Of a stretch of DNA of 64,000 bases, positions 1 through 64,000 are shown piece by piece. How positions within the stretch are numbered: position 1 is the stretch's first letter; the number at the start of each line of letters is the position of its first letter. A program made the translations under genes and the position numbers. Source of the stretch: an uncultured Eudoraea sp. (GTDB lineage Bacteria; Bacteroidota; Bacteroidia; Flavobacteriales; Flavobacteriaceae). Under the pieces are notes generated by a model. That model saw nothing but the letters and a program-made list of their open reading frames with translations, had not been told where the DNA came from and did not search any database. The stretch spans positions 124,001 through 188,000 of the forward strand of contig NZ_CANLGX010000006.1 in the NCBI RefSeq assembly GCF_947490415.1. The letters are read 5' to 3'.

Positions 1-144
1 GCCACAGACACTTCTCTGAATGAAAAAATATATGGTGAGATAGCTGAAGAAGAAGCCGTTTACGCGTATAAAAAACAGAAAGCCGAAGAGTTATTACGGC
101 TGCAGGCAGATACCTTTCACGATCTGCAGATAAAAAGCTTATAA
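1..144 (+). CDS. C-terminal fragment of an unidentified protein (cut by window start)
   Basis: Frame 1 is open from the first base to a TAA at 142-144 and gives 47 residues. The piece is rich in Glu, Lys and Ala and looks like an amphipathic helix. It carries no motif that I recognise. It converges on the minus-strand gene ending at 184, with two small hairpins in the gap. Composition resembles its neighbours. The family cannot be named from this tail. Confidence 0.5.
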   Translation, partial: ATDTSLNEKIYGEIAEEEAVYAYKKQKAEELLRLQADTFHDLQIKSL

Positions 145-151
145 GGAATAT

Positions 152-194
152 TAACCAATAATAAAGAATTGGTTACACGGGGATTAATTTCCCC
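152..194. terminator. Paired hairpins at a tail-to-tail gene junction
   Basis: TAACCAAT (152-159) and ATTGGTTA (168-175) form a perfect 8-bp stem with an 8-nt loop. GGGGA (179-183) and TCCCC (190-194) form a second, 5-bp stem. They sit between convergent genes, where bidirectional terminators are expected. Neither stem is followed by a long T tract, so this is a weak call. Confidence 0.35.
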
Positions 195-1185
195 AGATTC
201 TCACCCATAATTCAATTAAAACGTTTTGTGCGTCTTCTTTAAATTTTGGGGTTTCCTCAACTATGACCTCATTTTTTAGTTTAAGCAACTTATAGCTAAA
301 AGCAAATTTTGGATCAATGGGATTCAGGCTTATCAAACCAAAACGAAGATCATTAAAGAGTAAGGTTTGCTCCTTCCGCGAAATGGTATACCAGCCTTCG
401 GTAATTTTTATTAACCGGTTAAGCTTATCCTCACCTGCCAGTTCTCCTAAAAAGGCATGGTTTTTTGGATAACCCCTAAACACAATTGGTTTGGTATCAA
501 ACAAGGAATATTCACCTATTAAATATTCTTTCCCCGCATCCACATTTGCAGTCCATAGTATTGAATTAAATGGGGTTGGCCTGGTTTGGATCTGTTCATA
601 AGCAATCTCCTGATCCTCCAAATTATCTGTAAATTTCTTATAGGTAATACCCTTCAACAGCAAGGTTACCACTAGATAGCCGCTACTAACAATAAGACCC
701 ATTCGATTATACTTTCTTCTGGCCGGTGAAAGCCTGTGTTGTCTCATGGTCAAAATCAGGAAAAACAGAAAAGGAAGCGTATATAAAGGATCAATTACAA
801 AAATATTCTGGAAGGCCAGGCGAACATCAAAAGGCCAAAAAAGTTGCGTGCCCCAGGTGGTAAAGGAATCCAAAATAGGATGGGTAAACAAACCCCAGAA
901 CATAAGTTTGGACCATTCCTGCCAGCTTACTCCGGAATTTTTTTCAATTTTAGAAATCAGCCATCCAAAAACGGGGGCAAACAAAAGGCTAAACAGAATA
1001 GAATGACTAAATCCTCTGTGCCATTCGGTATAAGTAACCGTATCTACAAAATAGCGACTCAAGACATCAAGATCGGGTATTGTGCCGGCAATTGCACCAT
1101 AAAGCATAGCTTTATTCCCCACCTTTTTACCAAGTACCACCTCACCAACTGAGGCCCCTAAAACTATTTGCGTTAGTGAATCCAT
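184..1185 (-). CDS. Membrane-bound metal-dependent hydrolase-like protein (DUF457/YdjM family)
   Basis: 333 residues. The N-terminal half matches the inner-membrane DUF457 (YdjM-like) family. It has a D-x-D pair at D38/D40 (IPDLD), H56 and H61 in WHRGFSHS, and H102/D106 in THPILDS, which look like metal ligands. Hydrophobic segments lie near residues 62-78, 92-108 and 135-147. The C-terminal half (about 170-333) is soluble and specific to this subgroup. The family is described as metal-dependent hydrolases, but a substrate is not established and none can be inferred here. The gene starts 3 bp after the MutS-like gene ends, so the two are probably co-transcribed. Confidence 0.75.
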   Translation of the reverse strand: MDSLTQIVLGASVGEVVLGKKVGNKAMLYGAIAGTIPDLDVLSRYFVDTVTYTEWHRGFSHSILFSLLFAPVFGWLISKIEKNSGVSWQEWSKLMFWGLFTHPILDSFTTWGTQLFWPFDVRLAFQNIFVIDPLYTLPFLFFLILTMRQHRLSPARRKYNRMGLIVSSGYLVVTLLLKGITYKKFTDNLEDQEIAYEQIQTRPTPFNSILWTANVDAGKEYLIGEYSLFDTKPIVFRGYPKNHAFLGELAGEDKLNRLIKITEGWYTISRKEQTLLFNDLRFGLISLNPIDPKFAFSYKLLKLKNEVIVEETPKFKEDAQNVLIELWVRIWGN

Positions 1186-1188
1186 CTA

Positions 1189-2967
1189 TTATTCAACTAT
1201 TTTCATTTTCTTCAACAAAAATGAAGCATTCATATTTTGACAAATACCTTTTTTGAACTTATAATCAAAATGCAATTCATCATTTACTATTGCAGCATCA
1301 AAATAGTAGTTATCAACCTTTTCCAGACTTTTGGCTACCTCACACAGACTTAAATCATGGGTAGCTATAAGCCCGGTTGAATTAGAACCAACTAACTTTT
1401 CGATAAACTTTCTGGAACCTATAGCCTTATCTGTACTGTTGGTTCCCTTTAGGATTTCATCCAACACAATAAAATATTGATCATCACTGATACTATCAAT
1501 AATAAACTTTAAGCGTTTAAGTTCTGAAAAAAAGTAGGATTCGTGTTCTGTCAAAGAATCTACAGTTCGCATGCTCGTAATCAGTTTAATGGGCTGGTAT
1601 CGCAAAAAGGTAGCGCATACTGGCAGGCCCATATTGGCCATGACAATCTGAAGGGAGATCGTTCGCAGGAATGTGCTTTTACCGGCCATATTTGCACCGG
1701 TAATTACAAAGAATTCTTCTTTACTAATTTTAAAATTATTTGTGACCCCTTCAGCCGGGTCGAGCATGGGATGTGAGATATTTTTGGCTTCAATGATAAG
1801 ATCATTTTTTGTAATTTCAGGAAAAGTATAATCGGGGTGATTAAAAGCAAAATTTCCCAGACTGTTATAAGAGTCGAAAAAAGCTATGGTATTAAGCCAG
1901 CGCTCTACACTATTACCATGAACACTAATCCATTTCTCTATGGAATAAGCATACCTGAGGTCCCACAATAGAAACCCATTAGCCAAAGCACCAAAAATCA
2001 TATTATTCCTTTGGTCAAAAGCATTTAACATCCCTGAAAACTGTTTTAAAATTTGAGAAACCTTTATGCCTTCTTCCAGGATGTACTCCTTTTCATTCTG
2101 CAACAATTGGGATTGGTATTTCATATTCTCCAAAAGCAATATCAATTTTTGATATTGTTGAAAACTACTCTGTGCTTGCGATGTATTCTGAGAAAGCGCA
2201 TTGACCCTGCTTAAATACTTACCAGTGATACCCAGTCCAAGGAAAAACCAAAACAATAACCCCCATCCCGGAAGATAATCAAAGTAATAGAGGCAAATAA
2301 CTGCCAGTGACAAAAGCGAAAACACGTTAGGTAATATTTTCATCAGATTTGGAACGAATGTCTGATACGTTTTAAGCCAACTTATTAAATTAGCCGACGA
2401 GATTTCCGTTTTTATCAATTTAGCAACAGCCGAAAATTCCTGCCTCCATTCCGCTACTGATCCCAGTTCTTTTATGGCTTCCTGTTTTTCTATTACATTT
2501 TCGATATTGTTTTCAGTAAATAGTCCTGCCAATGTTTTACCGCCTTCCGGTAAAGCCGTGCGATTACAATATTGGTAAAAAGAACCCTTCCCGAAAAGAT
2601 CTATATCCTGACTGTAAAAATGTCCACGGTCAATGAATTCTTTTCCATCAGGGAGCTCATGAAATTTTCGAGCCAATACCTGCAACTCCGTTTCATTAAT
2701 GGAGATCAAGGCTAACAATTTATTTTTTTGGTAAGTCAGGTCGCTATGCCTCGAAACCAAAAAAAGAAAAAGTATTACTGCAAAAAGAACAGTTAAAAGA
2801 ATATAATTTGAGTTGTCATAAAACAGGTATATCCCAAAAATTGCCAGGATAAAAACCGTCAGCCTAATCATACTGGAGAGCCATAATTGTCGTTTCACCT
2901 GAACAAGCAGCTCACTCAATTTGTCTTTTCTTTTTATGTAGAACTTGGCAGGGTTAGGCATATACAA
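1189..2967 (-). CDS. MutS-family ATPase with N-terminal membrane segments
   Basis: 592 residues. The C-terminal third is a MutS-type ABC ATPase: Walker A GANMAGKST at 424-432, a helical signature region TVDSLTEHESYFFSEL, Walker B LDEILKGTNS with D503/E504, and an ATHDLS switch histidine. The mismatch-recognition and connector domains of MutS1 are missing. Instead there are hydrophobic stretches near residues 34-50, 54-71, about 208-224 and about 229-246, so the protein is probably anchored in the inner membrane. Such proteins are usually annotated as MutS-related in Bacteroidota, and a role in mismatch repair is doubtful. An alternative start is Met3. A TATCTTTA element lies upstream at 2989-2996. 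Confidence 0.8.
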   Translation of the reverse strand: MYMPNPAKFYIKRKDKLSELLVQVKRQLWLSSMIRLTVFILAIFGIYLFYDNSNYILLTVLFAVILFLFLVSRHSDLTYQKNKLLALISINETELQVLARKFHELPDGKEFIDRGHFYSQDIDLFGKGSFYQYCNRTALPEGGKTLAGLFTENNIENVIEKQEAIKELGSVAEWRQEFSAVAKLIKTEISSANLISWLKTYQTFVPNLMKILPNVFSLLSLAVICLYYFDYLPGWGLLFWFFLGLGITGKYLSRVNALSQNTSQAQSSFQQYQKLILLLENMKYQSQLLQNEKEYILEEGIKVSQILKQFSGMLNAFDQRNNMIFGALANGFLLWDLRYAYSIEKWISVHGNSVERWLNTIAFFDSYNSLGNFAFNHPDYTFPEITKNDLIIEAKNISHPMLDPAEGVTNNFKISKEEFFVITGANMAGKSTFLRTISLQIVMANMGLPVCATFLRYQPIKLITSMRTVDSLTEHESYFFSELKRLKFIIDSISDDQYFIVLDEILKGTNSTDKAIGSRKFIEKLVGSNSTGLIATHDLSLCEVAKSLEKVDNYYFDAAIVNDELHFDYKFKKGICQNMNASFLLKKMKIVE

Positions 2968-2988
2968 TAGCTCTTTAAATTGAGGTGG

Positions 2989-3019
2989 TAAAGATATGGT
3001 ATTCTTAAAGGGATTTAAA
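2989..3019 (-). promoter_or_regulatory. Candidate promoter of the MutS-like gene
   Basis: On the minus strand TTTA (3016-3019) is followed by 19 nt and TATCTTTA (2989-2996), close to the Bacteroidota TTTG-N19-TAnnTTTG consensus. The predicted leader to the ATG at 2967 is about 15 nt. One mismatch in each element. Confidence 0.35.
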
Positions 3020-3021
3020 GA

Positions 3022-3387
3022 TTATATCATACCCTCGAGCGCGGCTTTTTGTTTCTTTGTTAGCTTAGAAACCACCAATTCGTATGAATGATTCACAAGT
3101 TCTGATATCAGTTTAGCCGGCAGCTGTTCCAGAAATAATGTGTTCCAGTGTACTTTGCTCATATGATATCCTGGGGTAATAATTCCATCATAGGTTTCCC
3201 GCAATTCAATGGCCCTTTCGGGGTCACATTTTAAATTCACCTGAGATGGAATTCGTTCAAGCGGGGCAATGGTAAAGATTTTACCCATCACCTTAAAGAC
3301 CAGCGTGTCCGCATCAAAAGGAAATTCTTCCGTAACTCCTTTTTTATATAAACAAAGTTCTCTGAATTCTTCAATGTTCATATTCAA
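3022..3387 (-). CDS. MmcQ/YjbR family protein
   Basis: 121 residues, the usual length for this small single-domain family. Typical features are the N-terminal LCLYKKGVTEEFPF segment, the FKVMGKIF strand, VNLKCDPERA, and the central GYHMSKVHWNTLFL block followed by a C-terminal helical pair. Structures of the family show a CyaY-like fold. A DNA-binding role has been proposed for some members but is not well tested. The gene is followed after 54 bp by the MutS-like gene, which appears to have its own promoter. Confidence 0.85.
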   Translation of the reverse strand: MNMNIEEFRELCLYKKGVTEEFPFDADTLVFKVMGKIFTIAPLERIPSQVNLKCDPERAIELRETYDGIITPGYHMSKVHWNTLFLEQLPAKLISELVNHSYELVVSKLTKKQKAALEGMI

Positions 3388-3453
3388 AAGCGTTTTAATG
3401 TACTATTTAGCTAAAATATACTGTGAAAAAAGCTCAGGTACTTCTTGGAAAGA

Positions 3454-3855
3454 TCATAGTTTGACTCCCTGGGAGTCGTATACAATTACCTTATTCCAAA
3501 GGCTTTGTGCCTCCTCAATAAATTCCAGATGCGCCTTTTCTTTCTGGTATTTCTCCTGTTCTTTGGCAGATTTAAAACTTACGATCAAAGCATATGTAAA
3601 TGAATCGTCTACAACATCGCGCGTAGCCTTTGGAGGCTTTCCAACATAATGTGTATTTGCATGTTTCGACTTCTTCATGAACTTCTTCATCGCCTTTTCA
3701 AATTGCTTTTGGTCATCCGTGTCATCCGGATTGTTGAGCCAAAAATATACGGTATGTACAAAACCTGGATCTAAATTTTTCATATGCTTATCTTGTTGAC
3801 TGTATGCGGTTATGGATATTAATAAAATGGTTAAAATACAAACTGCCTTTTTCAT
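3454..3855 (-). CDS. Secreted Dabb (stress-responsive A/B barrel) domain protein
   Basis: Start chosen at the Met that opens MKKAVCILTILLISITAYSQ, a clean Sec signal peptide. An upstream in-frame ATG at 3891 would overlap the preceding gene and bury the signal. The mature part of about 110 residues matches the Dabb barrel: FVHTVYFWLNNPDD at the front, then FVVGKPP-like and YALIVSFKSAKEQEKYQ strands and HLEFIEEAQSLWNKVIVYDS. Dabb domains form dimeric beta barrels, and their biochemical role is mostly unknown. A second, cytosolic Dabb gene lies at 56.9 kb. It follows the DUF4230 gene. Confidence 0.8.
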   Translation of the reverse strand: MKKAVCILTILLISITAYSQQDKHMKNLDPGFVHTVYFWLNNPDDTDDQKQFEKAMKKFMKKSKHANTHYVGKPPKATRDVVDDSFTYALIVSFKSAKEQEKYQKEKAHLEFIEEAQSLWNKVIVYDSQGVKL

Positions 3856-3880
3856 GTTATTACGATTTAAATTTATAACT

Positions 3881-4504
3881 CTATTTTTCAATAAAAGGTT
3901 TTTTATGGTCGCTTAATTCTAAAGTCGAGTAATCTAATTTCCACCCGATAGTTTCAACAATTTTCTCAATTAATAAAACAGCTTCCAAAGCTTCCCGCCT
4001 GGCTGTATCCATGAGCCCGCTTTCGGGAATTTTCTCCATGACATGTTTTTTAGCTTCCTGATTTAGGGCTGTCAAATCTTTTGGAGTAAATGAATTGAAA
4101 AGGCCATTTTTTATATCGTAAAATTCAAGCTCCGGTTGTATAGAAAGCACTTCCGGCTGAGGAAAGTTAGTAAGAATTATTTTCTTTTTATCCGTATCGG
4201 CATGCATTAATACTTTTTTAAGGTCGTAACCTATTTGAGCTTTTGCATTAATTACTATCAGGGCCGTTTTCTTGCTGCTAAGCAAACTCATAAAGTGCTC
4301 CCTGGTATTTTCATATTTGTAAATCTCAGCAAAATCACCCTCCACGGAGATCAATTTACAGACGCTTTTAATTTTTTCCAATATTATTGTGGATTGATGC
4401 TCTGTGAGCTCTTTGCTCCTCTTAATACGAAATAATGAGTACATCCAATACATTAAGATTGCCCCTAATATTAACCCCAAAAACAGTTCAAAAATACTAT
4501 CCAT
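3881..4504 (-). CDS. DUF4230 family membrane-anchored protein
   Basis: 207 residues. One N-terminal transmembrane helix (about 5-22, FLGLILGAILMYWMYSLF) is followed by a soluble domain with the DUF4230 pattern: strands around CKLISVEGDFAEIYKYE, ALIVINAKAQIGYDL and a C-terminal helix with the ARREALEAVLLIEKIVETIGW stretch. The topology suggests a single-pass protein with most of the chain outside the cytoplasm. Function is unknown. The start overlaps the end of the DUF4260 gene by 8 bp, indicating one operon. Confidence 0.8.
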   Translation of the reverse strand: MDSIFELFLGLILGAILMYWMYSLFRIKRSKELTEHQSTIILEKIKSVCKLISVEGDFAEIYKYENTREHFMSLLSSKKTALIVINAKAQIGYDLKKVLMHADTDKKKIILTNFPQPEVLSIQPELEFYDIKNGLFNSFTPKDLTALNQEAKKHVMEKIPESGLMDTARREALEAVLLIEKIVETIGWKLDYSTLELSDHKKPFIEK

Positions 4505-4856
4505 TGTTTTTTCCTACTTCTCCCAAATGTGTAAACTTAAATCCTTTCTTATACTTTAAGCCATAACCCAAAGTTCTGTCCAGAGCTGAGTGTGAAAACA
4601 AAATTATCCCGGATCCTTCTAACAAAGGAAGAGAATAATACGCTCCAAAAATATAAATAACTATTGCCAAACCTTTATGATGAAAGATATTATATGAAAT
4701 CGCTCCAATTTTATTGCCTAAAATATATCCTATCATTCCAATATCCGGGGCCAGAAGAAACACAAAAAACCACCACCAGGAAAAAGGGAGGAATGTGAAA
4801 AGATAGAACCCAAATACAAACATTGCAAATTCCTCTAACCTGATTAGGGTATTCAT
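4497..4856 (-). CDS. DUF4260 family small membrane protein
   Basis: 119 residues with about four hydrophobic segments (residues 10-23, 25-47, 62-75 and 80-90). The conserved pattern of DUF4260 is clear: RLEEFAMF near the start, APDIGMIGYILG, NIFHHKGLA, and HSALDRTLGYGLKY near the end. Function unknown. Its ATG overlaps the stop codon of the cyclase gene (ATGA-type 4-bp overlap), which implies translational coupling. Confidence 0.85.
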   Translation of the reverse strand: MNTLIRLEEFAMFVFGFYLFTFLPFSWWWFFVFLLAPDIGMIGYILGNKIGAISYNIFHHKGLAIVIYIFGAYYSLPLLEGSGIILFSHSALDRTLGYGLKYKKGFKFTHLGEVGKNNG

Positions 4857-5605
4857 GACTTTATAGGTTTAAATATTACCGGCCTGCTAGGACTGGCATC
4901 ATTTTCCATTGGGGCCAGTTGCAAGTTTAAAATATAAGTGCCGTCTTTAATAGAATTGTTTACAAATATAAATTCTGTAATAGTGGCCCTGGTACGCATC
5001 TTGCCTTCAACTTGCCAGAATGCCCTATGTGCCAATAGCGCTCCATTGTCTTTTTCCCTGTCAATGGAAGGGAGGTCTATGAGCAAGTGATTAATTTCCC
5101 TATCCACTAAATATTGAGCTGTTTCTTCCAATAAATAAGGTGGATTTGTATCGGAATATTTTCTTGATAATTTATCTTCAATGTTAGGTAAAGTTCTGAT
5201 TATGAGTGCTTCACATTTTTTGTTTCCAATCGCATATTGAATTTGCTTTTTGGAGACCACAAAATCATTCTGATATTTTTCAGGAGCGATGGTGACCACC
5301 TCAGCCAGGAAAAAATAGTCTGACAATTGCCTATTTATGGAATAGGTCTCTTCTGTGATATGTCCAAGGCATTCTGTATGAGTTCCATGCGCATGTGGAT
5401 TAAAACTGATATCATTAAAATTTACGGAAGCACCTTCGGATACTTTCCCAATAAAACCCTCTTCCTTATGTGGTTGTATCTTAGGTGGATCCAGATTCCA
5501 GGCTCTTACATTCGATTCATTGCCCCTCAAAGGAATCGAAATATCCAGAGGCTTTGACAAATCTATCTTGTATTCCTTGCTATTATGTTTTATTCGTGCG
5601 AGCAT
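4853..5605 (-). CDS. Cyclase family protein (kynurenine formamidase-like)
   Basis: 250 residues. It carries the metal-binding signature of the putative cyclase/KynB family in the form HAHGTHTECLGH near residue 70, and the later conserved HLLIDLPSIDREKDNG...LLAHRAFW block that completes the site. Characterised relatives are metal-dependent hydrolases such as N-formylkynurenine formamidase and isatin hydrolase. The usual Asp of HxGTHxDxP is replaced here by Glu-Cys, so the substrate may differ. No tryptophan pathway genes lie nearby. It is in an operon with hemW upstream (18-bp gap) and the DUF4260 gene downstream. Confidence 0.75.
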   Translation of the reverse strand: MLARIKHNSKEYKIDLSKPLDISIPLRGNESNVRAWNLDPPKIQPHKEEGFIGKVSEGASVNFNDISFNPHAHGTHTECLGHITEETYSINRQLSDYFFLAEVVTIAPEKYQNDFVVSKKQIQYAIGNKKCEALIIRTLPNIEDKLSRKYSDTNPPYLLEETAQYLVDREINHLLIDLPSIDREKDNGALLAHRAFWQVEGKMRTRATITEFIFVNNSIKDGTYILNLQLAPMENDASPSRPVIFKPIKS

Positions 5606-5623
5606 GTCTTCTAATCAGAAATC

Positions 5624-6757
5624 TTATTTCAATTTAATCATAAATAAATCGCTAGCAATCCCATCACATAAAAACTTTCCTTTTTTAGTGACAGAGAGCT
5701 TATCCCCTTCTGTTACAAGTAATTTCTCTTTGATATATTTATCAGATTGATCCAATAGGTACTCGTAATAACCAGTCCCGAATTCGTTTCTTATTTTATC
5801 CAAAGAAACTCCCCAAATTGTTCGCAATGCGGTCATGACATATTCATTGTATCGGTCTGTTTTGCTGAGTACTTCCTCTTCCAACGGCAGTATATTTTCT
5901 TTAATTGATCTGATATATTTCGAGTTATTATTGATATTCCATGCCCTTTTTGTGCCGTCATAAGAATGTGCCGAAGGTCCTATCCCTATATATTTTTTTC
6001 CCTTCCAATACGCTGTATTGTTCTTAGAGAAATATCCTTCCTTCCCAAAGTTGGAGATTTCATAATTTATAAACCCTTCCTTCTCCAAAAGGGTACATAG
6101 TATATTAAACTGTTCCTCGGCCACTTCATCATCTACATTGGGAATAATTCCCTTGTCAATAAATGCTTTTAAAGCAGTTTTGGGCTCCACCGTTAATGCA
6201 TAACTGGAAATATGTGGCAACTCATAAGACAAGGCCTTATTAATATTCTCCTCCCAACGCGCATTTGTCATCCCGGGTATCCCATAAATAAGGTCAATAG
6301 AAATATTATCAAAATACTTTTTGGCCTCATTGAGGCATAAATCGGCTTCTTTGGCATCGTGCGCCCTGTTCATCAATTTAAGGTCCTGATCAAAAAAGGA
6401 TTGTACGCCAATACTTAATCTGTTAATAGGAGAATCACTCAACTCCTTTATTTTTTTTATGGATAAGTCATCCGGATTGGCTTCCAGGGTTATTTCAGGA
6501 TACTTAATCACCCTATAATTCTCATCAACAGTTTTTATAATTTCATTGATTTCTCCTATTTCTAGAACCGATGGCGTACCGCCCCCAAAATAAATGGTCT
6601 GTACTTCTTCATTTTTCAATTCAGCTTTGCGAAGCAATAATTCCTTCTGCAAGGCGCTTACCATATCTTGCCTTTTCCTCAAATTAGTAGAGAAATGAAA
6701 GTCACAATAATGACAGGCCTGTTTGCAAAATGGAATGTGAATGTAGATGCCAGCCAT
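5624..6757 (-). CDS. hemW: Radical SAM haem chaperone HemW
   Basis: 377 residues. The radical SAM motif is C11-x3-C15-x2-C18 within IHIPFCKQACHYCDF, followed by Phe rather than the extra Cys found in HemN. This separates HemW from true coproporphyrinogen dehydrogenase, which is present separately at 46.5 kb. Other family blocks are YFGGGTPS, EANPDDLS, RLSIGVQSF, DLIYGIPG, YEISNF and the C-terminal HemN_C-type domain. HemW is thought to deliver haem to respiratory proteins, which fits the cytochrome-rich window. Its ATG overlaps the stop of the DUF3667 gene by one base. Confidence 0.9.
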   Translation of the reverse strand: MAGIYIHIPFCKQACHYCDFHFSTNLRKRQDMVSALQKELLLRKAELKNEEVQTIYFGGGTPSVLEIGEINEIIKTVDENYRVIKYPEITLEANPDDLSIKKIKELSDSPINRLSIGVQSFFDQDLKLMNRAHDAKEADLCLNEAKKYFDNISIDLIYGIPGMTNARWEENINKALSYELPHISSYALTVEPKTALKAFIDKGIIPNVDDEVAEEQFNILCTLLEKEGFINYEISNFGKEGYFSKNNTAYWKGKKYIGIGPSAHSYDGTKRAWNINNNSKYIRSIKENILPLEEEVLSKTDRYNEYVMTALRTIWGVSLDKIRNEFGTGYYEYLLDQSDKYIKEKLLVTEGDKLSVTKKGKFLCDGIASDLFMIKLK

Positions 6758-7503
6758 CAGAGTTGTTCAAACATTACAATAAGATAGGAAATGTTAATTG
6801 CGATTAATACATAGGTACCATATGCTAACCAGTAAATCATAAAAGATTTTAATCCTACCTTCAATCGCTGGTTTCGAAAGAATGATATCATAGCATAAAT
6901 AAAATAGACACACATAACGACCATGGCCAAATACTGAATTTTGGGATTCACATATTGTATATAGAATAAATTTAAAGCAGCAAACAGCGAATAAAAACCA
7001 TTCAGATAAAAAGAAACGGCGATGTATTCGGCCAGCGTATATTTCTTACTAAAGAAAAATTTTGTGAATACAGCTAATGTGAAAACAAGAATGAATGCCA
7101 GGGATTTAATGTTTTGAAACATATAATCCCTGGCAGGAGAAAATAGTTCCATATCTATCTGTTCCTCAAAGGTTCCTGCTGAGATCTCTAGATAATTGTC
7201 AAAATCAATGGCCCACCTGATGAAAAGATAAACCAGAGTTGACAAAATAAAAAACGAAATGGGGCTATAGTATTTTTTCCTTTTACCACTAAGGTATTCT
7301 CTAAACAATGCACCCGGATTTAAAACCAACCTTCTTAAGGTCAAGGGAAGTGGGGCACTGAGGGAAAACATATTGTCTGTCAGGTCATTGAATGTATCTC
7401 CGAGCGTTACCTTATTAACTGATGTCCTTTGCCCACAATGTGCACAAAACAAATCTTTTGCTAATGCTCCGCAATTCTTGCAATATTTTGATTCCGAAGT
7501 CAA
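6757..7503 (-). CDS. DUF3667 family membrane protein with N-terminal zinc ribbon
   Basis: 248 residues. Residues 8-23 form a zinc ribbon of two CxxC knuckles (CKNC and CAHC). Then comes the DUF3667 signature around LTDNMFSLSAPLPLTLRRL and LFREYLSGKRKKYYSPISFF. About five hydrophobic helices follow. The family is frequent in Bacteroidota and its function is unknown. It lies between ruvC (6-bp gap) and hemW (1-bp overlap), so the four genes ruvC, DUF3667, hemW and cyclase probably form one transcript. Confidence 0.85.
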   Translation of the reverse strand: MTSESKYCKNCGALAKDLFCAHCGQRTSVNKVTLGDTFNDLTDNMFSLSAPLPLTLRRLVLNPGALFREYLSGKRKKYYSPISFFILSTLVYLFIRWAIDFDNYLEISAGTFEEQIDMELFSPARDYMFQNIKSLAFILVFTLAVFTKFFFSKKYTLAEYIAVSFYLNGFYSLFAALNLFYIQYVNPKIQYLAMVVMCVYFIYAMISFFRNQRLKVGLKSFMIYWLAYGTYVLIAINISYLIVMFEQL

Positions 7504-7509
7504 TCCTAT

Positions 7510-8061
7510 TTATTTTAATCGATCTTCATTTTGTTTTACGAATGCAGACCATCCTGTATAACTCTTGCCTACTTCCACCCTTCCTTCATTATAGAAATGA
7601 CATACCGCCGCCGCAAGGCCATCTGTACTATCCAAATTTTTTGGAAGTGATTTTAGTCCTAAAGTGCTCTGGAGCATTTTTGCTACCTGCTCTTTACTGG
7701 CATTGCCATTACCCGTAATTGCCATTTTTATTTTTTTTGGCATATATTCAGTTATCGGAATTTGCCTTGATAGCCCGGCCGCCATGGCCACGCCCTGTGC
7801 CCGGCCAAGTTTTAGCATAGATTGGACATTCTTCCCATAAAAGGGAGCTTCAATGGCAATTTCATCCGGATGGTAGGTGTCAATCAATTCTATGGTTCGT
7901 TCAAAAATAAGTTTGAGTTTGGTAAAGGGATCATTGTATTTTTTGAGGAGTAATTCATTCATTTGAATAAATGTCATCTTCTTCCCGGTTACTTTAATGA
8001 TTCCGAATCCCATGATAGTGGTTCCCGGATCAATGCCCAATATAATTTTTTCGTTTTGCAA
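7510..8061 (-). CDS. ruvC: Crossover junction endodeoxyribonuclease RuvC
   Basis: 183 residues, the normal size. The RNase H-like fold is marked by the first acidic residue in ILGIDPGTT (D11), the IAIEAPFYGKN block with the second catalytic Glu, LGRAQGVAMAA, and the final acidic pair in STDGLAAAVCHF. RuvC resolves Holliday junctions with RuvAB during recombination repair. It is not beside ruvA or ruvB, as is common in Bacteroidota. The gene starts 10 bp after the small TonB-like lipoprotein gene ends. Confidence 0.95.
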   Translation of the reverse strand: MQNEKIILGIDPGTTIMGFGIIKVTGKKMTFIQMNELLLKKYNDPFTKLKLIFERTIELIDTYHPDEIAIEAPFYGKNVQSMLKLGRAQGVAMAAGLSRQIPITEYMPKKIKMAITGNGNASKEQVAKMLQSTLGLKSLPKNLDSTDGLAAAVCHFYNEGRVEVGKSYTGWSAFVKQNEDRLK

Positions 8062-8071
8062 TTTATTTTGT

Positions 8072-8548
8072 TTACTCTGAATTTAAAATAATAGGAATCC
8101 TGAACTTAGCATTCACCGGAATTCCTCTTTTTAAAGCCGGCCCTAATGCAGGCAGACTTTTAAGACTTCTGCTGACAATCCCATCAAATTCAGGAATCTG
8201 TTCCTGAATAAGTCTGTTTTTATCAATATTCAAAACGGTAATTTTTCCTTCTTTATCAACCAGGAAATCTACATATACTACTTCCTCAATATCTTTGTCT
8301 AAAATAAATTCGAATTCCTGTAAGGTCATCGAAAAATGCAAAAGTAAGGTGTTTTCAAAACACTCTTTTTGTGAAGCTTTAGACGCCGTTTCGTCACAAT
8401 CATCGAACAGAGGATATTGGTCAACATCATTCCAATTGATTGCCTGTAATTCTTTTTCAACCAGTTTTTGTGTTTTAACTTCGGTTGAAGTAAACAAATC
8501 ACAGGAAGATATCAGGCAAAGACAAAACAAAATTAGCAACTTCCTCAT
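8072..8548 (-). CDS. Lipoprotein with a TonB C-terminal-like domain
   Basis: 158 residues. Residues 1-16 form a lipoprotein signal ending in a LISSC lipobox. The C-terminal part (about 88-158) has the pattern of TonB/energy-transducer C-terminal domains: FLVDKEGKITVLNI, a central helix, then SLPALGPALKRGIPVNAKFRIPI. There is no N-terminal membrane helix or Pro-rich linker, so it is not a classical TonB. In Bacteroidota such stand-alone domains are common and their function is unclear. It is the first gene of the leftward ruvC operon. Confidence 0.7.
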   Translation of the reverse strand: MRKLLILFCLCLISSCDLFTSTEVKTQKLVEKELQAINWNDVDQYPLFDDCDETASKASQKECFENTLLLHFSMTLQEFEFILDKDIEEVVYVDFLVDKEGKITVLNIDKNRLIQEQIPEFDGIVSRSLKSLPALGPALKRGIPVNAKFRIPIILNSE

Positions 8549-8583
8549 CTAATAGGTATTCTTGCGGAAAATTACGATTTTTT

Positions 8584-8620
8584 CGGGCAAATAAGCCCCA
8601 GAATTTCTGGATTTCCCGCT
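8584..8620. promoter_or_regulatory. Compound inverted repeat in a divergent intergenic region
   Basis: The core CCAGAATTTCTGG (8599-8611) is a 6-bp palindrome around one T. Outside it AAAT/ATTT and CGGG/CCCG (8584-8587 and 8617-8620) also pair, giving a long imperfect hairpin. It lies between the divergent TonB-like lipoprotein gene and the DUF456 gene. It could be an operator or an RNA structure. Confidence 0.4.
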
Positions 8621-8678
8621 TCCCCAAAAAGACATGTAACAAATAGACGCTATCTTCGTTCAATTACAAATTATTTTT

Positions 8679-9194
8679 ATGGACATTGCCTTATTATTTT
8701 TGGGTTTTTTCATTATGTTCATTGGAATCCTGGGGAGTTTTTTACCCGTTTTACCCGGACCTCCAATAAGCTGGATAGGTCTTTTGCTATTGGTTCTAAC
8801 CAGAGCAGTACCTAATGATTGGTGGTTTTTGGGCATCACTTTTTTAGTGGCGGCAATAGTATTTGCATTAGATTATATTATCCCGGCAATGGGCACGAAA
8901 AAATTTGGAGGCAGCAATGCCGGAATGGCCGGAACCGTAGTGGGGTTGCTTGTGGCTATATTATTCCCTATTCTGGGCATTTTAGGAATAATTATTTGGC
9001 CATTTGTTGGAGCACTGATTGGAGAATTAATAAATAAGGCGGATAATAAAACAGCACTTAAGGCCGCTTTTGGTTCTTTTATAGGTTTTCTTACCGGCAC
9101 ATTCTTAAAATTTGTGGTAACTATTGTTTATTTAGGGCTGTTTATAGCTAAAGCCTGGGAATTTAAGGAAGACCTATTCCCGTTTTTTTACTAG
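8679..9194 (+). CDS. DUF456 family membrane protein
   Basis: 171 residues made of about five hydrophobic helices with glycine-rich hairpins. The family pattern is visible in GILGSFLPVLPGPPISWIG near the start, then DYIIPAMGTKKFGGSNAGMAG and PFVGALIGELINKAD. Function unknown. The gene stands alone on the plus strand and converges with the nitroreductase gene, with only 3 bp between their stop codons. Confidence 0.85.
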   Translation: MDIALLFLGFFIMFIGILGSFLPVLPGPPISWIGLLLLVLTRAVPNDWWFLGITFLVAAIVFALDYIIPAMGTKKFGGSNAGMAGTVVGLLVAILFPILGILGIIIWPFVGALIGELINKADNKTALKAAFGSFIGFLTGTFLKFVVTIVYLGLFIAKAWEFKEDLFPFFY

Positions 9195-9197
9195 CCC

Positions 9198-9752
9198 CTA
9201 ATTAAACCAAACCACCTTTTCCTCAACAGGTTTTCTATCCCCAACAGAGATTTCCTCTTCGTAATGTCCCATGTATAAAAACCCGAGACATTGTTCCCCT
9301 TCACCGAGTTCAATAAATTCACCCATATATTTTATGAGTCCCGGTGAACTCCAATAACAACCTATTCCTATTTCTGTGCAACAAAGCCATATATTCTGAA
9401 CAGCCATTGACGTTGCTGCAATTTCTTCCCATTCCGGAAGGCTTTCGTTCGGATCTCTTTGCATACATATTGCTATAACAGCCGCCGACCTGCTTGGGTT
9501 GTCGAGTAGTTTTTTAACTTTAAAAGCTTTTGGATTCGCCTCTGTTTCCTCATATTTTTTTGCAAGAAACTGGCCTAGCTGCTCTTTTGAATTTCCCAGA
9601 AAAACCTTAAACCTCCAGGGTTCCGTTTTTTTATGGGTCGGTGCCCAGTTTGCTGCTTCCAGAATTTTTTCAATCTCTGATCTATCTATTGGCTGATTCG
9701 TGTATTGAGCAGGAAATACAGATCGCCTCTTTTTAATCAATTCAAATATCAT
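9198..9752 (-). CDS. Nitroreductase family protein
   Basis: About 184 residues if translation starts at the second ATG (9750-9752). This start leaves a sensible leader after the TAACTTTG element and gives the usual N-terminus MIFELIKKRRSVFPAQYT. A start at 9761 is the alternative. FMN-binding features are RRS at the front, ANWAPTHKKTEPWRF, and IWLCCTEIGIGCYWSSPG in the middle. The family reduces nitro groups, quinones or similar acceptors using NAD(P)H. The physiological substrate is not evident from the neighbours. A palindrome overlaps its promoter. Confidence 0.85.
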   Translation of the reverse strand: MIFELIKKRRSVFPAQYTNQPIDRSEIEKILEAANWAPTHKKTEPWRFKVFLGNSKEQLGQFLAKKYEETEANPKAFKVKKLLDNPSRSAAVIAICMQRDPNESLPEWEEIAATSMAVQNIWLCCTEIGIGCYWSSPGLIKYMGEFIELGEGEQCLGFLYMGHYEEEISVGDRKPVEEKVVWFN

Positions 9753-9771
9753 TCTAAACATTTTAGTTTTA

Positions 9772-9790
9772 CAAAGTTAGAATTTCTAAC
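9772..9790 (-). promoter_or_regulatory. Nitroreductase -7 element overlapped by a palindromic operator
   Basis: TAACTTTG on the minus strand (9772-9779) is an exact TAnnTTTG -7 element. GTTAGAATTTCTAAC (9776-9790) is a perfect 7-bp inverted repeat around one T, and its end shares four bases with the -7 element. A dimeric repressor bound there would block the promoter. No -33 TTTG was found at the ideal spacing. Confidence 0.5.
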
Positions 9791-9879
9791 GGTGATATAA
9801 TATTCAAATTAAAGTGGGGCTGCAATTCCATTTTTCTGAAACTTAATGAATACATTTATAGTACTAAAAATACTAATTA

Positions 9880-11460
9880 ATGGTTTCACCAACTCATACC
9901 TTTCTGTATGGAGAAGAAGAACTTAGCTGTAGCCTCGCATTAGGAATTGCAAGAGGCACAATTCAAGGTCAATTATCAAATGCTTCACGTAAACGAGTTC
10001 AGGAGAGCAAACTTGTAGTTGAAAATATAGTTGAAAAAGGACAGGCTGTTTATGGGATAAATACCGGGTTCGGGCCCTTATGCACTACAAATATTTCTAA
10101 AGAAGAAACCAGAATTTTACAGACAAATATTCTCAAAAGCCATAGTGTTGGCGTTGGCAAGCCGATAAAGACAGAACTGGCTAAACTGATGCTTATTTTA
10201 AAGATACATTCACTTGCCAAGGGATATTCCGGGATAGCCATAGAAACCCTGGATAGAATTCTTTGGCATATAGAAAACGATGCTATTCCACTGGTGCCTT
10301 CTCAAGGATCAGTTGGGGCTTCAGGAGACTTAGCTCCTCTTTCTCATCTGTTTTTACCACTAATTGGGCTTGGTAAGGTCCTTTTTGAAAACAAAATTAT
10401 TGGAACGGAGGAATTATTTAAAAAAACAGGGTTGAAACCTCTGGAACTTGGTCCCAAAGAGGGATTGGCACTTATAAACGGCACTCAGTTTATCTTAGCA
10501 CATGCCATAAGAGTATTGGAAAAATTACACAATTGCCTCTCACATGCTGATATTATCGGCGCAATGATGATCGAAGGTTTGCAGGGTTCCGTAAAACCTT
10601 TTTATAATGAACTGCATAAGCTACGGCCCTTTCAGGGTAATATACATGTGGCACAAAGGGTTAAATTACTCCTGAAAGGTTCTGAGATCATGGAAAATCA
10701 TATTGATTGTGAGCGGGTGCAGGATCCTTATTCACTGCGTTGTATTCCTCAGGTGCATGGAGCATCCAGAAATGCCTGGTTACACCTCAAGGAATTGGTA
10801 CAGGTAGAACTGAATTCTGTAACAGATAATCCAATTATCATCAATGAAGAATTGACAATAAGTGGTGGTAATTTTCACGGACAGCCACTGGCTATGGCAT
10901 TAGATTATGCCTGTCTGGCAGCTTCTGAATTGGGCAATATTTCAGACAGGAGGATTTACCTGGCACTGGAAGGCAATAGTCCGGGAGTTCCTAAATTGCT
11001 CATGGAAGATACAGGGATAAATTCAGGATACATGATCCTTCAATACACCACTGCGGCTTTGGCGAGTGAAAACAAAGGGCTTTGTTTTCCTTCCAGCGCA
11101 GACAGCATTCCTACTTCTATGGGGCAGGAAGACCACGTAAGCATGGGGTCTATTGCAGGCAGAAAAGCTTTAAGAGTACTTGGAAACTTGGAAAAAATAT
11201 TGGCCATTGAATTACTTACGGCCACCCAGGCTTTTGAATATAGAAAACCTTTAAAATCAGGGATATTGCTTGAAGAAGTGCATAAGGAAGTTCGTAAAAA
11301 AGTGGCCTTCGCAAAAAAAGACAGGGTTTTTGCCGATGATATAGAACAAGGAATAAAATTGGTAAGAAACCAAACCATAATACAGCGTATAAATAAGGTT
11401 TGTAAAAAAAAGAATCTCTCTTTACAGACATCTTTTTCAGAAGAGTTTGAAAACTATTAA
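9880..11460 (+). CDS. hutH: Histidine ammonia-lyase
   Basis: 526 residues. The self-cyclising Ala-Ser-Gly triplet that forms the MIO cofactor is A147-S148-G149 in GSVGASGDLAPL. Other lyase blocks are YGINTGFGPL, LINGTQ, the CERVQDPYSLRCIPQVHG stretch and NPII. It deaminates L-histidine to urocanate, the first step of histidine breakdown. The stop codon overlaps the start of hutI by one base. A weak -7-like TACATTTA lies at 9851-9858. No transporter or HutC-type repressor is beside the operon. Confidence 0.95.
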   Translation: MVSPTHTFLYGEEELSCSLALGIARGTIQGQLSNASRKRVQESKLVVENIVEKGQAVYGINTGFGPLCTTNISKEETRILQTNILKSHSVGVGKPIKTELAKLMLILKIHSLAKGYSGIAIETLDRILWHIENDAIPLVPSQGSVGASGDLAPLSHLFLPLIGLGKVLFENKIIGTEELFKKTGLKPLELGPKEGLALINGTQFILAHAIRVLEKLHNCLSHADIIGAMMIEGLQGSVKPFYNELHKLRPFQGNIHVAQRVKLLLKGSEIMENHIDCERVQDPYSLRCIPQVHGASRNAWLHLKELVQVELNSVTDNPIIINEELTISGGNFHGQPLAMALDYACLAASELGNISDRRIYLALEGNSPGVPKLLMEDTGINSGYMILQYTTAALASENKGLCFPSSADSIPTSMGQEDHVSMGSIAGRKALRVLGNLEKILAIELLTATQAFEYRKPLKSGILLEEVHKEVRKKVAFAKKDRVFADDIEQGIKLVRNQTIIQRINKVCKKKNLSLQTSFSEEFENY

Positions 11461-12722
11461 TGACTATGGAGCAATTAACGCTTATTGGACCCTTAAGCCA
11501 GGTAATTCCTATGACAGGAATACCCTTAAAAGGCGCTGTTTCTGATAGTCAGTTACAGATTATTGAAAATGCAGGAATCCTTTTTGTGGACGGCCTTATT
11601 AAAACCGTGGATAGTTTTAAAAAACTCAAATCCGACGTACAAGATCTGGACGTAAAATTGATTAGGTTAGAAGGAAAGCATATTTGCCTTCCCGGATTTG
11701 TGGATTCTCATACCCATATTTGTTTTGGAGGATCCAGAGCCAGGGATTACGCTATGAGGAATGCGGGCAAAACCTATTTAGAAATTGCGGAGGAAGGAGG
11801 TGGTATTTGGGATACTGTACAACAAACAAGAAAGGCTACAAAAAAAGAGTTGATCAAGGGAATAATTAAAAGAGCCAAACAGCATCTTAAAAATGGCGTA
11901 ACCACCATTGAGGTCAAAAGTGGTTACGGTCTTTCAGTAAAGGAAGAACTAAAGATGCTACAGGCAATTAAGGAGGCTGATGATCAGTTCCCATTGGATT
12001 TTGTCTCCACTTGTTTGGCAGCTCATATGCTCCCAAGGGATTTTAAGGGTAATTCGTCTGAGTATCTATCAGAAATAAGTGCGCAACTGTTCCCCATTTT
12101 AAAGAAAGAAAAATTAGCAAACAGAGTTGATGCCTTTATTGAAAAAGGCGCATTTAACCTAGCTGAAATAGCGCCTTACCTTTCCGAAGCTGCTAAAATG
12201 GGTTTTGAAATTACTATCCATGCAGATCAGTTCTCTGTGGGAGGAAGTGAGGTTGCCGTAAAATTTAATGCGGTCAGTGCAGATCATTTGGAGGCAAGTA
12301 CAACCCATGAAATAGAATTATTAGCAAAAAGTGATGTGATAGCCACAGCCTTACCCGGGGCATCTTTAGGCTTGGGATGTAATTTTACTCCTGCCAGGAA
12401 AATTCTGGATGCCGGTGGTGCCTTGGCCATTGCAAGTGATCATAATCCGGGGTCTGCCCCTATGGGCGATCTACTTACCCAGGCGGCCATATTGGGAACC
12501 ATGCAAAAATTAACAAATGCGGAAGTTTTGGCCGGAATAACATTTAGGGCAGCGGCAGCACTTCAATTATCAGATAGAGGCAAACTAAAAGCTGGTTATC
12601 TTGCCGATTTTAACCTGTTTCATACGGACGATTTCAATGAAGTTCTTTACAACCAGGGGGCTTTTAAGCCATGTATGGTATTTAAAAAAGGTAAATTAAT
12701 TTACGACAAACATAACCCATAG
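11460..12722 (+). CDS. hutI: Imidazolonepropionase
   Basis: 420 residues of the amidohydrolase superfamily. Metal ligands are visible in VDSHTHICFGG, and further family blocks are the ARDYAMRNAGKTYLEIAEEGGGI region, TTIEVKSGYGL, TIHADQFS and ALASDHNPGS. It opens the imidazolone ring to N-formimidoyl-L-glutamate, the third step of the pathway. The start ATG shares a base with the hutH stop and the next gene begins 5 bp downstream, so translation is probably coupled. Confidence 0.95.
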   Translation: MTMEQLTLIGPLSQVIPMTGIPLKGAVSDSQLQIIENAGILFVDGLIKTVDSFKKLKSDVQDLDVKLIRLEGKHICLPGFVDSHTHICFGGSRARDYAMRNAGKTYLEIAEEGGGIWDTVQQTRKATKKELIKGIIKRAKQHLKNGVTTIEVKSGYGLSVKEELKMLQAIKEADDQFPLDFVSTCLAAHMLPRDFKGNSSEYLSEISAQLFPILKKEKLANRVDAFIEKGAFNLAEIAPYLSEAAKMGFEITIHADQFSVGGSEVAVKFNAVSADHLEASTTHEIELLAKSDVIATALPGASLGLGCNFTPARKILDAGGALAIASDHNPGSAPMGDLLTQAAILGTMQKLTNAEVLAGITFRAAAALQLSDRGKLKAGYLADFNLFHTDDFNEVLYNQGAFKPCMVFKKGKLIYDKHNP

Positions 12723-12727
12723 GAAAG

Positions 12728-14752
12728 ATGCAAAGTTCCAAAATACAATTGAGTTTTCGCGATGAGATCCTACTGGGAATTCCTAAAGTATTACCTCCAT
12801 CAAGGCTGCGAATTCCTGAATTGAATCATGCACCAAAGAGAAAGGAGATCCTAAGCCGGGATGAAAAAAAGCTGGCGATAAGAAATGCGCTACGCTATTT
12901 TCCTCCTGCCTGGCATTCTGAGCTTTCTGCAGAATTTGCTATGGAATTGGAAAAATATGGTCGAATTTATATGTATCGTTTTAAACCGGAATATAAAATA
13001 CATGCCCGGCCAATTTCAGAATATCCTGCCAAAACAGTGGAGGGAGCAGCGATAATGCTTATGATACAGAATAATCTGGATCCTGAAGTGGCACAGCACC
13101 CTGAAGAATTAATTACTTATGGAGGTAATGGTGCCGTCTTTCAGAATTGGGCACAATATCTGTTGACCATGCAATATCTGGCAAACATGACCAATGAACA
13201 AACCCTTCATATGTATTCCGGACATCCTATGGGTTTATTCCCGTCTTCCAAGGAAGCCCCAAGGGTGGTAATTACAAATGGAATGATGATTCCCAACTAT
13301 TCCAGTCAGGACGATTGGGAAAAATTCAACGCTCTTGGGGTCACGCAGTACGGGCAAATGACTGCCGGATCTTATATGTATATTGGCCCGCAAGGCATAG
13401 TACATGGAACTGCCATTACGGTAATGAATGCTTTCAGAAAGGTATTACTAAAAACTGAATCCCCGAAAGGCAAAATATTCCTTACTGCCGGCTTAGGCGG
13501 CATGAGCGGAGCCCAACCAAAAGCAGGGAATATTGCTGGCTGTATTACGGTCTGTGCCGAAGTAAATGAGGCTGCTGCAACTAAAAGATATTCACAGGGT
13601 TGGGTTGATGAACTTCATGCTGATATGGACAGTCTGATTCGTAGGACCAAACAGGCAATAGCCGGGAATGAAATATTATCCCTGGCCTATGTTGGGAATG
13701 TAGTTGACGTCTGGGAACGATTTTATGAGGAAGAATTATTTATTCACCTTGGGTCAGATCAAACCTCTCTGCACAATCCATGGGCAGGAGGGTATTATCC
13801 CGCCGGATTGACCTTTGACGAAGCAAATATTATGATGGCGGAAAACCCGGAATTGTTTAAAGAAAAGGTTCAGGAATCTTTGAGACGGCAGGTGAATGCA
13901 ATTAATAAACATTCGGAAAAAGGAACCTATTTCTTTGATTATGGAAATGCTTTTTTACTGGAAGCCTCAAGGGCCGGTGCCGATGTTATGTCTGAAAACA
14001 ATATTGATTTTAAATACCCGTCCTATGTTCAGGACATTTTGGGGCCGATGTGTTTTGACTTTGGGTTTGGTCCATTTAGATGGGTATGTACCTCGGGTAA
14101 TCCTGAAGATCTTCAAAAGACGGATGAAATAGCTTTAAGTGTTATGCAGAAAATCAGAAATTCTGCACCTGAAGAGATTCAGCAGCAAATGGAAGATAAT
14201 ATCAAATGGATTCGAGAAGCCGATTCCAATAAGCTGGTGGTAGGTTCACAGGCACGTATCCTTTATGCAGATGCGGAAGGAAGGATTAAGATCGCCCAGG
14301 CTTTTAATAAGGCCGTCCGTTCTGGGAAAATTTCTGCACCTATTGTCCTGGGGCGGGATCACCATGATGTAAGCGGTACAGATTCTCCATTCAGGGAAAC
14401 CAGCAATATTTACGATGGAAGTCAGTTTACTGCAGATATGGCGATCCACAATGTTATTGGAGATAGCTTCAGAGGAGCAAGCTGGGTTTCCATTCACAAT
14501 GGCGGTGGAGTTGGGTGGGGCGAGGTGATTAACGGGGGATTCGGGATGGTCCTTGATGGTTCAGACCAAGCCTCTGAACGACTTAAAAATATGCTATTCT
14601 ATGATGTAAATAATGGGATATCGCGCAGAAGTTGGGCCAGAAATAAGGAAGCACTGTTCGCCATTAAAAGGGAGATGAAACGCAGCCCTAATTTAAAAGT
14701 TACACTACCCAACATAGTGGCTGATAAATTATTAGATGGCTTATTTGAATAA
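12728..14752 (+). CDS. hutU: Urocanate hydratase
   Basis: 674 residues, longer than the roughly 550 residues of the Pseudomonas and Bacillus enzymes. The core blocks are present: ITYGGNGAVFQNW, MYSGHPMGLFPS, TAGLGGMSGAQPKAG (NAD-binding), HNPWAGGYYPAGL, DYGNAFLLEAS and ILGRDHHDVSGTDSPFRETSNI. The enzyme uses bound NAD+ to hydrate urocanate. The extra length is mostly an N-terminal segment (about residues 1-90) and an internal insertion around 350-420, as in other Bacteroidota sequences. It is in the hut operon. Confidence 0.95.
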   Translation: MQSSKIQLSFRDEILLGIPKVLPPSRLRIPELNHAPKRKEILSRDEKKLAIRNALRYFPPAWHSELSAEFAMELEKYGRIYMYRFKPEYKIHARPISEYPAKTVEGAAIMLMIQNNLDPEVAQHPEELITYGGNGAVFQNWAQYLLTMQYLANMTNEQTLHMYSGHPMGLFPSSKEAPRVVITNGMMIPNYSSQDDWEKFNALGVTQYGQMTAGSYMYIGPQGIVHGTAITVMNAFRKVLLKTESPKGKIFLTAGLGGMSGAQPKAGNIAGCITVCAEVNEAAATKRYSQGWVDELHADMDSLIRRTKQAIAGNEILSLAYVGNVVDVWERFYEEELFIHLGSDQTSLHNPWAGGYYPAGLTFDEANIMMAENPELFKEKVQESLRRQVNAINKHSEKGTYFFDYGNAFLLEASRAGADVMSENNIDFKYPSYVQDILGPMCFDFGFGPFRWVCTSGNPEDLQKTDEIALSVMQKIRNSAPEEIQQQMEDNIKWIREADSNKLVVGSQARILYADAEGRIKIAQAFNKAVRSGKISAPIVLGRDHHDVSGTDSPFRETSNIYDGSQFTADMAIHNVIGDSFRGASWVSIHNGGGVGWGEVINGGFGMVLDGSDQASERLKNMLFYDVNNGISRRSWARNKEALFAIKREMKRSPNLKVTLPNIVADKLLDGLFE

Positions 14753-14756
14753 CCCA

Positions 14757-15725
14757 ATGAATTTATACAAACCAACAGACAAAAATATTTGGACTGGTCG
14801 AAAGGCCGATCAGAATCTATATGTTTACCAGAAGGTAGAGCAAATAGATCTGGAGTTGCAAAATATCCCGGTATACGGAGATAAAACTTTCGTAATCCTG
14901 GGTTATGAATGTGATGAAGGTGTAAAGAGAAATAAGGGCAGAACAGGAACAAAGGAAGGCCCTCAGGCTACACGCCGGCAGTTGGCAAAACTACCACATC
15001 ATTTAAATGAAAGTACTGCCATTTATGACGGGGGTAATGTGGTATGTGTAGGAGATGACATGGAGAAAGCGCAAAGTGTATTGGCTGAAAAAGCAGCTCA
15101 GATTTTGCACCATAAAGGCTTGCCATTATTGTTAGGGGGAGGGCACGATATAGCATACGGACATTATAATGGAATTAAAAAATTTGTGGGCAATGACCAA
15201 AAAATTGGAATAGTAAACCTGGATGCCCATTTTGATCTAAGATCGAATGAAAATGGCAATAATTCCGGAACACCATTTTATCAAATTGCAACCGATAATA
15301 ACACCCAAAATTTGGACTTCCATTATTTGTGTCTTGGGATAAGAAATGATGCCAACGACACTATATTATTTGAGTGTGCCCGCAAATGGAATGTAAAATA
15401 TATTGAGGCCGAACTCTTTCATAAGCAGAATACTTCTTACGTGATTAATAAAATTAATGAGTTCTGTAGAGAAGTAGATTTTGTATACCTGACAATAGAT
15501 TTAGATGGTTTTTCTTCTGCTTTTGCACCAGGTGTTAGCGCTGCCTCCCCCATGGGGTTTTCGGTAGATATTGCAATGGTTGCCTTAGATACACTCATTG
15601 CAACAAATAAATTAATAAGTGCGGATGTAGCCGAACTCAATCCGACATATGACCGCGATGATCAAACCGCCAAACTGGCCGCAAGCCTGCTTCATTTTAT
15701 TATACATAAAGTTGCCCTACTCTAA
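14757..15725 (+). CDS. hutG: Formimidoylglutamase (arginase family)
   Basis: 322 residues from the ATG at 14757, just after the hutU stop. An in-frame ATG at 14736 would add 7 residues and overlap hutU. Binuclear Mn site: GGGHDIAYGH, NLDAHFDLR and TIDLDGFSSAFAPG. It hydrolyses formimidoylglutamate to glutamate and formamide, completing a four-enzyme histidine route that needs neither HutF nor tetrahydrofolate. The 3' end overlaps the convergent hmgA gene by 9 bp, so the two transcripts are antisense to each other at their tails. Confidence 0.93.
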   Translation: MNLYKPTDKNIWTGRKADQNLYVYQKVEQIDLELQNIPVYGDKTFVILGYECDEGVKRNKGRTGTKEGPQATRRQLAKLPHHLNESTAIYDGGNVVCVGDDMEKAQSVLAEKAAQILHHKGLPLLLGGGHDIAYGHYNGIKKFVGNDQKIGIVNLDAHFDLRSNENGNNSGTPFYQIATDNNTQNLDFHYLCLGIRNDANDTILFECARKWNVKYIEAELFHKQNTSYVINKINEFCREVDFVYLTIDLDGFSSAFAPGVSAASPMGFSVDIAMVALDTLIATNKLISADVAELNPTYDRDDQTAKLAASLLHFIIHKVALL

Positions 15726-16874
15726 CCAGGACTGATAGTAAGTACCATCATCAATTGCAAGCGCAGCTTCTGTTAATTGCAGTGGTTTAAATGTATCAAC
15801 CATTACCGCGTATTCTTCCGTACCACTCTTGCCAATGCTGGCCTCGTATGTTCCAGGGTGGGGACCATGAGGAATTCCTGCAGGATGAAGAGAGATATAA
15901 CCTTGATCAATATTTTTCCGACTCATAAAATCGCCTTCAACATAATAAAGCACCTCATCCGAATCAATGTTCGAGTGATTGTAGGGTGCTGGTATAGCCT
16001 GTGGGTGGTAGTCATATAGGCGAGGGCAGAAGGAACAAACTACGAAGGCACTTGTCTCAAAAGTCTGGTGAACCGGTGGCGGTTGATGCACCCTCCCCGT
16101 AATAGGTTCAAAATCAAATATGGAAAAAGCATATGGGTAATTATATCCATCCCAGCCGACCACGTCAAAAGGATGAGATGCATACGTCATTTGATGCAAC
16201 TGGCCTTGCTTTTTGACTTTAATTACAAAATCTCCGAGTTCATCATGCGTTTGCAAATTTTCCGGAAGTCTAAAATCACGTTCGCAAAATGGTGAATGCT
16301 CCAAAAGTTGTCCAAACCAGTTCCTATATCGCTTGGGGGTATAAATGGGATGGTAAGACTCTGTAATAAAGAGTCTGTTATCTTCATCTTCAAATTCTAT
16401 TTGATAGATCATTCCGCGAGGTATTAAAATATAATCCCCATATCCAAAAGGAATTTCACCCAACATCGTTTTAAGCGTTCCTTTTCCCCTGTGAACAAAG
16501 AGTAATTCATCCGCGTCTGCATTTTTATAAAAGTAATCAGTCATTGATTTTTTAGGGGCTGCGAGCCCAACATGAACATCACTATTGAATAGCACCACTT
16601 TTCGGCTTTCGAGATAATCATCCTCCGGGGATACCTGAAAACCTTTTAGCAATCTGGATTTTATATTATACTTAACCGCCGCTTTAGGGGAAATGTCCTT
16701 TGAATCACCCACCTCTTTAACCATAGTTGGCCGGTATAGATGATACATTAGGGAAGACATTCCGTCAAAGCCTATGGTTCCAAATAACTGTTCATAGTGT
16801 AAACTGCCATCTTTTTTCTTAAAAACCGTATGTCTTTTGTGTGGTAAACTTCCAAGTTTATGATATAATGGCAT
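15717..16874 (-). CDS. hmgA: Homogentisate 1,2-dioxygenase
   Basis: 385 residues, the short form typical of Bacteroidota. Recognised from the N-terminal MPLYHKLGSLPHKRHTVF, YEQLFGTIGFDGMSSLMYH, YILIPRGMIYQIEF, and the iron-ligand region HPAGIPHGPHPGTYEAS near the C-terminus with PAPYNHSNIDSDE before it. It cleaves the ring of homogentisate in phenylalanine/tyrosine catabolism to maleylacetoacetate. The partner genes for this route (4-hydroxyphenylpyruvate dioxygenase, fumarylacetoacetase) are not in the window. It stands alone, convergent with the hut operon. Confidence 0.93.
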   Translation of the reverse strand: MPLYHKLGSLPHKRHTVFKKKDGSLHYEQLFGTIGFDGMSSLMYHLYRPTMVKEVGDSKDISPKAAVKYNIKSRLLKGFQVSPEDDYLESRKVVLFNSDVHVGLAAPKKSMTDYFYKNADADELLFVHRGKGTLKTMLGEIPFGYGDYILIPRGMIYQIEFEDEDNRLFITESYHPIYTPKRYRNWFGQLLEHSPFCERDFRLPENLQTHDELGDFVIKVKKQGQLHQMTYASHPFDVVGWDGYNYPYAFSIFDFEPITGRVHQPPPVHQTFETSAFVVCSFCPRLYDYHPQAIPAPYNHSNIDSDEVLYYVEGDFMSRKNIDQGYISLHPAGIPHGPHPGTYEASIGKSGTEEYAVMVDTFKPLQLTEAALAIDDGTYYQSWLE

Positions 16875-16988
16875 GAGCAGATCTCTTTAAAAGTCATCAC
16901 TAAAATTACGACAAATTCAAGGTTTTGTAAAATAAAGCCCCATAAATATCCGGCAATTATTTTATTCCGTCAACCAAGGTATGCTTAT

Positions 16989-17017
16989 AAAAAAAAAGCC
17001 TCCCAAATTGGAAAGCC
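16989..17017 (-). terminator. Intrinsic terminator on the minus strand
   Basis: Read on the minus strand, GCTTTCC (17010-17016) pairs with GGGAGGC (16998-17004) across an AATTT loop, using two G-T wobble pairs. It is followed at once by nine T (16989-16997). This is a textbook intrinsic terminator layout. It ends either the small RNA candidate upstream or the old transcript of the decayed ndh gene. Confidence 0.65.
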
Positions 17018-17088
17018 TTTCATTGGTAAGTACCGAATCAATATCGGCATCTATACACATACACCATTATTAATGATGCACAACACAA
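16989..17088 (-). ncRNA. Candidate small RNA of about 100 nt
   Basis: A perfect -7 element TATCTTTG (17094-17101, minus strand) predicts a start near 17088. The transcript would contain a 6-bp hairpin CATCAT/ATGGTG with loop TAATA (17062-17078, one G-U pair), a short CCGA/TCGG hairpin (17033-17047), and the terminator at 16989-17017. No open frame of note runs through it. No TTTG was found at the ideal -33 spacing. The alternative is the 3' trailer of the ndh remnant next door. I recognise no known RNA family. Confidence 0.4.
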
Positions 17089-17093
17089 CACCA

Positions 17094-17101
17094 CAAAGAT
17101 A
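17094..17101 (-). promoter_or_regulatory. -7 element of the small RNA candidate
   Basis: TATCTTTG on the minus strand matches the Bacteroidota TAnnTTTG element exactly. The nearest upstream TTTG is only 12 nt away rather than 19-20, so the -33 element is unsupported. Confidence 0.35.
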
Positions 17102-17140
17102 TAAAAAGGATTCCAAATTAGATGTTATAATTAAGCCGTT

Positions 17141-17365
17141 TTATAATCTGTTCTTGAAGGGTCTGACTATTAAGCATGCGGCTTTATCATAATTAATGTA
17201 ATTATAAACCCAATTAAAAAATACGATTACTCTGTTCCTGAATCCAACGAGCGACATTAGGTGAACAAACATCCAGATAAACCTTGCAAAGAAGCCTCCA
17301 AATTCAATACCAGGAAGATTCATAAAATAATTTAAAACAAAAATAAGGAAACTCTTACCGTTCAT
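17141..17365 (-). pseudogene. ndh: Remnant of the C-terminus of a type II NADH dehydrogenase
   Basis: The last 55 or so residues of this 74-codon frame read as the C-terminal membrane-binding part of NDH-2: LPGIEFGGFFARFIW, FVHLMSLVGFRNRV, then FFNWVYNYINYD. The first 15 residues have lost the expected ATIGRN-type sequence that precedes this segment. All three frames further upstream contain stops and no flavoprotein motifs. The FAD and NAD domains (over 350 residues) are therefore missing. It is best read as a decayed gene left by a deletion. A short expressed membrane peptide cannot be excluded. Confidence 0.6.
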
Positions 17366-17546
17366 CGATGTTTTTTAACGGAGTTGAATAGATCAGCTTT
17401 CAGCTAAAAACTCATTTTTGGGATAAGCTGTGTTTAGCATTGAATTTTGTCGGACATACCATTCGTTGGTCGTAAAACTCTATAGCCCTGGCCATTGAGT
17501 ATTAATTTTATAAGACGATTGCCCAAATCAAAAAACCGCCTACATC
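17366..17546. other. Intergenic gap without a clear feature
   Basis: This 181-bp stretch lies between the ndh remnant and a plus-strand lipoprotein gene. All frames are interrupted by stops. No strong promoter, hairpin or repeat was seen. It may contain further unrecognisable ndh debris and the promoter of the gene at 17547. Confidence 0.4.
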
Positions 17547-18734
17547 ATGCTTAAGAAGTTACTATTTTATACCATCTTATATTTTTTTATCTCTTCCTGC
17601 ACACTGGATTCAGTTTATGAGTCTGTTTCTCTTGAAGAGGTTGAGGCAGTTGGTATTGACCTCCCTGAAAATAATTTTGAAAATACACTCAAAGGGGAAG
17701 AGCTGGAAATCTATAAATGGATCAGCCATGTTCAACTTAGCAATGGCCTTTTAACAAGCACTGAAGATTCGAATTTTGTTTCCCTGTACGATAATTCATT
17801 GGCTGCTCTGGCATTTATATCCGTTGGAGAATATGAAAAAGCCGAGCATATTTTTGATTATTTCAATGACCAAATCGATTTAGAATTCGTTCTAAACGGA
17901 GGAGGGTTTTTTCAATTCAGAGATAGCGCTGGAAATAATGGTAACACTATTTGGCTTGGCGATAATGCCTGGTTATTGATAGCGCTAAATAACTATTACC
18001 AAAAAACTGGAAATAATAAGTATACGCCTTTAGCCCAGCTTTTGGAAAACTGGATAAGGAGCCTGCAGGATGAAGATGGAGGCCTATGGGGCGGGTTCAG
18101 GGAAGATGGGACACAAATACACAAAATAACCGAAGGAATTATAACTGCTTTTAACGCAGTTGAAGGTTATGACGATTTTCATAAGGGTATATTAAATTAT
18201 CTTAAACAAGAACGCTGGAACACAAATGACAAGCTGCTTGTGGCGTGGCCGGAAAATGAGACCCATTATTATGCTATGGATTTGCATTCCCTGGGTTATT
18301 TAATATTTAAGAATTTCCCCGAAGAAGTACTTATTAAAGCAGAACGCTACAAAAACACCCAGGTGGCAAGTTATAACGGCAAAGAAATTACCGGTTATTG
18401 TTTTGATGAAGATAAAGATGTTATTTGGTTAGAAGGTACCGCGCAAATGGCCCTCGCTTTCAAAGAAGCCAATTTGGCCAACGAAGCCAATGGAATTCTA
18501 CAGCAACTAAAAAATGCACAAATGAATAATTCGGCCCAGTTAAATTCACTAGGCCTTCCGTATGCAACAAATGAAGGCACCAGTTATGGTTCCTCTTTAT
18601 TGTGGGAAAATGCCTCGAGCACTCCGGCAATCTCATCCAGTATTTGGTACTTATTTAACGTATTAAATTTTAGCCCTCTGGATCTTGGCAAACAAAAGAA
18701 TATTCCAACCGAAGATATGTTCTGGAATTTTTAA
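17547..18734 (+). CDS. Lipoprotein with a six-hairpin (alpha/alpha) glycosidase-like fold
   Basis: 395 residues. The signal MLKKLLFYTILYFFISSC ends in a lipobox Cys at 18. The mature chain has repeated paired-helix units with conserved-looking aromatic and acidic loops: YDNSLAALAFI, IWLGDNAWLLIALNNYY, QDEDGGLWGGFREDG, TEGIITAFNAVEGY, YAMDLHSLGYLIF, VIWLEGTAQMALAF. This resembles (alpha/alpha)6 barrels of glycoside hydrolase and lyase type. No catalytic residue can be assigned with certainty. It could act on carbohydrate at the cell surface or periplasm. It is monocistronic or paired with the small gene after it. Confidence 0.55.
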   Translation: MLKKLLFYTILYFFISSCTLDSVYESVSLEEVEAVGIDLPENNFENTLKGEELEIYKWISHVQLSNGLLTSTEDSNFVSLYDNSLAALAFISVGEYEKAEHIFDYFNDQIDLEFVLNGGGFFQFRDSAGNNGNTIWLGDNAWLLIALNNYYQKTGNNKYTPLAQLLENWIRSLQDEDGGLWGGFREDGTQIHKITEGIITAFNAVEGYDDFHKGILNYLKQERWNTNDKLLVAWPENETHYYAMDLHSLGYLIFKNFPEEVLIKAERYKNTQVASYNGKEITGYCFDEDKDVIWLEGTAQMALAFKEANLANEANGILQQLKNAQMNNSAQLNSLGLPYATNEGTSYGSSLLWENASSTPAISSSIWYLFNVLNFSPLDLGKQKNIPTEDMFWNF

Positions 18735-18801
18735 ATATCTACAGATTTATCATTGCGTTAACACCGGCGTTTTTTGATTTTAGATAACTTTAAAATAAAA
18801 A

Positions 18802-19020
18802 ATGAAATCTTCTGCTATGTTTTGGGTTGGAGCAACCACTATCCTGTTAATAATGGTGACCATAATGGCCACTATGAATTTCGCTTTTAGCTGGGTCTTT
18901 TACCTCACTGTACTTGGTCAGATAATGATAGTTTATATGGTCTATAAAGTACTTACAGACAACTACAAAACTTCAAAAACATTTGAAGACTTCTATGAGG
19001 ATTACCCAATAAGCAAATAA
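18802..19020 (+). CDS. Small two-helix membrane protein
   Basis: 72 residues. Two hydrophobic helices (about 7-27 and 29-47) are followed by a charged tail, FEDFYEDYPISK. It is similar in style to small conserved flavobacterial proteins of unknown function. A weak plus-strand terminator follows. The coding reading is supported by the ordered helices and the clean start after a short gap, not by a known family. Confidence 0.6.
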   Translation: MKSSAMFWVGATTILLIMVTIMATMNFAFSWVFYLTVLGQIMIVYMVYKVLTDNYKTSKTFEDFYEDYPISK

Positions 19021-19037
19021 ATGCTCCTCCTCGGTTG

Positions 19038-19066
19038 GAAGAGATTAATTCTTCTTTATTTTTTTT
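19038..19066 (+). terminator. Weak intrinsic terminator
   Basis: GAAGA (19038-19042) pairs with TCTTC (19050-19054). It is followed by TTTATTTTTTTT (19055-19066). The stem is short and AT-rich but the T tract is good. It lies 18 bp after the stop of the small membrane protein gene. Confidence 0.4.
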
Positions 19067-19071
19067 CTGAA

Positions 19072-19914
19072 CTAGTCGGGTAATACCAGAAGAGGTATTG
19101 GCGTGTGAAACGCAATGCGTTTGACCACAGGTTCTTTAACCAATTCTTCCAGAAATCCATGTCGATAATGTACAAGGGCAAGCAATTGGATGTCAAACTC
19201 CTTTATGAAGAATTCAATCACATCTGATTTACTGGCAAAATAAGGCATGCTATGCAAACAATGTGATACAGACGAAACATACTCCAGTAATATATCTTTA
19301 TTTGAATGCTGGTACTTGTTCAATTCTTCCTCCTCGCTAATATGCATTATATTTATAGTAGCTCCAAATTTAGCAGTCAGCTGAATCAAAGGCTTAATTA
19401 CTTCTACACTAAAATTTCTTTTAAAATCGGTAGGGAAACCAATTCTAACAGGTTTTATATACTCAAAATCTTCCGGTACCGCCAGAATTGGGCATGTTCT
19501 TACGGCCTTAATTATTCTTACGGTATTACTTCCCAAAAATACCTCCTCAAAGCCAGATGATCCTTTTGTACCTGTTACTATAAAATCAATATCCTTTGCT
19601 TCCACAAGCTCTTTGATTTCTTCGGTTAGCAGATTAAACGAAGAAACGCAATTAAAACTGTGTTGAGGGTATTTATAATACGTATTGATTTGATTCAAAA
19701 ATTCTTCCAATCCACTCTCAGACTCGGATCGAACATTATCTTCAAGTAACCCTCCATGAATAGTAGCAGCCATAAAACGGCTGTGTACTATAGCAGGGGT
19801 ATATGTATTTAAAAGATGAAAAGCACATTCTTCTTCTTTAAAAAATTCAATTGCAAACTTTGCAGCATTTAAAGAATTTTTGGAAAAATCTGTTGGTAAT
19901 AATATGTTTTTCAT
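19072..19914 (-). CDS. Universal stress protein with two Usp domains
   Basis: 280 residues. The first Usp domain begins ILLPTDFSKNSLNAAKFA and contains the FIVTGTKGSSGFEEVFLGSNTVRII block (about 115-140) with the G-x2-G-x9-G(S/T) nucleotide-binding pattern. The second (about 157-280) is more degenerate. Such tandem Usp proteins respond to stress and starvation. A Crp/Fnr-type box with a -7 element sits just upstream, suggesting induction when oxygen is low. A second copy lies at 45.7 kb behind hemN, also under such a box. Confidence 0.9.
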   Translation of the reverse strand: MKNILLPTDFSKNSLNAAKFAIEFFKEEECAFHLLNTYTPAIVHSRFMAATIHGGLLEDNVRSESESGLEEFLNQINTYYKYPQHSFNCVSSFNLLTEEIKELVEAKDIDFIVTGTKGSSGFEEVFLGSNTVRIIKAVRTCPILAVPEDFEYIKPVRIGFPTDFKRNFSVEVIKPLIQLTAKFGATINIMHISEEEELNKYQHSNKDILLEYVSSVSHCLHSMPYFASKSDVIEFFIKEFDIQLLALVHYRHGFLEELVKEPVVKRIAFHTPIPLLVLPD

Positions 19915-19939
19915 ACACCCGATTAAAGAAACAACGGTG

Positions 19940-19982
19940 TAAAAATACCTCTGGGATTACATGGAAACAATGATATATGTCA
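19940..19982 (-). promoter_or_regulatory. Crp/Fnr-type box and -7 element ahead of uspA-1
   Basis: TGATATATGTCA (19971-19982) fits TGAY-N4-RTCA. On the minus strand TATTTTTA (19940-19947), one base off TAnnTTTG, begins 29.5 bp from the box centre. The leader to the ATG at 19914 would be about 19 nt. This is a class II-like activator layout shared with four other sites in the window. Confidence 0.6.
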
Positions 19983-20071
19983 GGTTTTTAAATCCTGAAT
20001 AATTATTGACAAGTACTTATTTACTTTAGGCAGGAACTATATTGGGGCTGAATTAGTACTGAAGTGCTGAA

Positions 20072-20767
20072 CTAAAATCCTTCAGCAAGTTCGCTTAATT
20101 TCTTTTCATCCAAAATTCCAAGTTTCTTCCCGGAACTCTTTAGCAAGCCCTTCTTTTTAAATTCCGAAATAATTCGAATGCAGGATTCCGTGGCAGTGCC
20201 AACAACATTAGCTATATCCTCCCTTGAAAGGGTAAGAACTAAATATCCGTCCGCGTCTTCACCATAGTTAGATTTAAGATAAAGGAATGCTTCTGCGATA
20301 CGTTGTTTTACAGTTTTTTGAGAAATATTTACAATCACATCATCTGCTTCTCTTAAGTCATGTGACATGAGGCGAAGGACTTCAAATGTAAAACCAGGAT
20401 TCTTGTGTAAGGTATTCACAATTACTTCTTTGGGAATAAAGCAAAGTTCCATATCGTTAACAGCGACTGCACTTAAATTTGAAGTCTCCTCTGCAATCAC
20501 AGAACGTTGACCCATAACTTCACCTTTTGTGGCTAATTTCACTATTTGATCTTTTCCGTTAGAGCTTAGTTTAGAAAGCTTTGAAACCCCATCCCGAACA
20601 CAAAACACCCCGTTTAGTTTTTCTCCTTCTTCGAAAATAGCTTCGCCTTTTCTAACGCTTTTGGAAATCTTTGAATCAGAAACCTGTTTTAATTCATCCT
20701 TACTCATAGCCCGTAAGGAATTAAATTGACGTACTATACAATTCTCGCACCTGTTTTCAGAGCCCAT
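20072..20767 (-). CDS. Crp/Fnr family transcriptional regulator
   Basis: 231 residues: a cyclic-nucleotide-binding-type sensor barrel (about 25-130), a dimerisation helix (about 130-160) and a winged helix at the C-terminus. The recognition helix TATESCIRIISEF has E194 and R198 four residues apart, as in Crp and Fnr, which read TGA/TCA half-sites. Cysteines are at 7, 10, 56, 109 and 196. The N-terminal C7-x2-C10 lacks the third close Cys of E. coli FNR, so a classical 4Fe-4S sensor is uncertain. It is divergent from ccoI, with a box in the gap. It probably controls the respiratory genes here. Confidence 0.85.
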   Translation of the reverse strand: MGSENRCENCIVRQFNSLRAMSKDELKQVSDSKISKSVRKGEAIFEEGEKLNGVFCVRDGVSKLSKLSSNGKDQIVKLATKGEVMGQRSVIAEETSNLSAVAVNDMELCFIPKEVIVNTLHKNPGFTFEVLRLMSHDLREADDVIVNISQKTVKQRIAEAFLYLKSNYGEDADGYLVLTLSREDIANVVGTATESCIRIISEFKKKGLLKSSGKKLGILDEKKLSELAEGF

Positions 20768-20810
20768 GGATTTTTGTTTACGCTATTGAACTTCAAAATT
20801 ATCGAAAAGG

Positions 20811-20853
20811 TGACAAATATCATATATATTTTAAGTAAATTACTACAATTTCG
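20811..20853 (+). promoter_or_regulatory. Crp/Fnr-type box between the regulator and ccoI
   Basis: TGACAAATATCA (20811-20822) fits TGAY-N4-RTCA. At the shared 29.5-bp spacing the plus strand reads CAATTTCG (20846-20853), two bases off TAnnTTTG. An overlapping TACAATTT begins 2 bp earlier. The box could also affect the divergent regulator gene, whose start is at 20767. Confidence 0.5.
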
Positions 20854-20882
20854 CATTCAGGTAGTAAGCAAATGTTATTAAT

Positions 20883-23252
20883 ATGAGTAAATGTTACCAC
20901 TGTGGTGATAACTGCAACATCACGGCGATAGTATTTGACGATAAGAATTTCTGTTGTAACGGATGTAAAACAGTCTATGAGATTTTTCAGTCTAATGATC
21001 TGACCTATTACTATGATCTTCAATCAGGCGCGGGTACTACTCCATTAGCCATTGAAGGAAAATACGATTTTCTCACTTCCAATACCATTGCACAACGATT
21101 AATTGAATTTGATGATGGAACTGTTCAAATTGTTAATCTGTTTATTCCAGGTATACATTGCAGTTCGTGTATTTGGGTGTTGGAGAATTTAAAAAAATTA
21201 CATCCCGGAATTACGAATTCACAGGTAGACTTCCCAAAAAAAACAGTTAGAGTTACTTTTAAAGCGGAACTGGTTACATTAAAAGAACTGGTTATATTAT
21301 TAGCAAAAATTGGTTATGAACCCTATATCTCCCTTGATGATTATGACAAGGGTAAGAGTAAAACAGACAGAAGTATATTATATAAACTTGGTGTTGCCGG
21401 TTTTGCTTTTGGGAATATTATGTTTTTATCTTTTCCGGAGTATTTTGAGGTGGGGGAATTTTGGCTTGATCAGTACAAAGGTTTATTCAGATGGTTGATG
21501 TTTGCTTTTTCACTCCCTGTTGTATTTTATGCAGGTAGTGATTATCTCATCTCTGCTTACAAAGGATTGCGTTCCGGACTTTTAAATATTGATGTGCCAA
21601 TTGCCCTGGGTGTTTTGGTGCTTTTTACTCGCAGTAGTTTCGAAATATTCTTTGACTTGGGTTCGGGCTTCTTTGACAGTCTTACGGGTTTAATTTTCTT
21701 CTTATTGGTTGGGAGATTCTTTCAACAAAAAACATATTCATTCCTTTCTTTTGAACGCGACTACAAGTCGTATTTCCCTATTGCAGTTACCAGATTAAGC
21801 AAAAAAAAGAAAGAGGAAACAGTTCAGGTATATGATATTAAAAGAGGCGACAGGTTACTAATAAGGAATAAGGAACTAATTCCGGTAGATGGAATCCTTA
21901 TAAACGGGAAGGCCCAAATAGATTATAGCTTTGTAACCGGAGAATCAGAGCCTGTCCAAAAAATTTCCGGTGATAAAGTTTTTGCCGGTGGCAGACAGTG
22001 TTATGGCGCAATTGAAATAGAAACTTTAAAAAGTGTTTCTCAGAGCTATCTCACGCAATTATGGGGTAATTCGGTTTTCCAAAAAGACAAGACAACTGCT
22101 TTTCAAACTTTAACAGACAGCATAGGAAAACGCTTTACAATAGCTGTATTGGCTATTGCCATAATTGCAGCATCTTTTTGGATGTATCAGGACAGCAGTA
22201 AGGTATTTAATGTTTTTACAGCTGTACTTATCATTGCCTGTCCGTGCGCTATTGCCCTTGCAGCTCCGTTTACCCTGGGCAATATGTTACGGATTTTCGG
22301 ACGTAAAAAATTCTATCTGAAGGACAGTAGTGTAATAGAGCAGTTGGCTCAAATAGATACTGCAATATTTGATAAAACCGGTACAATAACAACAACGCAA
22401 TCTAGTTCAATTTCCTATGAAGGCATGGAGCTTTCTGTTGAGGAGGAATCCTTGCTAAAAAATACCCTGAGGGCATCCAACCATCCGCTGAGCAGATCAC
22501 TATATGCATTGTTAAAAGAACACGATATAGAAACCCTTGATGAGTATAGGGAATATACAGGGAAAGGAGTACAAGGGGTTAAGGACAAGAGCGACGTTAA
22601 AGTTGGTTCCGCAGATTTTGTAGGGCATCAACAACAAAGTGATTATAACAGCACCTCCGTTCATGTAAGCGCAAATGATGCCTATAAGGGGTGTTTTGTT
22701 TTTAATAATAATTACAGGGAAGGAGTTTCGGAAGTTTTTAAAGAAATGGGGCGCTATATGGATTTAGCCGTAATATCGGGCGATAATTCAGGAGAAAAGA
22801 CCAGGCTGGAAAAGCTTTTACCAAAATTGACCCCTTTATATTTTAATCAAAAACCAACGGATAAGTTGGAGTTTATAAGCGAGTTACAGGCTAATGACAA
22901 AAAGGTCCTAATGGTGGGTGATGGTCTAAATGATGCAGGTGCTCTGGCACAGAGTAATGTGGGTCTTGCAATTTCTGAAAACATAAACGTTTTCTCCCCC
23001 GCCTGTGATGGAATTCTTGATGCTACAAAATTTAAATATCTTAACAATTACATTCTGGCCTCTAAAAAGGCCATAAAAATTATTAAATTGTGTTTTATTC
23101 TCTCATTGATGTATAATGTGGTTGGGCTTTATTTTGCTGTGACAGGACAGTTAGAACCCGTAATTGCAGCAATCTTAATGCCATTGAGTTCAATTAGCAT
23201 TGTGGCTTTTGCTACACTTGCAACCAATGTAATAGGAAAGAAGTTAAATTAA
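20883..23252 (+). CDS. ccoI: Cation-transporting P-type ATPase CcoI (copper supply to cbb3 oxidase)
   Basis: 789 residues. The N-terminus is a Cys-rich metal-binding segment (CYHCGDNC, then CCNGC). A heavy-metal-associated domain follows with C93-S-S-C96. About eight transmembrane helices surround the ion-path motif C453-P-C455. Phosphorylation is at D497 in DKTGT and the hinge motif is GDGLNDAGA. CcoI-type ATPases move copper to the outside for assembly of cbb3 oxidase, unlike CopA, which exports excess copper. Position directly ahead of ccoS and ccoNO supports this assignment. Confidence 0.92.
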   Translation: MSKCYHCGDNCNITAIVFDDKNFCCNGCKTVYEIFQSNDLTYYYDLQSGAGTTPLAIEGKYDFLTSNTIAQRLIEFDDGTVQIVNLFIPGIHCSSCIWVLENLKKLHPGITNSQVDFPKKTVRVTFKAELVTLKELVILLAKIGYEPYISLDDYDKGKSKTDRSILYKLGVAGFAFGNIMFLSFPEYFEVGEFWLDQYKGLFRWLMFAFSLPVVFYAGSDYLISAYKGLRSGLLNIDVPIALGVLVLFTRSSFEIFFDLGSGFFDSLTGLIFFLLVGRFFQQKTYSFLSFERDYKSYFPIAVTRLSKKKKEETVQVYDIKRGDRLLIRNKELIPVDGILINGKAQIDYSFVTGESEPVQKISGDKVFAGGRQCYGAIEIETLKSVSQSYLTQLWGNSVFQKDKTTAFQTLTDSIGKRFTIAVLAIAIIAASFWMYQDSSKVFNVFTAVLIIACPCAIALAAPFTLGNMLRIFGRKKFYLKDSSVIEQLAQIDTAIFDKTGTITTTQSSSISYEGMELSVEEESLLKNTLRASNHPLSRSLYALLKEHDIETLDEYREYTGKGVQGVKDKSDVKVGSADFVGHQQQSDYNSTSVHVSANDAYKGCFVFNNNYREGVSEVFKEMGRYMDLAVISGDNSGEKTRLEKLLPKLTPLYFNQKPTDKLEFISELQANDKKVLMVGDGLNDAGALAQSNVGLAISENINVFSPACDGILDATKFKYLNNYILASKKAIKIIKLCFILSLMYNVVGLYFAVTGQLEPVIAAILMPLSSISIVAFATLATNVIGKKLN

Positions 23253-23262
23253 TTAAAGAACC

Positions 23263-23305
23263 TGACATATGTCATTTTTTGAAATTGTCCACAAATGTAG
23301 TTTTA
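23263..23305 (+). promoter_or_regulatory. Crp/Fnr-type box and -7 element ahead of ccoS-ccoNOQP
   Basis: TGACATATGTCA (23263-23274) is a perfect palindrome and the best-formed box of the window. TAGTTTTA (23298-23305), one base off TAnnTTTG, begins 29.5 bp from its centre. The leader to the ccoS ATG at 23325 would be about 14 nt. It gives the structural cco genes a promoter separate from ccoI. Confidence 0.65.
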
Positions 23306-23324
23306 CGCCAGAATTCAGGTAGGT

Positions 23325-23540
23325 ATGAGTGTCATTTATTTATTGCTTACAATTAGTATTGTAGTAGCACTGGTTTTCTTTGCTGCTTTTATCATTTCTG
23401 TTCGGAGCGGGCAGTATGATGACTCGTATACTCCCTCAGTCAGAATGTTATTTGAAGATGAAGTTGTAAAAAACACAACTATAGAACCTACTACTAAAAT
23501 CAAAAAATCAAACCAACTAAATAAAAAGCAAAATTTGTAA
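23325..23540 (+). CDS. ccoS: cbb3 oxidase maturation protein CcoS
   Basis: 71 residues. One N-terminal transmembrane helix (about 3-26) is followed by the family motif SVRSGQYDD and a short cytoplasmic tail ending in Lys/Asn-rich sequence. CcoS is needed for cofactor insertion into CcoN in studied bacteria. It is separated from ccoNO by 2 bp, so it is likely translated from the same message. Confidence 0.9.
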
Positions 23541-23542
23541 TT

Positions 23543-25744
23543 ATGGAAGTACAACAGTTCTATTACGACAACAAGATCGTAAAAAATTTCCTCTATGCCA
23601 CCTTGTTTTGGGGAATCATTGGTATGCTCGTAGGATTACTACTTGCATTAATGTTTCTATTCCCTAATATAACAGATGGAATATCATTTCTAAGTTTCGG
23701 ACGACTTCGCCCATTGCACACCAATGCTGTTATCTTTGCATTCGTAGGGAACGCTATCTTTGCCGGGGTTTATTACTCTACCCAGCGTTTACTCAAAGCC
23801 CGTATGTTTAGTGACTTCCTAAGTAAGTTTAACTTCTGGGGGTGGCAAGCTATAATAGTAGCGGCAGCAATCACGCTTCCTCTTGGATATAGTACTTCTA
23901 AAGAATATGCTGAGTTGGAGTGGCCAATTGATATTGCAATTGCGCTTGTATGGGTCGCATTTGGATGGAACCTGATTGGAACAATGGTTAAAAGAAGACA
24001 ACGTCACCTTTATGTGGCTATTTGGTTCTATTTGGCCACATTCGTAACAGTAGCTGTTCTTCATATCTTTAATAGTTTGGAATTACCGGTTAGCGCTTTA
24101 AAAAGTTATTCGGTATATGCAGGAGTTCAGGATGCTTTGGTTCAATGGTGGTACGGTCATAACGCTGTGGCTTTCTTCCTTACCACACCTTTTTTAGGAC
24201 TAATGTATTATTTTGTTCCTAAAGCGGCCAACAGGCCTGTATACTCCTATAGACTTTCCATAGTCCATTTCTGGTCATTGATTTTTATTTACATCTGGGC
24301 CGGACCTCACCATTTACTCTATTCGGCCTTACCCGATTGGGCACAAAATTTAGGTGTAGCATTTTCAGTTATGCTTATTGCTCCTTCCTGGGGTGGTATG
24401 ATAAATGGGTTACTGACCCTTAGAGGAGCCTGGGATAAGGTACGTACAGACCCAACCCTTAAATTTATGGTGGTTGCAATTACAGGTTATGGGATGGCGA
24501 CTTTTGAAGGTCCCATGTTATCCCTGAAAAATGTAAATGCCATAGCCCATTTTAGTGATTGGATTATTGCACATGTCCATGTAGGTGCCCTTGCCTGGAA
24601 TGGTTTTCTGGCCTTTGGAATGATATACTGGATGGTGCCCAAAATGTTTAAAACCAGACTGCATTCTATCCCTATGGCTAATTTCCACTTTTGGATTGGT
24701 ACTTTAGGAATCATATTATATGCCTTGCCCATGTATGTCGCCGGCTTTACTCAGGCTTTGATGTGGAAAGAATTTAATCCGGATGGCTCCCTTGTTTACG
24801 GGAACTTCTTAGAGACGGTAAATGAAATTATGCCAATGTACTGGATGCGGGCGATTGGTGGCAGCCTGTACATTGTTGGGTTTATTGTAATGTTGTACAA
24901 CATAGTAGTTACGGTTCGCTCGGGTAGCAAGGTGGAAGATGAACTTGCAGAAGCGGCAGCCCTAACCAGGGTATCTAAAAAAAGAACCGCAGGAGAAACG
25001 TATCATACCTGGCTGGAACGCAAACCTATTAAATTGACAATATTTGCTACAATAGCCATTCTTATTGGGGGGATTGTCCAGATAGTCCCAACTATTCTGG
25101 TAAAATCAAATATACCAACTATTACAAGTGTAAAACCATATACTCCTCTGGAATTGGAGGGAAGAGATCTTTATATACGTGAAGGTTGTGTAGGTTGTCA
25201 TTCTCAGATGATTCGTCCTTTCAGAAGCGAGGTGGAACGATATGGAGAATACGCCAAAGCAGGAGAGTTTGTTTATGATCACCCATTCCTTTGGGGGAGT
25301 AAACGTACAGGGCCTGATTTATTGCGAATTGGGGGTAAATATTCCGATAGTTGGCATCTTAACCATATGTATGACCCCCAAAGCACCTCTTCAGGTTCCA
25401 TAATGCCGGCATATCAGTGGTTAGTTCTCAATGAACACGACAGAAGTGATATACAGGGAAAAATGGAAGCAATGGTAAGTCTCGGTGTACCTTATACCGA
25501 AGAGGAAATTGCGAATGCAGAGGCTTCTATGGAAGAACAGTCCATACAAATAGAAGAAAACCTTTATGCTGATCCCGATTTTGTAAAATCCTATGAAGCA
25601 GATAAAAAATACGCTGCGGATAACGGATTGGACTTTGTAGAAATGCGTGATCGTGAAATAGTTTCGCTAATCGCTTACTTACAGCGGCTAGGTACGGATA
25701 TAAAAGTTAAGGAAACCGACGAATTATTGTCAGAAAACAAGTAG
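23543..25744 (+). CDS. ccoNO: Fused cbb3 cytochrome oxidase subunits I and II (CcoN-CcoO)
   Basis: 733 residues. Residues 1 to about 480 are CcoN with twelve or so helices. Haem and copper ligands are seen in [35 protein letters not shown] and [10 protein letters not shown]. Residues about 500-730 are CcoO, with one membrane helix and one haem c site at C549-x2-C552-H553 (CVGCHSQM). In proteobacteria these are two genes, while the fusion is usual in Bacteroidota. The complex reduces oxygen with high affinity and pumps protons. It is followed after 3 bp by ccoQ. Confidence 0.95.
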
Positions 25745-25747
25745 ATC

Positions 25748-25930
25748 ATGCTAAAATTTATAAAAAATCACATGGAAAGTATGGAAGGCATTGCCACGTA
25801 TCCCATGATATCATTACTTATCTTCTTTATATTTTTTGCCATTCTTTTTTGGTGGGTATTTACCGCCTCCAAAGAGCATATAAAAGAAGTAAGTGAAATA
25901 CCCTTAGAAGATAATCAACCAAAACAATAA
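25748..25930 (+). CDS. ccoQ: cbb3 oxidase small subunit CcoQ
   Basis: 60 residues with a single helix (about 18-40, rich in Phe and Ile) and an acidic/Lys tail. Length, topology and place between ccoNO and ccoP fit CcoQ (FixQ), a stabilising subunit. Sequence conservation in this family is low, so the call rests largely on context. Confidence 0.8.
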   Translation: MLKFIKNHMESMEGIATYPMISLLIFFIFFAILFWWVFTASKEHIKEVSEIPLEDNQPKQ

Positions 25931-25935
25931 GAGCC

Positions 25936-26892
25936 ATGAAAAATATGTCACCCTGGTGGATCAGAATCCCTATAATATTCTTTATCATCTTCGGACTGAT
26001 GGAGTACTTTATTGACTCCGGAGAAAAACCTGCATTTATTGAATATCCTATAACACAGTTCTTTCTGTTGATGGTGTTATTAATTTTAATTGCAATTGAG
26101 CTTATTTTAAAGTCTATAGAAAATGTTATGTTTCAAACCCTTTCCTCAGAAGGTAAAGAAAGGTATTTGGAATCTAAATCTAAACAACTGGAATGGAGTT
26201 GGGGTAAGAAAATGTACCAAAAACTACTAGGCTCCAAACCCATAGAGGCTGAAGGTGAAATCATTTTGGATCACAACTATGATGGTATAAAAGAGCTTGA
26301 CAATAAATTACCGCCATGGTGGGTTTACCTTTTTTATGCCACCATTATTTTTGGGGTTATATACCTTATAAGATTCGAAATTTATGGCGATTATGATCAG
26401 GATTTAGAATATGAACTGGAGGTAGCAGAAGCACAGGCCCAAATTGAAGCTTATAAAAAAACTGCTAAAGATCTGGTAGATGTAAATACTGTGGCATTAT
26501 TAACTGAAGCCTCAGATATTAGTGCAGGAAAATCCATATTTGAAACCAATTGCGTTGTATGTCATATGGCAGATGGTGGCGGAGGGATTGGCCCAAATCT
26601 TGCAGACGAATATTGGATCCTGGGAGGTGGAATTAAAAATGTGTTTAATACCATTTCGGAAGGTGGTCGGGCCGGTAAAGGAATGGTTTCATGGAAGCAA
26701 ACGCTTAAACCATTAGAAATGGCACAGGTAGCCAGTTATCTGCTAAGTTTTCAAGGCACTACACCAGCTAATCCCAAGGCAGCTGAAGGAGACCTATGGG
26801 TAGACGAAAATGCTCCAGAAGAGGAAAGCGCGCCTAATGATGCTACTCCGGATAAGGAGACGGACTCTACCTCGGTGGTTATTAATGAATAA
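25936..26892 (+). CDS. ccoP: cbb3 oxidase subunit CcoP with a single haem c domain
   Basis: 318 residues. Two N-terminal hydrophobic segments (about 9-24 and 41-57) precede the CcoP signature LPPWWVYLFYATIIFGVIY (about 125-143). One cytochrome c domain follows with C206-x2-C209-H210 and a GKGMVSWK segment carrying the axial Met. Proteobacterial CcoP has two haem c sites. Only one CxxCH is present here. The tail after 290 is acidic and Pro-rich. CcoP receives electrons from the bc1 or alternative complex III route and passes them to the CcoO part. Confidence 0.92.
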   Translation: MKNMSPWWIRIPIIFFIIFGLMEYFIDSGEKPAFIEYPITQFFLLMVLLILIAIELILKSIENVMFQTLSSEGKERYLESKSKQLEWSWGKKMYQKLLGSKPIEAEGEIILDHNYDGIKELDNKLPPWWVYLFYATIIFGVIYLIRFEIYGDYDQDLEYELEVAEAQAQIEAYKKTAKDLVDVNTVALLTEASDISAGKSIFETNCVVCHMADGGGGIGPNLADEYWILGGGIKNVFNTISEGGRAGKGMVSWKQTLKPLEMAQVASYLLSFQGTTPANPKAAEGDLWVDENAPEEESAPNDATPDKETDSTSVVINE

Positions 26893-26912
26893 ATTCATAC
26901 TTAGGTATGAAT
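26893..26912 (+). promoter_or_regulatory. Perfect 8-bp inverted repeat between ccoP and ccoG
   Basis: ATTCATAC (26893-26900) and GTATGAAT (26905-26912) pair perfectly across a TTAG loop, starting at the base after the ccoP stop codon. No T tract follows, so it does not look like a terminator. It may protect or process the operon message, or be an operator for the assembly genes. Confidence 0.5.
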
Positions 26913-26932
26913 AGGGGATAGAAGATAAAGCT

Positions 26933-28342
26933 ATGGAAGAGAATTTCAGGGACACCATTGGGACCATTGACGAAGAAGGAAAGCGGGCCTGGATATTCCC
27001 TAAAAAACCTAGTGGCAGGTATTACAGGTATCGAAAATGGGTTAGTTATGGTTTGCTGATCTTCCTCTTTGCTTCACCATTTATTAAACTTAATGGTAAC
27101 CAGTTCCTGATGTTTAATGTTTTGGAGCGTCGGTTTAATATTTTTGGCTTTCCGTTTTGGCCGCAGGATTTCCACCTTTTTGTTATTTCTATGATTATAG
27201 GGGTAATTTTTATAGCGTTTTTTACCGTGGCATTTGGACGTATTTTTTGTGGATGGATGTGTCCTCAAACTATATTTATGGAAATGGTCTTCAGGCGAAT
27301 TGAGTATTGGATAGATGGAGACAGAGGTGCTCAGATGCGATTGGCAAAGCAATCATGGAATGCAGATAAAATACGGAAACGATTACTAAAATGGTTCGCC
27401 TTCTTTGTAATGTCCTTTTTAATTGCAAATGTCTTCCTGGCCTATCTTATTGGGAGTGACAAATTAATGCAATACATCACAGATGGTCCCCTTACCCATA
27501 TGAATACATTGGTGTCTCTTCTTGTTTTTACGGCAGTATTCTATTTTGTTTTTGCATGGTTCAGAGAACAGGTCTGCATAATTGCCTGCCCCTATGGGAG
27601 AATGCAAGGGGTATTATTAGACAATAAGTCCATTGTAGTTGCCTATGACCATAAACGCGGTGAAGCCGAAAATGGTCGGAAGAAATTTCGAAAAAATGAA
27701 GACAGGAAAGCACAGGGTTATGGAGATTGTATAGACTGCTTTCAATGTGTTAATGTATGCCCTACTGGTATTGATATTAGAAATGGAACTCAATTAGAAT
27801 GTGTGAATTGTACGGCTTGTATAGATGAATGTGACACGATTATGGAAAAAATAGACCTTCCGAAAGGTCTTATTCGTTATGCCAGTGAAGACAATATTGA
27901 AAAAAAGGCGAAATTTACTTTTAGTCCCAGATTAAAAGGATACTCTGCAGTACTTGTCATATTAATTGGAGTGCTCATTGGTATGCTTTTCTTAAGAAAT
28001 GATCTGGAAGCCAATATTTTAAGGTTACCCGGACAACTATATGAACATAAAGAAGGTAACATAATCAGTAATGTGTACACCTACAAGCTGATAAATAAAA
28101 CATCCAAAGACATTAGTGATGTTAGTTTTAAACTTCTCTCTCATAAAGGAAAAATTGATTTGGTATCACATCGCAGTTTTGAGGTCCCTGCACAGCAATT
28201 GGCAGAAGGCACCTTGTTTATAGAAATTAATAATGCTGCATTGAATGGTGATAAAGACAAATTGAAGATTGGGGTATATAGTGGAGATCAATTAATTGAA
28301 ACAACAACGGCCAGATTCCTGGCACCTAGAAGCTATAATTAG
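26933..28342 (+). CDS. ccoG: cbb3 oxidase assembly protein CcoG (ferredoxin-type)
   Basis: 469 residues. Several membrane helices lie in the first 230 residues, with the conserved GRIFCGWMCPQTIFMEMVFR and EQVCIIACPYGRMQG blocks. Two ferredoxin-type cluster motifs follow (CIDCFQCVNVCPTG and CVNCTACIDECD), then one more helix and a C-terminal Ig-like domain. CcoG reduces Cu(II) for oxidase assembly in studied species. The place after ccoP supports the name. Confidence 0.93.
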   Translation: MEENFRDTIGTIDEEGKRAWIFPKKPSGRYYRYRKWVSYGLLIFLFASPFIKLNGNQFLMFNVLERRFNIFGFPFWPQDFHLFVISMIIGVIFIAFFTVAFGRIFCGWMCPQTIFMEMVFRRIEYWIDGDRGAQMRLAKQSWNADKIRKRLLKWFAFFVMSFLIANVFLAYLIGSDKLMQYITDGPLTHMNTLVSLLVFTAVFYFVFAWFREQVCIIACPYGRMQGVLLDNKSIVVAYDHKRGEAENGRKKFRKNEDRKAQGYGDCIDCFQCVNVCPTGIDIRNGTQLECVNCTACIDECDTIMEKIDLPKGLIRYASEDNIEKKAKFTFSPRLKGYSAVLVILIGVLIGMLFLRNDLEANILRLPGQLYEHKEGNIISNVYTYKLINKTSKDISDVSFKLLSHKGKIDLVSHRSFEVPAQQLAEGTLFIEINNAALNGDKDKLKIGVYSGDQLIETTTARFLAPRSYN

Positions 28343-28370
28343 GAGTATTCATTAATAAGAAATAAAAAAT

Positions 28371-28817
28371 ATGAAGTTTAACTGGGGAACAGGAATAGTT
28401 TTGGCATTTATCGCATTTATTGCATTTATAATGTATTTCGTAATTCTTGCAAGTACAGATAACAGTGCCAATCATGATTTAGTCACAGAGGAGTATTACA
28501 AGGAAGAACTGGCTTATCAGAAGGAGATTGACGCACTTAATAATGCCAAAGATTATGCTGCCCAATTCAGTTTTGTTAACGAGGAAAATGGAATAGCCAT
28601 TACTTTCCCACCAAAAATGAATTATAAAGAAATAGAAGGTAAAGTGTCCCTATATAGACCATCCAATAAACACTTGGATTTTGACTTTCCTTTAAGTTTA
28701 TCCAATAAACATTTGCTCATACCTGACAAACGTTTGTTGGATGGTCGCTGGGACATTAAAATTTACTGGAATTATCAGGGCAAAAAGTACCTGGTAAAAG
28801 AAAGTATCACCTATTAA
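28371..28817 (+). CDS. ccoH: FixH-family protein CcoH
   Basis: 148 residues. One N-terminal helix (about 5-27) is followed by a motif-like LVTEEYYKEELAYQKEID segment that is common to FixH/CcoH, then a beta-rich periplasmic domain ending in RWDIKIYWNYQGKKYLVKE. CcoH is a stable assembly factor of cbb3 oxidase. It is 28 bp after ccoG and 8 bp before the SafE-like gene. Confidence 0.88.
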   Translation: MKFNWGTGIVLAFIAFIAFIMYFVILASTDNSANHDLVTEEYYKEELAYQKEIDALNNAKDYAAQFSFVNEENGIAITFPPKMNYKEIEGKVSLYRPSNKHLDFDFPLSLSNKHLLIPDKRLLDGRWDIKIYWNYQGKKYLVKESITY

Positions 28818-28825
28818 TTAGTAAT

Positions 28826-29527
28826 ATGTTATTGTCTGCTTTAGTCTTAGGCCTTTTGGGGAGTTTACACTGCATAGGCATGTGCGGACCCATTGCCTTT
28901 ATGCTGCCTGTAAGTCGGAATAATAAGTATAAAAAAGCAGGTCAGGTTTTCATTTACCATTTTGGAAGACTAATGGCATATGGCATTATTGGTTTATTAT
29001 TTGGCCTATTGGGAAAGGGACTATACATCTTTGGTATACAGCAAAAATTATCGATTCTTATTGGGGTACTCATGATATTAATTGTAATCATGCCCTTTAA
29101 CTATATGAGCAGGCTTAGCTTTTCAAGACCTGTGTATCGCATTATTGGAAAAATTAAAAGTAGTTTAGGTAAAGCATTGAAAAAGAAAACGGCAGATACT
29201 TTTCTAACTATTGGCTTTTTAAATGGGTTCCTGCCTTGCGGACTGGTTTATATGGCCCTGTTGGGAGCAATTGCCATGGGTACAGCTCTTGAAGGTTCGT
29301 TATATATGATTTTGTTTGGTTTAGGTACTGTTCCATTAATGTCAACAGCCGTTTATCTGAGTGGAATATTAAAGGATTCTTCTAAGCGGCGAATACGTAA
29401 ATTAATACCCGTTTTTGTAGTTATCATAGGATTACTTTTTATTCTGAGAGGAATGGGTTTAGGAATACCATATGTATCCCCAAAACCAATGGTTGAAATG
29501 GTTTCTACAGAATTAGAATGTCATTAG
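28826..29527 (+). CDS. SafE/TauE-like membrane protein of the cco cluster
   Basis: 233 residues with about six helices in two halves. It has the motif SLHCIGMCGPIAF at the front and the related NGFLPCGLVYMALLGA in the second half, each with metal-type Cys/His residues. Proteins of this subgroup, often labelled sulfite exporter TauE/SafE, regularly close cco operons and are thought to act in copper handling for oxidase assembly. Real sulfite export is unlikely here. It is the last gene of the run. Confidence 0.8.
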   Translation: MLLSALVLGLLGSLHCIGMCGPIAFMLPVSRNNKYKKAGQVFIYHFGRLMAYGIIGLLFGLLGKGLYIFGIQQKLSILIGVLMILIVIMPFNYMSRLSFSRPVYRIIGKIKSSLGKALKKKTADTFLTIGFLNGFLPCGLVYMALLGAIAMGTALEGSLYMILFGLGTVPLMSTAVYLSGILKDSSKRRIRKLIPVFVVIIGLLFILRGMGLGIPYVSPKPMVEMVSTELECH

Positions 29528-29576
29528 CCTTAATTTATTTAAATGAGGCGCTTTATAAATCCAATATAATACTAAC

Positions 29577-30848
29577 ATGAAAATTGTTACCGCAGCAGAA
29601 GCTGCCGCCATTGTAAAATCCGGGGATCGAATATTTCTGCAAGGAGCTGCTATGACTCCCAATACTTTAATTAATAGTATTTGTGAAAGATATGAGGAAC
29701 TAGAACAAGTAGAGATTATTTCAATTCATACTGAAGGAGAGGTGAAATATGCAATACCTCCCTATAATCAGGCATTTAATATAAACAGTTGTTTTGTTGG
29801 AGGCAATGTTAGAAAAGCCGTGAATACAAATAAAGGTGATTATATACCCATCTTTCTTAGCGAAATACATTTTCTTTTCAGGCGAAATATATTACCCCTT
29901 GATGTGGCAGTGGTTCAGGTATCTCCCCCGGACCGTCATGGGTATTGTTCTTTAGGAGTTTCTGTAGATATTGCTTTGCCGGCAATACAAACGGCAAAAA
30001 AAGTAATCGCTCAGATTAATCCTCAGGTACCAAGGACTCACGGAGATGGTATTATTCATAAAAACAGTATTGATATGGCTATTGAGGTTGATCAGCCTAT
30101 CCATGTTGCACCAATTACACAAATAACAGATTTAGAACACGCAATTGGAAAAAATGTTGCCGAACTAATTGAGGATGGCGCTACTTTGCAATTAGGTATC
30201 GGAAATATTCCCAACGCCGTTTTAAGCAATTTACACAACCATAAAAGATTGGGGGTACATACAGAAATGTTTTCCGATGGTCTTTTACCTTTGGTTGAGA
30301 AAGGCATTATTACAGGAGAAGAAAAAGAGATTAAAACCGGTAAAATTGTTACTTGTTTCGCCGCAGGCACTAAAAATTTATACGATTTTGTAGATGATAA
30401 TCCACTGGTACATTTCAAAGAAGCGGGATATACCAATGATACCAGTGTAATTTCAAGAAACCCTAAAGTAACGGCAATAAACAGTGCCATTGAAATAGAT
30501 CTAACCGGGCAGGTGTGTGCCGACAGTATTGGACAACGACACTTTTCCGGTGTAGGCGGTCAAATGGATTTTATAAGAGGTGCCGCTATTTCAGAAGGAG
30601 GAAAACCAATTTTTGCACTTTCCTCAGCCACGGCAAAAGGAGTAAGCAAGATTACCCCTACCCTTAAAGAGGGTGCGGGAGTTACGACCACCCGAGCTCA
30701 CGTTCACTATGTGGTTACTGAGTTTGGTGTGGTAAATCTTTTTGGTAAAAATTTGTATGAAAGGGCAAAAGCCCTGATATCTATTTCACACCCGGACCAT
30801 CGTGAAATGTTGATAAAAGCCGCATATGAACGATTTGAACGATCTTAA
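29577..30848 (+). CDS. Acetyl-CoA hydrolase/CoA-transferase family enzyme
   Basis: 423 residues in the two-domain CoA-transferase fold. Typical blocks are DRIFLQGAAMTPNTL, VQVSPPDRHGYCSLGVSVD, LQLGIGNIPNAV, the catalytic Glu in HTEMFSDGLLPL, and FSGVGGQMDFIRGA. It resembles 4-hydroxybutyrate or succinate:acetate CoA-transferases as well as hydrolases, and the exact acyl donor cannot be told. It is 10 bp ahead of deoC. In this context it may handle acetyl-CoA formed from deoxyribose. Confidence 0.85.
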   Translation: MKIVTAAEAAAIVKSGDRIFLQGAAMTPNTLINSICERYEELEQVEIISIHTEGEVKYAIPPYNQAFNINSCFVGGNVRKAVNTNKGDYIPIFLSEIHFLFRRNILPLDVAVVQVSPPDRHGYCSLGVSVDIALPAIQTAKKVIAQINPQVPRTHGDGIIHKNSIDMAIEVDQPIHVAPITQITDLEHAIGKNVAELIEDGATLQLGIGNIPNAVLSNLHNHKRLGVHTEMFSDGLLPLVEKGIITGEEKEIKTGKIVTCFAAGTKNLYDFVDDNPLVHFKEAGYTNDTSVISRNPKVTAINSAIEIDLTGQVCADSIGQRHFSGVGGQMDFIRGAAISEGGKPIFALSSATAKGVSKITPTLKEGAGVTTTRAHVHYVVTEFGVVNLFGKNLYERAKALISISHPDHREMLIKAAYERFERS

Positions 30849-30857
30849 AACGCATTA

Positions 30858-31508
30858 ATGCAAATAGAGCGATATATTGACCATACTTTATTAAAGCCTA
30901 CGGCAACGCCCAGGGCAATAAAACAGTTATGCGCTGAAGCCCGGGAATTTAATTTTTACGCTGTTTGCGTTAATAGTTGTTATGTTGCGCTGGCAAAGGA
31001 AGAATTAAAGGATTCCGATATCAAAATAGCCGCTGTAGTTGGCTTTCCGTTAGGTGCCATGTCTACTGAAGCTAAACTGTGTGAGGCCAAATACTGCATT
31101 GAACATGGGGCAGATGAAATAGATATGGTTATAAATCTTGGTTGGTTAAAATTCGAAGAATACCGTCTGGTAAAAGATGAAATAGCTAAAATAAAACAGG
31201 TCATTGGCTCCAGGAATTTGAAAGTAATTATTGAAACCTGTTACTTAACTGCTGAAGAAAAAAAAATAGCCAGTATGCTGGTTGTTGAGGGTAAGGCTGA
31301 TTTTGTAAAGACTTCAACCGGATTTGGCTCAGGAGGAGCTACTTTTGAAGATATTGAATTAATCCAGCGCATAATTCAAAACAAAATACAAATCAAAGCC
31401 TCAGGAGGAATAAAGGATAAAAAAACTGCTATACGCTACATAGATATGGGTGTTTCTCGTCTCGGCACTTCCTCAGGAATTGAAATAGTTAAAGAGACTA
31501 ATCCATAA
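30858..31508 (+). CDS. deoC: Deoxyribose-phosphate aldolase
   Basis: 216 residues. Class I aldolase barrel with IDHTLLKPTAT at the start, AVVGFPLGAMSTEAK, DEIDMVINLG, the Schiff-base Lys in FVKTSTGFGSGGAT, and IKASGGIKD near the end. It splits 2-deoxyribose-5-phosphate to acetaldehyde and glyceraldehyde-3-phosphate in deoxynucleoside catabolism. It is followed by deoD after 3 bp. No phosphopentomutase (deoB) is in the window. Confidence 0.95.
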   Translation: MQIERYIDHTLLKPTATPRAIKQLCAEAREFNFYAVCVNSCYVALAKEELKDSDIKIAAVVGFPLGAMSTEAKLCEAKYCIEHGADEIDMVINLGWLKFEEYRLVKDEIAKIKQVIGSRNLKVIIETCYLTAEEKKIASMLVVEGKADFVKTSTGFGSGGATFEDIELIQRIIQNKIQIKASGGIKDKKTAIRYIDMGVSRLGTSSGIEIVKETNP

Positions 31509-31511
31509 TCT

Positions 31512-32216
31512 ATGAGTGCTCACATTGATGCAAAAAAGAATGAGATTGCCGATACAGTTTTAATGCCGGGTGATCCTCTACGTGCCAAATGGATGGCTGA
31601 GACGTTTTTAGATAACGCTTATTGTTACTCAAATATTCGTGGTATGCTGGGTTATACCGGGGAATTTAAAGGGCAACGCATTTCAATACAGGGAAGTGGT
31701 ATGGGCATCCCTTCGGCCATGATTTATTATCATGAACTTATTAAAGAATATGATGTGAAAAGAATAATCCGGGTGGGTACCGCAGGGTCTTATCATGAAG
31801 ATGTTAAGATTAGGGATATTATTTTGGCCCTATCCGCTTCTACAAATTCGGGTATAAATAATGCTATTTTTAACGATGTCAGTTATGCACCTACGGCCAA
31901 TTTTAATTTGTTGATGAAGGCTGTTCAATACACGCAGGAAAACAACATTCCTATAAAAGCCGGTAACGTACTTTCTTCAGATCAGTACTACGATGAAGAT
32001 CCTTTGGCCTACAAAAAATGGGCTAACTATGGCGTGCTATGCGTTGAAATGGAAGCCGCCGGGCTTTATACTATAGCTGCAAAAAATAATATTGAGGCAC
32101 TGGCTATCCTTACAATTTCGGACTCTTTGGTGACCGGTGAAAAATGCAGTTTCGAAGAACGGGAACGAACATTTGAAGAAATGGTTAAAATTGCTCTGAA
32201 CATTTGCCAAGACTGA
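31512..32216 (+). CDS. deoD: Purine-nucleoside phosphorylase (DeoD type)
   Basis: 234 residues, the hexameric DeoD-type length. Blocks: MPGDPLRAKWMAETFL for phosphate binding, YTGEFKGQRISIQGSGMG, RIIRVGTAGSYHEDV, CVEMEAAGLYTIA for ribose binding, and the catalytic Asp in ILTISDSLVTGE. It converts purine (deoxy)nucleosides and phosphate to base and (deoxy)ribose-1-phosphate. With deoC it forms a nucleoside salvage unit. Confidence 0.95.
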   Translation: MSAHIDAKKNEIADTVLMPGDPLRAKWMAETFLDNAYCYSNIRGMLGYTGEFKGQRISIQGSGMGIPSAMIYYHELIKEYDVKRIIRVGTAGSYHEDVKIRDIILALSASTNSGINNAIFNDVSYAPTANFNLLMKAVQYTQENNIPIKAGNVLSSDQYYDEDPLAYKKWANYGVLCVEMEAAGLYTIAAKNNIEALAILTISDSLVTGEKCSFEERERTFEEMVKIALNICQD

Positions 32217-32234
32217 TTAAGCATTTGTTGAACG

Positions 32235-32738
32235 ATGATTTATAAACACATCCCTGACGTACTGGTAAAAGCCAAATTTTCTGATTGTAAAAAATTCCGC
32301 TATCAGCTTACAATAGAAAATGCGGTAAAAACAAGCGGCAACACCCTTTGTGTTATCATGCAAAATCCCAGCGTTGCCAATTCAAAATTTGCGGACAAAT
32401 CTGTTCAATTTCTGGAAAAACTCATTTTTGAAAAAGAAGTTGAGCCATTTAGAAACGTAAAAACTATTATAGTAGTTAATCTGTTTGCCTATATACAAAC
32501 TAAAGATTTTAAAGGAGCTTCATCTAAAATCGGGAAAGAGAATGACAGTTTTATAAGGCAGGCTATAGAAGATTCCGATATCGTAATAGTTGCCTGGGGC
32601 AAAACCAATTCTTATTCGGAACGCCGGAATGTAATACATGCCATATTACAGGATTATCCCAAAAAAAGACTGCTTAAAACCAGGGTACATCCATCAAGAG
32701 GAACTTATAAAGATTTTATCGAACCTTATTCTTTCTAA
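32235..32738 (+). CDS. DUF1643 family protein
   Basis: 167 residues. The DUF1643 pattern is clear: FRYQLTIEN, a central CVIMQNPSVANSKFADKSVQFLEKL block, IIVVNLFAYIQT and DIVIVAWGK. No function is known. It follows deoD after 18 bp and may be carried on the same transcript. It overlaps the convergent nosY gene by 4 bp at the stop codons. Confidence 0.85.
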   Translation: MIYKHIPDVLVKAKFSDCKKFRYQLTIENAVKTSGNTLCVIMQNPSVANSKFADKSVQFLEKLIFEKEVEPFRNVKTIIVVNLFAYIQTKDFKGASSKIGKENDSFIRQAIEDSDIVIVAWGKTNSYSERRNVIHAILQDYPKKRLLKTRVHPSRGTYKDFIEPYSF

Positions 32739-33523
32739 AAATCCTTTTTGTTTGCTTTTCTAATGAGATTATACAATGGAATAAGTGTCCATAAAATCAA
32801 CATAAAGATTGAAATAAAGAACCCTGATCTCGTTCCGAAAAAAGATTTGAATACAGCCCCCGTATAACCCATAAGGGCAGATATATCTAATTTCAAAAGT
32901 ATTAGTGTTCTGGAAAGATCTACAGGGTTAAGCATTGTGGCCACCAAAGAATATTTGTCTAAAGGATAGTCCTCAAATATTATAAGTGATAATAGAAACA
33001 ACCCATCATAAATTACCGCAAAAAACAACCATAATAATACAGCATAACCAAATCCTTTAATCTTATTTTCATTGGACAATGCAATGTTAAACGACAAAGC
33101 GGTGAAAATTAACGTCAGAAATGCTCCAACGACCAATAATAGTGAAAAATCCCAAATGGCATTGCTCCTAAAAAGTCCGTATGCAATAAAGGGAATCCCA
33201 AGTCCCATTACCAAACTTAAGGTCAAAGAACCCGCTACGCCTAAATACTGCCCTGTAAAAATAGAAGAACGCTTAATGGGCAGCGCCAGTAAAAGTTCAG
33301 TGAATTCTTTGGAATTATAGAAGTACATTACGCCAAAAATTGTGCCTATTAGCGGAACCAGGACAATGATAACATTCATAAGCGTAATAACTGCTTTGGA
33401 AACATCATTGTTTAGAAATAAAAGAACAAAACCAAGGGCAAGATAAAACAGAAAATACACATAGCTCCATCTGCTTCGCATTAGGTCGTAAAAGCTGTAT
33501 TTCAGTATTTTAAACATTCTCAA
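32735..33523 (-). CDS. nosY: ABC transporter permease NosY
   Basis: 262 residues with six predicted helices, starting MFKILKYSFYDLMRSRWSY. The second half of the first loop carries FTELLLALPIKRSSIFTGQYLG, a typical coupling region of NosY/ABC-2 permeases. NosFY, with NosD, forms the complex that supports copper-sulfide centre assembly in nitrous oxide reductase. Its start overlaps nosF by 14 bp, and it is the last gene of the leftward nos cluster. Met3 is an alternative start. Confidence 0.88.
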   Translation of the reverse strand: MRMFKILKYSFYDLMRSRWSYVYFLFYLALGFVLLFLNNDVSKAVITLMNVIIVLVPLIGTIFGVMYFYNSKEFTELLLALPIKRSSIFTGQYLGVAGSLTLSLVMGLGIPFIAYGLFRSNAIWDFSLLLVVGAFLTLIFTALSFNIALSNENKIKGFGYAVLLWLFFAVIYDGLFLLSLIIFEDYPLDKYSLVATMLNPVDLSRTLILLKLDISALMGYTGAVFKSFFGTRSGFFISIFMLILWTLIPLYNLIRKANKKDF

Positions 33524-34220
33524 AATTTGTTGCTATTGTAGCTATAGCGTGGTCAAAATTATTTTCACCTGTCCTTTCTTTGAGCTCCTTGATAGTTCCT
33601 TTAAAATAGATTTTACCTTCCAGCAGATATATTATTGTATCAGCCATTTCTTCAACAAACTGCATGATATGAGTTGTAATCAAAATAGTTTTGCCCTGCT
33701 GCTTTTCCTTTTGAATAAGCTTTTTTAAACTAATTAAGGCAGCCGGATCCAAACCAGTGGTAGGTTCATCCAAAATAATTAGCGGACTGTTAAACATAAA
33801 AGCCAAAAGTATGTTTACCTTTTGCCTGGTGCCGCCAGACAAGGAAGCCAGTTTATTATTTAAATATGGAGCTAATCCAAAGCTTGAAATAAGAACATCA
33901 TCCTGACTTGGCTTTTGCCTTAAATCCTTGATCATTGCTATTAGTTCAAATACCCTTAAATTCCCCGGAAAATTGGCTATCTGGGGCAGGTAGTTGATTT
34001 CTTGTCTGTATTTCCAATTTTTTTTGACAGCCTTACCTTCGACTTCAATTTCACCTGAAGTAGGAATTACCATTCCTAAAATACATTTTATTAGAGTGGT
34101 TTTACCAGAACCATTAGGGCCAAGCACGGCATAAATACCAGGACTTTTAATAGAAAGGTTTGTTCCGCTCAGTACCTGATTCCTACCAAATTTTTTGTGG
34201 AGGTCTTCAATTTTTATCAT
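33510..34220 (-). CDS. nosF: ABC transporter ATP-binding protein NosF
   Basis: 236 residues. Walker A is GPNGSGKTT near residue 36, the signature is LSGGTRQKVNI, Walker B is LIILDEPTTGLD, and the switch His is in TTHIMQFVEEM. It is the ATPase partner of NosY and the periplasmic NosD in maturation of the CuZ cluster of NosZ. Its start overlaps nosD by 4 bp. Confidence 0.9.
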   Translation of the reverse strand: MIKIEDLHKKFGRNQVLSGTNLSIKSPGIYAVLGPNGSGKTTLIKCILGMVIPTSGEIEVEGKAVKKNWKYRQEINYLPQIANFPGNLRVFELIAMIKDLRQKPSQDDVLISSFGLAPYLNNKLASLSGGTRQKVNILLAFMFNSPLIILDEPTTGLDPAALISLKKLIQKEKQQGKTILITTHIMQFVEEMADTIIYLLEGKIYFKGTIKELKERTGENNFDHAIATIATNFENV

Positions 34221-35449
34221 TTTATTCTTTTCATGAGGGGGCTATTATCCATTAGATTATCCGGTGTAAAAATGGGCGATACTTTTTCTGAAAAATCTAT
34301 GATATCCATAAATAAACTGCGCAGTAGTACAATAGTTTCAGGGGTTCTGTTCACAATATATGAAAATAGTTTAACAGGTCTGTAAGGTACATCTCCTACC
34401 CCATCCTTATTTAAATCATAACCAGCGTAATTACTCCAATAATTCTCCTTAAAGACATTGTCGTTAATTTTACTGTTATAAGATAGATCAAAGGAATTAT
34501 TTAGAAAGTTGTTATTTACAAATGAATTCGCATAACATGCCCCTTTTACTTTCAAAGCCCAACCATTACTAATAAATTCATTGTTGTAATAATTTATTCT
34601 ATTGGATCCTTCTACATTGATACCGATAGTATTATTGGTGAAAATATTGCCTGTAATTTCTGCATCATTGATCTCTTTTAATAACAAACCAAAAGAAGCT
34701 GTACCCCAGTTTTTTGAAAAAGTATTGTTGCGCATTGTAATTTTCTTTGAAAACATTACGGCCACACCAGCGCCATTGTTCTCGAAGGTATTATTTGTGT
34801 ACACATCATCGTTTGAAAACATAAAATGAAGGCCATACCTCAGATTATTTGTGCTTAGGTTGTTATTGATGGTAATGTTATCAGAAAACTCCAGGTAAAT
34901 ACCATCGCGTACACCTTGTACAATATTTTGGTCTACCTGAACATTGTGGCAATACCATAATTGAATACCATTACCAGAATTATACTCATCCACTGCATCG
35001 CCATTAATCTTGTTGTTATACACTTTACCGTTATTCGATTTTTCAAGATATATACCGAAAAAGAGCTTTTCCAATACTACGTTCTGTATCAGGAAGTTTT
35101 CACTTTTAACTACCCGGATAGCGGCGTAATCTGTAGTGTAACTTGTGCCGACGTTAATAATGTATAGTCCATCAATAGTCACATTATCGGAAACAACGCG
35201 TATGATTTCGCCACGGTCTTCGCCGTCTACTACGGGGTAGTTTTCACCCTTTAAGGTTAAGGGTTTGTCTACAAGGATATTGAACTCTTTGTAGGTGCCT
35301 TTTTTGATAAGAACAGTATCAAATTTTGAAGACTTTGAAACAGCATCTTTAATAGACCTAAACTCACAGTCTGAGCATACTACCAAGGTCTTTGCTTTTA
35401 AACTAAAGATACTTAGAAACAATATTCCTAATAGAAAATATTTACCCAT
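34217..35449 (-). CDS. nosD: Nitrous oxide reductase maturation protein NosD
   Basis: About 410 residues from the ATG at 35447-35449, which opens a signal peptide (MGKYFLLGILFLSIFSLKA). An upstream start at 35503 would overlap the cupin gene and hide the signal. The chain is a right-handed parallel beta-helix of NosD/CASH repeats with many Asn-rich turns (NNTFENN, NNTFSKN, NNEFISNG). Periplasmic NosD works with NosFY in CuZ assembly. The C-terminal DKDGVGDVPYRP block is typical of NosD. Confidence 0.9.
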   Translation of the reverse strand: MGKYFLLGILFLSIFSLKAKTLVVCSDCEFRSIKDAVSKSSKFDTVLIKKGTYKEFNILVDKPLTLKGENYPVVDGEDRGEIIRVVSDNVTIDGLYIINVGTSYTTDYAAIRVVKSENFLIQNVVLEKLFFGIYLEKSNNGKVYNNKINGDAVDEYNSGNGIQLWYCHNVQVDQNIVQGVRDGIYLEFSDNITINNNLSTNNLRYGLHFMFSNDDVYTNNTFENNGAGVAVMFSKKITMRNNTFSKNWGTASFGLLLKEINDAEITGNIFTNNTIGINVEGSNRINYYNNEFISNGWALKVKGACYANSFVNNNFLNNSFDLSYNSKINDNVFKENYWSNYAGYDLNKDGVGDVPYRPVKLFSYIVNRTPETIVLLRSLFMDIIDFSEKVSPIFTPDNLMDNSPLMKRIK

Positions 35450-35457
35450 AATCAGTA

Positions 35458-35754
35458 TTACCTTATTATAAGGAATTTTGAATTCTCGAGTGCTTTTACC
35501 CAATGTTTTTCATCTTTAGGAAAGGAGAAATGTTGATGTTTGGAAAGATGGTACTCTTTCTGATTGATATAAAAAATAATAGCGCCCTCCAAGACAATTA
35601 ATTGTACATCTTTTGGTGACACATGTTCAGGAAAGATAGCGTTTTTTTCAAGGCTAATACTTAATATTTTTAAGTTTTCAGTATTTACCAGCTTATGAAT
35701 CTGAAGCTTATTATACTCCTGTGAATTAATTCCATTATTAACCGTATACATCAT
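35458..35754 (-). CDS. Small cupin-like protein in the nos cluster
   Basis: 98 residues. The single cupin-type barrel is read from NAIFPEHVSPKDVQLIVLEGAI, which holds the first His, and HQHFSFPKDEKHWVKAL with three further His. There is no signal peptide, so it is likely cytoplasmic. It lies 1 bp after nosL and 8 bp before nosD. Cupins of this size often bind a metal or a small molecule and may act as sensors. Its role in nitrous oxide metabolism is unknown. Confidence 0.7.
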   Translation of the reverse strand: MMYTVNNGINSQEYNKLQIHKLVNTENLKILSISLEKNAIFPEHVSPKDVQLIVLEGAIIFYINQKEYHLSKHQHFSFPKDEKHWVKALENSKFLIIR

Positions 35755-35755
35755 T

Positions 35756-36190
35756 TTAATTATTCATGTGTTTCAAAAGTTCATTCCAGGAATAGAGCTC
35801 TCCTCCATTTTCTTCTTTTGCCACGGTTGCAGCTTCCATATTGTCAAATGCGGTTAAGAATTCCCCCATGGGACTGGGTATATTTTCACTTATCAGATAA
35901 GTTGCCTCCTGTGCGGCTATCAGTTCTCCTGGTTGCTCATAGTAATTGCAGAAATAAAGTGCAACTTCAACGGTATCTATGTCTTTCATATGATTAAGCA
36001 TACATTCCACCGCATCAAATTTAAATGCCTTCCCTTTTTTAGTTACTATTTGAGCTGCATGTTGCTTATCTACAATGGTCATTGAACAAAAATGACATCC
36101 ATCAGAACCATAAATAATTGGTTTTGGACTTACCTCACATGAAGCGAATATGAATAGGACTAAACTTAAAAAAATGAATTTATTTATCAT
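35756..36190 (-). CDS. nosL: Copper-binding lipoprotein NosL
   Basis: 144 residues. The lipoprotein signal ends in FASC (Cys18). The Cu(I) site is CHFCSMTI, a CxxCxM motif as in known NosL proteins, followed by KAFKFDAVECMLNHM. NosL delivers copper to apo-NosZ in characterised systems. Its start overlaps the end of the NosB-like gene by 11 bp. Confidence 0.9.
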   Translation of the reverse strand: MINKFIFLSLVLFIFASCEVSPKPIIYGSDGCHFCSMTIVDKQHAAQIVTKKGKAFKFDAVECMLNHMKDIDTVEVALYFCNYYEQPGELIAAQEATYLISENIPSPMGEFLTAFDNMEAATVAKEENGGELYSWNELLKHMNN

Positions 36191-36842
36191 TTGGTTTTAC
36201 TTTAATCGGTCTTACCGAATTGGCACTTCTTTCGGGTTTCCATGCTTTTTTACCCACAAAAAATGCCATTACAGTCATCATCATACCCACAAACATGAAC
36301 CACGCACCTGTCGATGGCAAAGAGGTTACGTCAAAATTAAGCATTTTTACATGCCCAAAAAGTGGTGGTTTGTAGCTCACAGGAGTGCCGTCTGCGTTGG
36401 TGAGTTTCATTATAGCATTAGGATCTAAATTGGTGCCGTAATCTACCATCCATTCGTTAAAATCATACATACCCAGTACTCCTAAGATACTCATGAGTAC
36501 GAACCATCCCATAAACCATTTATAGCTAACTTTTTCAAAAAATCCCAACAGGCCTATCAATACACCTAAGGCTACCATTCCTCCAATGACCCATGGAAAG
36601 GTACTAAACTCCCACATATCCTCAGGTTTTGGTAGTGTACGCATGCCAATGTAGTGGTTAAGACCGTCAATGTTCTGAATATCAAATTCATCAACTCCCT
36701 TAATACCATCAATATATATATTCATTCCCAAAGGTTCCGGATATTGAGGTGCTCCGAGCATTATGTTCCAGAGCGGGAAAACATACAATCCCAAAAGAAA
36801 CAAAGGACCAATGATCATCAGGATACTTGCTTTTTTCATCAT
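36180..36842 (-). CDS. Membrane protein of the nos cluster, NosB-like by position and topology
   Basis: 220 residues with about four or five helices (7-28, 84-101, 108-125, 182-200) and a large loop (about 30-80) outside the membrane. No domain is recognised. In clade II nos clusters a membrane protein, NosB, usually sits right after nosZ, and this gene has that place and topology. The name is therefore an inference. It overlaps nosL by 11 bp and is separated from nosZ by a terminator-like hairpin. Confidence 0.6.
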   Translation of the reverse strand: MMKKASILMIIGPLFLLGLYVFPLWNIMLGAPQYPEPLGMNIYIDGIKGVDEFDIQNIDGLNHYIGMRTLPKPEDMWEFSTFPWVIGGMVALGVLIGLLGFFEKVSYKWFMGWFVLMSILGVLGMYDFNEWMVDYGTNLDPNAIMKLTNADGTPVSYKPPLFGHVKMLNFDVTSLPSTGAWFMFVGMMMTVMAFFVGKKAWKPERSANSVRPIKVKPNDK

Positions 36843-36850
36843 TTCTGCTT

Positions 36851-36871
36851 TTTGATTGTTTACAAATCAAA
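36851..36871. promoter_or_regulatory. Inverted repeat ahead of the NosB-like gene
   Basis: TTTGATT (36851-36857) and AATCAAA (36865-36871) form a 7-bp inverted repeat with a 7-nt spacer, 8 bp upstream of the ATG. The half-site distance differs from the TGAY-N4-RTCA boxes. It could be an operator or a hairpin near the start codon of the distal nos genes. Confidence 0.4.
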
Positions 36872-36901
36872 CGTGGCTTTGGAAGGATACTTTAATTTGT
36901 G

Positions 36902-36937
36902 AAAAAAGCGGGCAGGTCTTAGACACAGCCCGCTTTT
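36902..36937 (-). terminator. Terminator or attenuator downstream of nosZ
   Basis: On the minus strand AAAAGCGGGC (36928-36937) pairs perfectly with GCCCGCTTTT (36904-36913), and two further T follow (36902-36903). The 14-nt loop contains an additional GTCT/AGAC pair. It lies 33 bp after the nosZ stop and should end most transcripts, leaving the distal maturation genes at lower expression. Confidence 0.75.
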
Positions 36938-36970
36938 ATATGTGAAATAAAATTATTTACCAGAGTACTT

Positions 36971-38926
36971 TCATTCGCCTAAAGACCAGGAAAGGTCAAT
37001 ATTTGAATTAGCAGGAGATACTCTAACATAACCTTGCATTTCCTGGTGTAAAGCAGAACAAAAATCGGTACAGTAGAATGGCCATACCCCAACCTTTTTA
37101 GGTTCCCATAACGAGGTCTTGGTTTGCCCTGGCATTACTAGAATTTCGGAAGTCCCCTGACCAATTATGGAGAAACCATGTGGTACGTCAAAATCTTGCT
37201 CGTGGTTGGTGATATGGAAATAAACCTTATCCCCTACTTTGATACCCTCAATATTGTCTGGAGTAAAATGACTTCTGATAGTAGACATATAAATATGTAC
37301 TTCATTCCCATTGCGTTCTACACGTGCATCATCAACACCCATAGTGGCATATTTATGCTTATTTTCATCCAATCGATAGATCTTTTTCGAATTTGATGCT
37401 AACAACTCGGCAGGGCAACCAGCAGCATAATGCGGTTCACCGTGGGTTGGGAAATCATAAATCAATTCCATTTTTTCCCCTGAAATATCATAAATCTGAG
37501 CAGAGTGCTCCATTTCAGGACCAGTAGGAAGATACCTGTCTTTGGTAATCTTGTTCATAGCAACAACATACTTCCCGAAAGGCTTTCTTGAATTTCCACC
37601 CGGAATCATCAAATGTCCTACAGAATAGTAAGTCGGTTTTCTATCGACAACCTCCCAGGTTCCCACTTTCCATTTTACCACTTCTGAGGAAATAAAGAAG
37701 GTAGTATAAGCATTCCCCTTGTCATCGAATTCGGTATGAAGTGGGCCTAAACCTCCACTTTTTACTGTACCTGCTAAGACCTCCTCAAATTTGAGAATAG
37801 GAATACCATAAGCCTCTCCATCAAATTTTTCTGCTTCGATTGCGGCCAACATTTTATCAAACGAATGTACCGTAATGTCTGCAGACAGTTTTCCGCTACC
37901 AATAATATATTCTCCCGTTGGATCTACATCACAGCCGTGTGGTGATTTAGGTGTGGGCAGGAAGTACAAAGCTCCGGGTACTTTGGTTGGATCTACCGTA
38001 ACTACCTCTTTTATCATGGTAGAAGTCCCTGTATGGGTTTCCTCGTCATAGACATTGTGCGCATAGTTGGCAGGCATTTTAGTCCCGCCACCATTTTTAA
38101 CATACTCCTCTATTTTCTTCCAGTTTACAGCAGCGATAAAATCCTTATCATTTTGCGAAGCCATAACTTCTAATAGAGAATTGGCCTCTTCGGTGTTATA
38201 CGTTGAAAAGAAGAACCATCCATGAGATTTTCCACGACCGGGATGCGAAAGGTCATAATTGAAACCTGGCATCAATATCTGGAATTCCAGATTTAATCGG
38301 CCGTTATCAGGCGCAACACTAATAAAAGATAAAGCGCCTTTAAAATTTCCCTTGTATTCATTAATGGGCATATCGCGCTGTGGCACGGGCACTGAGAAGC
38401 GTGTGCCAGCTACGACATACTCCGTGTTTTCCGTAATAAATGACGAACTGTGGTTACCTGCACTGTTTGGAACCTCAATAATCTCTTCGGTCTCAAAAGT
38501 ACTCAAACTTACCCTTGCTATACGGGGAGTATTGTTCCCATTTACAAAAATCCATCGACCATCCAATTCACCATTAGTTTGTGAAATATCAGGGTGATGT
38601 AAATCATCCCAAGGAACGAATCCAAAAGAAGTGTTCAGCATCGGTTTGGTTTCTTCCGAATAACCATATCCCGAAGTCGGGAATTGTGAGAATACGGGGA
38701 TTTCCTTGAACATTCTCCCTGAGGGAAGTCCATATACCGTAAGGTTTCCGCTATAACCTCCAGAAAGGAAAGCGTAGAATTCGTCTTGTTCACCAGGAGC
38801 TACATACACTTTTTCAGCAGCGCTTGATGATAAAGCCCCATTTGATTTCTGAGATTGATTGTTGCAGCTGCTTAAGGTAATTCCTAACCCAAAGAGGACA
38901 CAAATTAAATAGCTTAAATTTTTCAT
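36971..38926 (-). CDS. nosZ: Nitrous-oxide reductase, Sec-dependent clade II type
   Basis: 651 residues. The N-terminus is a Sec lipoprotein signal (LSSC, Cys21), not a Tat signal, which marks clade II. A seven-bladed propeller supplies CuZ histidines in DLHHPDIS, HPGRGKSHGW, SPHGCDVDPTG, GPLHTEFDD and GEPHYAAGC. The C-terminal cupredoxin domain has the CuA ligands C-x3-C-x3-H-x2-M in YCTDFCSALHQEMQGY and an upstream His in VPHGFS. It reduces nitrous oxide to dinitrogen in the periplasm. Confidence 0.97.
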   Translation of the reverse strand: MKNLSYLICVLFGLGITLSSCNNQSQKSNGALSSSAAEKVYVAPGEQDEFYAFLSGGYSGNLTVYGLPSGRMFKEIPVFSQFPTSGYGYSEETKPMLNTSFGFVPWDDLHHPDISQTNGELDGRWIFVNGNNTPRIARVSLSTFETEEIIEVPNSAGNHSSSFITENTEYVVAGTRFSVPVPQRDMPINEYKGNFKGALSFISVAPDNGRLNLEFQILMPGFNYDLSHPGRGKSHGWFFFSTYNTEEANSLLEVMASQNDKDFIAAVNWKKIEEYVKNGGGTKMPANYAHNVYDEETHTGTSTMIKEVVTVDPTKVPGALYFLPTPKSPHGCDVDPTGEYIIGSGKLSADITVHSFDKMLAAIEAEKFDGEAYGIPILKFEEVLAGTVKSGGLGPLHTEFDDKGNAYTTFFISSEVVKWKVGTWEVVDRKPTYYSVGHLMIPGGNSRKPFGKYVVAMNKITKDRYLPTGPEMEHSAQIYDISGEKMELIYDFPTHGEPHYAAGCPAELLASNSKKIYRLDENKHKYATMGVDDARVERNGNEVHIYMSTIRSHFTPDNIEGIKVGDKVYFHITNHEQDFDVPHGFSIIGQGTSEILVMPGQTKTSLWEPKKVGVWPFYCTDFCSALHQEMQGYVRVSPANSNIDLSWSLGE

Positions 38927-38959
38927 TGTTTTATTTTTAGTTTTAATTGATTAATGTTT

Positions 38960-39541
38960 TTATTCTTCCGGTGGTAACATTACCTTGTCTACCACATGAA
39001 CAATTCCGTTACCTGCCTTAACACTGCCTATAATTTTAGCACCTCCAACAAAAACATCATCCCCTTCAACAACAATCATTACATTTTGATCATTGGCCTG
39101 CCCTAATTTTTTAAACTTCTTTAGAAAATCTTTAGAATAATTTCCAGGCGTAACATGATATTTTAAGATATTGGCCAACGCCTCTTTATTTTCCGGCTTT
39201 AACAAGTTGTCAACCGTTCCTTCAGGTAGTGCAGCAAAGGCTTCATTAGTAGGTGCAAATACCATTAACGGACCAGCATTTACCAAAACATTTTCAAGGT
39301 CAGCAGCTTGTACAGCCGCAACCAGCGTTGTATGATCCGGAGAACCAATAGCAATCTGTAGTACATTAGGAGTTGATCCGTCATCTTCAATAAAGGCCTG
39401 GCCACGTTCTTTATCTTCTTCAGTTGTTGGTGTTGTTGAAGAAGTTGTTCCTTCTATTTTAGCTTCATTTTTACAACCGACAAATAAAATCAGCATAAAA
39501 AATGAACCAACAAGTAGTCTTAATTTAGTAATTGTTTTCAT
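38960..39541 (-). CDS. Fasciclin-domain lipoprotein of the nos operon
   Basis: 193 residues. The signal ends in a LFVGC lipobox (Cys23). A Thr/Ser linker (about 30-45) leads to one fasciclin (FAS1) domain with the H1 box GPLMVFAPTNEAFAALP and the H2-like IIGSVKAGNGIVHVVDKVMLPP. FAS1 domains mediate adhesion or protein contact. Here the gene is placed between the cytochrome c and nosZ genes, so a scaffold role for the electron-transfer partners is possible, but this is inference. Confidence 0.88.
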   Translation of the reverse strand: MKTITKLRLLVGSFFMLILFVGCKNEAKIEGTTSSTTPTTEEDKERGQAFIEDDGSTPNVLQIAIGSPDHTTLVAAVQAADLENVLVNAGPLMVFAPTNEAFAALPEGTVDNLLKPENKEALANILKYHVTPGNYSKDFLKKFKKLGQANDQNVMIVVEGDDVFVGGAKIIGSVKAGNGIVHVVDKVMLPPEE

Positions 39542-39552
39542 ATGATTGTTTG

Positions 39553-40059
39553 TTATAAAGTTCTAAAATACTCCAGCACAGCCCTTGCTTGTTCTTCAGT
39601 AAGACCTTGATTCGCCATTGGGGATCCATTGAACTCTAGCAACAAATCTTTCGCCAATGGATCTTCTTTTACCATCTGATCAGGATTAAGAATCATGTTC
39701 ATAACCCATTCCGGTGTACGTCTTTCAAGGATGCCGTTAGGGGCCGGGCCAATAAATTTTTTGCCTATTCTATGGCATGCCAGGCACATTTGGTCATACA
39801 CCTCTTTTCCAGTTACAGCCATTGCCTGGTCTATTTCCGGATTTAAGGTTAGTGAAGTCACTGGGCCAATACCCTTGTTGTCCAGATCAACGCGCTCCGA
39901 TGCTTTTGTAGCAGAAGTTTCGGGAGGTGTGACGGGCTGTTCAGTGTCTGTTTTTTGCCTGGTAACACTAAAACCCTCTTTTTTCTTTTCTTCTTTTCCC
40001 CCACAGCTTATCATTAAAAGTGCAAAAAGGAATACGGTAATTTCATTAAGTTTTTTCAT
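39553..40059 (-). CDS. Mono-haem cytochrome c lipoprotein, first gene of the nos operon
   Basis: 168 residues. Lipoprotein signal ending in LMISC (Cys19), a charged Lys/Glu and Pro linker to about residue 75, then a class I cytochrome c domain with C92-x2-C95-H96 and a likely axial Met in GSPMANQGLT. It is the first gene after the box at 40116. It is a good candidate for the electron donor to NosZ. Gaps to the fasciclin gene and from there to nosZ are 11 and 33 bp. Confidence 0.9.
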   Translation of the reverse strand: MKKLNEITVFLFALLMISCGGKEEKKKEGFSVTRQKTDTEQPVTPPETSATKASERVDLDNKGIGPVTSLTLNPEIDQAMAVTGKEVYDQMCLACHRIGKKFIGPAPNGILERRTPEWVMNMILNPDQMVKEDPLAKDLLLEFNGSPMANQGLTEEQARAVLEYFRTL

Positions 40060-40084
40060 TCTATGATAGTTGTCAATTAATTTT

Positions 40085-40127
40085 CAAAAATAAAAGGAGA
40101 AAGAAAGAAAAAACATGATATTAATCA
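40085..40127 (-). promoter_or_regulatory. Crp/Fnr-type box and -7 element of the nos operon
   Basis: TGATATTAATCA (40116-40127) fits TGAY-N4-RTCA, with flanking A and T extending the symmetry. On the minus strand TATTTTTG (40085-40092) is an exact TAnnTTTG and begins 29.5 bp from the box centre. The leader to the cytochrome c ATG at 40059 would be about 19 nt. The box lies between divergent promoters and might also affect the rrf2 gene. Confidence 0.7.
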
Positions 40128-40182
40128 TATTAAGGACAATAATATCTTTTTATCATTATATATTAATTTAATATTTCAAAAT

Positions 40183-40614
40183 ATGCTCTCAAATTCTTCA
40201 AAATATGCCCTAAAAGCAGTCTTATATCTCGCGCTACATACCGATGAGAATAATAAAATGATGGTAAAGGATATTAGTGAAAGAATAAACCTTCCAAAAG
40301 CTTATATAGCCAAATTATTACAAGAACTTTCCAAGCGCAAAATTATCTCTTCCACCAGGGGCCCTAAAGGGGGGTTCTACGTTACTCCATCTAATAAAAA
40401 TGAAACTGTAATGCAAATAATAGAGGTTATAGATGGTAAAAAAAGGATGGAAACCTGTATGCTGGGTTTAGAAGACTGCAATGAGCAAAAACCATGTCCG
40501 ATCCACAGATTAATAAGTCCTTCAAGATCAAAAATGATTACACTACTGGAAAATAAAACCATAAATGACCTGGCGAAGGATTTAGAATTAAACAAAACTT
40601 TTTTACCTGTCTGA
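40183..40614 (+). CDS. Rrf2 family transcriptional regulator with three cluster cysteines
   Basis: 143 residues. A winged helix of Rrf2 type (about 1-80) contains LPKAYIAKLLQELSKRKII and STRGPKGGFYV. Three Cys follow in the spacing C-x6-C-x5-C (ETCMLGLEDCNEQKPCPIH), as in the Fe-S cluster loops of IscR, NsrR and RsrR. Divergent to the nos operon, it is a likely sensor of nitric oxide, iron-sulfur status or redox state that acts on nos, possibly repressing it. No NosR is present in the window. Confidence 0.88.
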   Translation: MLSNSSKYALKAVLYLALHTDENNKMMVKDISERINLPKAYIAKLLQELSKRKIISSTRGPKGGFYVTPSNKNETVMQIIEVIDGKKRMETCMLGLEDCNEQKPCPIHRLISPSRSKMITLLENKTINDLAKDLELNKTFLPV

Positions 40615-40622
40615 TTAACTTC

Positions 40623-40691
40623 TTGGAGTACTTCTTAAAAAAGTGTAATTTAAACTTCTTTAAAAAGAAAGTATCAACCTTAGTACTCCAA
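40623..40691. repeat. 10-bp inverted repeat just before the Tat oxidoreductase start
   Basis: TTGGAGTACT (40623-40632) and AGTACTCCAA (40682-40691) are perfect reverse complements separated by 49 bp. Each arm contains the palindrome AGTACT. The second arm ends one base before the ATG at 40693. It could be two operator half-sites or sites for DNA looping, or a long 5' UTR stem that hides the translation start. Confidence 0.55.
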
Positions 40692-40692
40692 C

Positions 40693-42084
40693 ATGAAAAA
40701 GAATCAATCAAGAAGGTCATTCTTAAGACGGGCCGGTTTAGGCGCAGCTGCAATTTCCACAGCACCACAAATTTTAGCTTCCTCTTATCATCAAAAACTA
40801 GTACTTAACAGAACCTATGAAGAAAATACCTTTGCTATAAATGATCAGATAAATCTGGCGCTAATAGGATCCGGTATCCAAGGAATATATGACACCACAG
40901 CCGCATTAAAAGTTAAAGGTGTTAAACTTGTAGCCGCTTGTGATCTTTATTTAGGCAGGTTAGACAGGGCTAAAGAACTTTGGGGAGAGGATATAGCTGT
41001 TACCAGAGATTACAGAGAGATCCTTAACCGGAGTGATGTTGATGCCGTTATTGTAGCGGTCCCTGATCACTGGCATAAAAAAATCACAATTGAGGCCATG
41101 AAAGCAGGAAAAGCTGTCTACTGTGAAAAACCAATGGTGCAAAATTTCGTAGATGGCCATGAAATTATAAAAGTTCAAAAAGATACCGGTGCGCTTTGCC
41201 AGGTAGGAAGCCAGGGGATGTCCTCTTTAGGAAACGAAAAAGCAAGGCTTCTTTATGAAGATGGTGCAATTGGTGACCTGGTGCTTCTGGATATGTATAA
41301 CGACAGATATTCTGCGGAAGGGGCCTGGCAATATCCTATTCCTCCTGATGCCGATCCAAATACAGTAGATTTTGATACCTTCCTGGGAACAGCTCCACAA
41401 GTCCCATTTGATTCTACACGTTTTTTTAGATGGCGGAATTACAGGGATTATGGAACCGGCGTGGCCGGAGATCTGTTTGTTCATGCATTTTCCACATTAA
41501 ATTATATCATCAGTTCAAAAGGACCATCCCGGGCACTTTCTACAGGTGGTTTGCGCTACTGGAAGGACGGGCGCGATGTTCCTGATGTTACATTAACCTT
41601 TTACGATTATCCCAAAACTGAAACGCATGCCGCTTTTAACGCCTCATTCAGGGTGAATTTTATTGCAGGATCTGGTGGCGGAGGAGGCTTCAGGCTGGTA
41701 GGAACAGAAGGAGTTATGGAGGTAGGCTCAAATTCTGTAAAACTTGTACGCACCAAATTGGGAAGGACCCCTGGTAATTATTCCATGATTGCTTATACGG
41801 AAGAAACTCAAAAGAAAATCAGAGCAGAATATGCCTCTAAAAACCAGGAAAACAGAGAATCTGCGTTGAATATTGGGGAAACACTTTGGGAAGCGCCAGA
41901 CGACTACAAAGGAGGTCACTATGACCATTTTTTTAATTTCTTCCAGGCAATCCGTGGCAAGAACACAATAATACAAGACCCTAATTTTGGCCTTAGGGCA
42001 GCAGGAGCTGCTTTGCTGGCAAATGAAAGCTATTATAAGAACAAACCGGTTAACTGGGACCCTGTTGGAATGAAACTAACCTAA
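40693..42084 (+). CDS. Tat-exported Gfo/Idh/MocA family oxidoreductase
   Basis: 463 residues. A Tat signal (SRRSFLRRAG) and hydrophobic stretch cover residues 1-32. The Rossmann domain has LIGSGIQGIY, DAVIVAVPDHWHKKI and the family EKP motif (AVYCEKPMVQ), then the C-terminal alpha/beta domain with the GTGVAGDLFVHAF block. The family oxidises or epimerises sugars with tightly bound NAD(P), and exported forms must carry cofactor folded in. It is followed 10 bp later by a PIG-L gene. Confidence 0.88.
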   Translation: MKKNQSRRSFLRRAGLGAAAISTAPQILASSYHQKLVLNRTYEENTFAINDQINLALIGSGIQGIYDTTAALKVKGVKLVAACDLYLGRLDRAKELWGEDIAVTRDYREILNRSDVDAVIVAVPDHWHKKITIEAMKAGKAVYCEKPMVQNFVDGHEIIKVQKDTGALCQVGSQGMSSLGNEKARLLYEDGAIGDLVLLDMYNDRYSAEGAWQYPIPPDADPNTVDFDTFLGTAPQVPFDSTRFFRWRNYRDYGTGVAGDLFVHAFSTLNYIISSKGPSRALSTGGLRYWKDGRDVPDVTLTFYDYPKTETHAAFNASFRVNFIAGSGGGGGFRLVGTEGVMEVGSNSVKLVRTKLGRTPGNYSMIAYTEETQKKIRAEYASKNQENRESALNIGETLWEAPDDYKGGHYDHFFNFFQAIRGKNTIIQDPNFGLRAAGAALLANESYYKNKPVNWDPVGMKLT

Positions 42085-42094
42085 ACCGCAAATT

Positions 42095-42967
42095 ATGAAA
42101 AGTCTGCTTCTTACTTTTATTTTATTATTTACCTTCCATTTATGTAATGCTCAAACCAGTACTGTAAATGTCATTGTATTTGGTGCCCACCCGGATGATT
42201 GCGATTCAGATGCCGGTGGGACAGCTATTCTACTGGCAAGGATGGGTCATAGGGTAAAATTTGTTTCTCTTACCAATGGGGATGCCGGACATTATAACAA
42301 AGGTGGTGGTACATTGGCAAAAATCAGGTTTGCCGAAGCCGAAGAAGCCGGAAAACGTTTTGGGGTAGAATATACAGTTTTGGATAACCACGACGGGGAA
42401 CTAATGCCTACGCTGGAAAACAGGTTGAAGGTCATCCGTGAGATCCGTAAATGGAATGCGGATGTAGTAATAGCCCCCAGGCCAAATGACTACCACCCTG
42501 ATCATCGCTATACAGGTATCCTGGTTCAGGATGCGGCTTATATGGTTATTGTACCAAATGTTGCCGCCGATACTCCCCCTCTAAAAAAGAATCCTGTTTT
42601 TTTGTATTCTGAAGATCGCTTTCAACGTCCAAACCCATTTAAGCCGGATATTGTTGTGGCTATTGATGCTGTTTTTGATCAGAAAATTTACGCCCTGGCA
42701 GCGCATGAATCACAATTTTTTGAATGGCTTCCCTGGACATCAGGAAATCTGGAGAAGGTTCCGATAGGAGAACAGGAACGACTTAAAATGCTGGCGAACT
42801 GGCGATCAAATGCACCCAATAAAGCGGCATTAGCCGCTCTTAAAAAATGGTATGGTGATAAAGCCTCCGAAATAAAACATGTAGAGAGTTTTGAAATTTG
42901 TGAATACGGAAATCAACCGACAGATGAGGAATTAAGAAAGTTGTTTCCTATGCTCCAAAAAAATTAG
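42095..42967 (+). CDS. Secreted PIG-L family deacetylase
   Basis: 290 residues. Sec signal MKSLLLTFILLFTFHLCNAQ. Zinc site AHPDD (GAHPDDCDSDAGG, residues about 30-42) with the third ligand in YHPDHRYTG. The family removes N-acetyl groups from sugars or handles similar amides or conjugates. With the Tat oxidoreductase it may act on an amino sugar, but the substrate is not shown. It converges with the enolase-superfamily gene, with 8 bp between their stop codons. Confidence 0.88.
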   Translation: MKSLLLTFILLFTFHLCNAQTSTVNVIVFGAHPDDCDSDAGGTAILLARMGHRVKFVSLTNGDAGHYNKGGGTLAKIRFAEAEEAGKRFGVEYTVLDNHDGELMPTLENRLKVIREIRKWNADVVIAPRPNDYHPDHRYTGILVQDAAYMVIVPNVAADTPPLKKNPVFLYSEDRFQRPNPFKPDIVVAIDAVFDQKIYALAAHESQFFEWLPWTSGNLEKVPIGEQERLKMLANWRSNAPNKAALAALKKWYGDKASEIKHVESFEICEYGNQPTDEELRKLFPMLQKN

Positions 42968-42975
42968 CAAAGCAC

Positions 42976-44406
42976 TTAGCTCCATAGTCTGTCCCACGCA
43001 CGGATCTTGTCCCATTCAGGGGTAGGTGCAAATAATTTTTCCCCTTTGATCAGGTGTTTTTTAACTACTTCTTCGTTCAATTCCACACCTATACCCGGTT
43101 TTTCAGGAACTGTCACATAACCATCCTTTACAATAGGTCCTTCGAATCCAGTAACCAAGTTCTCCCAGTCGTTTTTATCCACTGCATGATGTTCCAGCCA
43201 CATAAAATTTTCCGTAGCTGCAGCACTGTGTACACATCCAATAAAAGATATGGGGCCCGCTGCATGATGATGCATAAAACCAATTCCATGTCTTGAAGCA
43301 AAATCACCTATTTTTTTGGTTTCTAATATGCCCCCTGCAGTATTTGGGTCGGGATGGACAATATCTACAGATCTGGTTTTGATAAGTTCTTCAAAGCCTC
43401 CCTCGAGGCCGTAAATATCTTCCCCGGTTTGGGTAGGCGTGGTGGAAGATTGCGTAATTTCTTTCCATTGTTCTGTGTATTGCCATGGGATAATATCTTC
43501 TATATAAGCCAAATTATAAGGTTCTGTTGCCCTGGCAATTTTGATAGCCTCGTTCACCCCAAAATGACCCCAATGATCCGTGCCCATAGGAATGTCATAA
43601 CCTATTTTAGAACGCATTACATCAAGGTACTCCATTAATAAATCTATACCCTTATCAGTGATCTGAACCCGGGTAAATGGATGTTTGGTTAGATTATAGG
43701 ACCGGTATTCATAGCGATAAGGATTATAGTCCGCATCCGGAGAATTGATTATTGCTCCGGGGATGTCTTTAATTAGGTTAATGCCAATATCCATCTTAAG
43801 TGCCGTATACCCCTGATCAATTCTGGCCTGCATTCTATTGGCATATTCATTGGCATCTTTGGAAACTGTTGTATCACAATATAGCCTAACTTTATCCCTG
43901 TACTTCCCTCCCAGCATTTGGTAAACCGGGACATTATAGGCTTTCCCGGCAAGGTCCCAAAGCGCCATCTCCACAGCTGATACTCCACCTCCCTGACGTC
44001 CGTGAAATCCAAATTGTTTTATAATTCCAAACAAGCGTTCCACATTGCAAGGGTTTTCCCCTAAAATCCTACTTTTTAAAAACAAAGCGTATTCTTTTGC
44101 TGCGCCATCTCTAACATCTCCATGGCCTACAATACCCTGGTTTGTATAAATCCTTACTATTGGGGTCCTGAATGCAACATCTCCTCCAATTTCGGCAATT
44201 CGCATATCTGTAATTTTCAGGGTAGACGGACTTGAGTTTCTATTTACATTTTGGGATACGTAGGAAAGTTGCTCATTGGCTGAAGCTGCCGTTAATCCTG
44301 CCAGACTTAATCCGCCCAAACCTACTTTCTTTATAAAAGAACGCCTGCCTTTAGTATCATTTTGTATTTCCTTATCCCTGGGGTTTTCTTTTTTATTGGT
44401 GTACAT
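42976..44406 (-). CDS. Tat-exported enolase-superfamily enzyme (mandelate racemase/muconate lactonizing type)
   Basis: 476 residues. The Tat signal is GRRSFIKKVG at about 20-29. The barrel carries a KxD-type motif (ALKMDIG), metal ligands in GTDHWGH, YIEDIIP and TGEDIYG, and the HHHAAGP block near the end, as in acid-sugar dehydratases of this superfamily. A dehydratase acting on an aldonic or uronic acid is the best guess. Export of such an enzyme is unusual. It is 45 bp after the RraA-like gene in the same direction. Confidence 0.85.
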   Translation of the reverse strand: MYTNKKENPRDKEIQNDTKGRRSFIKKVGLGGLSLAGLTAASANEQLSYVSQNVNRNSSPSTLKITDMRIAEIGGDVAFRTPIVRIYTNQGIVGHGDVRDGAAKEYALFLKSRILGENPCNVERLFGIIKQFGFHGRQGGGVSAVEMALWDLAGKAYNVPVYQMLGGKYRDKVRLYCDTTVSKDANEYANRMQARIDQGYTALKMDIGINLIKDIPGAIINSPDADYNPYRYEYRSYNLTKHPFTRVQITDKGIDLLMEYLDVMRSKIGYDIPMGTDHWGHFGVNEAIKIARATEPYNLAYIEDIIPWQYTEQWKEITQSSTTPTQTGEDIYGLEGGFEELIKTRSVDIVHPDPNTAGGILETKKIGDFASRHGIGFMHHHAAGPISFIGCVHSAAATENFMWLEHHAVDKNDWENLVTGFEGPIVKDGYVTVPEKPGIGVELNEEVVKKHLIKGEKLFAPTPEWDKIRAWDRLWS

Positions 44407-44451
44407 ATTTAGTTGGGTTTGAAGGGTTATTGAAATAGAAATTTAAAAGAC

Positions 44452-45378
44452 TTACCATGTCCTGGTTTTTAAGTAATTATCAAGCTCTTCTTTACTCATT
44501 GGTAGTTTATCCTGATTTTCTTCAATCCAGTTCAAAAAATCAGTTTTGATCGCTTCTGTCCATTTTGTATCAATTTCACCTGGTGTATACTTTGCTTGTT
44601 TGAGTCTCAGATGACCAAATTCATCTTTTAATGCAACAAATTCTGCTTGCGTAATGACCTGCTCCACCAAGTGGGCAGGAATAAAAATAACACCCTCCCG
44701 TTTAGCCAGAACCAAATCGCCCGGCATTACCGTAGCCCTGCCTATTCTTATTGGGGTATTTAAACCTGTAAGCATCATATCCTTTATATAAGATGGATCC
44801 CAGCCCCTTACAAATGCATTAAACCCTTCAATGCGTTCTAAGCCTTCCAGGTCCCTTAAAGAACCGTCAAAGACCACCCCATTTCCAGAATTTGTATAAA
44901 TGGCATTACCGAGATTATCGCCAATAAGGGTGCCATCAATTATCTTTCCGAATCCATCAGCAACGTAAATATCTCCCTGCTGTAATGCATCAATTGGCCA
45001 GGAATTGGATGCCCCTATTCTCCCTTCTGCTGTACCTTTTTTTGTTATTATGTCATTGATATCCGGCCTGGTCGGCATGTATTGAGCTGTTAATGCTCGG
45101 CCGGTCATTGGCATATCTTCATGTATCATCATCCAATCACCTTCAAATTGATTGTAATAACCCTGACCTCTCATTGCGCCCCAGGCTTCTTCAATGGAGA
45201 TATTCTTTGCACGTTCCAGGTAACTATCCGGTATTTTTGGCCTACCATCCTCAAATCGATCCCCTGTCCAGTCAGAAGTATATTCAATCATTTGTTCCCT
45301 GGACATTGTCTGGGCATTCAAAGTTGTGTTTATAAACAAATAAAACACCAGCGAGAAATATAAAAAATAGGCTTTCAT
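44452..45378 (-). CDS. Secreted RraA-family protein (aldolase/decarboxylase-like)
   Basis: 308 residues with a Sec signal (about 1-22, ending in LNAQ). The RraA fold is read from GNAIYTNSGNGVVFDGSLRDLEGLE, which has the family R-D pair, and MPGDLVLAKREGVIFIPAHLVEQV, where the usual AD-x-DG is AKREG. The family includes 4-hydroxy-4-methyl-2-oxoglutarate aldolases as well as the RNase E regulator. A secreted form points to an enzyme on 2-oxo-acid sugars rather than an RNase regulator. A promoter lies just upstream. Confidence 0.8.
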   Translation of the reverse strand: MKAYFLYFSLVFYLFINTTLNAQTMSREQMIEYTSDWTGDRFEDGRPKIPDSYLERAKNISIEEAWGAMRGQGYYNQFEGDWMMIHEDMPMTGRALTAQYMPTRPDINDIITKKGTAEGRIGASNSWPIDALQQGDIYVADGFGKIIDGTLIGDNLGNAIYTNSGNGVVFDGSLRDLEGLERIEGFNAFVRGWDPSYIKDMMLTGLNTPIRIGRATVMPGDLVLAKREGVIFIPAHLVEQVITQAEFVALKDEFGHLRLKQAKYTPGEIDTKWTEAIKTDFLNWIEENQDKLPMSKEELDNYLKTRTW

Positions 45379-45420
45379 AATTGGTTAGCACTTACAAGGT
45401 TATATGGAAATTTAAGGTAA

Positions 45421-45451
45421 TTAAGATAGCCAAAAAAAATTAGTAAACAAA
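45421..45451 (-). promoter_or_regulatory. Promoter of the RraA-like gene
   Basis: On the minus strand TTTG (45448-45451) is followed by exactly 19 nt and TATCTTAA (45421-45428), two bases off TAnnTTTG. The start codon is at 45378. The -33 element overlaps the foot of the hairpin at 45449-45467. Confidence 0.45.
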
Positions 45452-45467
45452 GGCCGTGACGGCCTTT
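45449..45467. terminator. GC-rich hairpin, terminator-like
   Basis: AAAGGCCG (45449-45456) and CGGCCTTT (45460-45467) form a perfect 8-bp stem with a 3-nt loop. Only short T stretches follow on either strand. It may terminate read-through from the right or act at the rraA promoter it overlaps. Confidence 0.4.
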
Positions 45468-45615
45468 TAAAGAATAACTATTAATCCATAGATAGGGACA
45501 GACAAGTTTACGATTTCCAGAAAACCATGAAAGAATTTGATCCATTAGTTCTGCTTCTCAGACAATTTTAGGGTGCACTAAGAAGTCTCGTTGGTTTGAT
45601 GTATTTATAAATAAA

Positions 45616-45645
45616 TAAAGGGGAATCGTTTTGGATTCCCCTTTA
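45616..45645 (-). terminator. Intrinsic terminator of the hemN-uspA-2 transcript
   Basis: TAAAGGGGAATC (45616-45627) and GATTCCCCTTTA (45634-45645) form a perfect 12-bp stem with a 6-nt loop. On the minus strand the stem is followed by a T-rich stretch (TTTATTTATAA). It lies 28 bp after the uspA-2 stop codon. Confidence 0.75.
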
Positions 45646-45673
45646 TCATATCAATTAATTAATCAACCTAAAA

Positions 45674-46498
45674 CTATATTTTGAATGTGATTACAGGAAT
45701 TTTGGAATGATTGGTAATATCCTCTCCAATACTACCCATAAAGAAATGTGATAGCCCTTTTCTGCCATGAGTAGGGATTCCAATTACATCGGCATGGATA
45801 CTTTCGCTAAAATTTAAAACACCCTTCTCAACGCTATAATCATTATATATATTGACTTCCTTACCAGCACCAGCTTTTTGCAAATACTTGTTTACTTTTT
45901 CATAAGCATCCTGAGTACTTAAAAAATTGTCTCCCGGAGTATTTATATAGACCAAATGCAGTTTAGCTGATAATTTATCTGCAAATTCCTTGGCTTTTCG
46001 AAATGCAAGAAGGCTTTCGTCTTTAAAAGCACAGGCAAATACAAAGTTTTCAGCCTTGAAATCTTCCAATTCATCTTTAATCACCAGAACCGGAATTTCA
46101 GAATTTCTCACTACTTTTTCGGCATTGGAACCTACAAATATTTCTTTAAGTCCATCACTGCCATGAGAGCCCATGATAATCATATCGGCCCCATGTTTTT
46201 CAGCAATATCATTTACTTCACTAAATACTTTGAAATGCTTTATAATAGGAGTTACTTTTTTTACACCCTTCAGGTAGGGTTTGTCTAAAAACTCGGTAAT
46301 TCGTTTTTCAGCCATTTTAATGAGAAACACGGTTTGTTCAGGATGAAATCCTTCCGAAGATGAAATCATTGCTTCATTTAATTCCAGCATATGAAGTGCA
46401 ATAATTTCAGCCCCGTGCTTTTTAGATAGGGAGGCCGCAACTTTTAAAGCGTTTTCGGACTGCTCGGAGAAATCAACAGGTACTATGATTGTTTTCAT
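45674..46498 (-). CDS. Universal stress protein with two Usp domains
   Basis: 274 residues. The first domain starts IIVPVDFSEQSENALKVA and holds DMIIMGSHGSDGLKEIFVGSNAEKVV. The second ends with VIGIPTHGRKGLSHFFMGSIGEDI. Both carry the G-x2-G-x9-G-S/T ATP-binding pattern, better kept than in the copy at 19 kb. It follows hemN after 31 bp and shares its promoter and Crp/Fnr-type box. A role in survival under low oxygen is likely. Confidence 0.92.
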   Translation of the reverse strand: MKTIIVPVDFSEQSENALKVAASLSKKHGAEIIALHMLELNEAMISSSEGFHPEQTVFLIKMAEKRITEFLDKPYLKGVKKVTPIIKHFKVFSEVNDIAEKHGADMIIMGSHGSDGLKEIFVGSNAEKVVRNSEIPVLVIKDELEDFKAENFVFACAFKDESLLAFRKAKEFADKLSAKLHLVYINTPGDNFLSTQDAYEKVNKYLQKAGAGKEVNIYNDYSVEKGVLNFSESIHADVIGIPTHGRKGLSHFFMGSIGEDITNHSKIPVITFKI

Positions 46499-46529
46499 TG
46501 TCTTAGATTTTAAGGTAAATTAAACACTT

Positions 46530-47891
46530 TTAAATAGTCATGGAAAACAGCCTGGTTTCAGGGGCTTTCCTATGTAATAACACATCAAATGCCATACATA
46601 TGTTTCTTATAAAGGGTCTTCCCTTTTCAGTAACCCTAACTTTATTAACGCTAATTTCAACTAATTCGTCTTTTTCCATTTCCCTTAGCCTTGTCAAGAT
46701 CTGCTCTAAAAGTTCGGAATTTTCACTTTCCTGATCCCAACTTGACTCAAATCTACACATTAAATTCAATATATGCCTTCTTATAAATTGATCTTCATCG
46801 GTTAAAATATGGCCTCTGTAAATAGGGATAATATTATTTCCTACCAGATGTTCATATTCCTCCAGGCTTTTAACATTCTGTGCAAAGCTATACCAGCTGT
46901 CGCCAATACTAGAAACTCCAAGACCAATCATCAGTTGCGTTTTGGAGGCAGTATAACCCATGAAATTTCTATGAAGTTTTCCAGAGACCATAGCAATGTA
47001 AAGGGAATCACTTTCCAGAGCAAAATGATCCATTCCTATTTCGTGGTAACCCACCTCAGCTAATAAAGCTTTTCCACTCTCATACTGATTACGCTTTTCT
47101 TCTGCGGTAGGCAGATCTTTATCATTGTATCCTCTTTGACCGTTCCCCTTAAGCCAGGGTACATGGGCATAACTATAAAATGCCAAACGATCAGGCATTA
47201 ACAATTTGGTTTTTAAAATAGTATCCTTAACATGTTCCAGCGTTTGATATGGGAGTCCAAAAATTAAATCGTGGCCCACAGAAGTAAATCCAATTTCACG
47301 AGACCATTCCGTAACATCTCTTACCTTTTCAAAAGACTGAATACGGTGAATTGCTTTTTGTACGGTATCGTTATAATCTTGCACACCAAAACTCACCCTT
47401 CTAAACCCCAGATCAAACAACATTTGTAAATGAGTCTTGGTAGTATTATTGGGGTGCCCTTCAAAACTAAATTCATAATTTTCTGCTTTTTCTGCATGCC
47501 TGAATATTCCGTTAATTAATACTTTAAGGTGGTCGGGAGAAAAGAAAGTCGGGGTACCTCCTCCCAAATGTAATTCCTTAATTTTGGGCTTGGTATCAAA
47601 AAGTTCGCAATATAAACTCCACTCCTTTAATAAGGTGCTTATATAAGGTTTTTCTACCTCATGTCTTTTAGTAATACGCTTATGACACCCGCAAAACGTG
47701 CACATCTGTTCACAAAATGGCAAATGAATATAAAGACTGATACCCTCGGTGGCATTGCTTTCATCAAAACTTCTCTTTATCGTAGCTTTCCAGGCTTTTC
47801 CCGAAAATGTATCCATATTCCAATAGGGAACTGTAGGATAACTGGTATAACGAGGACCCGGGATATTGTATTTGCGTACTAAGTTGCCCAT
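46530..47891 (-). CDS. hemN: Oxygen-independent coproporphyrinogen III dehydrogenase
   Basis: About 453 residues from the ATG at 47889-47891 (MGNLVRKYNIPGPRYTSYPT). A start at 47933 would lie upstream of the predicted promoter. The radical SAM motif is C-x3-C-x2-C-x-C (FCEQMCTFCGCHK), the four-Cys form that marks HemN rather than HemW. Other blocks are LHLGGGTPTFFSP, RVSFGVQDYN and GHDLIFGLPYQT. It oxidises coproporphyrinogen III without oxygen during haem synthesis, matching the cytochrome demand of low-oxygen growth. Confidence 0.95.
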   Translation of the reverse strand: MGNLVRKYNIPGPRYTSYPTVPYWNMDTFSGKAWKATIKRSFDESNATEGISLYIHLPFCEQMCTFCGCHKRITKRHEVEKPYISTLLKEWSLYCELFDTKPKIKELHLGGGTPTFFSPDHLKVLINGIFRHAEKAENYEFSFEGHPNNTTKTHLQMLFDLGFRRVSFGVQDYNDTVQKAIHRIQSFEKVRDVTEWSREIGFTSVGHDLIFGLPYQTLEHVKDTILKTKLLMPDRLAFYSYAHVPWLKGNGQRGYNDKDLPTAEEKRNQYESGKALLAEVGYHEIGMDHFALESDSLYIAMVSGKLHRNFMGYTASKTQLMIGLGVSSIGDSWYSFAQNVKSLEEYEHLVGNNIIPIYRGHILTDEDQFIRRHILNLMCRFESSWDQESENSELLEQILTRLREMEKDELVEISVNKVRVTEKGRPFIRNICMAFDVLLHRKAPETRLFSMTI

Positions 47892-47909
47892 CAGAAAAAG
47901 TGTTTTCAA

Positions 47910-47952
47910 CAAATCTATTTGTTTTAAGTCCAATATAATATGACATAAATCA
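47910..47952 (-). promoter_or_regulatory. Crp/Fnr-type box and -7 element of hemN-uspA-2
   Basis: TGACATAAATCA (47941-47952) fits TGAY-N4-RTCA. On the minus strand TAGATTTG (47910-47917) is an exact TAnnTTTG and begins 29.5 bp from the box centre. The leader to the hemN ATG at 47891 would be about 13 nt, which supports that start. Confidence 0.7.
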
Positions 47953-47982
47953 GTTTTAATTTTAGGTAAAATCTTAATCCAG

Positions 47983-48014
47983 TTTACGATTCCCGTTATA
48001 AAAACTTATTTTTG
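47983..48014 (+). promoter_or_regulatory. Promoter of the nucleotidyltransferase gene
   Basis: TTTA (47983-47986) is followed by 20 nt and TATTTTTG (48007-48014), an exact TAnnTTTG -7 element. The leader to the ATG at 48034 would be about 14 nt. Confidence 0.55.
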
Positions 48015-48033
48015 CCGCCATAACAATAGAATT

Positions 48034-48930
48034 ATGACACTTTTACTTATGGCAGCCGGAAGAGGCAGCCGATATGGAAAACTTAAACAGTTTGACGGTT
48101 TGGGGCCCAAAAATGAGTTTCTTATGGAATTCAGTATATACGATGCTTTAGAAAATGGGTTTAATCATATAGTTGTAATAACTCAAAAGGACAATGTTGA
48201 TTTTTTAAAGAATTACTTGTCTCCAAAATTACCCAAACATATAAAACTCGATGTACTTTCACAGGAACTTACAGACCTGCCTGACGGAACTGGATTTAAT
48301 GGAGAAAGAGGTAAACCCTGGGGAACTGCGCATGCTGTTTGGACTGCCAGACATGTCATAAAAAATCCCTTTGCCATTATAAATGCAGACGACTACTATG
48401 GCAAGGCCGCATATAAAAATGCATCCAATTTTATCAAAACAAGAGAGAACAAAGATGCATATGCCTTGGTAGCATATACCCTTGAGGATACCCTTTCAGA
48501 ATATGGTTCCGTTTCCAGAGGAGTTTGCAAAAGAGATGGAAATAAATTGCATTCGGTAGTGGAACGCACTAAAATTCAAAAAGTGAACGGCGGACTCACA
48601 GACATGGATTCCGGACTTCATTTTAGTGGTGATGAATTGGTGAGTATGAATTTTTGGGTTTGTAATCCTTCTATTTTTGACCATATCGAACATGATCTGC
48701 GAATATTTCTGGAAAATGAGGAAAACATTGCCGGAGGTGAAGTATATATTCCTTTTGTTATTCAGAAAATGCTAGAACAAAATGAAGTAAGCGTTGCAGT
48801 AATACCTTCAGACAGCAAATGGTTTGGAATAACCTATGCCGATGATAAGGAAAAAGCTATGAAAGAATTGCAGGACATGACAGATAATGGAGAATACAGA
48901 ACGCCACTATGGCCTGTTGAATCTGCGTAG
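48034..48930 (+). CDS. Sugar-phosphate nucleotidyltransferase
   Basis: 298 residues. The N-terminal NTP-binding signature is LLMAAGRGSRYG with the following KQFDGLGPKNEF. The metal Asp pair sits in INADDYYG. Later blocks are YTLEDTLSEYGSVSRGVC, VVERTKIQ and the MNFWVCNPSIFDH strand. It should transfer NMP to a sugar-1-phosphate. It is followed after 11 bp by a small-molecule kinase gene. The pair suggests salvage of a free sugar: phosphorylation at C1, then activation. Base and sugar specificity cannot be read. Confidence 0.85.
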   Translation: MTLLLMAAGRGSRYGKLKQFDGLGPKNEFLMEFSIYDALENGFNHIVVITQKDNVDFLKNYLSPKLPKHIKLDVLSQELTDLPDGTGFNGERGKPWGTAHAVWTARHVIKNPFAIINADDYYGKAAYKNASNFIKTRENKDAYALVAYTLEDTLSEYGSVSRGVCKRDGNKLHSVVERTKIQKVNGGLTDMDSGLHFSGDELVSMNFWVCNPSIFDHIEHDLRIFLENEENIAGGEVYIPFVIQKMLEQNEVSVAVIPSDSKWFGITYADDKEKAMKELQDMTDNGEYRTPLWPVESA

Positions 48931-48941
48931 ACCATATATCA

Positions 48942-49997
48942 ATGGATAGCTATGGCCCCAACGCTGTTTTGCCTTATTTTTCCATTGAGAGAAAGGAGTA
49001 TAAAATACAGCCCATAAGTCAAGGGTATATCAATGACACTTTCGCTCTCCTGCAGGATGGTGCATCTTACTATATTTTACAGCGGCTAAATACGCAGGTC
49101 TTTAGCAATATTGACTTATTAATGCAGAACATCCATCATGCACATCTTTATTTAAAGGATAAAAACTACCACCAAATATCCCTGATAAGGACCATTGATA
49201 ACAAGCCTTATTTGAAAATAAATAAAAGTGACTGCTGGCGAATGTTTACAATGGTTCCCGGTAGTATTGCTTTTGATACTACACAAGATGAGGGCATCGC
49301 CTTAGAAGCAGGCAAAATTATTGGTAAATTCCATTCCCTGCTGCAAGAGGCTCCTCTCGATATCTTCCAGGACACCATCCCCGGTTTTCATGATCTTTCA
49401 TTTCGTGCGCAACAGTTTGAAGAAGCCTCGAAAAGTGCAACACCTGACAAATTAAAGGATGCAGAGAAGGCGATTCTTTTTGCAAAAATGACCCTTGATG
49501 AACTCGCTTTTTATGATCCCGGGAACTTACCTCTTAGAATATGTCATAATGATACCAAACTAAATAATATTCTTTTTGATAAGAATGATAAAAGAGCTTT
49601 ATGTCTTATTGATCTTGATACCTTAATGAAAGGATATTTTCTTTTCGATTTTGGTGATGCTGTGCGTACTATAGTCAATACTGTGGACGAAGACGAAAAA
49701 GATCTCAGTAAAATAACATTTAACAAAGGGCTCTTTGAGGCTTTTATTGATGGCCTGAGCATGAACTCAGGTTTCCTGACTAAAGCAGAAATTCAGTATT
49801 TGCCTTTTGGTGTTAAATTAATGCCTTTTTTACATGGAATCAGGGCGTTAACAGATTATTTACAAGGAAATATCTACTATAAAGTGACTTATGAAACCCA
49901 GAATCTGGATCGGTGCCTTAGCCTGTTTGCCTTTACTAAAAAAGCTACAGAGCATATGGATTACATGCAGGAAGTAATAACTAAGAAATTTTTTTAA
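48942..49997 (+). CDS. Phosphotransferase of the APH/choline kinase fold (anomeric sugar kinase-like)
   Basis: 351 residues. N-lobe with ISQGYINDTFALL and YILQRLNTQVF. The catalytic loop is ICHNDTKLNNILFD (Brenner-type H-x-D-x4-N) and the metal Asp is in CLIDLDTLMKG, followed by FDFGDAVRT. This subgroup includes N-acetylhexosamine 1-kinase (NahK). Pairing with the nucleotidyltransferase fits a sugar-1-kinase. No lacto-N-biose phosphorylase or sugar transporter is nearby. It converges with the acyl-CoA dehydrogenase gene. Confidence 0.8.
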   Translation: MDSYGPNAVLPYFSIERKEYKIQPISQGYINDTFALLQDGASYYILQRLNTQVFSNIDLLMQNIHHAHLYLKDKNYHQISLIRTIDNKPYLKINKSDCWRMFTMVPGSIAFDTTQDEGIALEAGKIIGKFHSLLQEAPLDIFQDTIPGFHDLSFRAQQFEEASKSATPDKLKDAEKAILFAKMTLDELAFYDPGNLPLRICHNDTKLNNILFDKNDKRALCLIDLDTLMKGYFLFDFGDAVRTIVNTVDEDEKDLSKITFNKGLFEAFIDGLSMNSGFLTKAEIQYLPFGVKLMPFLHGIRALTDYLQGNIYYKVTYETQNLDRCLSLFAFTKKATEHMDYMQEVITKKFF

Positions 49998-50007
49998 AGC
50001 CCGGGGT

Positions 50008-51204
50008 TTACTTAAAGGCATTATGGCCTGTAATATCCGCACCTGTAATTAGCAAGTGAATATCGTGTGTCCCTTCATAGGTGATTACACTTTCCAGGTT
50101 CATCATATGGCGCATGATACTATACTCGCCTGTTATTCCCATACCCCCCAGAACCTGCCTCGCTTCTCGGGCAATTTTAATAGCCATTTCAACATTGTTG
50201 CGCTTAGCCATAGAAATTTGTGCTGTGGTGGCTCTCCCTTCATTTTTTAATTGCCCCAGACGGAATGCCAGAAGCTGAGCCTTGGTTATTTCGGTAATCA
50301 TCTCCGCTAATTTCTTTTGCTGCAATTGAGTTGCCGCGATGGGTTTTCCAAATTGGATTCTTTCCTTGGCATAACGTAGCGCAGTATCATAACAATCCAT
50401 TGCGGCTCCAATAGCACCCCAGGCAATGCCGTATCGGGCAGAGTCCAGACAACCTAAAGGAGCTCCCAACCCATTTTTGCCGGGTAACAGGTTTTCTTTA
50501 GGAACTCTAACATTATCAAATATTAATTCGCCGGTTGCAGAAGCCCTCAGAGACCATTTATTATGGGTTTCCGGAGTTGAAAAACCTTCCATTCCCCTTT
50601 CCACAATTAATCCGTGAATTCTTCCCTCTTCATTTTTAGCCCAAACCACCGCAATATCTGCAAATGGGGAATTTGAGATCCAAAGCTTGGCTCCATTCAA
50701 TAAAAAATGATCTCCTTTATCTTTAAAATTGGTAACCATCCCACTAGGGTTAGATCCGTGGTCGGGTTCGGTCAAACCAAAGCAACCCATATATTCTCCG
50801 CTAGCCAGTTTAGGTAAGTATTTTTTCCTTTGCTCTTCTGTCCCATATGCAAATATGGGGTACATTACCAAAGAAGATTGAACTGAAGCAGTAGAACGCA
50901 CCCCGCTGTCTCCGCGTTCAATTTCCTGCATTATAAGTCCGTAACTTATCTGATCCAGCCCGGCTCCACCATACTCTACAGGAATGTAGGGCCCAAAGGC
51001 TCCGATTTCTGCAAGTCCGCCTATGATTTGCTTAGGGAATTCCGCTTTTTGTGCAAATTCCTCAATTATAGGAGTGATATCACGTTTTACCCACTGACGG
51101 GCGGCATCCCGCACTAGCTTGTGTTCTTCACTTAAAAGCTCATCAAGGTTATAGTAGTCCGGTGCTTCAAATAAGTCTGGCCTCATGCGTAAAATTTTTG
51201 TCAA
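50008..51204 (-). CDS. gcdH: Acyl-CoA dehydrogenase, glutaryl-CoA dehydrogenase type
   Basis: 398 residues. FAD and substrate blocks are CFGLTEPDHGSNPSGM, WISNSPFADIAVVWAK, RYGIAWGAIGAAMDCYDTAL, QVLGGMGITGEYS and the catalytic Glu in VITYEGTHDIHLL. These, including the TYEGTHDIH form, fit glutaryl-CoA dehydrogenase, which oxidises and decarboxylates glutaryl-CoA to crotonyl-CoA in lysine and tryptophan breakdown. No partner gene of that route is adjacent. It is monocistronic. Confidence 0.88.
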   Translation of the reverse strand: MTKILRMRPDLFEAPDYYNLDELLSEEHKLVRDAARQWVKRDITPIIEEFAQKAEFPKQIIGGLAEIGAFGPYIPVEYGGAGLDQISYGLIMQEIERGDSGVRSTASVQSSLVMYPIFAYGTEEQRKKYLPKLASGEYMGCFGLTEPDHGSNPSGMVTNFKDKGDHFLLNGAKLWISNSPFADIAVVWAKNEEGRIHGLIVERGMEGFSTPETHNKWSLRASATGELIFDNVRVPKENLLPGKNGLGAPLGCLDSARYGIAWGAIGAAMDCYDTALRYAKERIQFGKPIAATQLQQKKLAEMITEITKAQLLAFRLGQLKNEGRATTAQISMAKRNNVEMAIKIAREARQVLGGMGITGEYSIMRHMMNLESVITYEGTHDIHLLITGADITGHNAFK

Positions 51205-51280
51205 AGGTAGTTAAAGGAATATAACAAACCAATGCCCTGATAGGACATTTTATAACAATAAATAACTCCGAAATGAAGAT

Positions 51281-52369
51281 TTATGAATTGATAAATTCTG
51301 CTAAAAGGCGATGAAAATGATGTACTCCTTTTTCGCGTGTTGGTGAAAATCTGCCGGCTTTATAAAAATGGGAACGTATGCCTTTTTGTACTCCTTCCAC
51401 CACGGCTTCATCTTCCATTTCTACCTTGTCTAATTGCGAACCTGCTCCTTTTTCGAGTTTGGATTGGTCGTAGACGTAACTGTAAAAAGACACTTTGGTT
51501 TTGTTCATTTCAAGAGGTTGGACCAAATTTACTGAAACACCCCAGGGATAAAAATTGAACATCATATTCGGAAATACCCAATAATAATAAGCCGCTATCT
51601 TCTTCCCAAAGTCCGGATGGCCTTCCGGAAGATCAAAGACCTCCTCAGTACCTTCAGCATAGCCTATCTGTAAATTCATATGGTCATATAGAACAGTATC
51701 ATAATTTCCGTAATCTAAAACTGCATTCAGGTCCTCATGCACAAAAGGAATATGAAAACCCTCTAAATAATTATCACAGTAAAGCGCCCAATTTGCATCA
51801 ATAAAATAGTCCTTCCCGCGCTTTTCATCCAGACTAAACTCATGCAAAGGCATAAATCCGACCCTTTCATTCATGGCGTCCAATACTTTTTGCAGTTCAA
51901 AAGCAGGTTTGAGGCCTACAAATAAAAATGAACCCCATTTGCGCATTTGAAATTCATGGAGGTTGTCACATGGCCTGGGAAAATTCTCAACATCTTCAAA
52001 TTCTGGCATATGCTCCATTTTACCATGCAGATTGAAGCTCCGTCCATGGTAACCACAAATCAGTTTTTTAGCAGTTTTAGTGCTTTCAACAACCAAATTC
52101 CCGCGATGTGTGCACACATTGGTAAGACAGGAAATCCCGTCTTCCTTATCCCGGGTTAAAAGCATGGGTTCTGTTAAGAAGTCATCCAGTAAAATAAATG
52201 GATATACCTTTTCCACACTATCCACTAAACCCTCATGGCCAATCCATTGCCAGGACCTGTAAAAAATACGTTCCTTCACAGCTGCAAAAAATTCAGGATT
52301 GCGATAAAAAGAAGCGGGTAAAGTTTCTGCCTTAGTTATATCCGGGTCTATTTTAAATTTTTCCGTCAC
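51281..52369 (-). CDS. Rieske-type aromatic-ring-hydroxylating oxygenase, alpha subunit
   Basis: About 362 residues from a GTG start at 52367-52369 (protein opens TEKFKIDPDITKAETLP). A TTG at 52429 would lie upstream of the promoter seen at 52393-52424. The Rieske site is CTHRGN with CGYHGRSF. The mononuclear iron ligands are in DNYLEGFHIPFVHEDL. Close relatives include N-demethylating or choline/carnitine-type monooxygenases as well as aromatic oxygenases. A reductase gene is not adjacent. The divergent APC permease may bring its substrate. Confidence 0.8.
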   Translation of the reverse strand: MTEKFKIDPDITKAETLPASFYRNPEFFAAVKERIFYRSWQWIGHEGLVDSVEKVYPFILLDDFLTEPMLLTRDKEDGISCLTNVCTHRGNLVVESTKTAKKLICGYHGRSFNLHGKMEHMPEFEDVENFPRPCDNLHEFQMRKWGSFLFVGLKPAFELQKVLDAMNERVGFMPLHEFSLDEKRGKDYFIDANWALYCDNYLEGFHIPFVHEDLNAVLDYGNYDTVLYDHMNLQIGYAEGTEEVFDLPEGHPDFGKKIAAYYYWVFPNMMFNFYPWGVSVNLVQPLEMNKTKVSFYSYVYDQSKLEKGAGSQLDKVEMEDEAVVEGVQKGIRSHFYKAGRFSPTREKGVHHFHRLLAEFINS

Positions 52370-52392
52370 GAGTAATTTAATTTGTACATTTA

Positions 52393-52424
52393 AAAATATA
52401 TAATTCTTTTCAGAACCAGCCAAA
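52393..52424 (-). promoter_or_regulatory. Promoter of the Rieske oxygenase gene
   Basis: On the minus strand TTTG (52421-52424) is followed by 20 nt and TATATTTT (52393-52400), one base off TAnnTTTG. A start near 52387 gives a short leader to the GTG at 52369. It overlaps the start of the divergent permease gene by a few bases. Confidence 0.5.
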
Positions 52425-52428
52425 ACCA

Positions 52429-53745
52429 ATGAAACAAAGCAAGAATAAAAAAAAACTTGGGCTATGGATGAGTACGTCCCTGGTAATTGGAAATATGATT
52501 GGTGCAGGTGTTTTTCTAATGCCTGCCGCTCTTGCAGCCTTTGGAGGTATCAGTATTGTTGGATGGCTGGCTTCTTCAGCGGGTACGCTAGTATTGGCGT
52601 TGGTTTTCAGTAAGCTCAGTAAATTGTTCCTCAATAAAAGTGGGGGGCCTTATGCTTATACAAGAGCCGGGTTCGGGGACTTTGCCGGATTTTTGGTGGC
52701 CTGGGGATATTGGATTTCCATTTGGGTTGGTATGGCAGTAATGGCCATTGCCTTTGTAAGTGCTTTAACAGTGTTGTTTCCGATGTTAGAGGAAAATTCG
52801 ATCGCTTCGGTCTTGACCGGCCTAGGTGCTATTTGGTTACTAACCTGGGTAAACACGAGAGGGGTCAGGGAATCAGGAAAAATACAAGTTGTAACGACCT
52901 TACTTAAACTAACCCCTTTACTAATGATTATTGTTGGGGGCTTTTTCTTTTTTAATATTGACAACTTTATACCTTTCAATGTAAGTGATTCATCAAGTTT
53001 TGAAGCCATAGCTATAACTTCAACTATGACCCTCTATGCTTTTTTGGGATTTGAGAGTGCAACTATTCCTGCAGATAACGTAAAAGACCCCGGAAAAACC
53101 ATACCAAGAGCTACCATGTTGGGAACAATTATAACTACTTTGGTTTATATATTGGGAACAATGGCGGTCATGGGGATGGTTCCACTTCAGGAACTTGCGG
53201 TATCGCCAGCACCATTTGCGGATGCCATGGGGATTATGACCGGGAAATTAGGACGTGAGCTGGTTGCCGGTGGAGCAGCAATTGCTGCCTTTGGAGCCCT
53301 TAACGGATGGATCTTAATTGTTGGCCAATTACCAAGGGCGACCGCAAAGGATAAACTCTTTCCAGGAATTTTTAAAAAGGAAAACAAACGGGGTGTCCCT
53401 GTTTATGGAATGCTGATCGGCAGTGCCTTGGCCTCTGGGGTAATGCTAATGAATTATACCGAAGGCCTGGTAGAGCAATTTAGGTTTCTAATTTTACTGG
53501 GTACCTTGACTGCCTTGGTTCCATATCTCTTTACCGCCGCGGCCTATGTAAGTATCCTTTTAGAGAAAAAGCTACCCTCACAACCATGGTTGGGAATATA
53601 TGGTATGGGTAGTTTGGCTTTTTCTTACTCTCTTTGGGCCATTTTCGGGGCAGGTGAAAAGGCTGTGTTTTGGGGATTTATTTTGTTGATGGTCGGAATA
53701 CCCTTTTATGTATTTGTGAAATGGAGAAATAAAGATTCCACATAA
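52429..53745 (+). CDS. APC family amino acid permease
   Basis: 438 residues with about twelve helices. The APC signatures are IGNMIGAGVFLMPAALAAFGG in the first helix, KSGGPYAYTRAGFGDFAGFLVAW and FLGFESATIPADNVKDPGKTIPRAT. It looks closest to the arginine/agmatine (AdiC-like) or basic amino acid branch. The gene 16 bp downstream is a guanidino-group hydrolase, so arginine or a methylated arginine is a likely cargo. Confidence 0.85.
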   Translation: MKQSKNKKKLGLWMSTSLVIGNMIGAGVFLMPAALAAFGGISIVGWLASSAGTLVLALVFSKLSKLFLNKSGGPYAYTRAGFGDFAGFLVAWGYWISIWVGMAVMAIAFVSALTVLFPMLEENSIASVLTGLGAIWLLTWVNTRGVRESGKIQVVTTLLKLTPLLMIIVGGFFFFNIDNFIPFNVSDSSSFEAIAITSTMTLYAFLGFESATIPADNVKDPGKTIPRATMLGTIITTLVYILGTMAVMGMVPLQELAVSPAPFADAMGIMTGKLGRELVAGGAAIAAFGALNGWILIVGQLPRATAKDKLFPGIFKKENKRGVPVYGMLIGSALASGVMLMNYTEGLVEQFRFLILLGTLTALVPYLFTAAAYVSILLEKKLPSQPWLGIYGMGSLAFSYSLWAIFGAGEKAVFWGFILLMVGIPFYVFVKWRNKDST

Positions 53746-53761
53746 TAATAGTAATAATTCG

Positions 53762-54640
53762 ATGCAATATACCTGTCAATCCGAGTACAAAAAATTGGAA
53801 TTCGTTGTCATTAAAACCGTGGAGAAAGCGTTTATTAATGAGGAGAAGCTAACTAATGAATGGTCTGCCCTTAATTACCTTTCCAAACCGGATCTGACCA
53901 GGGCAAAAGAGGAATATAAGGCCTTCAAAAGTTTAATTGCCGAAAAAGTACCCCATATAAGTTGCTTCCCCAAATCTGATTCTGTTACTATAGATTCCAT
54001 CTATTGCAGGGATGCCAGCATAGCTACAGATTACGGAATGATTATTTGCAATATGGGCAAGCAGGCAAGGGCTATGGAACCTGCAGCACAAATGAAATAC
54101 TTTGAAGCTAATAATATTCCTATTCTGGGGACCATTAAAGCTCCCGGTACTCTTGAGGGAGGTGACGTGGCCTGGTTAGATAAAAACACCTTGGCCGTTG
54201 GGCATACTTATCGCACTAATTCATCAGGCATTGCACAGCTAAAAGAACTACTCGCTCCTTATAAAATTGAAGTACTGGTTGCCGAACTTCCTCATTACAA
54301 AAGCGCTACCGATGTATTTCATTTAATGTCTATTTTAAGTCCGGTAGATAAAGATCTGGCAGTCGTTTATTCCCCACTGATGCCCATTTCATTCAGAAAT
54401 GACCTACTTCATCGTGGCTTTACCCTTGTAGAGGTACCGGAACAAGAATTCGAATCTATGGGATGCAATGTGCTGGCTACCGACGCACGCCAATGCATAA
54501 TGGTAGCGGGAAATCCGCTTACTGAAAATGCTTTAAAAAAGGCAGGATGTACCGTTTATACTTATAAGGGAGAAGAAATCAGTTATAAAGGCGGGGGTGG
54601 ACCTACCTGCCTAACCAGGCCAATCTACCGAACAGACTAA
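53762..54640 (+). CDS. Amidinohydrolase (dimethylarginine dimethylaminohydrolase-like)
   Basis: 292 residues of the guanidino-group-modifying (pentein) superfamily. Visible landmarks are YCRDASIATDYGMIICNMG, the substrate-binding Glu-Gly-Gly-Asp in GTLEGGDVAWL, the catalytic His in HLMSILSPVD (H195 or near), and the nucleophile Cys in GGGGPTCLTRPIYR near the end. The short form without the extra domain of arginine deiminase fits a DDAH-like enzyme giving citrulline, but arginine is also possible. It is coupled to an APC permease upstream. Confidence 0.82.
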   Translation: MQYTCQSEYKKLEFVVIKTVEKAFINEEKLTNEWSALNYLSKPDLTRAKEEYKAFKSLIAEKVPHISCFPKSDSVTIDSIYCRDASIATDYGMIICNMGKQARAMEPAAQMKYFEANNIPILGTIKAPGTLEGGDVAWLDKNTLAVGHTYRTNSSGIAQLKELLAPYKIEVLVAELPHYKSATDVFHLMSILSPVDKDLAVVYSPLMPISFRNDLLHRGFTLVEVPEQEFESMGCNVLATDARQCIMVAGNPLTENALKKAGCTVYTYKGEEISYKGGGGPTCLTRPIYRTD

Positions 54641-54643
54641 CTT

Positions 54644-55357
54644 TCACATCTTCAGGTAGAAATCTTTTGTCAGATTTATATAATCTTCAGTATACTGATG
54701 TCGCGCTTTTTCCAGGGTAAGCTCACTTTTCAATACCGGGGTTTTTTTCAAATGAAATTCTAATAGACTTCTTTTAACCTCAGATTCAAGATGGCCTTTT
54801 ACTCGTAACAAACGTCCCGGATAAAGCCCAATATTTTCCGCTTCTTTCAGTACTTCCTTTTCCTCCTTAAAAGGAATAATTATCGTGAATATGCCATTTT
54901 TTGATAGCAATTTTATTACTCCTTTGAGGAGAAACCTAAAAGGAAGAGAACTATTCTGCCTGGCCAAATCGCGGGCACCATCACCACTGGGTACATCTTC
55001 AGAATAAAAAGGGGGGTTAGAAATAATCAGATCATATTTATCATCAATCTCATCAAGAAATTCGCCCAGAGAGGCGTGGTAACAAAACAGCCTATCTGCC
55101 CAGGGCGAAGCCTCGAAATTCTCAACGCATTGTTCAAAAGCATCCGCATCTATTTCAATGGCATCTATTGTATCGGCATTACTTCTTTGAGCCAGCATTA
55201 ACGCAATGATGCCCGTACCTGCACCAATATCTAAAATTGATTCCGGTAAATCAGAAATACTGGCCCAGGCACCTAACAAAACACCATCTGTACCAATCTT
55301 CATGGCGCAGCGATCCTGATTTACAGTGAATTGTTTAAATTTAAAAGGTTTTTTCAT
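54644..55357 (-). CDS. trmN6: tRNA1(Val) (adenine(37)-N6)-methyltransferase
   Basis: 237 residues. SAM-binding Rossmann domain with MKIGTDGVLLGAW, ILDIGAGTGIIALMLAQRS and the catalytic N6-adenine motif NPPFY (DLIISNPPFYSED). It matches the YfiC/TrmN6 family that modifies A37 of tRNA-Val. Its start overlaps the end of the sulfatase gene by 4 bp, so it may be read from the same message despite unrelated function. Confidence 0.9.
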   Translation of the reverse strand: MKKPFKFKQFTVNQDRCAMKIGTDGVLLGAWASISDLPESILDIGAGTGIIALMLAQRSNADTIDAIEIDADAFEQCVENFEASPWADRLFCYHASLGEFLDEIDDKYDLIISNPPFYSEDVPSGDGARDLARQNSSLPFRFLLKGVIKLLSKNGIFTIIIPFKEEKEVLKEAENIGLYPGRLLRVKGHLESEVKRSLLEFHLKKTPVLKSELTLEKARHQYTEDYINLTKDFYLKM

Positions 55358-56787
55358 TCAAGGGTACCTGCAGGCCTTATTTCAGTTCCTTCCATTTCTC
55401 TCAACGAATCACCTAATTTATTTCGCATCGTATCTGCCAGTTGTTTAATTTTTTTGACTACTTCAGGATAGTTACCTGCTACGTTTGTAGTTTCACTTAA
55501 GTCAACCGAAAGATCATAGAGTTCAATTTCTTTTAAATCTAAATACACATAATCACCGGGCAGACCATCCTTGCCTGGCTGTTGACCTTCCATTGTTCTA
55601 TAATTATGAGGGAAATAAAGTTTCCATTTATCATACCTGACACCGTGAAGTTCGTTCACTCTGTAATAAAAATAATAAGCCTCCTGGGGGCTTTCTTTAC
55701 TATCCCCACTAAGTAATTTCCAGACACTTTTTCCGTCAATAATACGATCAGGTAATGCAGAACCTGTTATTTCGGCCAGCGTAGGTAAAATATCGATGGC
55801 CATAACCGGAGTATCGATATTCCGGCCTCCTTTTAACCCATTGGGGTATCTTATTATAAATGGTTCTCTATGACCCCCTTCCCAGGCCGTACCTTTTCCT
55901 TCTCGAAATGGCAAAGCACTTCCCGCATGATTCCCGTATGATAACCAGGGACCATTATCTGAAGTAAAGATAACTACCGTATTCTCATCCAGATCATTCG
56001 CTTTTAAAGCATTTAAAATCTGTCCTACAGACCAATCAATCTCCATTATAACATCACCATATAATCCTCTTCCCGACTTGCCTTTAAACTTTTCGGAGAC
56101 AAATAAGGGCACGTGGGGTTGCGGATGGGGCACATACAGGAAGAAGGGATGATCTTTATTCCTGTTTATAAAATTTACGCTTCTCTCCGTGATTTGTGTA
56201 GTTAATTGAGACTGGTTAGTTAAGGTATCTATTATAGTTTCATTCTCATACAATGGTAAAGGTCCAAAATTAAAAACCGGACCCTGTTGGGGATGCAAAG
56301 GCCACATATCGTTAGAATAGGGAATGCCAAAATACTCATCAAAACCGTGCTTGGTTGGCAAAAAATCCGGATGATCCCCTAAATGCCATTTCCCAAAAAT
56401 ACCGGTGGAATATCCCTTTGCTTTGAACATTTCTGCTATGGTGATTTCAGAAGCATTAAGCCCTATTTTGCTATCCGGCATAAAGGCATTATGGATTCCT
56501 ATGCGATTTGGATAACAACCGGTTAACAGCCCCGCCCTTGAGGCCGAGCATACTGCCTGGGCAGCATAAAAACTACTTAACATAATGCCTTCACTTGCCA
56601 TCTGATCCAGGTTGGGTGTTAAGATGTCGTCAGCTCCGAAAGCGCCAACATCCTGATACCCCTGATCGTCGGTGAAAATAAGCACAATATTAGGTGGGGC
56701 GGCCCTCTTTGAAGTGGGTTCTACGTTATTATTCTTACAAGAAAGCACGCAGACAATACAAAGTAGGGTTAAACTATTTCTGAACAT
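55354..56787 (-). CDS. Lipoprotein sulfatase (type I, Cys-type formylglycine)
   Basis: 477 residues. Signal with lipobox VLSC (Cys17). The metal site starts with IVLIFTDDQGYQDVG (D40, D41). The formylglycine motif is C80-S-A-S-R in AVCSASRAGLLTG, followed by HLGDHPDFLPTKHGFDEYFG and VVIFTSDNGPW. Cys-type sulfatases need a formylglycine-generating enzyme encoded elsewhere. It would remove sulfate esters from algal polysaccharide or a related substrate at the cell surface. It overlaps trmN6 by 4 bp. Confidence 0.92.
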   Translation of the reverse strand: MFRNSLTLLCIVCVLSCKNNNVEPTSKRAAPPNIVLIFTDDQGYQDVGAFGADDILTPNLDQMASEGIMLSSFYAAQAVCSASRAGLLTGCYPNRIGIHNAFMPDSKIGLNASEITIAEMFKAKGYSTGIFGKWHLGDHPDFLPTKHGFDEYFGIPYSNDMWPLHPQQGPVFNFGPLPLYENETIIDTLTNQSQLTTQITERSVNFINRNKDHPFFLYVPHPQPHVPLFVSEKFKGKSGRGLYGDVIMEIDWSVGQILNALKANDLDENTVVIFTSDNGPWLSYGNHAGSALPFREGKGTAWEGGHREPFIIRYPNGLKGGRNIDTPVMAIDILPTLAEITGSALPDRIIDGKSVWKLLSGDSKESPQEAYYFYYRVNELHGVRYDKWKLYFPHNYRTMEGQQPGKDGLPGDYVYLDLKEIELYDLSVDLSETTNVAGNYPEVVKKIKQLADTMRNKLGDSLREMEGTEIRPAGTLE

Positions 56788-56866
56788 AACTTGCCATTAA
56801 ATTAACAATTATAATGTGGGTATCAATAGGTTTATGTTGAACCGATGGTAAAGGCCATTTAGATAA

Positions 56867-57160
56867 TCAATGCAACGGCTCATAATCGATTTCAAGAAAA
56901 TCGTCAACGCTATCCATCCAATAATCCCTAATGAATCCCTGGTGCTCCGGATGTTGGTTATAGGCCTCGTATTCGATAGTCGATTCAAACTCCATGACCA
57001 GACCATAGTCAAAAGTGTTTTTTTTACTGGTTTGTCGAAATCGTTTAAAGTTTAATACCCCTGGAATTGAGGCCAAGCGCATGGCCGCCTCCATAAAACG
57101 TTTTTCTGCTTTGGAACCCTTGGCATGTTTCAATTTAAAAATAACGGAATGTTGGATCAT
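56867..57160 (-). CDS. Dabb domain protein
   Basis: 97 residues, close to a bare Dabb barrel: IQHSVIFKLKHAKGSKAEKRF at the start, FDYGLVMEFESTIEYEAYNQHPEHQ in the middle, and a terminal strand. There is no signal peptide. The overall layout matches dimeric Dabb proteins, some of which have been linked to aromatic or polyketide chemistry. The role here is unknown. It is divergent from the large PVC-type gene and 79 bp upstream of the sulfatase. Confidence 0.85.
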   Translation of the reverse strand: MIQHSVIFKLKHAKGSKAEKRFMEAAMRLASIPGVLNFKRFRQTSKKNTFDYGLVMEFESTIEYEAYNQHPEHQGFIRDYWMDSVDDFLEIDYEPLH

Positions 57161-57258
57161 AATGCTTCCTGCGTTGTATGTTCGTTTTTAATGAATGAAA
57201 TGTTCCTGAGAGTCAATTTAATTAATTTTTCATATTTTCAATCTTTAAATCTGAAAAT

Positions 57259-60063
57259 ATGCCTCATCCCCGTTTGGATTTTAATGTAAATGCCAGCTCC
57301 TTTGGTGTATTGCTATTCTTTCTTTCCTTAACTATTTGCTTTATCTCCGGATGTGTCCCAAAAGAAGACGCGCCCGATAATGTCGCGAAAGTAATAGGAT
57401 CTATGACCGATAGTCTGCCTATAATTTCCTTGCCCGAAGATGCTGATCCTGAAGCACCGAATTGGAAAGGGATAGATTTGGATCCCAAGTCGCCTGTAAA
57501 ACCGTCATACCCGGCTGAGGAGGCTAAACAGTTTCTGTTACCGGAAGGGTATCATATCGACTATGTGCTCACAGAACCTCAGATAGAACAGCCAGGAGCC
57601 ATTTCATTCGATGGAAACGGACGGATGTACGTATTGGAATTGCGAACCTATATGCTGACCGCTGATTCTGACGGAACCCTGGAACCGGTTAGCAGAATAT
57701 CGCGCTGGGAAGATAAAAATAACGATGGGGTCTATGAAACCGGAACCACTTTTCTGGACAGCCTTATCTTCCCAAGATTTGTTTTACCCTATGGGAAAGA
57801 TTGTATCTTAACAATGGAGTCTGATGCTGATAATGTCTATAAATATACCGATACAGATGGGGATGGTGTGGCAGACAAAAAGGAATTTTTTACCAACAAA
57901 TATGGCCGCTCCGGAAATGTGGAACATCAGCAGGCTTTTATGTACTGGGGTATGGACAATTGGCTTTACAGCACGGTAAATGCTTTCAGGGTCAAAGAAA
58001 CTCCAGGTGGCGTAATTCGTGAGAAAACGGGGTACAACCGCGCCCAATGGGGCATTACCCATGATGACGATGGTAAGCTATGGTTTCAAGGGGGGGCCAG
58101 CGGTGTACCTTCCTATTTTCAATTCCCTATTCACTATGGCACTTTCAAGGTGGAAAATCAATTTGCAGAGGGCTTTGAGATACCTTGGGGTGCCCCGGTA
58201 AAAATTGCAGATATGCAGGGTGGTATGGATGAGGTTCGCCAACCTGATGGCTCTTTGAACAGGGTGACCGGGTCTGCAGGTAATGACATTTACCGAGGAG
58301 ACCGTTTGCCCAGGGAGTTATACGGCCAACTGTTTTATGGGGAGCCCGTGGCCCGGATAGTACGTCAGATTAAACCGGTAGTTAGTGAGGGCCTAACCAC
58401 ACTGCATAATGTTTATCAGGAAGATAAGTCGGAATTCCTGCGCAGCACAGATCCACTTTTTAGACCTGTGGATATGGTAACCGCCCCAGATGGGACCCTA
58501 TATGTTACTGACATGTACCATGGCATCATCCAGGAAGGTCAATGGGCACAAAAAGGCACTTATCTCAGAACTAAAATAGAACAGTACCAATTAGATAAGG
58601 TAATAGGTTTAGGGCGGATTTGGCGCATTACCCATGAGGGAAACGAGCGCGACAAAACACAGCCCAGAATGTTTGATGAAAGTCCGGCAGATTTGGTCAG
58701 GCATCTGGAACACCCAAATGGTTGGTGGCGAGATAAGGCCCAGCAATTGATTGTTTTGTCGCAAGATAGAAGTGTAGTACCTAAGCTTGAAAAAATGGTA
58801 AGAGAAAACAAAAACCTTTTAGCACGTTTTCACGCATTGTGGAGTTTGGAAGGTTTAGGTGCACTGGATAAAGTGTTGGTCGGTCAATTGCTAAAAGACC
58901 AAAATCCTCGCATGAGAATACAGGCAATTCGCGTAAGTGAATCATTATATAAAGACGGTGACAAGCAATTGGCAAAAAACTATAGCCTGTTGATGAAAGA
59001 TGCAAATACAGATGTTGCCATGCAGGCCATACTTACTGCTAACTTGCTAAAAATACCATCTTTACGGGATGACGTTACCAAATTGATGGCATCTAACAGT
59101 GCCAAAGGGATACAGGTATTAGGAGAACAAATTCTGAATCCAGTAGAAATTAGGGGTTGGATGATAGATAAGGCTCCGGAATTAACGGCTTCCCAACAGG
59201 AGGCTATGGAAAGGGGTTCCATTATTTTTAATGAACTATGCGTCCAATGCCATGGTCTCGATGGCACAGGCACCCCTTTAGGAAACGGAACAGTTATGGC
59301 GCCGCCTCTGACCGGGTCTCCGAGAGTTCAGTCGCATCCTGAATATGTTATAAAAACACTACTGCATGGATTGGAAGGTCCTTTAGATGGTAAGACTTAT
59401 CCCGGAAGTATCATGGTGGGAATGGGCGATCAGTCCGATGGCTGGATCGCTGATATTGCAAGCTACATTCGCTTGAATTTGACCAATGACGCTTCAATAA
59501 TCTCACCCGAACAGGTTTCTGAGATACGTTTAAAAAGCAAAGCAAAAATAGGGCCTTACCAATATCACGAACTATTGGCATCCGTACCTCAAAATATTGC
59601 CCCATCTGACCACTGGAAAGTAACTGCAAGTCACACAGCCCCAACAAGAATAGGCGGGACAGACTCCCCTTCCAGTGCGTTTAATTTTGAAGGATGGACC
59701 ACAGGGGAAACACAGAAAAAGGGAATGTGGTTTCAAATCGAATTTCCAGAAGCCCGGACTATCACGGAAATCCATTTTAATTCGCCTCCTAAAGGTCGGG
59801 GAAATTATCGTGACCGTATACCTCCGTTCCAGAGCTATCCCAGATCCTATGACTTGCAAGTTTCTTTGGATGGGGCCAATTGGAATACAATAAAAACAGG
59901 AAAATCCGATAGTGCGGATACAATACTGTCGTTTGAACCAAATGAAGCCAAATTCTTACGTATTATCTTAACTGATGATATAGAGGAAAAAGGTGAAATT
60001 CCGTGGTCTATGCGACAAATGAAAATATTCGGTTTGCTTCAAAATGAGAAGTTGCTAAACTAA
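57259..60063 (+). CDS. PVC-type haem-binding CxxCH lipoprotein with C-terminal discoidin-like domain
   Basis: 934 residues. The signal ends in a lipobox ISGC at about 31. A beta-propeller related to PQQ-type or membrane-bound dehydrogenases (about 85-440) is followed by a helical HEAT-like region (about 460-630), then one cytochrome c domain with C661-x2-C664-H665 (CVQCH). The last 160 residues have the jelly-roll style of F5/8 type C (discoidin) domains, with SYPRSYDLQVSLDGANWNTI. It probably oxidises or binds a carbohydrate and passes electrons outward. It is 23 bp before the Tat isomerase gene. Confidence 0.85.
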   Translation: MPHPRLDFNVNASSFGVLLFFLSLTICFISGCVPKEDAPDNVAKVIGSMTDSLPIISLPEDADPEAPNWKGIDLDPKSPVKPSYPAEEAKQFLLPEGYHIDYVLTEPQIEQPGAISFDGNGRMYVLELRTYMLTADSDGTLEPVSRISRWEDKNNDGVYETGTTFLDSLIFPRFVLPYGKDCILTMESDADNVYKYTDTDGDGVADKKEFFTNKYGRSGNVEHQQAFMYWGMDNWLYSTVNAFRVKETPGGVIREKTGYNRAQWGITHDDDGKLWFQGGASGVPSYFQFPIHYGTFKVENQFAEGFEIPWGAPVKIADMQGGMDEVRQPDGSLNRVTGSAGNDIYRGDRLPRELYGQLFYGEPVARIVRQIKPVVSEGLTTLHNVYQEDKSEFLRSTDPLFRPVDMVTAPDGTLYVTDMYHGIIQEGQWAQKGTYLRTKIEQYQLDKVIGLGRIWRITHEGNERDKTQPRMFDESPADLVRHLEHPNGWWRDKAQQLIVLSQDRSVVPKLEKMVRENKNLLARFHALWSLEGLGALDKVLVGQLLKDQNPRMRIQAIRVSESLYKDGDKQLAKNYSLLMKDANTDVAMQAILTANLLKIPSLRDDVTKLMASNSAKGIQVLGEQILNPVEIRGWMIDKAPELTASQQEAMERGSIIFNELCVQCHGLDGTGTPLGNGTVMAPPLTGSPRVQSHPEYVIKTLLHGLEGPLDGKTYPGSIMVGMGDQSDGWIADIASYIRLNLTNDASIISPEQVSEIRLKSKAKIGPYQYHELLASVPQNIAPSDHWKVTASHTAPTRIGGTDSPSSAFNFEGWTTGETQKKGMWFQIEFPEARTITEIHFNSPPKGRGNYRDRIPPFQSYPRSYDLQVSLDGANWNTIKTGKSDSADTILSFEPNEAKFLRIILTDDIEEKGEIPWSMRQMKIFGLLQNEKLLN

Positions 60064-60086
60064 AGGAACACCTAACAAACAACATT

Positions 60087-61133
60087 ATGGAAAATAACAA
60101 CAGTAATTTTAGCAGGAGAAGGTTTATTGGTACTTCGGCAAGTTTTGTCGCCGCAACGGCCATTACGGGTCCTTCACTTTTTGCGGCTCCTTCAATACTA
60201 AAAAACAACAACAACCCAAATTCAATAATAAACGGCGTACAGATTGGTGTAATCACTTATTCTTTTAGGAGTATGCCCGATCAAAGTGCCGAGGCCACTT
60301 TAAAATATATTTTGGATTGCGGTATAAGTGCCATTGAACTTATGGGAGATCCGGCCGAATCTTATGCAGGGAAACCGGAAAATAGCGCAGACCGGCGTCG
60401 TTATTATACACTTATGAGATCTAAAAGGAATGGGGACGTTTTGAGTGATGAGCAACAAAAAGAAATGACAGAAATGCAGCAAAAAATGGCGGCATATAAT
60501 AAAGCAGTTGCCCAATGGCGTTCAACAGTATCCATGGATAAATTTGCCGAACTAAGAAAGATATACAATGATGCCGGGGTTACCATATATGCCTTTAAAC
60601 CCAGGGCCTTTGGCAAGGACAATACTGATGCTGAAATAGATTGGGGCATGCGGGCAGCTAAAACCCTTGGGGCTAGTCATGTTACACTGGAACACCCGGG
60701 AGATGATGCTCATACCCAAAAACTGGGAGATATGGCTAAAAAACACGGTATTTTTGTGGCCTACCATGGTCACGAACAGCAAACGCCCACTTTTTGGGAT
60801 ACGGCATTGAAACAATCGAAGTACAACGCATTGAATCTTGATTTAGGACATTATGTAGCAGCTGGAAATACGGATCCGCTTGAAATCATAAAAAGTAAAC
60901 ACGACCGCATAATGAGCATGCATACCAAAGATCGTCAAACACCCGGGCATGGAAAAGGTAATGTTCCATGGGGCACCGGAGATACGCCAATAACCCAGGC
61001 CCTGCAATTAATCAGGGATAACAAATATAAATTTCCAGTAACCATAGAACTGGAATACGATATACCAGAAGGTTCAAACGCTATAGAGGAGGTTAAAAAG
61101 TGTCTGAAGTATTGTGAAAAGTCTCTGGCTTAA
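60087..61133 (+). CDS. Tat-exported sugar phosphate isomerase/epimerase-like protein
   Basis: 348 residues. A Tat signal with SRRRFIGTSASFVAA covers about 1-35. The AP-endonuclease-2-type TIM barrel is seen in GVITYSFRSMP, CGISAIELMG, THVTLEHPGDDAH-like strands, FVAYHGHEQQ, LNLDLGHYVAAG, IMSMHTKDRQ and the final VTIELEY with its Glu. These are metal ligand positions of sugar isomerases/epimerases. The substrate is not known. It shares a direction with the PVC-type gene and probably its transcript. Confidence 0.85.
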   Translation: MENNNSNFSRRRFIGTSASFVAATAITGPSLFAAPSILKNNNNPNSIINGVQIGVITYSFRSMPDQSAEATLKYILDCGISAIELMGDPAESYAGKPENSADRRRYYTLMRSKRNGDVLSDEQQKEMTEMQQKMAAYNKAVAQWRSTVSMDKFAELRKIYNDAGVTIYAFKPRAFGKDNTDAEIDWGMRAAKTLGASHVTLEHPGDDAHTQKLGDMAKKHGIFVAYHGHEQQTPTFWDTALKQSKYNALNLDLGHYVAAGNTDPLEIIKSKHDRIMSMHTKDRQTPGHGKGNVPWGTGDTPITQALQLIRDNKYKFPVTIELEYDIPEGSNAIEEVKKCLKYCEKSLA

Positions 61134-61251
61134 AAAGCCTTTATATCTGTTCCTATTATAACAGTTTGGTGAAACTCATTTCCCGATTGTTTAGTGTATA
61201 ACTTTTAACCTCCATATAGGAAGAAACTAGGAAACTTTAAGTTTAAATTCT

Positions 61252-64000
61252 TTATTGCGCTTGTTGCAGAAATGCCAGCAAATCGGCCATGTCCTGTTTA
61301 TCTATTCCTGCTTCCAGTCCTTCCGGCATCAGAGATTTTCCGGTAGACATAAAGGCTTCAATTGTATTTTTTGGAATAATTACTTCTTCCCCACCTGTCA
61401 TTTTTAAAGTAAGTTCTGTATCTGTTTCATTACTGACAAGTCCAAAATAGATACTTCCACCAGTCGTGACTACTTTGTAGTTTAAATATCGGGTATCCAC
61501 GGCGGCATTAGGGTCTAGAATTTCATGAATCAGGGACTCCTTACTTTTCCTGCTTATTTCGGTTAAAACAGGACCTACTTCATTGCCTGTACTTCCGTAA
61601 ATATGGCAACTTGAACATAAATTTTGAAATACAATACTTCCCATTTCTGAATCTCCATTTAGAGCTAAAGCAGGTTGCATTTCTAATAGTACCTGTTTCC
61701 TTTGAACAACTCCACTATCCGAAAACAATGCCTCGGCTCGTTTTCGAATATCTCCATCATCAGAAAACAATAACACTCTCCTGCGTTCCAGATCAAGATT
61801 AAATTCACCGAGGTTTACCGTACCATCTTCCATAGCGGTTAGAAGTGCATCATGATTAAATGATTTATATAACAGAATATCGGTTGCGTGCTTTCTGGCT
61901 TCCGGAGCTAAAAAATTCCACATACTTAAAAGTCTTGGCCCCACTTCTTTTTCGTTAGAATTCCATAATTGTTTAAGGGATTCCCTTTGCAAAACCATAG
62001 GCCTTTTGCTATCAAGCAGCTTGTAAAGTAAAGCAGCCCTGTTTTCGAAATCAGATAAGCCAATTAATTTTAATTGTAACAATTGCTCATCTATACTCCC
62101 CTTTTGTGCTAAAATATCCTTCTGCGATTTCGCCATTATTTCATTGATCTTTTTAGAAGAAGGGAATCCCATGGCCAGGCGGAGTTCTCCAGCGGCTTTT
62201 ATTATTCCGAGGTCATTGGTATTTTCCAGAGTTCTCAAAGCCTGTATGATTGAATTCTTACTGTCTTTGTCTGCCAATTGATCTACCCTTTGAATGTATC
62301 CTTTGGAAAGTGATTCAATAAGTTCGGCTTTTAAAGATTTTTGTATATTACTTTTATAGATCCCATCCAGAACTGATTTGATACTCAGACCATCCATTTC
62401 TTTTCCAATTATTCCGGTCAAAATTTCCAGCACTTGCTTTTGGTCTTCTGTTAATACCTGGTTATAAGTCAATTCTTCACCTGCAAAACTGCTGGCCTGT
62501 CTGCTTAATGCAAATGACATTGCCATTCTATTCCATTGATCCGATTGAGTCTCTCTTAATGCCTTTCTCATTAAGGACGCGGTTTGACCCCTATGTGCAA
62601 AATATAAAGAATCTGAGATAGTACTGAGGGTAAGAGCAGCCTGCATTCTAAGGCGTGGATTACTTGCCAGTGTCAAACTCAGCAATGGTTCCACAAACTT
62701 GTCAATTTCTTCTGGTCTTGCCTCTAGAATTTTCAGGGCATTTTCGGCAATAGGGCTATAAGGATCATTTAAAGCCTTCATTAATTGTTTGTTATTTAGA
62801 CTACCCAGACCCTCAAGTGTCCATAAACTATGGATTCTTGCCAAAGGATTTTTAGTGCTGTCCAATTGGTTTGCAATTAAAGGAACTGATTTATAGTTCT
62901 TTTGGGTTACGAGTAGTTGCTGAGCCGTCTTCCTTATCCATTGATTTTTGTTCCCCAAGGCCGTTACAAGTTCTATTTCACTGAAGCTTTCCAGATCTTT
63001 TGGTTTGTCATAATTATATTGGATTCCGGTAATACGGTAGATTCTTCCTTTCTTTCTCCCGGCATTTAAATCCAATTCGGCCTCAATATCATCCGGAATC
63101 CATTCAGGATGTTCAATGACTTCCCTGTGCATATCTAAAACATAAAGAGACCCATCCGGGCCCACAGTCATATTAACGGGTCTGAATGCCCTGTCACTTG
63201 AAGCCAGAAATTCGGTTTTATCTCCAACTCTGCTTGCTTTGGAAGCTGCGTTGTTTTCCGTTAATAGGTCCATATGAACGAGATTTAGAACGCAATCCGC
63301 CACCAATAAAGACGAATCAAAATCTTCGGGAAAAATTCCTCCCCCATAAAATGTAATTCCACATGCTCCGGAAAAATACCCGGATTGCTCAGGGTGATTT
63401 ACCCTGGTTTCCTGCTCACCAATGGGGTAAATTCTAGACAAACCGTTTTCATCATGATCGGAGATATTTGTTAATGCATGGCCAGGAGTAACAGGTAAAT
63501 TTTGAAAATAACGATCCTCAAATACCAATTGAGAAACATGTTCCAGGTTATGAGTTTCGTACAATCGACCCCATTCGTCAAAAGTAATTTTAAATCCTCC
63601 GGAAGATTCCCCTACCCTTTCAGCAATTTCCTTTTCCAAATCCAGACGGAGATCGCCACCTCTTAAATTTAGAATAGCGTCAGGTTTAGAGAAAAAATAA
63701 GGTTTTCCTGAGTTTCCCCCATTTGCCGCATAGATCCAGTTGTCCAATCCATAAGTCAATCCATTAAAATTATGCTGAAGATTCTCATTGCTAAATCCAT
63801 CCATAATATGAACTCGTTCGTCGGCCAACCCATCAAAGTCCTGGTCCGAAATCCAAATAAGATGCGGTGGGGAAGCAACCAGGAAACCACCTTTATAAAA
63901 CATAAAAGAGGAAGCTACTCCCAGGCTGTCAGCGTAGACTTTCCTTTCATCATAGACCCCATCATCATCATTATCTTTCAAAAGAATAATCCGGCTTTGT
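61252..64000 (-). CDS. PVC-type haem-binding CxxCH protein (5' end beyond the window)
   Basis: Over 915 residues are visible and the frame runs open through base 64000, so the N-terminus is missing. It begins inside the dehydrogenase-like propeller (KDNDDDGVYDERKV, a Ca-type acidic loop). Domains in order are propeller (to about 330), HEAT-like repeats (about 340-700), then a cytochrome c domain with CSSCH (about residue 787 of the visible part) and the DPNAAVDTRYLNYKV signature. It lacks the discoidin-like domain of the gene at 57 kb. It is convergent with that cluster. Confidence 0.85.
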   Translation of the reverse strand, partial: QSRIILLKDNDDDGVYDERKVYADSLGVASSFMFYKGGFLVASPPHLIWISDQDFDGLADERVHIMDGFSNENLQHNFNGLTYGLDNWIYAANGGNSGKPYFFSKPDAILNLRGGDLRLDLEKEIAERVGESSGGFKITFDEWGRLYETHNLEHVSQLVFEDRYFQNLPVTPGHALTNISDHDENGLSRIYPIGEQETRVNHPEQSGYFSGACGITFYGGGIFPEDFDSSLLVADCVLNLVHMDLLTENNAASKASRVGDKTEFLASSDRAFRPVNMTVGPDGSLYVLDMHREVIEHPEWIPDDIEAELDLNAGRKKGRIYRITGIQYNYDKPKDLESFSEIELVTALGNKNQWIRKTAQQLLVTQKNYKSVPLIANQLDSTKNPLARIHSLWTLEGLGSLNNKQLMKALNDPYSPIAENALKILEARPEEIDKFVEPLLSLTLASNPRLRMQAALTLSTISDSLYFAHRGQTASLMRKALRETQSDQWNRMAMSFALSRQASSFAGEELTYNQVLTEDQKQVLEILTGIIGKEMDGLSIKSVLDGIYKSNIQKSLKAELIESLSKGYIQRVDQLADKDSKNSIIQALRTLENTNDLGIIKAAGELRLAMGFPSSKKINEIMAKSQKDILAQKGSIDEQLLQLKLIGLSDFENRAALLYKLLDSKRPMVLQRESLKQLWNSNEKEVGPRLLSMWNFLAPEARKHATDILLYKSFNHDALLTAMEDGTVNLGEFNLDLERRRVLLFSDDGDIRKRAEALFSDSGVVQRKQVLLEMQPALALNGDSEMGSIVFQNLCSSCHIYGSTGNEVGPVLTEISRKSKESLIHEILDPNAAVDTRYLNYKVVTTGGSIYFGLVSNETDTELTLKMTGGEEVIIPKNTIEAFMSTGKSLMPEGLEAGIDKQDMADLLAFLQQAQ

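Follow-up and report, generated by a model that had tools for sequence, protein, structure and literature searches.

Five promoters in the 64,000-nucleotide stretch of Eudoraea sp. DNA analysed here (the window) carry a Crp/Fnr-type box, TGAY-N4-RTCA, at exactly 23 bp from a -7 element of the Bacteroidota type, TAnnTTTG (a weaker one at ccoI). With high probability these boxes serve as class II operators, each for an FNR-type activator that would work as proposed below. Judged from sequence comparison, the distance from box to promoter appears to be kept across dozens of species of the Flavobacteriaceae, most of the intervening DNA having drifted. The initial annotation had described these boxes as a local low-oxygen regulon; the original observation is confirmed, and was understated.

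All five boxes were found where they had been placed, and recomputation of the claimed 29.5 bp from box centre to first -7 base gave the same value, equal to a gap of 23 bp between the two elements. The uspA-1 box (19971..19982, minus strand; TGACATATATCA read on that strand) is paired with the -7 element TATTTTTA (19940..19947, minus strand; one mismatch, gap 23, predicted start 19935) upstream of a universal stress protein-like gene (uspA-1; 19072..19914, minus strand), which gave only a weak UspE match (18.7 bits, far under the cut-off). A second box (20811..20822, plus strand) is common to the regulator gene on the minus strand and, on the plus strand, to a heavy-metal P-type ATPase gene (20883..23252; profile match) that we take to be ccoI, with a weak -7 element, CAATTTCG (20846..20853, plus strand; two mismatches, gap 23, predicted start 20858). 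The third box, TGACATATGTCA (23263..23274, plus strand), and its -7 element TAGTTTTA (23298..23305, plus strand; one mismatch, gap 23, predicted start 23310) precede cbb3 oxidase genes (23325..25744, plus strand), presumably ccoS and a fused ccoNO (733 aa). The nos operon has the box TGATTAATATCA (40116..40127, minus strand) and the exact -7 element TATTTTTG (40085..40092, minus strand; gap 23, predicted start 40080); its cluster (32735..40059, minus strand) contains NosZ of the Sec-dependent type (933 bits) and genes that we presume to encode a cytochrome c, a fasciclin-like protein and NosL/D/F/Y-like proteins. Finally, the box TGATTTATGTCA (47941..47952, minus strand) and the exact -7 element TAGATTTG (47910..47917, minus strand; gap 23, predicted start 47905) serve hemN and uspA-2 (45674..47891, minus strand; the HemN match of 431 bits exceeds the cut-off, the Usp matches do not reach theirs). 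The predicted hemN start would make the ATG at 47891, rather than an upstream TTG, the start codon. The earlier grading of the -7 elements (exact at hemN and nos, one mismatch at uspA-1 and ccoS, weaker at ccoI) was thus reproduced, and the assignment of low-oxygen genes to the boxes is supported. Predicted leaders of the five promoters measure 14-25 nt, near the median of 24 nt in F. psychrophilum (PMC9723704, excerpts). The window holds 8 boxes in total; those at 36093, 38595 and 40064 have no -7 element (≤1 mismatch) at gap 23 on either strand. The box at 40064 was considered as a second nos site and taken as chance, being present among 30 nos loci only in the window's own.

The -7 element lies at -12 to -5 in both F. 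psychrophilum (PMC9723704, excerpts) and F. johnsoniae (PMC6847099, excerpts). With the first T of TAnnTTTG at -12, a gap of 23 places the box centre at -41.5 relative to the predicted starts, the position near which class II activator sites are centred, so the class II-type spacing suggested initially holds on these published flavobacterial positions. E. coli FNR likewise activates mostly from -41.5; in 19 of 23 promoters the site falls within 4 nt of this position (PMC3688515, excerpts).

The spacing was then evaluated against chance. The window was simulated 300 times with a first-order Markov model; a box followed at gap 23 by a -7 element (≤1 mismatch) arose on average 0.05 times per simulation and never more than twice, as compared with four observed. 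In the organism's own genome, 40 exact box/TAnnTTTG pairs were found at gaps of 8-38; 22 of these had gap 23 and the next commonest gap had 3 (binomial P 1e-22 against 1/31, for the 31 spacings searched). The exact gap-23 pattern occurred 22 times versus 0 for a reversed-pattern control. This control preserves base composition but loses the box dinucleotides; more weight therefore goes to the spacing histogram. With up to two mismatches the counts were 302 versus 139, and single two-mismatch matches are therefore untrustworthy. The initial annotation had named equal frequency in shuffled DNA as its refutation; this outcome did not occur, and a fixed box-to--7 rule is workable as a genome predictor. 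Chance matches in A+T-rich intergenic DNA, which both elements would favour by being short and A+T-rich, are an extremely improbable explanation, refuted by the simulations, by the histogram and by footprints in 30-80 loci per promoter. The gap-23 sites are spread over several contigs, and the regulon can no longer be called local. Gene listing and motif modelling covered stretches picked for holding sites (73 sites, plus 6 exact ones elsewhere); a Pfam scan of 37 of the 63 proteins listed near sites, together with 3 regulator or kinase proteins, assigned many of the predicted targets to stress or other, non-respiratory functions.

Conservation was evaluated at each promoter. Among the best 80 of 282 matches, the uspA-1 box was present in 80/80 relatives' loci, with gap 23 in 79/80; in the ccoI loci (likewise the best 80 of 282) an upstream box was present in 80/80 and a -7 element (≤1 mismatch) at gap 23 in 73/80. 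For ccoS, 74/76 loci had a box with gap 23. The hemN and nos counts refer to the best 30 loci, own genome included, out of 58 genomes matching HemN and 98 matching the nos cytochrome: the hemN box was found in 28/30 (gap 23 in 27/30, and in 26 of the 29 relatives) and the nos box in 29/30 (gap 23 in 28 of the 29 relatives). The exact gap-23 pattern occurred 263 times, versus 5 for the control, in 29 family genomes besides the organism's own, and 112 times versus 7 in 37 genomes from other orders of the class; the pattern sums for the relatives imply 124 genomes with a match, in agreement with the scan's own tally. Spacings were tallied in 6 of 30 relatives plus the own genome, and in one of these six (G086) gap 23 was not enriched (1/10 pairs).

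Within the promoters, spacer positions 7-23 hold only 0.16-0.43 bits per position in rows with box and -7 element at the five promoters. Rows with a box and a passing -7 element numbered 79 for usp, 80 for ccoI, 73 for ccoS, 27 for hemN, 29 for nos and 46 for the regulator gene; this selection partly imposes the box and -7 bits, but not those of the spacer. All five promoters also keep a T-rich block, from -35 to -30, directly beside the box. The view that the activator replaces the -33 element is not supported as worded, given this block and the F. johnsoniae promoters in general, in which a -33 motif is hardly visible (PMC6847099, excerpts). The -7 elements follow the TAnnTTTG pattern of Bacteroidota sigma-A promoters, exactly at nos and hemN and with deviations kept promoter by promoter at the other three: of 74 distinct uspA-1 rows, 98% have A at -5; of 67 distinct ccoS rows, 89% have G at -10 and 97% have A at -5; and in the ccoI loci of the relatives the first base is C or G. 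Such conserved defects suggest that these promoters may need an activator.

The same defects bear on whether the boxes are instead repressor sites, or serve class I or other regulation, with the fixed spacing reflecting a common promoter architecture only. This is quite improbable: it is favoured by the regulator-gene side in the window, where the box lies at -27.5 from the predicted start, a repressor-like place, but opposed by the -7 defects at uspA-1, ccoI and ccoS and by the single exact spacing, which equals the class II place. The regulator-gene -7 element TAATTTTG (20794..20801, minus strand) has a gap of 9 from the box shared with ccoI; in the window and nearest relatives it is 14 bp closer to that box than in other genera, and the arrangement was found in 13/80 loci (best 80 of 282 matches), forming one clade, suggesting candidate autorepression of the regulator gene. 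At regulator-gene promoters with gap 23 (45 distinct), the T-rich block is weaker, with G for its first T in 97%.

The regulator gene (20072..20767, minus strand; 231 aa) encodes an FNR-like member of the Crp/Fnr superfamily with cNMP_binding and HTH_Crp_2 domains. Its best NCBIfam model is FNR, at 108 bits, below the curated cut-off of 228, and its best PDB matches include FNR-type structures. The cluster cysteines of E. coli FNR are Cys20, 23, 29 and 122. In an alignment to an FNR of known structure, three of the regulator's conserved cysteines 7, 10, 56 and 109 match FNR ligands; unlike in E. coli FNR, the third N-terminal cysteine is absent (Asn in 80/80 near relatives) and an invariant Cys56 is present instead. 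The predicted fold (mean pLDDT 60.7) is too poor to show whether the four cysteines meet; they probably hold an iron-sulfur cluster through which the regulator senses oxygen. Its recognition helix has Ile where E. coli FNR has Ser. Elsewhere, Crp/Fnr homologs of a Flavobacteriales MAG were treated as MalR-like carbon sensors (PMC8510549, excerpts), and rrf2 and Crp/Fnr genes lie beside nosZ on metagenome scaffolds (PMC6264515, excerpts).

The product of this adjacent gene remains the best candidate for reading the boxes, as initially proposed, but it is not the only one. The spacing by itself does not identify the regulator, because a paralogue, a receiver-CRP response regulator of 352 aa (C4:478368-479423), has the same key DNA-reading residues (E..IR, compared by eye). 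It combines Response_reg, cNMP_binding and Crp HTH domains and adjoins a PAS histidine kinase. That it operates the boxes, or many of them, as a two-component regulon or one with two regulators, is possible though rather unlikely. TCATT sites are commoner in genomes with receiver-CRP (mean 3.40, n=25, versus 0.63, n=35; p 2e-7) and make up a larger share there (0.37 versus 0.24, p 0.011; p 0.083 in 2.5-4.5 Mb genomes with the own left out), and the region C1:640-782 kb has a cluster of stress-type boxes (Fisher p 2.8e-4). However, TCATR sites rise as well (5.80 versus 2.34, p 1.5e-5), contrary to one half of our prior prediction, their independence of receiver-CRP, and the hemN site persists in 10/11 genomes without receiver-CRP (HemN-positive, E < 1e-190; receiver-CRP-positive, full-length match < 1e-75). 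A clean division into two motif classes, one per regulator, was also considered and rejected, since the two-class model was not favoured (BIC -65).

In the class II mechanism that we favour, low oxygen would lead a regulator dimer, most likely the 20072-20767 product sensing through its putative cluster, to bind TGAY-N4-RTCA at -41.5, contact RNA polymerase at its upstream edge and help the sigma-A holoenzyme onto the -7 element with its first T at -12. The T-rich block, and the A-rich sequence that precedes several boxes, would be likely polymerase contacts. Points that count against this mechanism are the FNR score below cut-off, the missing third N-terminal cysteine, the many predicted targets outside respiration, the one relative lacking gap-23 enrichment and the weaker T-rich block at the regulator gene itself. 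A broader joint reading, to which we give somewhat less than even credence, is that box, T-rich block, 17 bp and TAnnTTTG form a Bacteroidota low-oxygen code extending beyond the family; it would be read by a separate FNR subfamily with Cys56 as new fourth cluster cysteine and shared with the receiver-CRP two-component branch. The kept -7 defects would determine promoter strength, and a single 14-bp shift of one -7 element relative to the shared divergent box would have reversed the sign of autoregulation. New here are the four kept cysteines, the promoter-specific -7 defects and the 14-bp shift. A literature search found no study on FNR-type promoter control of cbb3 oxidase or N2O reductase in Bacteroidota. 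In F. psychrophilum, expression of cbb3 oxidase and heme-synthesis genes goes up when oxygen is limiting; the main text of that report contains neither fnr nor crp (PMC9723704). The sequence rule predicts a low-oxygen regulon across a marine bacterial family, with two candidate regulators named, and suggests that class II geometry also works when the primary sigma factor is very different.

The mechanism would be an already known one, class II activation from the E. coli FNR position, here with a Bacteroidota sigma factor. In E. coli, too, the -10 element starts close to -12. In Proteobacteria, FixK, FnrL and Anr control fixNOQP, hemN, nos and usp genes, a gene set similar to the present one under an FNR-type regulator, whereas the sigma factor and regulator subfamily differ here. 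As in E. coli FNR class II promoters (PMC3688515, excerpts), a Crp/Fnr-type site at -41.5 precedes anaerobic respiration genes, but the promoters here have a Bacteroidota sigma factor and TAnnTTTG. The E. coli FNR site TTGAT-N4-ATCAA (PMC3688515, excerpts) shares the core TGAY-N4-RTCA; its outer T/A are not shared, since here the outer base on the upstream side is in most cases C or A and that on the downstream side T. Flavobacterium sigma-A promoters have the same TAnnTTTG at -12 to -5 (PMC6847099 and PMC9723704, excerpts); unlike these, the promoters described here add a box and T-rich block at fixed spacing, and ccoS keeps the G at -10 that is virtually absent from the F. johnsoniae promoters described (PMC6847099, excerpts).

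All five TGAY-N4-RTCA boxes of the initial annotation were found in the window, at 19971, 20811, 23263, 40116 and 47941, in front of uspA-1, ccoI, ccoS-ccoNO, the nos operon and hemN-uspA-2, respectively. Each is separated by a gap of 23 bp (29.5 bp from box centre to first base) from a sequence resembling the -7 element TAnnTTTG, and the match qualities were also as claimed: exact at nos and hemN, one mismatch at uspA-1 (TATTTTTA) and ccoS (TAGTTTTA), and weaker, with two mismatches, at ccoI (CAATTTCG). The full pattern with at most one mismatch was observed four times in the window, compared with a mean of 0.05 and a maximum of 2 in 300 Markov simulations; three further TGAY-N4-RTCA matches in the window lacked a passing -7 element at gap 23. 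In the stretch 47891-47933, the longest hemN open reading frame begins with a TTG 5' of the predicted transcription start; translation probably initiates instead from the ATG at 47891.

Promoter footprints for usp, ccoI and ccoS were drawn from the best 80 of 282 loci carrying homologs of the adjacent FNR-like regulator gene (20072-20767, minus strand, divergent from ccoI). The box was present in 80/80 loci at both usp and ccoI, with a -7 element at gap 23 in 79/80 (at most one mismatch) and 73/80, respectively, and box and gap 23 occurred together in 74 of the 76 ccoS-ccoN loci from this set. Gap 23 was likewise found in 27 of the 30 best HemN loci and 29 of the 30 best nos-cytochrome loci, our own genome counted in both. 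No rival gap exceeded 8 matches in the five promoter sets, the highest being gap 17 at usp. Among distinct rows holding both elements, information content was 1.54-1.69 bits for the box and 1.51-1.90 bits for the -7 element, values that follow in part from how rows were chosen, although nearly all loci passed; spacer positions 7-23 carried 0.16-0.43 bits per position. Low spacer information at a constant gap indicates that spacer sequence is largely free while its length is fixed.

The initial annotation had proposed a genome-wide scan, and this bore out the spacing: in the 3.89 Mb own genome, 40 exact boxes were followed by an exact TAnnTTTG at gaps of 8-38 bp, 22 of them at gap 23 and 3 at the runner-up gap. 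Reversed controls gave 0 against these 22, and 139 against 302 when two mismatches were allowed. Only 1/22 exact gap-23 sites lay within an open reading frame of at least 100 aa, versus 6/12 off-gap sites (12 fetched of 18). The peak recurred in five of the six relatives, out of 30, that had complete match lists (G063, 25/37; G064, 15/25; G065, 8/17; G068, 22/32; G088, 7/22), and was absent from the sixth (G086, 1/10). In 296 genomes sampled across the phylum, matches to the exact pattern at gap 23 versus control matches numbered 263 versus 5 in 29 Flavobacteriaceae (own genome excluded), 24 versus 0 in 6 genomes from other families of the order, 112 versus 7 in 37 of the same class but outside the order, and 87 versus 12 in 222 from other classes (one outlier excluded). 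Beyond the class the mean is 0.39 per genome, so the rule is weak or absent there in most sampled genomes. The outlier, G351 (locus L271), from another class, has 28 exact sites versus 0 in the control and encodes a regulator homolog of 39% identity that retains the four cysteines described below.

Spacer positions 1-6 (-35 to -30), on which no selection was made, carried 1.38-1.57 bits per position with the consensus T, A/T, T/G, T, T/A, T. At the five promoters, all distinct rows have T in first position, as do 87% and 93% of sites in the two classes into which 79 own-genome sites were modelled. An A-rich stretch directly precedes several boxes. The -7 consensus is kept at hemN and nos, and promoter-specific deviations are conserved among the relatives' distinct rows: usp has A at -5 (98%), ccoI has C or G at -12 (88% and 11%), and ccoS combines G at -10 (89%) with A at -5 (97%). 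F. johnsoniae promoters almost entirely lack G at -10 and show barely any -33 motif (PMC6847099). The deviations may hold basal activity low, such that an activator would be needed.

Proteins encoded behind sites with at most one mismatch include pyruvate:ferredoxin oxidoreductase, a second POR-type oxidoreductase, a ferredoxin, a 4Fe-4S dicluster protein, a cytochrome c7-type protein, a Pyr_redox_2 flavoprotein, a rhodanese-lactamase protein, DnaJ, a PEP-synthase-type enzyme, thioredoxin, Usp, Hsp20, FtsH, BON and alcohol dehydrogenase. The predicted regulon is not exclusively respiratory, as a LigD primase domain, a capsule-synthesis protein and family-less proteins also lie behind sites. 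Five boxes are flanked on both sides by a passing -7 element at gap 23; one (C1:300716, locus L192) lies between ferredoxin and 2-oxoacid:ferredoxin oxidoreductase genes.

The 231-aa regulator belongs to Crp/Fnr by Pfam. Its best NCBIfam model is FNR, at a score below cut-off. In the PDB it best matches 2gau, a Crp/Fnr protein, along with FNR-type regulator entries from A. fischeri, 5cvr and 5e44 among them; a fold model was poor. It is up to 96% identical to proteins in Eudoraea records, which marks the window's genome as Eudoraea-like (Flavobacteriaceae). All 80 of 80 near relatives have Cys7, 10, 56 and 109; among 29 farther homologs, which include some other paralogues, these cysteines occur in 22, 24, 23 and 25, respectively. 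Cys7, 10 and 109 line up with cysteines in the FNR-type PDB match, presumably corresponding to cysteines 20, 23 and 122 of E. coli FNR, and the third N-terminal cysteine site holds Asn in 80/80 near relatives and Ser in 19/29 farther homologs. Cys56 is the likely fourth ligand of a putative cluster. In the recognition helix Glu194 and Arg198 are kept, whereas Ile197 stands where FNR has Ser.

The box upstream of ccoI is shared with the regulator gene on its other side. Among the best 80 of 282 loci, the regulator-side -7 element lies at gap 23 in 46, at gap 9 in 13 and at neither in 21; at these gap-23 promoters of the regulator gene, in contrast to the five promoters above, the first position of the -35 to -30 block is G in 97%, and the block is weaker (1.00 bits). 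The 13 gap-9 loci form one clade (support 100/86) that includes the loci nearest the window, itself absent from the tree; some Eudoraea-labelled records (L116, L181) fall outside it and show neither spacing. In the window (20794-20822) the gap is 9, which centres the box on -27.5, where it overlaps the promoter. The two spacings may reflect one switch between auto-activating and autorepressing modes, of putative direction and effect.

Five Crp-type HTH proteins are encoded in the own genome, and one, a receiver-CRP fusion (C4:478368-479423; L190:7866-8924), shares the E..IR residues of the adjacent regulator. Its gene lies in a cluster of usp-like genes, one confirmed as Usp, with a PAS histidine kinase gene next to it. 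Separately, 23 of the 79 classified gap-23 sites (at most one mismatch) form a stress island at C1:640000-782000, around genes for FtsH, BON, Hsp20, LigD primase and alcohol dehydrogenase. Boxes there were 2 A-type and 21 B-type, versus 30 and 26 elsewhere (p 2.8e-4); a two-class motif model of the boxes was not favoured by BIC. We predicted in advance that genomes with the receiver-CRP (25/60 compared) would be richer in TCATT sites and not in TCATR sites. The predicted rise in TCATT sites held (3.40 with versus 0.63 without), and independence of TCATR sites failed (5.80 versus 2.34). The TCATT share rose modestly (0.37 versus 0.24, p 0.011; p 0.083 in a size-limited set). The regulons of the two proteins may overlap, or genomes with the receiver-CRP may simply be more facultative. 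At least one TCATR site occurred in 41/42 HemN genomes versus 8/18 without HemN, an excess that holds after subtracting one site for hemN (p 1.4e-4). Because the hemN site persists without the receiver-CRP (10/11 genomes, versus 17/19 with it), the adjacent FNR-like protein remains the leading candidate regulator of the boxes in the window.

In the mainly open-access literature searched, this rule was not found described for Bacteroidota; conservation gives good support to this predicted Bacteroidota form of a known mechanism. The start-site maps of F. psychrophilum (PMC9723704) and F. johnsoniae (PMC6847099) place TAnnTTTG at -12 to -5. With its first T at -12 and the box centre 29.5 bp upstream, the centre falls at -41.5, and leaders of 14-25 nt are predicted. 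Judged from sequence, this arrangement matches that of known class II promoters: E. coli FNR mostly activates from -41.5, with 19/23 directly activated promoters of known start within 4 nt (PMC3688515), the same place as predicted here.
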